From a virus, in the IMG/VR virus record IMGVR_UViG_3300028908_000030, positions 1 to 23,976 of that record: a DNA stretch of 23,976 nt; one strand, given 5' to 3'. Each line of letters opens with the position of its first letter. Within the stretch, counting starts at the first letter, position 1. The notes below the pieces were generated by a model. That model saw nothing but the letters and a program-made list of their open reading frames with translations. It was not told the DNA's origin and ran no database searches. This document shows, one piece after another, positions 1 through 23,976 of the stretch. The translations under genes were made by a program, and so were the position numbers.

Positions 1-357
1 CCCCCCACTGAAAAAATAATAAAAGCCGTGCCAAAAGATAAAAATGAGCTATATAAACCCATGCGGGCGTTGTTTGAAACATACTACAAGCGGGCGGGCG
101 GTGACGCTTATTATTGGCAAATTAAAGACAGCGTCGCACTGAAACAGATAAAAAAGAAAATAGAGTTTCTGTTTAAGCAAAAGGACAAAAAAATAACAGA
201 TACCGGAATTTTGCGTAGTTTTGAGGTAATTTTGGCACGGGGTTTGTCGGATAAGTTCATAAAGCAGAATTATACAGTTGCGATAATTAACAAACAGTTC
301 AATGTTTTGACGAAATTACGAAATACCTTTGAAACAAACGGCGGACTATGGAATTAA
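1..357 (+). CDS. C-terminal part of a probable phage replication-associated protein (5' truncated)
   Basis: The reading frame is open to base 1, so the start lies outside the window; the GTG at 28 is internal or accidental. The visible 118 residues are a basic helical domain. The last half (an aromatic patch YYWQIKD, a run of lysines, then ILRSFEVILARGLSDKFI and a final INKQFN segment) resembles the C-terminal domain (DUF7833-like) of replication proteins in Bacteroides phages and mobile elements, which usually carry an N-terminal Lin1244/Lin1753-type helix-turn-helix. Family assignment is from memory of the pattern. The stop overlaps the next gene by 10 bases, so the two are translationally coupled. 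A role in replication initiation or helicase loading is inferred from family and position only. Confidence 0.5.
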   Translation, partial: PPTEKIIKAVPKDKNELYKPMRALFETYYKRAGGDAYYWQIKDSVALKQIKKKIEFLFKQKDKKITDTGILRSFEVILARGLSDKFIKQNYTVAIINKQFNVLTKLRNTFETNGGLWN

Positions 358-914
358 TAAAATATATCGGGAAAGAAATAGACATGGCGGCAATAATTAA
401 TAACAAAAATTTGCCGGCAATTTCAAAAATAAGGAAAGAAGAGGGGGAGGCTGTGTTGCAAAATATATTAAAAATTGCAATACGGGATTTATTAACCGGG
501 TTACCGTTTGAGCTTGAGCCGGCAGGTTTAAGTAAGTTAATCCAATATATTATTGAGGATTATTATTTTTTTAAAATTGCGGACATATACGCAATATCAA
601 AACGAATTGCAAAAAAAAAGATATTCGGAAAGCTGTATATTAACGATGTTTTGGCAGAATTTGAAGCATATTCAAATGAGCGGTTACAGCTTGGGGCGGA
701 GATAAGCCGGAAAGAAGCGGCGGAGCGAAAAAAACAAATAGACCTGCTAACAGATGAGCAACTTAAAAAGCTATATAAAAAGGTCGGGGCGTCTGTTTCA
801 AAGTTGGAATATAATAAGCGATTGAGAGCGATAAACGAACAAAAGAAACGTAAATTAAAACAAATATATTATGAAAGTAGTAAAGGGAACAAAACGGGCA
901 AAAAAACAAATTGA
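348..914 (+). CDS. Unknown phage protein, DUF6633-like, probable replication module member
   Basis: This 188-residue charged protein has no signal peptide or membrane segment. The middle (about residues 65-110) contains a segment reading KIADIYAISKRIAKKKIFGK followed by a short link and an acidic, aromatic stretch LAEFEAYSNER. That resembles a segment of DUF6633-type proteins of Bacteroides phages, which often sit beside replication genes. The C-terminal third (about 115-188) is very rich in Lys, Arg, Glu and Gln and is probably a long helix or coiled coil. It overlaps the gene before it by 10 bases and the next by 44 bases in another frame. Function is not known; nucleic-acid binding is possible from the basic tail. 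Confidence 0.5.
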   Translation: MELIKYIGKEIDMAAIINNKNLPAISKIRKEEGEAVLQNILKIAIRDLLTGLPFELEPAGLSKLIQYIIEDYYFFKIADIYAISKRIAKKKIFGKLYINDVLAEFEAYSNERLQLGAEISRKEAAERKKQIDLLTDEQLKKLYKKVGASVSKLEYNKRLRAINEQKKRKLKQIYYESSKGNKTGKKTN

Positions 915-1218
915 GATAAGCGAAGCACAAAAAAATGAAATTATTGAGCTTATAAAAGAATTTTACAAAAAAAACGGATATTACGTTGCTTCGATAATGA
1001 GCGACGTCAAAAATGTTGGTTTATGGGTTTACGTATTTGTTAAACCGATTAACAACAAAATGAAAGGGGTTTACGGGCTGCCTTTTATAAATAATATCCG
1101 TTTCGATTGTGTCGGGGGGCTGTTTAGTTTAACGTTTAATTTGCCCTTGCATTCGGAAAATCACGGAATTGTAGAAACGTTTATTAATATCATGAAAGAC
1201 GTAAACAAAAAGATATAA
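871..1218 (+). CDS. Hypothetical protein, 115 aa
   Basis: I do not recognise this protein. It starts inside the 3' end of the previous gene (44-base overlap, different frame). It opens with a basic, helical first 40 residues and continues with a beta-rich part containing VGLWVYVFVKPI and GGLFSLTFNLPL, which looks like an alternating-strand domain. There is no signal peptide and there are no cysteine clusters (one Cys). The 58-base gap after it, before the methyltransferase, is the first real break in this run of genes. Coding support comes from the tight packing and from codon use like that of its neighbours. Confidence 0.55.
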   Translation: MKVVKGTKRAKKQIEISEAQKNEIIELIKEFYKKNGYYVASIMSDVKNVGLWVYVFVKPINNKMKGVYGLPFINNIRFDCVGGLFSLTFNLPLHSENHGIVETFINIMKDVNKKI

Positions 1219-1276
1219 AAAAATGGGATTTATATTGTGTTAAGCCAGGCATTTTGATAATTAAAAAAAGTAAAAT

Positions 1277-2224
1277 TTGAGTAAAAAAATAAATATATTA
1301 TCATTATTTGCGGGGATGGGAACATTAGAACTTGCGTTAATTAATCAAAATTTCGAGATTGGGAAAAGTTACGCAAGCGAAATTAAACCGTATGCAATTA
1401 AATTAATGCAACATCATTTCCCGGACACGATACAATTAGGAAATATTAATAATTGGAAAAATTGGGATATTGATTGGAAAAATATTGACTTAATCGGCAG
1501 CGGTTCACCTTGCCAGGATTTATCAATAGCAGGGAGAAGGGCAGGAATATACGGGAGTAGAAGCCGTTTATTTTTTGTTTTTGTTGAGATATTAGAGTAT
1601 GTTAAAAAATTAAATCCAGATGTTTTGTTTTTGCAGGAGAACGTTGCATCAGCACCTAAAAAAGATATAAGAATAATAAGCGAGTTTTTAGGCATATATC
1701 CTCAGCTAATTGATAGTAAATTGTGGTTGCCGCAAAGTAGAAAAAGACTATTCTGGACAAATATAAGATATAGTTATCAGGGGTTGTTTGGCGAAAAAAC
1801 AACGGATATACCTTTGCCGACAAAAAGGAAAGAAATATATGCAAAAGATATAATCACATCCGGAATAACTAAACAAAAAATATTTCCGACATTAACGGAA
1901 AGGTATGTAGCATCAAACAAGTATGAACATTCAGAAAAAAGAGATAAAAGATTAAGGATGAAAAGTGTTCCGTATGTTATAGAATTAAATAAATCAAAAG
2001 AAAGTAACGGGAAACAGCCGTTTAATCAAAATAAAGGCAATGCAAGAATTTTAAATAAAACAGAGTTATGCAGAATACAAGGTTTTCCGGATAACTATTG
2101 CGATATAGTTAGTTACAGACAAGCTGGAAGTTTACTTGGTGATGCATGGTCGTTACCGGTAGTTGAACATATCATTTCATTTATTGACAAAACAAAATTT
2201 AAAACACGAAATTTAAAGACCTAA
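1277..2224 (+). CDS. DNA (cytosine-5-)-methyltransferase
   Basis: This protein transfers a methyl group from S-adenosylmethionine to C5 of cytosine in a specific DNA site. At 315 residues it has the full C5 motif order: motif I FAGMG (11-15, SAM binding), motif IV GSPCQD with catalytic Cys79, motif VI ENV (121-123), motif VIII QSRKR (153-157), a target-recognition region roughly 165-255, motif IX around LCRIQGFPDNY (264-274), and motif X GSLLGDAWSLPV (284-295). The start must be TTG at 1277, because the first ATG (1315) would remove most of motif I. Arginine codons differ sharply from the neighbours: 15 of 17 are AGA/AGG here against 7 of 19 in the large terminase, which suggests separate acquisition. 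No cognate restriction enzyme is visible, so it probably protects phage DNA. Target site unknown. Confidence 0.95.
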   Translation: MSKKINILSLFAGMGTLELALINQNFEIGKSYASEIKPYAIKLMQHHFPDTIQLGNINNWKNWDIDWKNIDLIGSGSPCQDLSIAGRRAGIYGSRSRLFFVFVEILEYVKKLNPDVLFLQENVASAPKKDIRIISEFLGIYPQLIDSKLWLPQSRKRLFWTNIRYSYQGLFGEKTTDIPLPTKRKEIYAKDIITSGITKQKIFPTLTERYVASNKYEHSEKRDKRLRMKSVPYVIELNKSKESNGKQPFNQNKGNARILNKTELCRIQGFPDNYCDIVSYRQAGSLLGDAWSLPVVEHIISFIDKTKFKTRNLKT

Positions 2225-2234
2225 ACAAAAAGAT

Positions 2235-2585
2235 ATGAGAAACAAAGAACACAATTTACAAGCAGCTTGCGTCCGGTGGTTTCGGTATGAATACCCGAAA
2301 TTTAAAATGTTATTATATGCAATTCCAAACGGGGGCAAACGAAATATAAAAACGGCGCAATATTTGAAAGCTGAGGGGGTGGTTGCCGGCGTTGCAGATT
2401 TGTTTTTAAGTATTCCGTCGGGTGGTTTTTGTGGGTTGTATATCGAAATGAAAACCGAAACGGGGCGGCAGACTGAAAAACAAAAAGAATTTGAAAAAGA
2501 AGTAAAGGCAGCCGGGTATGATTATATTATTGTGCGAACATTTGAGGGTTTTCAGACAGCAATAAACAATTATTTGATTTTTTAA
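2235..2585 (+). CDS. VRR-NUC domain nuclease
   Basis: This 116-residue single-domain protein of the PD-(D/E)xK superfamily is the small stand-alone VRR-NUC form common in phages. Visible signatures are the N-terminal helix with EHNLQAACVRWF, the PNGG turn (31-34), GVVAGVADLFL carrying the likely metal ligand Asp55, and YIEMK giving Glu71 and Lys73, followed by a Gln-containing helix (QKEFEKE). These fit catalytic D-ExK geometry. VRR-NUC proteins act on branched DNA or Holliday-junction-like structures; in phages they are inferred to process replication or recombination intermediates before packaging. It starts 10 bases after the methyltransferase. The neighbour is not proof of a restriction-modification pair: VRR-NUC proteins of this size are frequent in phages without a methyltransferase. 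Confidence 0.9.
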   Translation: MRNKEHNLQAACVRWFRYEYPKFKMLLYAIPNGGKRNIKTAQYLKAEGVVAGVADLFLSIPSGGFCGLYIEMKTETGRQTEKQKEFEKEVKAAGYDYIIVRTFEGFQTAINNYLIF

Positions 2586-2586
2586 A

Positions 2587-2601
2587 TGGCACGATTTTTG
2601 A
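2587..2601 (+). promoter_or_regulatory. Candidate promoter motif, copy 1 (TGGCAC-N5-TTGA)
   Basis: TGGCAC at 2587-2592 is followed by GATTT and TTGA, directly after the VRR-NUC stop and 15 bases before the next ATG. A near copy sits at 4090-4104 in the same context. The right half (GATTTTTG) is one mismatch from the Bacteroidota -7 element TAnnTTTG. The whole also resembles a sigma-54 -24/-12 pair, but it lacks the GC at -12. Promoter function is inferred. Confidence 0.35.
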
Positions 2602-2616
2602 AATTAAAAAATTACT

Positions 2617-2886
2617 ATGGATATATACAGAGAATTAATAGAGAATAAATTGCCACCTGAGCATGAATTGCTCATGCGGTTTGAGCAAAGAAAAGCAATC
2701 CCATTTGAAGTAATCGGGGATAGTTTTTCAATTAACGGATTGTTAACGGGAGAGGTTAAGGTTGCAAAAGGCAACCGAATAACCCCCGATTATAAAGAGG
2801 TGGTAAATGTTTCATTTATTGGGCGGGTTTATAATGAGAGCGGCAAAGAAGTTGACATGGTTATTTATCGTAATTTAGAAATATAA
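2617..2886 (+). CDS. Hypothetical protein, 89 aa
   Basis: I do not recognise this small acidic protein. The first 28 residues look helical and charged (ELIENKLPPEHELLMRFEQR). The rest looks like a compact beta domain, with alternating hydrophobics in FEVIGDSFSINGLLTGEVKV and VVNVSFIGRVYNESGKEVDM. It has no Cys, membrane segment or signal peptide. It lies just downstream of a candidate promoter motif at 2587-2601 and is followed by a gene with a strong Shine-Dalgarno sequence, so it may begin a new transcript. Confidence 0.55.
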   Translation: MDIYRELIENKLPPEHELLMRFEQRKAIPFEVIGDSFSINGLLTGEVKVAKGNRITPDYKEVVNVSFIGRVYNESGKEVDMVIYRNLEI

Positions 2887-2893
2887 AGGAGGT
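2887..2893 (+). promoter_or_regulatory. Strong Shine-Dalgarno site for the gene at 2900
   Basis: AGGAGGT lies six bases before the ATG at 2900. Most genes in the window have no such element, as expected for a Bacteroidota host, so this is one of only four clear cases (with 3295, 6803 and 15539). Confidence 0.7.
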
Positions 2894-2899
2894 TTTAAA

Positions 2900-3109
2900 A
2901 TGGCAAAAGCAGTAATTTACAGCGGTCAAAAAGTACATTACACGGAATTTGACGGGAGCTATCAAAACGGAATAGTTAAGGGAGTAGCAGCCGACGGCAA
3001 GCATGCGTGGGTTGTTTACAAGTGTGGGGGAGATTGGGAGAATTACAAAAATTATACGGGGGTACGAACCGCAATAAACGAATTAAGGGGGGGTTGGCGT
3101 CATGATTAG
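2900..3109 (+). CDS. Small SH3/KOW-like phage protein
   Basis: This 69-residue protein reads as a small all-beta barrel: GQKVHYTEFDGSYQNGIVKG is the typical SH3/KOW-like first hairpin. It is followed by HAWVVYKCGGDWENYKNYTG, which matches a widespread phage family of small hypothetical proteins with a conserved W-x-N-Y-x-x-Y-T signature. These are thought to be Tudor/SH3-like; their partner is unknown. Translation is favoured by a strong Shine-Dalgarno site. The stop overlaps the next start by 8 bases. Likely an early host-takeover or DNA-associated protein, but that is inference. Confidence 0.7.
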   Translation: MAKAVIYSGQKVHYTEFDGSYQNGIVKGVAADGKHAWVVYKCGGDWENYKNYTGVRTAINELRGGWRHD

Positions 3110-3305
3110 TTTACTGTTAAAATATCAATTTAAAAGGCTGGAGCGTTTATTGAATAAACATTACGGGTTTCCGATAGATTTTGAGTTAAGAACAAACGGG
3201 GATAATACAACCATGTGGGTATTAAATTCCAATGATGTTGCAATGGAAATTGATTTTAAAACCCCCAAAGAAGTGAAAAAATATCTTAAAAAAAAGGAGG
3301 TTTAA
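3102..3305 (+). CDS. Hypothetical protein, 67 aa
   Basis: I do not recognise this small basic protein. It has an amphipathic N-terminal helix (LLLKYQFKRLERLLNKHYG) and a short acidic/beta middle, and ends in a Lys-rich tail. It overlaps the gene before it by 8 bases. Its last codons contain the Shine-Dalgarno sequence (3295-3301) of the next gene, so the two genes are tightly coupled. Confidence 0.55.
   Translation: MISLLLKYQFKRLERLLNKHYGFPIDFELRTNGDNTTMWVLNSNDVAMEIDFKTPKEVKKYLKKKEV
3295..3301 (+). promoter_or_regulatory. Strong Shine-Dalgarno site for the gene at 3306
   Basis: AGGAGGT lies inside the last codons of the gene ending at 3305, with four bases to the ATG at 3306. It is one of the few clear Shine-Dalgarno sites in this window. 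Confidence 0.7.
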
Positions 3306-3662
3306 ATGGTATATGTAACTAACATATTCGGATTTACAGCGACAAAAGAAATAAAAGTAATTTACGAAAGTAAAAAATACAATATTGCTCATGTTGTCAG
3401 TGATTGGGGCGGGCAAAAATTTGAATATTTGGCGGTATATGATGATAATGGAATTGTTAATTTTAAAAACATAAATGAAGTTACCATGCCAGGACATTCA
3501 ATTGATATAAAAGATTATATCGATGACGATTTGGAGCAAGTAAGCCCCGAACTTTTAAAGGACTATACAGAACAGGCAAGTTATCTTAAAATCAATTTAT
3601 TTACGGTTTTTGAAATAGCAGAGACCATGAAAAGATTAGACAACCATTTTTTAATTGATTAG
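3306..3662 (+). CDS. Hypothetical protein, 118 aa
   Basis: I do not recognise this acidic protein. The first 60 residues look like a beta domain (KEIKVIYESKKYNIAHVVSD, then FEYLAVYDDNGIVNFKNINE). The second half is more helical and acidic (IDDDLEQVSPELLKDY). There are no membrane segments and no cysteines. It is preceded by a strong Shine-Dalgarno site and followed after one base by the NinB-like gene, so it belongs to the same operon. Confidence 0.55.
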   Translation: MVYVTNIFGFTATKEIKVIYESKKYNIAHVVSDWGGQKFEYLAVYDDNGIVNFKNINEVTMPGHSIDIKDYIDDDLEQVSPELLKDYTEQASYLKINLFTVFEIAETMKRLDNHFLID

Positions 3663-3663
3663 C

Positions 3664-4086
3664 ATGAAATTAATTGAGTACGGGACAATATCAAACGGCA
3701 AGTTAACATTAAACAACAAAAGATTGTTTGAGCGAACCATAAAGGACATCCAGCACATGCCCGTCGTTGTGACAATTGAGAAAAGGGAAAAAAAGCGGTC
3801 GGTATGGCAAAATAGGTATTATTGGGGGGTTGTTGTTCCGATTGTTCAAAAGGGCTTGACAGATGTAGGATATGAAGGACTGACAAAGGAAGATGTACAT
3901 GAGTATTTAAAAGAAACTTTCAATAAAAAAACATTTGTAAATAATGAAACGGGCGAATATATTACAGTACCGGAAAGCACTACAAATTTAAGTACATACG
4001 ATTTTATGCAATATTATAAGAAAATTCAAAAATGGGGGGACGAATATCTTAATGTTTACATCCCCGACCCCGACCCCGAATATTAA
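3664..4086 (+). CDS. NinB-like recombination-associated phage protein
   Basis: I chose the ATG at 3664, one base after the previous stop, rather than the in-frame TTG at 3655 that lies inside that gene; this gives 140 residues. The core RSVWQNRYYWGVVVP and the segments EDVHEYLKETFNKK, NNETGEYITVPESTTNLST and YLNVYIPDP match a family common in Bacteroidota phages that resembles lambda NinB (single-strand DNA binding, recombination mediator). Hallmarks are RSxxQNxYYWG in the first half, a T-rich strand, then a tryptophan-containing helix and a final IPDP. The NinB link is by pattern and is not certain. The neighbouring VRR-NUC and winged-helix genes fit a recombination or replication role. Confidence 0.55.
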   Translation: MKLIEYGTISNGKLTLNNKRLFERTIKDIQHMPVVVTIEKREKKRSVWQNRYYWGVVVPIVQKGLTDVGYEGLTKEDVHEYLKETFNKKTFVNNETGEYITVPESTTNLSTYDFMQYYKKIQKWGDEYLNVYIPDPDPEY

Positions 4087-4089
4087 AAA

Positions 4090-4104
4090 TGGCACAATAT
4101 TTGA
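4090..4104 (+). promoter_or_regulatory. Candidate promoter motif, copy 2 (TGGCAC-N5-TTGA)
   Basis: TGGCAC at 4090-4095, then AATAT and TTGA, lies just after the NinB-like stop and 24 bases before the ATG at 4129. It repeats the 2587-2601 motif: the shared form is AAATGGCACrATwTTTGA. AATATTTG is one mismatch from the Bacteroidota -7 element TAnnTTTG. Promoter function is inferred. Confidence 0.35.
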
Positions 4105-4128
4105 TAACAAGCAAAATAAAAAACAAAA

Positions 4129-4815
4129 ATGATAACATTATTTGAAAATTACACAGAGCCGTTAACCGAAGCAGAAAAGGAAACGGCAATTTATCTTTAC
4201 ATGGTATTAACTTATAACCCACAAACCGCAAAAAATTTAGTTAACCGATTACAAAAAATTGTTGATAACAAAGCAATTAAATTAAAGTTAAATATTAGGC
4301 GTATTCGCAAGATGGTTAATTATTTGCGCCAAAATGGTTTTATTGTGATTGCTACTGAAAAGGGTTATTTTATAACCGATGACCGGTTGATAATTAGAAA
4401 ACAAATTTTATCATTATTGGAGCGGTCGGGAGCTATCAAAACAGCCGCAAACGGTTTGATAAATTCATACAACGAAAAATATAAAGATGACAATTTTTTT
4501 AAACAGCCGACGTGGTTGTTTTGGGGGGGCGGCTGGAACTTTGGCGACAAAGTAACGCCTGAAGTGGTTAAATATATTGAATCGGTCGAAGTAACAAGCG
4601 AACGGGAGGCATATATTTTAATGCTGTTTATTACAAAGGTATATCCGAATTATGACATTAAGAGTAAAAACGGCACGCATGAGGTTGTTTTGAACAAAAC
4701 TAATAAGCCGGGCAATACTGCAACGATTTTAAAAGCTATGTTGAGAAACGAGAGTTTAACAAAGTTTTTGAATCATGAGCAGGATAAAATAAAAGTAATT
4801 TATCAAAAAAAATAA
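4129..4815 (+). CDS. Winged-helix DNA-binding phage protein
   Basis: The protein has 228 residues. Residues about 8-100 read as a winged helix: an N-terminal TEAEKETAIYLYMVL helix, then KLNIRRIRKMVNYLRQNGF as the recognition-helix region, then IATEKGYFITDD as the wing. This arrangement (recognition helix followed by GYF) occurs in many small phage DNA-binding proteins near replication or regulation genes. Residues 125-228 are different: a Trp/Gly-rich patch (PTWLFWGGGWNFGDK) and a charged, mixed C-terminal region that I cannot place. It follows a candidate promoter motif, so it may begin a transcript. A regulator of middle genes is a reasonable guess but is not shown. Confidence 0.6.
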   Translation: MITLFENYTEPLTEAEKETAIYLYMVLTYNPQTAKNLVNRLQKIVDNKAIKLKLNIRRIRKMVNYLRQNGFIVIATEKGYFITDDRLIIRKQILSLLERSGAIKTAANGLINSYNEKYKDDNFFKQPTWLFWGGGWNFGDKVTPEVVKYIESVEVTSEREAYILMLFITKVYPNYDIKSKNGTHEVVLNKTNKPGNTATILKAMLRNESLTKFLNHEQDKIKVIYQKK

Positions 4816-4839
4816 TTATTAATTTAATATTTTACAGTT

Positions 4840-5130
4840 ATGAAAGCAAACAAAGTTATGTTTAAAAGGTTGTATAATTTAGGAGATTATCAACATGCCG
4901 AAATCGGCATCGAATTGTTTATTGAACCCGGAGAAAAAGCCGTCGATGTACTTAAACAAGCGGTTGATTTTGTTGAAAAATTTAACCCCACAAACCCGAA
5001 AGCAAAACGAATAAAAGAAATAAACGAAATATTGAGCAATCCTGAAAACTATAATTACGGGGTTGTAGAAGCAGCAAAAACGGAATTAAAAAATATTAAC
5101 AACGAACTAAACAACGACATGCCATTTTAA
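4840..5130 (+). CDS. Phage accessory protein with an SSB-like C-terminal tip
   Basis: The 96-residue protein begins with a short strand pair, VMFKRLYNLGDYQHAEIGIE, typical of a small phage family with the pattern K-x-x-R-x-x-N-L-G-x-Y-x-x-x-x-I followed by an acidic strand and a helix (AVDVLKQAVDFVEKFNP). Its end, NNELNNDMPF, closely resembles the acidic tip of bacterial SSB (DDDIPF or DDLPF), the peptide by which SSB recruits DNA repair and replication proteins. The rest does not read as an OB fold, so this is probably not an SSB. It is followed two bases later by the next gene. Confidence 0.6.
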   Translation: MKANKVMFKRLYNLGDYQHAEIGIELFIEPGEKAVDVLKQAVDFVEKFNPTNPKAKRIKEINEILSNPENYNYGVVEAAKTELKNINNELNNDMPF

Positions 5131-5132
5131 AA

Positions 5133-5411
5133 ATGAATTACAAAGGGTTTAAATATCAGTTGTACAAAGTTGCAGACAATCAATATTTTTTGAGCTTGCA
5201 AAACGGCAATATGTTTGAAATTCGGACGTATGTTAAACGGGTTATTTATGAAAAGATAGACAAAAACCCCCCGAATAAAAAATATAAAATATTGCTTGCA
5301 GATTTGCCGAAGCCGGCACAACGTTACATTTTTGGATTGATAAAACAAAACAAACGAACGTTTGATATTTTGCAGCAAAAAAAGAAAGGGATGTTTAAAA
5401 AATGGTTTTAA
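5133..5411 (+). CDS. Hypothetical protein, 92 aa
   Basis: I do not recognise this basic, Lys- and aromatic-rich protein. It has alternating hydrophobics in the first half (FKYQLYKVADNQYFLSLQNG) and a helical C-terminus that ends in KKKGMFKKWF. There are no cysteines or membrane segments. It sits two bases after the previous stop and overlaps the ASCH gene by 10 bases, so it is part of the same operon. Confidence 0.55.
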   Translation: MNYKGFKYQLYKVADNQYFLSLQNGNMFEIRTYVKRVIYEKIDKNPPNKKYKILLADLPKPAQRYIFGLIKQNKRTFDILQQKKKGMFKKWF

Positions 5412-5815
5412 AGTTGACATTAAAAAAAATATGGTTTGATTTAATTTTTGCCGGGTTTAAGCGGGAGGAATATAGAGAGATAAAACCATATTGGTTTAAC
5501 CGAATCATGGAGCATTACGGGGATGGGCTTGAGGACACAGTAGAGAGAATATGTAAAGCATACCAAAACCCTAAAAAATTCGGGTATGCTTCAATTTTTG
5601 ATATTAATGAATTTAATGAAATTGCCCCGAAAGGGTACAAGTATATTCATTTTTTTAATGGGGGGCATTTTTCAAACAAATTGCCACAATTTAAAATTGA
5701 GTTGTTAAATATTGACATCCGGAAAGGCGTAAAAGTATGGGGCGCAGACCCCGATAAAATATATTTTGTGTTTGAACTTGGGAAAATTACGGATGTAAAA
5801 AATTGTAATTTATGA
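5402..5815 (+). CDS. ASCH domain protein
   Basis: This 137-residue protein fits the PUA-like ASCH fold. It has a start KLTLKKIWFDLIFAGFKREE followed by YREIKPYW, the classic ASCH opening (a strand, an L-x-L helix with the basic E-x-R/K loop). A later strand reads FFNGGHFSNKLPQFKIELLNIDI, and the close is WGADPDKIYFVFELGKI. Known ASCH proteins bind RNA or act as nucleotide or acetylcytidine hydrolases; phage copies of this length are common and mostly uncharacterised. The Lys/Glu/Tyr/Arg cluster near residues 20-27 is where the binding groove should lie. It overlaps its upstream neighbour by 10 bases and the downstream one by 4 bases. Confidence 0.75.
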   Translation: MVLKLTLKKIWFDLIFAGFKREEYREIKPYWFNRIMEHYGDGLEDTVERICKAYQNPKKFGYASIFDINEFNEIAPKGYKYIHFFNGGHFSNKLPQFKIELLNIDIRKGVKVWGADPDKIYFVFELGKITDVKNCNL

Positions 5816-6111
5816 GAATACAAGAGGCTAATTTTGGCGCAATTATTGATTTATGTTATGAACAGGGGTTTGATAATGTTTTGCAAGCCCTTGACACAAT
5901 TGTAAAACAAAACGAAAACATGCATGCTTATTTGGCGGCTGGAGATTATCGGGAGCAGCAAAGGGCAAAAAGATTAAGCAGGTTAATTGTTAAGCAGAAT
6001 TTTACAATTGCAAAAATAAAAGAGTACAGGAGAAAACATGGAGACGTACGGGTGCGAAAAAATATTAAAAAGAAACCCGTTAAATCAAAAAGGCGGGGGC
6101 GTACTGTTTGA
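5812..6111 (+). CDS. Hypothetical basic protein, 99 aa
   Basis: I do not recognise this protein. The first 65 residues are helical (AIIDLCYEQGFDNVLQALDT, then QRAKRLSRLIVKQN). The last 25 are extremely basic (RVRKNIKKKPVKSKRRGR), typical of nucleic-acid-binding or unfolded tails. The start overlaps the ASCH stop in the 4-base ATGA form. Its final 74 bases are shared out of frame with the gene at 6038, so part of the basic tail is constrained by that overlap. Confidence 0.5.
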   Translation: MRIQEANFGAIIDLCYEQGFDNVLQALDTIVKQNENMHAYLAAGDYREQQRAKRLSRLIVKQNFTIAKIKEYRRKHGDVRVRKNIKKKPVKSKRRGRTV

Positions 6112-6268
6112 GTGTAACAGACCGGCAAAATACGCAATACGGGCAAGGTTTGACAGCCGGCATGGAATCAAACGGCGTACAATGTTATTTTGTGAAACTC
6201 ATAAAAACAAAATAATCAAAGAATTGAAAATATTAAACCGAAATTATACAATAAAAAAAATATCTTAA
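6038..6268 (+). CDS. Small Cys-containing protein, possible zinc site
   Basis: This 76-residue protein starts within the 3' end of the previous gene (74-base overlap, other frame) and has a short AGGAG five bases before its ATG. It has Cys6 and Cys26 and an MLFCETHKNK segment (Cys52, His55), a C-C-C-H arrangement that could hold one zinc ion, separated by basic beta-looking segments. Small phage proteins ending in a CxxH segment of this kind are common. The C-terminus is Lys-rich. Function is not known. No RNA or protein partner is visible; the next gene is the sigma factor behind its own promoter. Confidence 0.55.
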   Translation: METYGCEKILKRNPLNQKGGGVLFECNRPAKYAIRARFDSRHGIKRRTMLFCETHKNKIIKELKILNRNYTIKKIS

Positions 6269-6285
6269 ATATAAAAAATTTTTGT

Positions 6286-6293
6286 TATATTTG
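6286..6293 (+). promoter_or_regulatory. Bacteroidota-type -7 promoter element before the sigma gene
   Basis: TATATTTG fits the Bacteroidota primary-sigma -7 element TAnnTTTG exactly. I see no clean -33 TTTG at the expected distance, only a T-rich stretch. By the usual spacing transcription would begin near 6298-6300, that is, at or next to the ATG at 6300, so the message may be leaderless or nearly so. Confidence 0.55.
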
Positions 6294-6299
6294 TGCACT

Positions 6300-6776
6300 A
6301 TGAAAGTCAAAGACGTTTATCAGTATCGGGGCAAAATGCAGGATATTGCGAAATATTTCGGCGCAACGGAGCAAGAAGCGGAGGACATTGCGCAAGAAGC
6401 ATTTTTAAAGCTGTATAAGATACAGCAAAAAGAGGGCAATTTAAACCGGCTTGAATATAACAACAAAATAAACATGGTTTACCTGTTTAACATGGTGCGA
6501 AATATAACAATATCCGTACACCGGAAACGAATAGAAACGCAGGAACTAACAGCGCATGATATATCAATAAGCGATGATTTTGATAAGCGGGAGCGGCTGG
6601 CAGAAGTTAAAGAGATATTAAGCACCATGCCCCCATTTTACCGGATGTTATATGAAGCATATTACAATGATGATATATCGTTGAGGAAGTTATCAAAAGA
6701 AACAAATGTTTCATTAACAACGTTATATTACGCAATAAAGTACATAAAAAAATATGTATCAGAGCGGCTGGCATAA
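6300..6776 (+). CDS. Phage RNA polymerase sigma factor (ECF-like, sigma-70 family)
   Basis: From the ATG at 6300 the protein has 158 residues, the size of a minimal sigma with regions 2 and 4 only. Residues 26-42 (EAEDIAQEAFLKLYK) are region 2.1/2.2. NMVYLFNMVRNITISVHRKR (58-77) is the region 2.3/2.4 area that melts and reads the -10. A short acidic linker follows. Residues 102-158 (VKEILSTMPPFYRMLYEAYY, then ISLRKLSKETNVSLTTLYYA) form the region 4 helix-turn-helix. An in-frame TTG at 6282 lies inside the promoter and was rejected. Related sigma genes occur in Bacteroidota phages near late genes. Its position directly before the terminase and virion genes suggests that it redirects host RNA polymerase to late promoters. 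Confidence 0.85.
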   Translation: MKVKDVYQYRGKMQDIAKYFGATEQEAEDIAQEAFLKLYKIQQKEGNLNRLEYNNKINMVYLFNMVRNITISVHRKRIETQELTAHDISISDDFDKRERLAEVKEILSTMPPFYRMLYEAYYNDDISLRKLSKETNVSLTTLYYAIKYIKKYVSERLA

Positions 6777-6802
6777 TTTTTGATAAAGATTGTAAAAAAC
6801 AA

Positions 6803-6809
6803 AGGAGGT
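6803..6809 (+). promoter_or_regulatory. Strong Shine-Dalgarno site for the gene at 6817
   Basis: AGGAGGT lies seven bases before the ATG at 6817. Together with good two-helix content it is the main support that the 55-residue reading frame is real. Confidence 0.75.
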
Positions 6810-6816
6810 AAAAAAA

Positions 6817-6984
6817 ATGAAAAAAATTAGAAATTTTACTTTATGGGTTTTGTCCGGTTTTTTAATCGGAGTTTTGGCAAATGAAAGCCCGTATGTTTTT
6901 GCAATCGGCATGGGCTTGTGGTATGTATTGTTTTCCGGTATTCGGTTTGTATTTCGGAAAGTTAGGGAGGAAATAGTAGGATGA
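6817..6984 (+). CDS. 55-residue two-helix membrane protein (holin-like size)
   Basis: This short gene fills the gap between the sigma factor and the 300-residue protein. It starts with MKKIRN and has a hydrophobic helix at about residues 7-21 (FTLWVLSGFLIGVLA), a short NESP turn at 22-25, and a second hydrophobic helix at about 26-42 (YVFAIGMGLWYVLFSGI). The tail is basic (RFVFRKVREE). Two helices with a tight polar turn and a charged tail fit a class II holin or another small phage membrane protein. No endolysin is seen in this window, so a lysis role is only a possibility; a superinfection-exclusion protein is another. A strong Shine-Dalgarno site supports expression. Confidence 0.7.
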   Translation: MKKIRNFTLWVLSGFLIGVLANESPYVFAIGMGLWYVLFSGIRFVFRKVREEIVG

Positions 6985-7014
6985 TTGTAATTATCAATTA
7001 AAACATATTAAAAA

Positions 7015-7917
7015 ATGAAAAAAGCAGATTTATTAAAAGCAAAACAAAGTTTAACAACGGGGCGCAATATTTCAAAAAGGTTGTTTCATGAAATATGGAT
7101 AAGCCATTATAAAGAATTTAGGAAACCGAAAAAAAAGCCGCAATTATCATCGTGTTGTATGGATATTGACATGTGGAATATGTTAATAGACAATTTAATG
7201 AAATCGTATGGATATGAGACCGGAGAAATACCGGTAAAGCCGACACCCCCCAAACAGCAAACAGAAATTGTAATAAAAAACGGGGATAAATACGTCGGAG
7301 AAGCCGGAGAAGTTGAAAGCGTTGAAGACGCAAAAAAATTCTACGACCTTGAAACAGCGGTAAAAGTAACAGCAAAATTAATTGAGGAGCAAAACGCAAA
7401 CATTTCAAAACTTGAAATATATTTGCACAATGAAATAATTGAGCCGGACACGAGCAGCGAAAAAACCGGGTATTTAGTAAAAAAAGATAACAAGTATTTA
7501 TTACTAAAATCCGGGACTGATGAGAAATGGGGGGATATTGAAGACGCAATAATATATAAAACAGAAGCAGAAGCGGCGGCAGTGCAAAGTGGCATAACAG
7601 GGGCAACTCTTGAAGCATATAAATATGTTGAAGGGGTAAAAAAGACAGAGCCAGGAAATATGAAAGAATTGAAAGAAACCGACAACGTTAAAGAAATAAA
7701 AATTACGGGTGACGGTGGAGCGACACAAGTAGAAATAAAATATGTTATTCAAAAAGTAGAGAAAAAAGAATATTTTGCCGGCGGCACTTATAAAAACCCG
7801 AAATTTGATAGCAACATAGAAAAGGCAAAAGTTTACAAAACGGAATCCGGCGCAAAAAATGCAACTCAGGGGCTTAATGACAACGGGTTTAAAGTTGAAT
7901 ATGCAATTTTGATATAA
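7015..7917 (+). CDS. Unknown protein with three degenerate repeats, 300 aa
   Basis: I do not recognise the family. Residues 1-75 are basic and helical, with a paired cysteine (SSCCMD) and IDMWNMLIDNLM. The rest holds three degenerate copies of one domain of about 50 residues: at 84-138 (NGDKYVGEAGE, then SVEDAKKFYDLETAVKV), 152-205 (DNKYLLLKSG, then DIEDAIIYKTEAEAAA) and 243-300 (KKEYFAGGTY, then NIEKAKVYKTESGAKN). Each has a Lys-x-Tyr strand, then an I/V-E-x-A-x-x-Y-K-T-E-x-x-A turn into a helix, then a final strand. Linkers are acidic, Thr-rich or Pro-rich. It lies between the sigma factor and DUF5131, is not membrane-bound, and may be a virion or decoration-type protein. Function is inferred only from repeats and place. 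Confidence 0.6.
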   Translation: MKKADLLKAKQSLTTGRNISKRLFHEIWISHYKEFRKPKKKPQLSSCCMDIDMWNMLIDNLMKSYGYETGEIPVKPTPPKQQTEIVIKNGDKYVGEAGEVESVEDAKKFYDLETAVKVTAKLIEEQNANISKLEIYLHNEIIEPDTSSEKTGYLVKKDNKYLLLKSGTDEKWGDIEDAIIYKTEAEAAAVQSGITGATLEAYKYVEGVKKTEPGNMKELKETDNVKEIKITGDGGATQVEIKYVIQKVEKKEYFAGGTYKNPKFDSNIEKAKVYKTESGAKNATQGLNDNGFKVEYAILI

Positions 7918-7918
7918 A

Positions 7919-8233
7919 ATGAACAGGGCAGAATTTGAAAATAAATACAAACATCTTTTGAGAAGTTTAAAATTTAAAGTATATTTGCCTTATTCAAAAA
8001 GGGGGTTAACAAACCGCCCGAAAACTTTTATTTTTGAAGGGCGTAAAGTCGGGGGGCAATATGCACGGGTATATGTTGAAGCAAACCGGCATAACCTTGA
8101 AAATTTTGCATTTACAAATAAAAATGTAATTGCCGCCCCCCATATACCCGAATATTATAGAGTTGAAATAATAGATATTAAAAAATATCAGGGACTTGAA
8201 AGAATTGTTTTTGCGTATAATATTAATAATTAA
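7919..8233 (+). CDS. Hypothetical protein, 104 aa
   Basis: I do not recognise this protein. It starts one base after the previous stop. It is rich in basic and aromatic residues and appears beta-rich (FKVYLPYSKRG, TFIFEGRKVGGQYARVYVEA). It has no cysteines, no membrane segment and no signal peptide. The tight spacing makes it an operon partner of the three-repeat protein. Confidence 0.55.
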   Translation: MNRAEFENKYKHLLRSLKFKVYLPYSKRGLTNRPKTFIFEGRKVGGQYARVYVEANRHNLENFAFTNKNVIAAPHIPEYYRVEIIDIKKYQGLERIVFAYNINN

Positions 8234-8278
8234 ACTGTGAATTGCTTTCATTTTGTATTTTTAAAAACACAGAAAAAA

Positions 8279-9079
8279 ATGGGGTTAAATAGCAAAATTG
8301 GGTGGACGAATCACACCGTAAATTTGTGGGTTGGCTGTTCAAAGTATAACAGGGCTTGTTATAATTGTTATGCTGAACAATTTGCGAACCGGTTCAATAT
8401 TAAGGTATGGGGCAACAATAAGCCCCGCCAAATTGTGAAAACAGCAACCAAAACCCTGCGCAAAATACAAAGGAGATTAACCGGCACAAATACAAAGGAA
8501 CTTGTTTTTGTTGGCAGTCTCATGGACATATTCGAGACCGGAAAACCGGTTGTCGTTGACGGCAAAATACAAACGGGCTTATCTACATACGATTTACGGC
8601 GGTATTTTTTCGATGATGTTGAATTGGGTTTATATCCAAATTTGATATTTTTATTATTGACAAAACGCCCCCACCTTATAAGGAACTACATCCCGAAAAG
8701 TTGGTTAACAAACCCGCCGCAAAATGTTTGGATTGGGGCGTCGGCGTTTGATGAGTTTTCAGTACAAACAGCCGTTGACACATTAAAGCATCATTGGAGC
8801 GGCAAACGATTTTTAAGCATTGAGCCGCAATTGAAAAAAATCGAAACAATGAGCCTTGCCGGTATTGATTGGGTTGTAACGGGGTGCGAATCGGGAGCAA
8901 ACAGACGCCCGTATTCTAATCTGTGGGCAAATGAAATTGTTAATATTTGCCGGGAGCAAAACGTCCCCGTTTTTGTTAAGCAGATACGGGGCAAAAAAAA
9001 CGAAGTTATTACGGATGTTAATGATTTTGAAATAAATTTGCAAGTACAGGAATACCCGGCAGAATTTGAAAAAAATTAG
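8279..9079 (+). CDS. DUF5131 family protein (phage Gp37/Gp68), probable iron-sulfur protein
   Basis: I chose the ATG at 8279 (266 residues), not the in-frame GTG at 8237, because DUF5131 proteins begin close to the IGWTNHTVNLW segment. The signature follows at once: WVGCSKYNRACYNCYAE, giving Cys20, Cys27 and Cys30 (C-x6-C-x2-C), as in radical-SAM-like proteins. Further matches are VFVGSLMDIFE (near 80-90), LLLTKRPH (near 124-131), VWIGASAFDE, RFLSIEPQLKKI, IDWVVTGCESG and VPVFVKQIRGKK, which are the usual DUF5131 strand and loop motifs (TIM-barrel-like). The family is widespread in phages and mobile elements; its reaction is unknown. It is placed between the sigma factor and the terminase, like a moron gene, and is not needed for virion assembly as far as known. 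Confidence 0.85.
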   Translation: MGLNSKIGWTNHTVNLWVGCSKYNRACYNCYAEQFANRFNIKVWGNNKPRQIVKTATKTLRKIQRRLTGTNTKELVFVGSLMDIFETGKPVVVDGKIQTGLSTYDLRRYFFDDVELGLYPNLIFLLLTKRPHLIRNYIPKSWLTNPPQNVWIGASAFDEFSVQTAVDTLKHHWSGKRFLSIEPQLKKIETMSLAGIDWVVTGCESGANRRPYSNLWANEIVNICREQNVPVFVKQIRGKKNEVITDVNDFEINLQVQEYPAEFEKN

Positions 9080-9083
9080 TAAC

Positions 9084-9329
9084 ATGTGGAAAAAGACAAC
9101 TGAAAAAATATGTATTGAAATATACAAACAACATAAAGACGATTTAACTGTATTTGGTTCATATACAGATGTTGATGGTAATGGCTATGAGTGGTCGAGT
9201 GGACACCCGGAAATATTAACAGAGTGGGGTTTTAAAGGTGCTGAAAATCCATTGTACAAGGTATTAATGACAAAAGAAACAAGACAGGATAAAAAATGGA
9301 AGTATGAATATTTTTTATTTTATGCCTAA
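9084..9329 (+). CDS. Hypothetical protein, 81 aa
   Basis: I chose the ATG at 9084; an in-frame TTG at 9066 falls inside the previous gene. I do not recognise the family. It is acidic and aromatic-rich, with YTDVDGNGYEWSSGHPEILT in the middle and KWKYEYFLFY at the end. It has no membrane or signal segment. It follows DUF5131 by four bases and could be its small partner, but nothing in the sequence proves that. Confidence 0.5.
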   Translation: MWKKTTEKICIEIYKQHKDDLTVFGSYTDVDGNGYEWSSGHPEILTEWGFKGAENPLYKVLMTKETRQDKKWKYEYFLFYA

Positions 9330-9340
9330 AATGTAAAAAA

Positions 9341-9526
9341 ATGAAAGCAGATTTAAAAGGAGTATTAAATAATATTAATTTTGCTTATCATCTGTTTGAG
9401 CATGACAACGGGGAAAAAATGACAAAAGAAGAGGTAATTAAGTTAATGAAATACGGCATAAAAAAAGGTTATAAAACCACAGCCGAAATAACTAATGAGG
9501 ATGAGCGGCGTGCATTGGGAAAATAA
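9341..9526 (+). CDS. Hypothetical protein, 61 aa
   Basis: This is a very small charged protein, helical throughout by appearance (GVLNNINFAYHLFEHDNGEK, then KEEVIKLMKYGIKKG, then TNEDERRAL). I recognise no motif. Coding is supported by the tight spacing and by codon use like the rest of the block. It is the last gene before the terminase genes. Confidence 0.45.
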   Translation: MKADLKGVLNNINFAYHLFEHDNGEKMTKEEVIKLMKYGIKKGYKTTAEITNEDERRALGK

Positions 9527-9534
9527 AAACGTTG

Positions 9535-9542
9535 TATATTTC
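9535..9542 (+). promoter_or_regulatory. Weak candidate -7 element before the small terminase
   Basis: TATATTTC is one mismatch from TAnnTTTG and lies only two bases before the ATG at 9545. It resembles the sigma-gene promoter arrangement (6286-6293). No -33 element is seen. It may be the start of the late transcript or chance in AT-rich DNA. Confidence 0.25.
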
Positions 9543-9544
9543 AA

Positions 9545-9952
9545 ATGCAAAAAAAAATGAAAGCAAAAACAAAGGATATTGTTAAGGCAAAAAAACCGTT
9601 TCCAAACCCCGAAACGCAATTTTCTACAACAAACCAGCCGGCAAACAGGGGGCGCAAAAAGAAGCTATTAACAATCATTAAGGAGATGGGATATACGGGG
9701 GACGATATTAAAACGGCGTTTAAAGAACTTGCGTTTTATAGTTTGCCGGAGCTTGTCAAAGTATCAAACGACAATGAGAAGCCTGCCATTTTACGAATTA
9801 CAGCAGAGCAATTTATTACAGCATACAAAAAGAAAGATTATAACCGGATTAAAGAAATAATACAGTATATTTTAGGGAAACCCTTGCAGCAAATTGAAAC
9901 AAAAAACTATACTGAACAAATTACGGGAATAATAATAAAAGAGGATAAATAA
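9545..9952 (+). CDS. Probable terminase small subunit
   Basis: The 135-residue protein has a basic, disordered-looking N-terminus (KAKTKDIVKAKKPFPNPETQ). It is followed by the segment NQPANRGRKKKLLTIIKEMG, which is typical of terminase small-subunit-like proteins, where a PxNxGR(K) motif opens the DNA-binding helices. The next part is helical (DDIKTAFKELAFYSLPELVK) and the end, ILGKPLQQIET, is the common C-terminal motif of this group. It lies directly before the large terminase. The role is recognition of phage DNA for packaging and control of the large subunit. A second ATG at 9557 is possible. No homology search was possible, so the assignment rests on pattern and position. Confidence 0.65.
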   Translation: MQKKMKAKTKDIVKAKKPFPNPETQFSTTNQPANRGRKKKLLTIIKEMGYTGDDIKTAFKELAFYSLPELVKVSNDNEKPAILRITAEQFITAYKKKDYNRIKEIIQYILGKPLQQIETKNYTEQITGIIIKEDK

Positions 9953-9971
9953 CGGTTAAAAATCGGTTTAT

Positions 9972-11279
9972 ATGAATTTACAATTGAATTTGCAGCCGAA
10001 GCAGTTAGAAGCCGCCAAATTTTGGATTGATAAAACGACGCAGGAGATTTTGTATGGTGGAGCAAAGGGCGGCGGTAAATCGTATTTAGGTGCGGCGTTA
10101 ATCTTTTCAGATGCTTTATTATATCCAGGAACTCATTATTTTATTGCCAGGCACAATTTAAACGACCTAAAGAAATATACAACGCCAACCATTTACGAAG
10201 TTTTAAAAAAAATGGGGGTTGATTATTCGCATTACGTAACATTTAACGGGCAAGATAATTATTTTGAGCTGTATAATAATTCACGAGTTTATTATATTGA
10301 TTGCCGATATTTACCGTCAGACCCCGATTTCCACCGGTTTGGAAGTTTGCAATTTACGAGGGGGTGGTTTGAAGAGGTCGGACAAATTAATAACAAAGCG
10401 ATTGAGAATTTAGGCGTTGCGGTCGGGCGGTGGCTTAATAATGAGTACGGATTGACACGGAAAATACTTTATACTTGCAACCCTAACAAGGGGTTTGCAT
10501 ATTCAGAATTTTACCTGAAGCACAAAAAAAACGAATTGCCGGAATATCGAAAATTTATAACTGCCTTGCCGACCGAAAACAAATACCTGCCGGCTGAATA
10601 TATTGAAGCCCTTGAAAGATTGCAAGGGGCGCAAAAGGAGAGGTTAAGGTTTGGGAATTGGGAATATGACGACGACCCGACCCGGCTAATATCAGATACA
10701 AGTATTAATAATTTATTTAGCAATACATTTGTAAAAGCGTCGGGGCGTTTTTTTATCGTTGCGGATGTTGCCCGGTTTGGGGCTGACAGTTCAATAATAA
10801 CCGTTTGGGATGGGTTGCGGCTGGTTGATTATGTTAGATTGGACACATCGAAAACAACAAAAGTTGTAAATATCATAAATTCATACAGAACAAAATACGG
10901 AGTACAATTGTCGAATATATTAGTTGATGAGGATGGCGTTGGCGGCGGGGTGGTTGATATGTTAGGCTGTTATGGATTTGTCGCAAACAGTAAGCCGGAT
11001 AACCCGAATTATAAAAATTTAAAAGCTGAATGCGGGTACAAATTAGGGGAGGTCGTTGATGATATTTGGATAAAAGCAGAATTGGAGAGCAACGACAAAG
11101 AGAAAATTATTCAGGAGCTTGCATATTTAAAAGCGTACGACATTGACAAAGATATGAAATTGCAAATATTACCAAAAACAAAAATTAAAGAAAAGTTGGG
11201 GCGTTCACCTGATTGGCTTGATATATTTATCATGCGTATGTATTTTGAAATTTTTATTACGCAATATGCAATACAATAA
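9972..11279 (+). CDS. terL: Terminase large subunit (packaging ATPase and nuclease)
   Basis: This is the 435-residue motor that pumps DNA into the prohead and cuts it. The ATPase Walker A is GGAKGGGKS (29-37), Walker B is WFEEVGQ (132-138, Glu134/135), and the coupling motif III is TCNPN (168-172). The RNase H-like nuclease domain begins near 255 with FIVADVARFGADSS (Asp265). The second acidic site is LVDEDGVGGG (Asp319, Glu320, Asp321) and the third is SPDWLDIFIMR (Asp414/Asp417). All key residues are present, so it should be active. Length is usual for the family. The next genes are neck and tail genes rather than the portal, which is unusual. Motif calls are by eye but clear. Confidence 0.95.
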   Translation: MNLQLNLQPKQLEAAKFWIDKTTQEILYGGAKGGGKSYLGAALIFSDALLYPGTHYFIARHNLNDLKKYTTPTIYEVLKKMGVDYSHYVTFNGQDNYFELYNNSRVYYIDCRYLPSDPDFHRFGSLQFTRGWFEEVGQINNKAIENLGVAVGRWLNNEYGLTRKILYTCNPNKGFAYSEFYLKHKKNELPEYRKFITALPTENKYLPAEYIEALERLQGAQKERLRFGNWEYDDDPTRLISDTSINNLFSNTFVKASGRFFIVADVARFGADSSIITVWDGLRLVDYVRLDTSKTTKVVNIINSYRTKYGVQLSNILVDEDGVGGGVVDMLGCYGFVANSKPDNPNYKNLKAECGYKLGEVVDDIWIKAELESNDKEKIIQELAYLKAYDIDKDMKLQILPKTKIKEKLGRSPDWLDIFIMRMYFEIFITQYAIQ

Positions 11280-11312
11280 TTGATTTTTGCCGTTTTATTT
11301 AAAAGTAAAAAA

Positions 11313-11732
11313 ATGAATGCACTATATAAGATAAAAACCGAATTGTTTAAACAGCTTAAGGAGGTCGGGTTTAATAATATTGATTTTGGAGACGGCAATA
11401 TTACGGACATGCACCGACAAACGATTTTTCCGTATGTTAATATTGTCCCGGTTTCATTTGACAGAGACACAGAAGCCGGCGTGGGGGTTACACAATACAA
11501 CTTTAAAATATTGGTGCTTGATAGGTTGGATTATGGAGAGCGCAAGCGGGATAATTTAACAGATGTTTTAAACGATTTATTAAATATGATTAATCGGGCT
11601 GTATTCAACCTTGAAGATGTTGAAATTGTCAGATATATGGGGGATGTAGTTATCAATGATTTTAAAAATCGGTTGGGGGGGTATTCAATAGACTTAACAG
11701 CAAAAGTAATTGACGTCGTAAATGAATGCTAA
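11313..11732 (+). CDS. Putative tail terminator or neck protein
   Basis: I chose the ATG at 11313 (139 residues); the in-frame TTG at 11280 adjoins the previous stop. Its layout is an N-terminal helix (YKIKTELFKQL), then strands (IFPYVNIVPVSFDRDTE), a GVTQYNFKILVLDRLD strand, an amphipathic helix (LTDVLNDLLNMINRAVF) and a final strand pair. That is the alpha/beta pattern of phage tail-terminator and neck proteins, which cap the tail tube or join it to the head. The next gene is gp10-like, which often pairs with a tail terminator. I am fairly sure of a neck or tail role and less sure which one. Confidence 0.55.
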   Translation: MNALYKIKTELFKQLKEVGFNNIDFGDGNITDMHRQTIFPYVNIVPVSFDRDTEAGVGVTQYNFKILVLDRLDYGERKRDNLTDVLNDLLNMINRAVFNLEDVEIVRYMGDVVINDFKNRLGGYSIDLTAKVIDVVNEC

Positions 11733-12258
11733 CAACGACATACAGGCAGAACTTAATAAGGAGATAACCGGCGTTTTAGAAAAAATCCGGGACGAGGCAA
11801 AATTCAATTTGTTCTGGAAACACCGAATAAAAACGGCGGCGGGGAATCATGTCACAACAAATCACTATTATACGGGGGCATTGTATAACAGTATAAAAAT
11901 GCACAAAACCGGGACGGGTGGATTTATTGATATGCTACATTACGGGATTGATGTAGATAGGGGCAGGCGGCAGGGGCATGCGTTACCCCGCAAGGTAGTT
12001 GAGAAATGGATTAAAGACAAGCCGATAAGATTAAGGAACATGAATAAAAAAAGCCCGCAGTTTGGAGAGTTCATAAAAAAAACACCGGACAGCATCCGGC
12101 GGGCGGCTTGGTTAATAAATCGAAGCATTTACAAAAATGGCATTTTGCCGACGTATTTTTTGAGTGAACCGGTAAACGAATTTTACCCGAAGTTTGAAAA
12201 GGATTTAGACAATATTTTGAATAAATTATTTGATGAAAATATGTTAAATATAAAATAA
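11722..12258 (+). CDS. HK97 gp10-like neck / tail-completion protein
   Basis: This is a 178-residue protein. Signs of the family are NHYYTGALYNSIKMHKT (the T-G-x-L-x-x-S-I segment of gp10-like proteins), the IDMLHYGIDVDRGRRQGHAL strand-turn-strand (the ...Y-G-x-x-x-x-x-G-R... motif), PRKVVEKWIKD, a long basic helix (PDSIRRAAWLINRSIYKNG), and a C-terminal helix with PKFEKDLDNILNKL. Gp10-like proteins join head and tail. It overlaps the previous gene by 11 bases. The family identification is from pattern and is stronger than for its neighbour. Confidence 0.65.
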   Translation: MNANNDIQAELNKEITGVLEKIRDEAKFNLFWKHRIKTAAGNHVTTNHYYTGALYNSIKMHKTGTGGFIDMLHYGIDVDRGRRQGHALPRKVVEKWIKDKPIRLRNMNKKSPQFGEFIKKTPDSIRRAAWLINRSIYKNGILPTYFLSEPVNEFYPKFEKDLDNILNKLFDENMLNIK

Positions 12259-12262
12259 AAAA

Positions 12263-13519
12263 ATGGTTACTACAATATATTTACCGACCTCTAAAGTAAT
12301 TTTTGCCCGAAGCCCCGTGACGGCAATGCTTAAATTGATATTGGACACGGGGGACGATTTTGTACGGGGGGAATTTCGCACAACTGTAAAAATGTTTAAA
12401 TATGGTTTGTCGCAAGGTTTTCAATATGAGGTTGATTTGTCAAAGGAATTAATAAAGAGAAGCGACGGCACAAATGAATATTACGCCCGGTTTGATATAT
12501 CTGAAGTTTTGAGAAGTCACATGACACCTCCCCGAATTGGGAGTTATGCAACATTGACGGGCAATATTCCGGCAATTGGGTTTTTTATGGAAAGCGTTTT
12601 ATATTATCAAAAAAGCGACGGGAGTTGGCACACATTAAGCCTTGCAAATTCACAATTTTACATTGCTGTTTTGGGATATTCTACAAGCCGGACAATTAAC
12701 GAAACAAACAACAACCACATGGGGCGTGGAATAGACCCGGAAACAACGACGGATTATTCGGGGCTGTATATTGCCAGCAACCGACCATTAAACATGCTGA
12801 TGTATAACAATTCATATATTGTAATACCCTACATCGTTAAAGAAGTGGCAGACATAAACACCTATCAAAATCACTATGTAAAGGGCGTGCATGTTGAAAT
12901 GTTTGGCGAATATGGGGGCGCATTTAACACAGAGTTTACGGAATCCGTCACGTATCCGAATGAAATAGTTCAGTATATTGCTACAAGCCCGGCAGTGAGC
13001 CATAAGGGGGCAAAATATTATTTGTATGGACTTGACAGCGGGCAAAACATTGTACAAATGAGCGAGCAATATAATGTCTTAACGCATGAGAGCAATTGTA
13101 ATAAATATGATTATTATTATATTCAGTTTTTGAATCAATACGGCGCATGGGATTATATACCTGTTTATGGGATTACAAAGCGGGCAACGACAAAGCAAGA
13201 GAAATACAAACATTATCAGGATTTTTACGGAACAAATTTAAGTTTTGACTTTCCGAATGAGCGGGCAAGAATTAAGGCGGCGGAAAATAAATATACAATT
13301 AGCTTTAAACAATACCGGGAATTTGGGGAATACCTGGCAGACATGTTGGCATCCCCTTATATAATTTTGCGAAACTATAAAGACGAAACGGTACAAAAGC
13401 AGGTTGTTTTAATGCCAACCGGCGGCAGGTCGGAGATTAGGGAATTTGCAAAGGAGAAAAAAACGTTTCTTTATGAGGTTGATTTTATCGAATTAGGTAG
13501 TTATATAAGCGACATATAA
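12263..13519 (+). CDS. Putative tail structural protein (tail tip or baseplate type)
   Basis: This 418-residue, beta-rich protein is low in Lys-rich segments. The N-terminal 60 residues look like an Ig-like strand set. Further on are repeated Tyr-, Asn- and Gly-rich strands. Near 290-310 is YDYYYIQFLNQYGAWDYIPV, a segment that resembles tail proteins in Bacteroidota phages, where a strand with N-x-Y/F-G-A-W-D precedes the C-terminal domain. The C-terminus (near 335-415) has YKHYQDFYGTNLSFDFPNER and a final set of strands. It is next to a 677-residue protein and they probably form one tail tip complex. The exact role (distal tail, hub or receptor binding) is not clear from sequence. Confidence 0.5.
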   Translation: MVTTIYLPTSKVIFARSPVTAMLKLILDTGDDFVRGEFRTTVKMFKYGLSQGFQYEVDLSKELIKRSDGTNEYYARFDISEVLRSHMTPPRIGSYATLTGNIPAIGFFMESVLYYQKSDGSWHTLSLANSQFYIAVLGYSTSRTINETNNNHMGRGIDPETTTDYSGLYIASNRPLNMLMYNNSYIVIPYIVKEVADINTYQNHYVKGVHVEMFGEYGGAFNTEFTESVTYPNEIVQYIATSPAVSHKGAKYYLYGLDSGQNIVQMSEQYNVLTHESNCNKYDYYYIQFLNQYGAWDYIPVYGITKRATTKQEKYKHYQDFYGTNLSFDFPNERARIKAAENKYTISFKQYREFGEYLADMLASPYIILRNYKDETVQKQVVLMPTGGRSEIREFAKEKKTFLYEVDFIELGSYISDI

Positions 13520-13521
13520 AC

Positions 13522-15555
13522 ATGAGAATTTACATAAAAAAATTAGGGCAAAATGAAATTATTGTTACTTCATATTTAGACCTGTTCAAAGATGAGAATT
13601 TAAAAATTCAATACAAAAAGGAGATTACAGAACAGGCGGGAGTTGAAGGAATAAAATACACATACTCATTTAACATCCCGGCAACCGATAGAAACAGGAT
13701 GTTGTTAAGCAATTACGGGATAATTGACACAGCACACAATATAAACCCCGCAATTTATATTGATGCAATACTTGATTTTGATAGTTTTCAAATTCGGGGT
13801 AAAATTGAGATGCATGGGTTTGTGAAAAAGAATAATAAAGTGTTGCAATATCAATTAACGTTTGTTTCTAATGAATTGCAGATTTTTAAAGAGTTGGCAG
13901 AATTTAAAATTAACGAAATTGATTTTTCCGGGTTTAATTATTATTTAACTTATTCAAATGTAATTGATAGCTGGCATCTTGATACAAGTAAATATGTTTA
14001 CTTGCCGATATATTCCTTTGCATTAGATTACGTATGGCAGGGCAATACGGTTGCCTCTAATAATATCGCAGCTTCGGCGGGCATGGTTATGTTGAAAGAT
14101 ATTAGACCGGCGTACAGACTTAACAACATATTAACACGAATATTTGAGAAAGCCGGGTATAACTTAATAATATCGGGGCGTTTAAATTCTGACTACATTA
14201 ATGACTATACTTTTTTGCTGTGGCTTGGTGGAGATTACGCAACCGGCATCGCAGACGTAAAACAGAGGAACAGATTTGAAATTGCCGGCGGGTTTTGGTT
14301 GTATTCCGATACTGTTATAACCGATAATGAAATAAGTTTTAAATATGACAGCAAGGGGCGATGGGCGAATGACAGGTATTATGTACAAGTTGCGGGCGAT
14401 TATACGTTTAGAATTACGGCAGACGGATATGGAGAAGACATAAAAATACAAATGGAAGACGGCGGCGGGAATATTGTAGAAACGGCGGTTTTTAGCGGGC
14501 AACATACAGAGGATTTAACATTAAATTCAGTTCCGGCAACATCATACATACGATTTAAGGTTATAAAAATATCGGGAACAAACCAGCATCAAGTTAATTT
14601 TGACTTTACATTGTGGGACGCACCTTATACAGAAATAAATGAATTAATTGAAGCAAAAAACCTTATCGGAGATATTGAAGCGGTTGAATTTGTCCGGCAA
14701 ATTTTAAAGTATTTCAATGCTGTTTTGATTACAGATGAGCAAACAAAAAGCGTTGAAATGGTTAATATTATTGATTATTACGAAGCCGGCGAGGAATTGG
14801 ATTGGACGCAATATGTAACAAAAGAAATAATACAGTATCAAAAATTAGATTTTACGAAATACAAAAAATACAAGCATGCTACGTCAGAAGATAAGTACGC
14901 AACTACATACAAAAGTTTTAACGGCAAAGAATTTGGAGAGCTGACAGTTAACCGGGAAACGGATATTAACAAAAGCAAAGACGAATTTGAAACCGATTTT
15001 TTGATATTGACAAATGACGTCATGTTGAAACTTGACAGCAACGGCGACCCGTACGACCGGACAAATTTAACGGTACACACGAGATACAATAAAGACGGGG
15101 ATGTTGTTAATGATGACAAGTACGTAATTTTGAAAGTTAACACAGACCAGCCGCAAGCAAGTACGGCGTATTATATGCAGCAGGGTTTAGACAGTCAGGG
15201 CAATCCGGTAGCAGTGCAAAAAACGGAATTTTCTTTTTATTCGTTTTACGATAAAAACGGGGTCGGGTTGAACTTTTCGCAAGAGTTTGACAGGATGCAG
15301 GTTGGTTATTCTGTAATCGGAAATACATTGTACCGGAACTTGTTTGAGCATTTGGAGAAAGTCATGACAGACCGGGACGGGTATATATCTACGGTTGAAA
15401 TTAAGTTACCAGCCGGCAAAATAAAAACAATCAAAGGAAACGAAAATATTATAATTTTCGGGGTAAGGCATATAATAAAGTCAATGAAATTAGATGCAGA
15501 AACCGGCATGGCAAATGTTGAATTAATCAAATATAAAAAGGAGGATATTTTATGA
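13522..15555 (+). CDS. Putative tail / baseplate protein with a beta-sandwich insert
   Basis: The protein has 677 residues. The N-terminal 150 residues read as a baseplate-type domain (IKKLGQNEIIVTSYLDLFKD; YSFNIPATDRNRMLLSNYG), a pattern common in tail proteins of Bacteroidota phages. In the middle, residues about 252-365 look like an added carbohydrate-binding-like beta-sandwich: alternating strands (YYVQVAGDYTFRITADGYG and IKIQMEDGGGNIVETAVFSG) end at FDFTLWDAP. Such an insert could be surface-binding. The last 300 residues are mixed strands with DWTQYVTKEIIQYQKLDFTK and YKSFNGKEFGELTVNRET. It starts 2 bases after its neighbour and ends overlapping the tail chaperone gene by 4 bases. Glycan binding is inferred. 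Confidence 0.5.
   Translation: MRIYIKKLGQNEIIVTSYLDLFKDENLKIQYKKEITEQAGVEGIKYTYSFNIPATDRNRMLLSNYGIIDTAHNINPAIYIDAILDFDSFQIRGKIEMHGFVKKNNKVLQYQLTFVSNELQIFKELAEFKINEIDFSGFNYYLTYSNVIDSWHLDTSKYVYLPIYSFALDYVWQGNTVASNNIAASAGMVMLKDIRPAYRLNNILTRIFEKAGYNLIISGRLNSDYINDYTFLLWLGGDYATGIADVKQRNRFEIAGGFWLYSDTVITDNEISFKYDSKGRWANDRYYVQVAGDYTFRITADGYGEDIKIQMEDGGGNIVETAVFSGQHTEDLTLNSVPATSYIRFKVIKISGTNQHQVNFDFTLWDAPYTEINELIEAKNLIGDIEAVEFVRQILKYFNAVLITDEQTKSVEMVNIIDYYEAGEELDWTQYVTKEIIQYQKLDFTKYKKYKHATSEDKYATTYKSFNGKEFGELTVNRETDINKSKDEFETDFLILTNDVMLKLDSNGDPYDRTNLTVHTRYNKDGDVVNDDKYVILKVNTDQPQASTAYYMQQGLDSQGNPVAVQKTEFSFYSFYDKNGVGLNFSQEFDRMQVGYSVIGNTLYRNLFEHLEKVMTDRDGYISTVEIKLPAGKIKTIKGNENIIIFGVRHIIKSMKLDAETGMANVELIKYKKEDIL
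15539..15544 (+). promoter_or_regulatory. Strong Shine-Dalgarno site for the tail chaperone gene
   Basis: AGGAGG ends seven bases before the ATG at 15552. It lies inside the 3' end of the previous gene and is one of four clear Shine-Dalgarno sites in this window. Confidence 0.7.
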
Positions 15556-16157
15556 TAAAAAAAACGGTTAATATTCCGACATCGTTAAACGATATTAAGT
15601 TAAGGCAGTGGCAAGAATTGCAGAAGCACATGACAGACGAAACCCCACAACCGGAAAAAGATAAGGCGGTTTTGCGGGTTATATACGGGTTAAGTGAAAC
15701 AGAACAGCGCAACATGACCAACAAAGATAAAGAGGCGTTGCTTTTGTCTTATTATAAGATAATGGACACTAAAACCGAATTTATTAAGCGGTTTAAATTT
15801 GACGGGGTTGAGTATGGTTTTATTCCTGATTTAGAAGCAATCACAGCCGGAGAATTTATTGACCTGGAAAAATACCTTTCGGATAAACAAACGTTTCATA
15901 AAGCGTTAAGTATTTTGTACCGCCCGATTATTAAAAAGTCTGGGGCGTACTATAATATTGAGAAGTACAAACATACTCATGAGAAGTTTAAAGAACTGAA
16001 CATGGGTATAATTTTCGGGGCAATTGGTTTTTTTTTGAGTTTAGGAGTCGGCTTATTGAGTTATATCGTGGAGTATTCGGAGATGGAGAAGCCGGAGAAG
16101 ATACGGGCGCAACGATTGTTAAAAGTTTTGCGGCAAAATGGGGCTGGTATTCTATAA
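15552..16157 (+). CDS. Tail assembly chaperone (G-like), shared N-terminal form
   Basis: This 201-residue protein stops at 16157. It has an N-terminal LNDIKLRQWQELQKHMTDET (an L-x-D-I-x-L-x-Q-x-Q opening like that of Bacteroidota tail chaperones), a mid segment FKFDGVEYGFIPDLEAITAG and GEFIDLEKYLSD, a hydrophobic segment IIFGAIGFFLSLGVGLLSYI (about 151-170), then a charged end. Location directly upstream of the tape measure is the standard place of G and GT chaperones, which bind the tape measure and recruit tail tube subunits. The -1 frame continues with a second conserved segment to 16297 (see separate entry), so this is the short (G) form of a frameshifted pair. The start has a strong Shine-Dalgarno site. 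Confidence 0.75.
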   Translation: MIKKTVNIPTSLNDIKLRQWQELQKHMTDETPQPEKDKAVLRVIYGLSETEQRNMTNKDKEALLLSYYKIMDTKTEFIKRFKFDGVEYGFIPDLEAITAGEFIDLEKYLSDKQTFHKALSILYRPIIKKSGAYYNIEKYKHTHEKFKELNMGIIFGAIGFFLSLGVGLLSYIVEYSEMEKPEKIRAQRLLKVLRQNGAGIL

Positions 16158-16297
16158 TAGACGAACTTGCCGGCGGGGATATTTTGAAATTTGATAAAAT
16201 CACAAAATTAAATATACATAAATTTTTGTTAAAAGTTGAATATAATGCAGACAAAACAGAGTTACAGCGATATTACATTAATAAGCGAAATAATTAG
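16028..16297 (+). CDS. -1 frame extension of the tail chaperone (GT-like form)
   Basis: The -1 frame is open from 15992 to the stop at 16295-16297 and has no start of its own in the useful part. From about 16084 it reads GDGEAGEDTGATIVKSFAAK then WGWYSIIDELAGGDILKFDK then ITKLNIHKFLLKVEYNADKT. The KWGWYSxIxxLAGGDIxKxDxxTxLN pattern matches the C-terminal part of Bacteroidota phage tail chaperones. I infer a programmed -1 frameshift that fuses it to the 15552 gene. A nine-T run at 16028-16036 contains a classic T TTT TTT heptamer in frame with the 0-frame codons. Yet the 0-frame protein still looks family-like to about 16075, so the slip could be later, at a site I cannot name. The start given here is the earliest plausible slip point. 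A base-calling error in the T run is an alternative. Confidence 0.6.
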   Translation, partial: FFFEFRSRLIELYRGVFGDGEAGEDTGATIVKSFAAKWGWYSIIDELAGGDILKFDKITKLNIHKFLLKVEYNADKTELQRYYINKRNN

Positions 16298-16439
16298 GCT
16301 TTTGCAAGTTGCAGATTTAAAAAACTGCAAAGATAAAAACGTTTTATTTGCGAAAGGGGGGCAAAGTTTTAATTTAAAAAAATTACGGGTAAAGTTTTTG
16401 TATTCAAAATATTTGAAAAATGATAAAAAAGGTTATTGA
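16245..16439 (+). CDS. Small protein between tail chaperone and tape measure, 64 aa
   Basis: I chose the ATG at 16245 (an in-frame TTG at 16236 is possible). The start lies inside the -1 frame extension of the tail chaperone, and the end overlaps the tape measure start by 20 bases. It is basic: a helical first part (DITLISEIIRLLQVADLKNC), then CKDKNVLFAKGGQSFNLKK and a Lys-rich end. I do not recognise the family. The double overlap makes it a likely translation-coupling link between chaperone and tape measure, but a chance reading frame is possible. Confidence 0.4.
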   Translation: MQTKQSYSDITLISEIIRLLQVADLKNCKDKNVLFAKGGQSFNLKKLRVKFLYSKYLKNDKKGY

Positions 16440-18330
16440 GATAAGCGCAGACATATCGGACATTAAGCAAGACCTGAACGAAGTAAACAAAGGACTTGCA
16501 AAAATGGATGAGACAGTCGAAAAGATAAACGAAAGCAGCGAACAAATGACGGAAAGTTTAGGGGCGGCGGGTGATGCAGTCGGGAAACTTTCAAAGGGTT
16601 TTAAGGGGCTGGGGCTTGCGCTCAAAACGTTAGGGATAAGTATTGTTTTAAAATTGTTCAATGCGTTTTGGGAAGTTATTAAACAAAATCAAACTGTAAT
16701 TGATATTTTTACGGAGGGGCTTAATACAATCGGGTATGTTTTTACAAAGTTGGGCGGTATATTGGAGGATGCTTTTAAAAAAGTTGGGGGCGTTCGAGAT
16801 ATATTTTCCGATTTGTGGAAAGTGCTAAAAAATGGAGTGTCTATAATATACAATTCAGTCATGATACCGGTTGAGGGGGTTTTGCTTATTTTCAAAAAAT
16901 TGCAGCTTGCATGGGAAAATTCGATTTTTGGGAAAAAACGGGAAAGCCGAATAAATGAATTGAAAAAAGAAATTGAAGACACCGGCAAAACATTAGACGA
17001 ATATAAACAAAAAGTTGTTGATAATGCTCATGAGATTGCGGACGGGACTGTTTCGGCTGTAAAAAAGACAATCGAAGCAACAAAGGATATAATAAAGAAC
17101 ACCGGCGAAGCCTTAAAAAACGGATTGATAAAACAGGCAATTGAGTACGGAAAATACATTGCAGACCTTGAAAAACAATCAAAACGAATAGAAGCAGCAG
17201 AGAGCAAGCGGCGTAATGAACTTGACATTGAAGCGGAGAAGCTGCGACAAATTAGAGATGACGAAAATAGAAGCATATCAGAGAGAATAAAAGCCAACAA
17301 TGATTTATTGCTTGTTTTAAGCGAAAAACAGGAAAGCATTAAAAACGAATTGGCGGTTAAAGAAAAATTGGCGCAAGCTCAATATAATTTGAACAAAAAT
17401 GATGAGAATTACGCAAAATTATTAGAAGTTCAAAGCCAGCGGGCGTCTGAATTGAGCAGCGTGGAAAGTGAATTATCTGAACAAATTACAAACAACATAC
17501 AGTTAAGGCGGGAGCAGGCGGAACAATTACAAATAATGGCAGACACAGAAAGGGATATTTCACTAATGAGAGCCGAAGCCGGCATGGATTATATTACAAA
17601 CGAAGTTGAGAGGCTGGAGCTTGAACGGGAGATATACGAGCAACAAACATTAATAAAACTTGAAGCACTGCAAAAAGAAATAGAAGCACAAAAGGACGGC
17701 ACAACAAAAAAAATACAGCTTGAAGCCGAATATCTAAAACTGAAAGAGCAATTAAATATTAAAAGTGCCAATTTTGAGCTAAAAATTGAACAGGCAAAAG
17801 TTCAACAAAAAAAGCAACTGAACATGGCAGTTATGCAGAACACCTCTCAAATGTTTGGAGCGTTGGCGGTGCTGTTCAAAGATAACTATGAGTTATATAA
17901 AACGTTTGCAATTGCGCAAGCGGTAACAGATACCATCAAGGGAATTAACGCAGCTTTCATGTCGGCAATGGACAGCGGCATCCCCGCCCCGTACAACTTG
18001 ATTTTGGCGGCGTTAATGGCTGCAACGACATTGGCGACGGGTATTGCTAACATACAACAAATATCAAAAAGCAGCCCGGAGAATGCATCGATTGGCGGCG
18101 TTAATTACGGCGGGGGTGGAGCAGCCGGAGCATCCGGAGCAGCAGCGGCGGCGGGTGGGAATATCCTTGAGAAATTCAACACAAACGCCCCCACTTTAAA
18201 CAAAATGACGTGTGATTATGATGAGACAGAGCCGGGCGGGGTTACACCCTTGCGGGCTTATGTTGTCAATGATGACATTAACAGTACAAACGAATTGAAC
18301 CGGAAAATTGAAACAAATTTAACAACGTAA
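16420..18330 (+). CDS. Tape measure protein
   Basis: This is a 636-residue protein. Order: an N-terminal helical region rich in Glu, Lys and Asn (1-55); a hydrophobic part about 60-95 (GFKGLGLALKTLGISIVLKL); a long coiled-coil part with repeated Glu, Lys, Gln and Leu (about 170-470); a second hydrophobic part about 498-548 (AIAQAVTDTIKGINAAFMSA and LILAALMAATTLATGIANIQ); a Gly/Ala-rich strip (about 555-585); and a C-terminal LRAYVVNDDINSTNELNRKI, the type of ending found in many Bacteroidota phage tape measures. Tape measures set tail length and help DNA entry through the host membrane. By the usual 0.15 nm per residue, the tail should be about 95 nm (inference). It sits directly after the chaperone pair. 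Confidence 0.85.
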   Translation: MIKKVIEISADISDIKQDLNEVNKGLAKMDETVEKINESSEQMTESLGAAGDAVGKLSKGFKGLGLALKTLGISIVLKLFNAFWEVIKQNQTVIDIFTEGLNTIGYVFTKLGGILEDAFKKVGGVRDIFSDLWKVLKNGVSIIYNSVMIPVEGVLLIFKKLQLAWENSIFGKKRESRINELKKEIEDTGKTLDEYKQKVVDNAHEIADGTVSAVKKTIEATKDIIKNTGEALKNGLIKQAIEYGKYIADLEKQSKRIEAAESKRRNELDIEAEKLRQIRDDENRSISERIKANNDLLLVLSEKQESIKNELAVKEKLAQAQYNLNKNDENYAKLLEVQSQRASELSSVESELSEQITNNIQLRREQAEQLQIMADTERDISLMRAEAGMDYITNEVERLELEREIYEQQTLIKLEALQKEIEAQKDGTTKKIQLEAEYLKLKEQLNIKSANFELKIEQAKVQQKKQLNMAVMQNTSQMFGALAVLFKDNYELYKTFAIAQAVTDTIKGINAAFMSAMDSGIPAPYNLILAALMAATTLATGIANIQQISKSSPENASIGGVNYGGGGAAGASGAAAAAGGNILEKFNTNAPTLNKMTCDYDETEPGGVTPLRAYVVNDDINSTNELNRKIETNLTT

Positions 18331-18360
18331 CGTTTTTTTATAAACAAAAATATCTTAAAA

Positions 18361-18984
18361 ATGAAAAAATTAAATATTTTCAAAGTCAAAATTAAAGACA
18401 AAAACCAACATGGCGTTAATGCAATTTCACTTGTATCATCGCCAGCAATTAATATTGACTTTATAACCCTTGCGAAGCAAAAGGGGCAAAAAGTCATGGC
18501 GTTAAGTTCTGACAAAGATAAAAAATTGATTGTCGGGGCTGTATTAGTTCCGAACCGGTTAATATATCGCAGATTGAACGGCGAGGAATTTTATATTACT
18601 TTTGACAAGCAGACCATCCGGCAAAGTGCTGAATTGTTCTTAAAAAAGAATAAGCAAAAAAATATAACCCTTGAGCATGACGGGAAAGTTGGGGGCGTTA
18701 CGGTGGTTGAAAGCTGGATTGTTGAGAACAGCAAGACGGATAAATCGGCGTTGTATAACTTGAGTTTGCCGGCTGGTAGCTGGTGCGTAGTCATGAAAGT
18801 TGACAATGACGAACTTTGGAAAGCCTTAAAAAATGATAAAAAATTTAAAGGGTTTTCGATTGAGGGGCATTTCATGCCGGAGCTGAAAAAAATAAAACCA
18901 GGAAAAGAAAAGAAAAATAAAAAAATCAAAATTGAAAAAAGAAAAGTAAGTTTAATAAAGGCACTTTTGGAGCTTGTAAAATAA
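18361..18984 (+). CDS. XkdF-like prohead serine protease
   Basis: The protein has 207 residues. The family signs are LIVGAVLVPNRLIYR followed by an EEFYITFDKQTIRQSAE segment, TLEHDGKVGGVTVVESWIVE, then GSWCVVMKVDNDELWKALK and KGFSIEGHF. The likely catalytic pair is His106 (in LEHDG) and Ser166 (in GFSIEG), as in the S78-like XkdF group. The function is to cut scaffold or capsid N-termini during head maturation. The C-terminus (about 175-207) is Lys-rich. In Bacteroidota phages the XkdF protein often carries an extra C-terminal beta domain; here that domain appears on the next gene (MCP) instead. The order protease then MCP is normal. Confidence 0.85.
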   Translation: MKKLNIFKVKIKDKNQHGVNAISLVSSPAINIDFITLAKQKGQKVMALSSDKDKKLIVGAVLVPNRLIYRRLNGEEFYITFDKQTIRQSAELFLKKNKQKNITLEHDGKVGGVTVVESWIVENSKTDKSALYNLSLPAGSWCVVMKVDNDELWKALKNDKKFKGFSIEGHFMPELKKIKPGKEKKNKKIKIEKRKVSLIKALLELVK

Positions 18985-19014
18985 ATTTACAACAAACAAA
19001 AATTCAGAGCGTTT

Positions 19015-19022
19015 TACTTTTG
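19015..19022 (+). promoter_or_regulatory. Candidate -7 promoter element before the capsid gene
   Basis: TACTTTTG fits the Bacteroidota -7 element TAnnTTTG and lies in the 72-base gap before the MCP start, with a predicted leader of about 30 bases. The -33 region has only a weak TTTAC at a poor distance. A separate promoter for the most abundant virion protein would make sense, and a terminator follows the gene. Inferred only. Confidence 0.4.
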
Positions 19023-19056
19023 AAAAAATTAAAGTTTAATTTTAAAATTATTAAAA

Positions 19057-20511
19057 ATGGATTACAAAGCAATTTTAAAAGCGATTAAAAAAATATTATT
19101 AAGCACTGAAGGAATAAAACTTGCAAGTGCTAAAGCTGGAGACGTAACATTTTTTGCGGACGCCTTTGAAGTCGGTCAACCCGTTTTTGTTCAAAATGAA
19201 GACGGGGAATATGAACCAGCACCGGCAGGCACATATTCACTTGACAACGGCATAACAATTGTAATTGACGAGAGCGGCGTAATTACAGAAGTTACAAAAG
19301 AGGGAGCAGAACCGGAAAAAATGGGGTTGTCTAAAAAGCAAAAAAAGGAGTTTTACAAACTCATTAAAGAAGTGCAGGAGAAGCTGACAAAGCAGAGCCA
19401 AACACAGAAAAAGAACAAAAAACCAGCCGGAGACCCGCCCAAAAAAGGCAAAACAAAATTAAACAAACAAAACCCGGTTGAAGTACCCCGCATGCGTAGT
19501 CAAATGACAATGCATGAAAGAATTGCGCTTGCAATGCAGCAAACGCCAATGTACACCGATGTAAAGCTGGCAACACAAACCAACATTACAACAACGTACG
19601 CAGGAGAGTTTGCCGGGCAGTATATTGCAGCCGCAATTTTGCAAGGAAACACACTTGGGAAAGAGACCATAACAGTAAAACCGAACGTCAAGCACAAATT
19701 AGTGTTGAAAAAGGTTGACATTTCGGACATTATCGCAGCCGGTACATGTGATTTCACACCTACCGGAACAATTGATTTAACGGAAGCAATTTTGCAGCCC
19801 GAAGAAATGCAGGTCAACCTTGAACTTTGTAAAAAGGATTTTAGGGGCGATTGGGAAGCGGTACAAATGGGTTACGGAGCGTTTGACGTATTGCCCCCGA
19901 ACTTTACGGCGTTTTTGCTTCAAAGAATTGCAGAGCTTGTTAATGAAAGCATGGAGGTTGCTGTTTGGACTTGGGATAAATCCCAAAACGGACAATATTT
20001 TGACGGGCTGTTTAGGCGCATGAAAATCGGAGCACAAGATGGGGCAAAAAATGTTGAAGGCGACCCGATTACAAAGGATAACGTCCTTGACGCCTTTGAA
20101 TCTGTTTTAGCTGAAGCACCTGCCGCAGTTGTAGAAAAACCGGATTTTAAATTTTGGGTAACGGCAAAAGTGGCAAAAGCATACAGACGGGCGTTGGGTG
20201 GTTTTGGTACAAATGGCATGGGAGCAGCCGGAGTAAACGGCAGGGGCATGCTTGGTAGTTTACCGCTTGATTATTCGGGTTACCCGATTGAAGTAATCGG
20301 AGCGACCTCAAACCATGCGATTGTAGCCGGACAAAAAAGTAACCTGTTTTTCGGTACGGGTTTAAAATCCGACCTTAACGAGGTCAAAATTTTGGATATG
20401 GCAGAACTTGACGGCAGTGATAACGTTAGAGTTGTAATGCGTTTTACAGGAGATACTCAGGTGGTATATCCTAATGAGGTCGCAATTTATACAGAAACGA
20501 GCCAACAGTAA
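19057..20511 (+). CDS. Major capsid protein with N-terminal scaffold-like domain
   Basis: The 484-residue protein has two parts. Residues 1-140 are not capsid-like: a small beta domain at about 22-80 (FADAFEVGQPVFVQNEDG, then AGTYSLDNGITIVIDESGVI), then a Lys/Glu-rich helix and a basic Pro-rich strip at about 95-140. From about 150 the pattern is that of the HK97-type capsid, with MTMHERIALAMQQTPMYTDV, ITTTYAGEFAGQYIAAAILQ, a middle with many strands, FKFWVTAKVAKAYRRALGGF, and a final DNVRVVMRFTGDTQVVYPNE. The N-terminal part probably acts as a delta-like scaffold and is cut off by the XkdF-like protease encoded just before it; the site is not visible. A terminator follows. The MCP identity rests on context and pattern. 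Confidence 0.85.
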   Translation: MDYKAILKAIKKILLSTEGIKLASAKAGDVTFFADAFEVGQPVFVQNEDGEYEPAPAGTYSLDNGITIVIDESGVITEVTKEGAEPEKMGLSKKQKKEFYKLIKEVQEKLTKQSQTQKKNKKPAGDPPKKGKTKLNKQNPVEVPRMRSQMTMHERIALAMQQTPMYTDVKLATQTNITTTYAGEFAGQYIAAAILQGNTLGKETITVKPNVKHKLVLKKVDISDIIAAGTCDFTPTGTIDLTEAILQPEEMQVNLELCKKDFRGDWEAVQMGYGAFDVLPPNFTAFLLQRIAELVNESMEVAVWTWDKSQNGQYFDGLFRRMKIGAQDGAKNVEGDPITKDNVLDAFESVLAEAPAAVVEKPDFKFWVTAKVAKAYRRALGGFGTNGMGAAGVNGRGMLGSLPLDYSGYPIEVIGATSNHAIVAGQKSNLFFGTGLKSDLNEVKILDMAELDGSDNVRVVMRFTGDTQVVYPNEVAIYTETSQQ

Positions 20512-20518
20512 AAAAACC

Positions 20519-20550
20519 GGTCGGGGTTGATTAAACGCCCCGACCTTTTT
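20519..20550 (+). terminator. Rho-independent terminator after the capsid gene
   Basis: GGTCGGGG (20519-20526) pairs perfectly with CCCCGACC (20538-20545), with an 11-base loop and five T right after. It is just downstream of the MCP stop. The stem is GC-rich in AT-rich DNA, so chance is unlikely. Confidence 0.9.
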
Positions 20551-20592
20551 AAATTTAAAGTTAGTATTGTGATAACTTAAAAAAATAAAAAA

Positions 20593-21141
20593 ATGGCATG
20601 CGAATTAACAAAAGGACGTTTTGAACCCTGTAAGGAATTTATCGGGGGCGTTAAAAAATTTTGGTTGTTGCCAATTGTAAGCGGCAAGCCGCTAACAATT
20701 TCAAAATCAAAAAAAGAAATTGAAGATATTACAACCGACGGCAATGGAGTAACTTTTTATGAATATCTGACAAATAAAGGCAACGGGATTGAGGAAACGG
20801 CAAATGTAAGCAGCGACAACGGAACAGTTTTCTATACCATTTCGGGAACTTTGACATTGCGGGGGCTGGATGCAGATATGCAAGAGGAGATTGATAGAAT
20901 CGCACGGGCAAATGTTGCATTATTTGTTATGACAAATGATAATAAAATATTTGTTTACGGGATAAACGGTGGACTTGATATTGCGCCGAAAGGCAGCACC
21001 GGAACAGCAAAAGGAGATTTGCAAGGTTATACGTTAGCAGTAAGCGGGGAGGATGTTGAAAGCGCATATACTTGCGGCGTAAGCAACGATGGGCGACCCG
21101 ATTTAACAACTAAACCGACATTCATCACCGGTGGTAATTGA
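20593..21141 (+). CDS. Major tail tube protein
   Basis: The 182-residue protein opens with MACELTKGRFEPCKEFIGGV, the N-terminus seen in tail tube proteins of many Bacteroidota siphoviruses. Then follow KKFWLLPIVSGKPLTISKS, a middle YEYLTNKGNGIEETANVSSD, DNGTVFYTISGTLTLRGLDA, IARANVALFVMTNDNKIFVY and the GTAKGDLQGYTLAVSGEDVE strand-turn near the end. It stacks into the tail tube that carries DNA. In most phages this gene lies close to the tail chaperones; here it sits between the MCP and the portal, alone between two terminators, which suggests its own transcript. A weak -7 like TAGTATTG lies at 20562-20569. Confidence 0.8.
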   Translation: MACELTKGRFEPCKEFIGGVKKFWLLPIVSGKPLTISKSKKEIEDITTDGNGVTFYEYLTNKGNGIEETANVSSDNGTVFYTISGTLTLRGLDADMQEEIDRIARANVALFVMTNDNKIFVYGINGGLDIAPKGSTGTAKGDLQGYTLAVSGEDVESAYTCGVSNDGRPDLTTKPTFITGGN

Positions 21142-21165
21142 AATAAATATATATAAAAAATAATT

Positions 21166-21200
21166 AAAAGGCAGTATTTTTTAATATTGCCTTTTTTTTT
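21166..21200 (+). terminator. Rho-independent terminator after the tail tube gene
   Basis: The stem AAGGCAGTATT (21168-21178) pairs with AATATTGCCTT (21183-21193) with one G-T pair and a T-only loop. It is part of a run ending in nine T (21192-21200). The first and last bases extend the stem as A-T pairs. It lies 24 bases after the tail tube stop. Confidence 0.9.
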
Positions 21201-21245
21201 GATACAAAAATTAAAATTATACGTTTTATTATAAACGTTGCAAAA

Positions 21246-21596
21246 ATGATTATTTTAAACTCAAACAATACGACGCATGCGATTGAAGTATATACATTAA
21301 AACCCGAATTGGGGCAATACAAAATGATTTTGTACGATGAGGAGACCCGCAAAGAAACGGAACATATTATTGAAAATCAAACGTATGACAGCGAAAAGGG
21401 TACATTTACATTTGTGGTTGAAACGTTGGAGCTAAAAAATGAGCGGTTTTATGATTATTTGTTAACGGTTGATGATGTTGTTTTTAAAAACGGAAAAATA
21501 TTTGCAACAAATAAGGAATTAACGGACTATGACATGTTAAGCGATAAGTATATAATTAAAATTTCAAAAAATGGAGAATACGTCGTTAAAGAATAA
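21246..21596 (+). CDS. Hypothetical protein before the portal, 116 aa
   Basis: I do not know the function. It is acidic and beta-rich: AIEVYTLKPELGQYKMILYD, KGTFTFVVETLELKNERFYD, YLLTVDDVVFKNGKIFATN. Similar small beta proteins sit next to the portal or tail genes in several Bacteroidota phages, where they are uncharacterised. It ends 26 bases inside the portal gene in another frame, so it is co-translated with it. It may be a minor virion part or an assembly factor. It lies after a terminator, so a promoter is expected between 21201 and 21245, but I see no clear -7 element there. Confidence 0.6.
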   Translation: MIILNSNNTTHAIEVYTLKPELGQYKMILYDEETRKETEHIIENQTYDSEKGTFTFVVETLELKNERFYDYLLTVDDVVFKNGKIFATNKELTDYDMLSDKYIIKISKNGEYVVKE

Positions 21597-23340
21597 TATC
21601 CCGATTTTTATAGATTTGTCGAAAATTGAAATCCCGGAAGCGATAGAAGCGGCGGGGCGTAAATGGGTGGAGTATGGAAAGAATAATAACTATTTTGAAT
21701 TTTTGCAGGATATTGCAACATACAGCCCAACACATTCAACAATTGTACGGCGCATGTCGGCAATGATAGCAGGCGGCGGGCTGGAATCAAAAAACCCGGC
21801 GGCGGCACAAATAATAAAAGACCTTTTTAAATTTGATGATTTAAAGCGGGTTGCGTATGATTTGAAAGTATATGGTTTCGGAATTTATTTGATAACAATG
21901 ACGGACACCTTGCAAGATATTTTCAAAATTGAACATACACCGGTTGAAAATTGGCGGTTGTCAAAAATGAACGAAGACGGAGAGATTGAAGGGGCTTATT
22001 TTTCTAATAATTGGGCGGAAAAATACAAGCCGCAAAACAAGCCGGTATTTTACCCGGTTTTTGATAAGGAAAACCCTGCGCCCGTGTCTGTATTGTTTGT
22101 GAAACCTTATCAGAGCGGCAAAACATACTATACAACACCGGATTACAGCGCATGCATACCACATGCACAAATTGAAAAGGAGCTTTCGCAGTTCCATTTA
22201 TCAAATATTGAAAACGGTTTTGTTGCGGGGCATATAATTAACTTTAACAACGGAATCCCGTCCGACACCGACCAGCGGAAAATCGAGAGAAAAATTCGTA
22301 ACAAATTTACGGGTACGAGTAACGCAGGGCGTATAATTGTATCATTCAATCAGAACAAAGAAAAGGAGGCGACAATTCGGGCAATTGAAACAGACAACCT
22401 GCATGAACAGTTTCAATATGTTGAGAAGTACGCAAAAGAAAATATATTTATTGCGCACAATGTTACAAGCCCGTTACTTTTTGGAATCCGGGATAAATCG
22501 GGTTTAGGTAACAATGCAAACGAATTGAAAGAGGCATGGTATCTTTTGCAAGCAACCGTATTAGATGATTTTCAAAGTGAAATTATTAACGCAATCAAAA
22601 TTATATTTGAATTTTTAAACATTGAAAGCCCCGACCTTTTTATAGACAGTAATAAAGTATTTGAAAAATTATTACAGTCAGAAGCGGGGGCAAATTCGGG
22701 CAAAACTCAATTATCAAAAGTACCGAAAAAAAAGATTGAGAGAGCAGCAAAATTAATTGACAAGTTTATAAGCAAGTACGGGGAGGATGAGAACTTAACG
22801 GACTTTGAAATAATTGATATAAGGGAGGCGGATTACGATAATGAAGATAATTTTTTATCGAATATTGAAACGTTAAACCTGTCACTTGCAAGAGTTCCGA
22901 AAAGCAGCCCGGCGAAAAAATCCGAAGTTGATACCGATTTGTTTAAGGTGCGATACAAGTACGCACCCGACATCATACAAAAAGACAGCCGGATATTTTG
23001 CAAAAAAATGATTAAAGCCGGGAAAATATACAGAAAAGAAGACATAATAAAACTGAAAGATGAGCCGGTTAATCCCGGATTTGGGGAATACGGAGCAGAT
23101 ACGTACGACATTTGGAAATATAAAGGCGGGGCGCAATGCAAACATATATGGCAACGGGTTGTTTATTTGCGACGGAATAACAAAAAAATCAGTGTTAACG
23201 AAGCCCGTAGAATTATTGTAAATTTGCCGGTATCGGAGCGCAAGGGGGCAAAGTGGGAGGTTAACCCTATTGAAGTCGCTAAACGCCCGTTTGACATGCC
23301 AAAACGGGGCTGGTTGCACCCCCCCAAATGGTTAAAATAA
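21571..23340 (+). CDS. Portal protein with C-terminal extra domain
   Basis: This is a 589-residue protein. The portal part (about 1-400) has VEYGKNNNYFEFLQDIATYS, PTHSTIVRRMSAMIAGGGLE (the entry motif of portal proteins), DLKVYGFGIYLITMTD, then FHLSNIENGFVAGHIINFNN and NVTSPLLFGIRDKSGLGNNA, all typical. From about 456 a second domain follows: LFKVRYKYAPDIIQKDSRIF, CKKMIKAGKIYRKEDI, NPGFGEYGADTYDIWKYKGG and AQCKHIWQRVVYLRR. That pattern (SRxFCxxM, VNPGFG, YDxWxYKGGxxCxHxWxR) is an extra C-terminal domain seen on portals of many Bacteroidota phages, with Cys/His residues that may bind metal; it resembles a MuF-like head-morphogenesis part. The portal forms the DNA gate and joins capsid to neck. 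Confidence 0.85.
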   Translation: MENTSLKNNIPIFIDLSKIEIPEAIEAAGRKWVEYGKNNNYFEFLQDIATYSPTHSTIVRRMSAMIAGGGLESKNPAAAQIIKDLFKFDDLKRVAYDLKVYGFGIYLITMTDTLQDIFKIEHTPVENWRLSKMNEDGEIEGAYFSNNWAEKYKPQNKPVFYPVFDKENPAPVSVLFVKPYQSGKTYYTTPDYSACIPHAQIEKELSQFHLSNIENGFVAGHIINFNNGIPSDTDQRKIERKIRNKFTGTSNAGRIIVSFNQNKEKEATIRAIETDNLHEQFQYVEKYAKENIFIAHNVTSPLLFGIRDKSGLGNNANELKEAWYLLQATVLDDFQSEIINAIKIIFEFLNIESPDLFIDSNKVFEKLLQSEAGANSGKTQLSKVPKKKIERAAKLIDKFISKYGEDENLTDFEIIDIREADYDNEDNFLSNIETLNLSLARVPKSSPAKKSEVDTDLFKVRYKYAPDIIQKDSRIFCKKMIKAGKIYRKEDIIKLKDEPVNPGFGEYGADTYDIWKYKGGAQCKHIWQRVVYLRRNNKKISVNEARRIIVNLPVSERKGAKWEVNPIEVAKRPFDMPKRGWLHPPKWLK

Positions 23341-23354
23341 AAAAAGGTTGAAAT

Positions 23355-23864
23355 ATGGATGTATTACTTATTAATAGGGATGATATAATGAAGTTAACGG
23401 GAGTTAACGGAAATATTGATTTTGATAAAATCATGCCGCATGTAAAAACGGCGCAGGATGTTTATTTGCGCCAAAAAATCGGGCTGAAATTACTTAACAA
23501 ATTAAAGGACTTAGTCGAAAGCGGAGACATTAACAAACCAGCTTTTGAAGACTACAAAAAGCTGTTAGATGAGCATATTACGCCTACTTTAGTTTTTACA
23601 GTTATGGTTGATTTTTTGCCGTTTTTGAGCTATGAAACAGCAAACGGGGGGACGTTTCAAAATGACGGGCAAAATGCAACACCGGTTAACGTTGAGATTT
23701 TAGACCGGCAAATAAAAAAATATGCTGACTATTCGCACCGGTACGGGCAAATTATGATAGATTACATATATAATAATCGGGGTAAATATCCTGAATATTT
23801 TGAAGGCACAAAAATAGAACAAAAAGCAAACGGGGATGAGCCTTTCGTCGGTTGGGTACTTTAA
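23355..23864 (+). CDS. Putative head-tail connector (DUF6712-like)
   Basis: The 169-residue protein is mostly helical: LLINRDDIMKLTGVNGNIDF, IMPHVKTAQDVYLRQKIG, LLNKLKDLVESGDINKPAFE, then LDEHITPTLVFTVMVDFLPF and a C-terminal helix RQIKKYADYSHRYGQIMIDY. The opening (DI..., then I-x-x-A-Q-x-x-x-L/I) is that of head-tail connector proteins of the DUF6712 or gp6 type. It lies 14 bases after the portal, where a connector is expected. The family is inferred from pattern and place. No cysteines and no membrane segments. Confidence 0.65.
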   Translation: MDVLLINRDDIMKLTGVNGNIDFDKIMPHVKTAQDVYLRQKIGLKLLNKLKDLVESGDINKPAFEDYKKLLDEHITPTLVFTVMVDFLPFLSYETANGGTFQNDGQNATPVNVEILDRQIKKYADYSHRYGQIMIDYIYNNRGKYPEYFEGTKIEQKANGDEPFVGWVL

Positions 23865-23876
23865 AATGTTGATAGT

Positions 23877-23976
23877 ATGAAATACAAAGTAAAAGAAAAG
23901 AATATTATCAAATTAAAAAAATACCTTGCGAAAAGGGATAAACAAATAACTTTGAAAAAATCAAAGAAACCAAAAA
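23877..23976 (+). CDS. Start of a small Lys-rich protein (3' truncated)
   Basis: An open frame starts at the ATG 13 bases after the connector stop and runs off the window edge. The 33 visible residues (MKYKVKEKNIIKLKKYLAKR, then Lys-rich) are too short to identify. A nearer ATG at 23865 closes after four codons and is not used. Confidence 0.4.
   Translation, partial: MKYKVKEKNIIKLKKYLAKRDKQITLKKSKKPK

Follow-up and report, generated by a model that had tools for sequence, protein, structure and literature searches.

Recognition sequences of at least seven restriction enzyme specificities are entirely absent from the window analyzed here, the whole 23,976-base stretch of DNA, which comprises an entire, linear virus record and is probably a fragment of a larger phage genome. 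We consider it likely, with a probability of roughly 0.87, that host Type II restriction enzymes selected for the loss of these sites in a phage of Bacteroidota, and the losses were made by synonymous recoding that left the encoded proteins unchanged.

The window reads as part of a tailed phage. It carries 37 genes, all on one strand, and 96% of it is coding. Recognizable products include the terminase large subunit (9972–11279, plus strand), the portal protein (21571–23340, plus strand), a head protease, a NinB-like protein and a putative capsid protein (19057–20511, plus strand), the last being the probable major capsid protein from its position and its relation to a hypothetical protein of Nonlabens phage P12024. 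A C5-cytosine DNA methyltransferase (1277–2224, plus strand) is adjoined by a VRR-NUC domain protein (2235–2585, plus strand), and genes similar to the latter are annotated in phi18:1 and P12024S. There is also an ECF-like sigma factor gene (6282–6776), which has relatives at about 20 of the loci compared, and a DUF5131 (Gp37/Gp68, radical-SAM-like) gene (8237–9079) that matches two candidate defence models of PADLOC, PDC-M41B and PDC-M30B, and is carried by phages whose hosts differ greatly. Neither an integrase nor a dedicated anti-restriction protein was recognized among the scanned proteins of this genome fragment.

The terminase served as the query for relatives and for codon comparison. 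Most of its relatives are phages that infect Flavobacterium, Cellulophaga, Polaribacter or Bacteroides, those of the portal and capsid proteins are the Nonlabens phages P12024S/L, and contigs with a related terminase are nearly all from Bacteroidota, so the host is very likely a member of this phylum. The best terminase matches are 62–64% identical, with the terminase the only gene in common with the window, and at this distance the age of the site loss cannot be dated. One relative (L003) has an in-frame stop within its terminase reading frame (3992–5269; 63% identical).

The initial annotation, made by reading the window, reported that GATC, GGCC, CTAG and CGCG appeared to be missing, and a computed count gives zero copies of each. 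A first-order Markov model predicts 31.9, 54.0, 18.7 and 64.8 copies, respectively, and a second-order model 33.5, 50.2, 6.2 and 30.2. Proteins and codon usage were held constant in a third null model, in which synonymous codons were shuffled 1000 times, giving means of 34.2 (GATC), 30.4 (GGCC), 8.7 (CTAG) and 26.0 (CGCG) and minima of 19, 18, 1 and 13; none of the 1000 shuffles reached zero. Summed over the four tetramers, about 120 copies are expected under the second-order model and about 99 by codon shuffling. Neither several copies of GATC or GGCC nor a second-order expectation near zero was seen, either of which would have spoken against the claim. CTAG, for which the models give expectations between 6 and 19, had rightly been singled out as the weakest of the four, its second-order expectation being only 6.

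Other palindromic tetramers are plentiful, as had also been noted: CCGG occurs 129 times, GCGC 33, GTAC 57, CATG 89, AGCT 46 and TGCA 107, and TCGA (27) and ACGT (55) are present too. The first six, along with the AT-rich palindromes, are at or near expectation, and the base-matched counterparts of two missing words (CCGG for GGCC, GCGC for CGCG) are abundant. It is very improbable that the absences stem from base composition, from codon usage or from the protein sequences. Although the skew of the plus strand (A 37.7%, C 14.4%) lowers some expectations, such as that of CTAG under the second-order model, all three null models expect dozens of GATC, GGCC and CGCG and no codon shuffle gave zero, which rules out composition or codon usage and agrees with the earlier reading. 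CCGG itself exceeds expectation, with 125 copies in coding sequence against 77 by codon shuffle, an excess shared by five terminase relatives (L002–L004, L014 and L016) and by several cultured Bacteroides phages.

The four tetramers are an incomplete list, as at least four more motifs are at zero. Counts of all 617 distinct recognition sites (Biopython enzyme list), set against those in simulated sequences, showed that loss was also complete for CCNNGG (0 vs 50 expected), GGNNCC (0 vs 38) and GGWCC (0 vs 15). AAGCTT (0 vs 9), GTMKAC (0 vs 9), CATATG (0 vs 7), TTCGAA, RGCGCY and CTRYAG are likewise absent, with 5 to 11 copies expected, and the absence of some of these hexamers may be due to chance, single missing 6-bp palindromes being weak observations when 64 such palindromes are tested. 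In a stepwise search, where each new motif was judged against simulated sequences already lacking the earlier ones, 11 motifs were found at zero, including CCNNGG, GGCC, GATC, CGCG, GGNNCC, GGNCC, AAGCTT and CTAG, while three second-order null sequences put through the same search gave none. Site losses are present in both halves of the window. With site avoidance defined as an observed/expected ratio below 0.1 at an expectation of at least 15, GATC, GGCC, CGCG, CCNNGG and GGNNCC all qualify (0 copies, second-order expectation 30–50), and CTAG (6–19) and AAGCTT (9) have expectations too low or borderline for so strict a definition; these are Markov and codon-shuffle expectations and not those of the compositional-bias formula of PMC6286503. 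The strongly depleted absent words are all palindromes that match known enzyme specificities, so the suggestion that the lost words are sites of known Type II enzymes was borne out by the 617-site count.

The traces of recoding are visible at the codon level. Before a codon starting with C, aspartate is encoded by GAC 25 times and never by GAT, whereas elsewhere GAT predominates (247 of 394, with 147 GAC). Isoleucine following a G-ending codon uses ATC in 0 of 92 cases, compared with 65 of 558 elsewhere, and only AGC and AGT encode serine after NGA. The terminase genes of three relatives carry 5 to 8 GATC each, and at the ten of these sites where the amino acids match, the window has a synonymous codon (for example, GAT CCT is replaced by GAC CCC). 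As the zero counts stand against shuffles that preserve the proteins, and synonymous swaps are seen at the terminase sites, recoding proceeded without protein change. The same evidence bears on the least probable of the alternatives, an assembly or library artefact such as digestion of the DNA before sequencing. The record is a fragment from a collection of uncultured viruses, which might raise that concern, but the contig is continuous and 96% coding, its motifs were swapped for synonymous codons and not deleted, and cultured phages show the same pattern.

An enzyme cannot cut a genome that lacks its recognition site. We propose that the phage meets several orthodox Type II restriction enzymes in its Bacteroidota hosts, and that point mutation and selection would purge the GATC, GGCC, CGCG, CTAG, GGWCC/GGNCC, GGNNCC, CCNNGG and AAGCTT sites, with a few more hexamers probably removed in the same way. 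Type II restriction had been put forward as the cause from the outset, and it is supported by the loss of palindromic enzyme sites through recoding and by the occurrence of the enzyme families in sampled Bacteroidota. No other process known to us would eliminate unrelated Type II palindromes in such numbers and so completely, which makes restriction as the selecting agent a strong inference. A mechanism other than restriction is unlikely, be it methyl-directed mismatch repair with nicks at GATC, mutation at methylated cytosines, instability of CTAG or a site-specific nuclease encoded by the phage, whose sites its own genome would have to lack. CTAG is low in related prophages too (pooled observed/expected ratio of 0.25), so that its loss may have a partly general cause, and the methyltransferase and VRR-NUC genes do lie side by side. 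However, none of these mechanisms would remove GATC, GGCC, CGCG, CCNNGG, GGNNCC and AAGCTT together, mutation bias leads to depletion and not to zero, and VRR-NUC proteins occur in phages that retain the sites, for example phi18:1 (202 GATC, 66 GGCC). The VRR-NUC protein appears to be an ordinary phage nuclease, with no sign of its being a restriction partner.

To return to selection by host enzymes, families with specificities matching six of the lost motifs were surveyed in 198 sampled Bacteroidota genomes. MjaI-type enzymes were found in 28 genomes, TdeIII in 14, DpnII in five, Eco47II in four, ThaI in three, NgoBV in two, and HaeIII and NgoPII in one each. We take the sites of these families to be CTAG (MjaI), GGNCC (TdeIII, Eco47II), GATC (DpnII), CGCG (ThaI), GGNNCC (NgoBV) and GGCC (HaeIII, NgoPII), and that of HpaII to be CCGG. 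HpaII is present in 5 of the 198 genomes, the same number as DpnII, though its site is retained in the window, and ranking motifs by the frequency of enzyme families in the phylum did not separate lost from kept sites.

The methyltransferase (PF00145, phrog_116) has intact catalytic motifs, PCQ (residue 78), ENV (121) and QSRKR (153), and its nearest solved structures are the catalytic domains of DNMT3B/3A, followed by M.HhaI and M.HaeIII, all with weak similarity. Possibly, it forms a second anti-restriction layer, covering a further motif that the phage has retained. Of 38 methyltransferase carriers, 4 have GCGC depleted, vs 22 of 61 terminase relatives, and CATG and CTAG are the most frequent losses among the carriers. 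GCGC was considered as the methyltransferase target from a search for motifs that are never lost in the carriers, and was dropped because RGCGCY is absent in the window.

Two non-palindromic words are missing from one strand only. GATTC does not occur on the plus strand (13 expected by codon shuffle, 10 by the second-order model) while its complement GAATC occurs 15 times, and CTTAC is likewise absent (15 and 9 expected) with GTAAG present 10 times. ACTGG/CCAGT is missing in both orientations, with about 20 expected by codon shuffle. In Type III evasion of the T7/EcoP15I type, a non-palindromic site is kept in one orientation only, and the GATTC and CTTAC pattern resembles this; as proof of such evasion, the asymmetry was rejected, being marginal after multiple testing of hundreds of words. 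Together with these two weakly supported one-strand losses, the complete removal of CCNNGG (SecI/BsaJI type) is among the less usual features of the window. It is a rather doubtful proposition that CCNNGG and the one-orientation words GATTC and CTTAC were all removed by restriction and that the absent words are a record of host range pointing to Bacteroidales, and, to our knowledge, little has been described in Bacteroidota of SecI/BsaJI-type enzymes or of Type III-like enzymes acting at GATTC or CTTAC. If true, the list of absent words would be a readable account of that host range.

To place the window among its relatives, a fixed list of 28 palindromic motifs was counted over 12 kb in 84 related viral contigs, each 11.5 kb or longer. 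The fixed list was used for the ranking since stepwise counts repeat overlapping motifs at some loci (e.g. L174 and L075). No motif was wholly missing in 16 contigs, one in 23, two in 13, three in 17, four in seven and five in eight; counted in the same way, the window lacks four in one half and five in the other. The initial annotation missed that comparable phage contigs commonly show such total loss. The sets of lost sites vary between related phages, as would be expected if their host enzymes differ. In one related contig (L079, 1–15373), GATC, GGCC, CGCG, CCGG and CATG are all absent and GCGC is reduced to 4 copies against 76 expected (first-order model). Among 19 prophage loci, 16 have no total loss and three have one, and this near-absence of total losses matches the published contrast in site avoidance between temperate and non-temperate phages, avoidance being strongest in the latter (PMC6286503).

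The window shows, in a clean and extreme form, how a phage can escape restriction through its sequence alone, and one uncultured contig is enough to read off which words are missing. Should the missing words be a fingerprint of the enzymes of the host, they could be of use in assigning hosts to uncultured phages, and a small comparison does separate cultured Bacteroides phages from marine flavobacterial phages by their missing words. Several of the former lose GATC, GGCC or CTAG and most retain CCGG, although three other Bacteroides phages lack the GATC and CTAG loss. Most of the marine flavobacterial phages lose GGCC, several lose CCGG and none loses GATC entirely, a pattern (GATC mostly kept, CCGG often lost) opposite to that of the window.

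The nearest match in profile is Bacteroides phage Versailles (ON453897, host Bacteroides caecimuris), a 50 kb genome with nearly the same missing set (observed/expected: GATC 0/152, GGCC 0/153, CTAG 0/91, CGCG 1/54, GGWCC 1/41, GGNNCC 5/120 and CATATG 0/18) and with CCGG retained, as in the window. Its terminase is 43.5% identical to that of the window. Unlike the window, CCNNGG is only halved in Versailles (59/124), and it carries an integrase, yet is purged of sites. As each side of the comparison comprises about five or six phages, the Versailles profile and the flavobacterial contrast are a hint, not proof, of a host in Bacteroidales. Fewer motifs than in the window are lost in crAss001 (GATC 0/158, GGCC 0/49, CTAG 2/270), Bacteroides phage BU2-2 (GATC 0/77, CTAG 1/94, GGCC 8/106, CGCG retained), Staphylococcus phage K (GATC 0/112) and T7 (GATC 6/141, AAGCTT 0/21, CGCG retained).

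Searching the literature for restriction-site avoidance in phages of Bacteroidetes gave no results. Avoidance of Type II sites is already a known strategy of phages in general, and Rusinov et al. (2018, PMC6286503) report complete or almost complete elimination for roughly a tenth of viral genomes. The window resembles the cases in that study in the near-complete elimination of palindromic Type II sites from a tailed phage, and differs in that a single fragment has at least seven specificities at exactly zero, the degenerate CCNNGG and GGNNCC among them. It thus represents an ordinary strategy in extreme form, unusually broad yet not unique.
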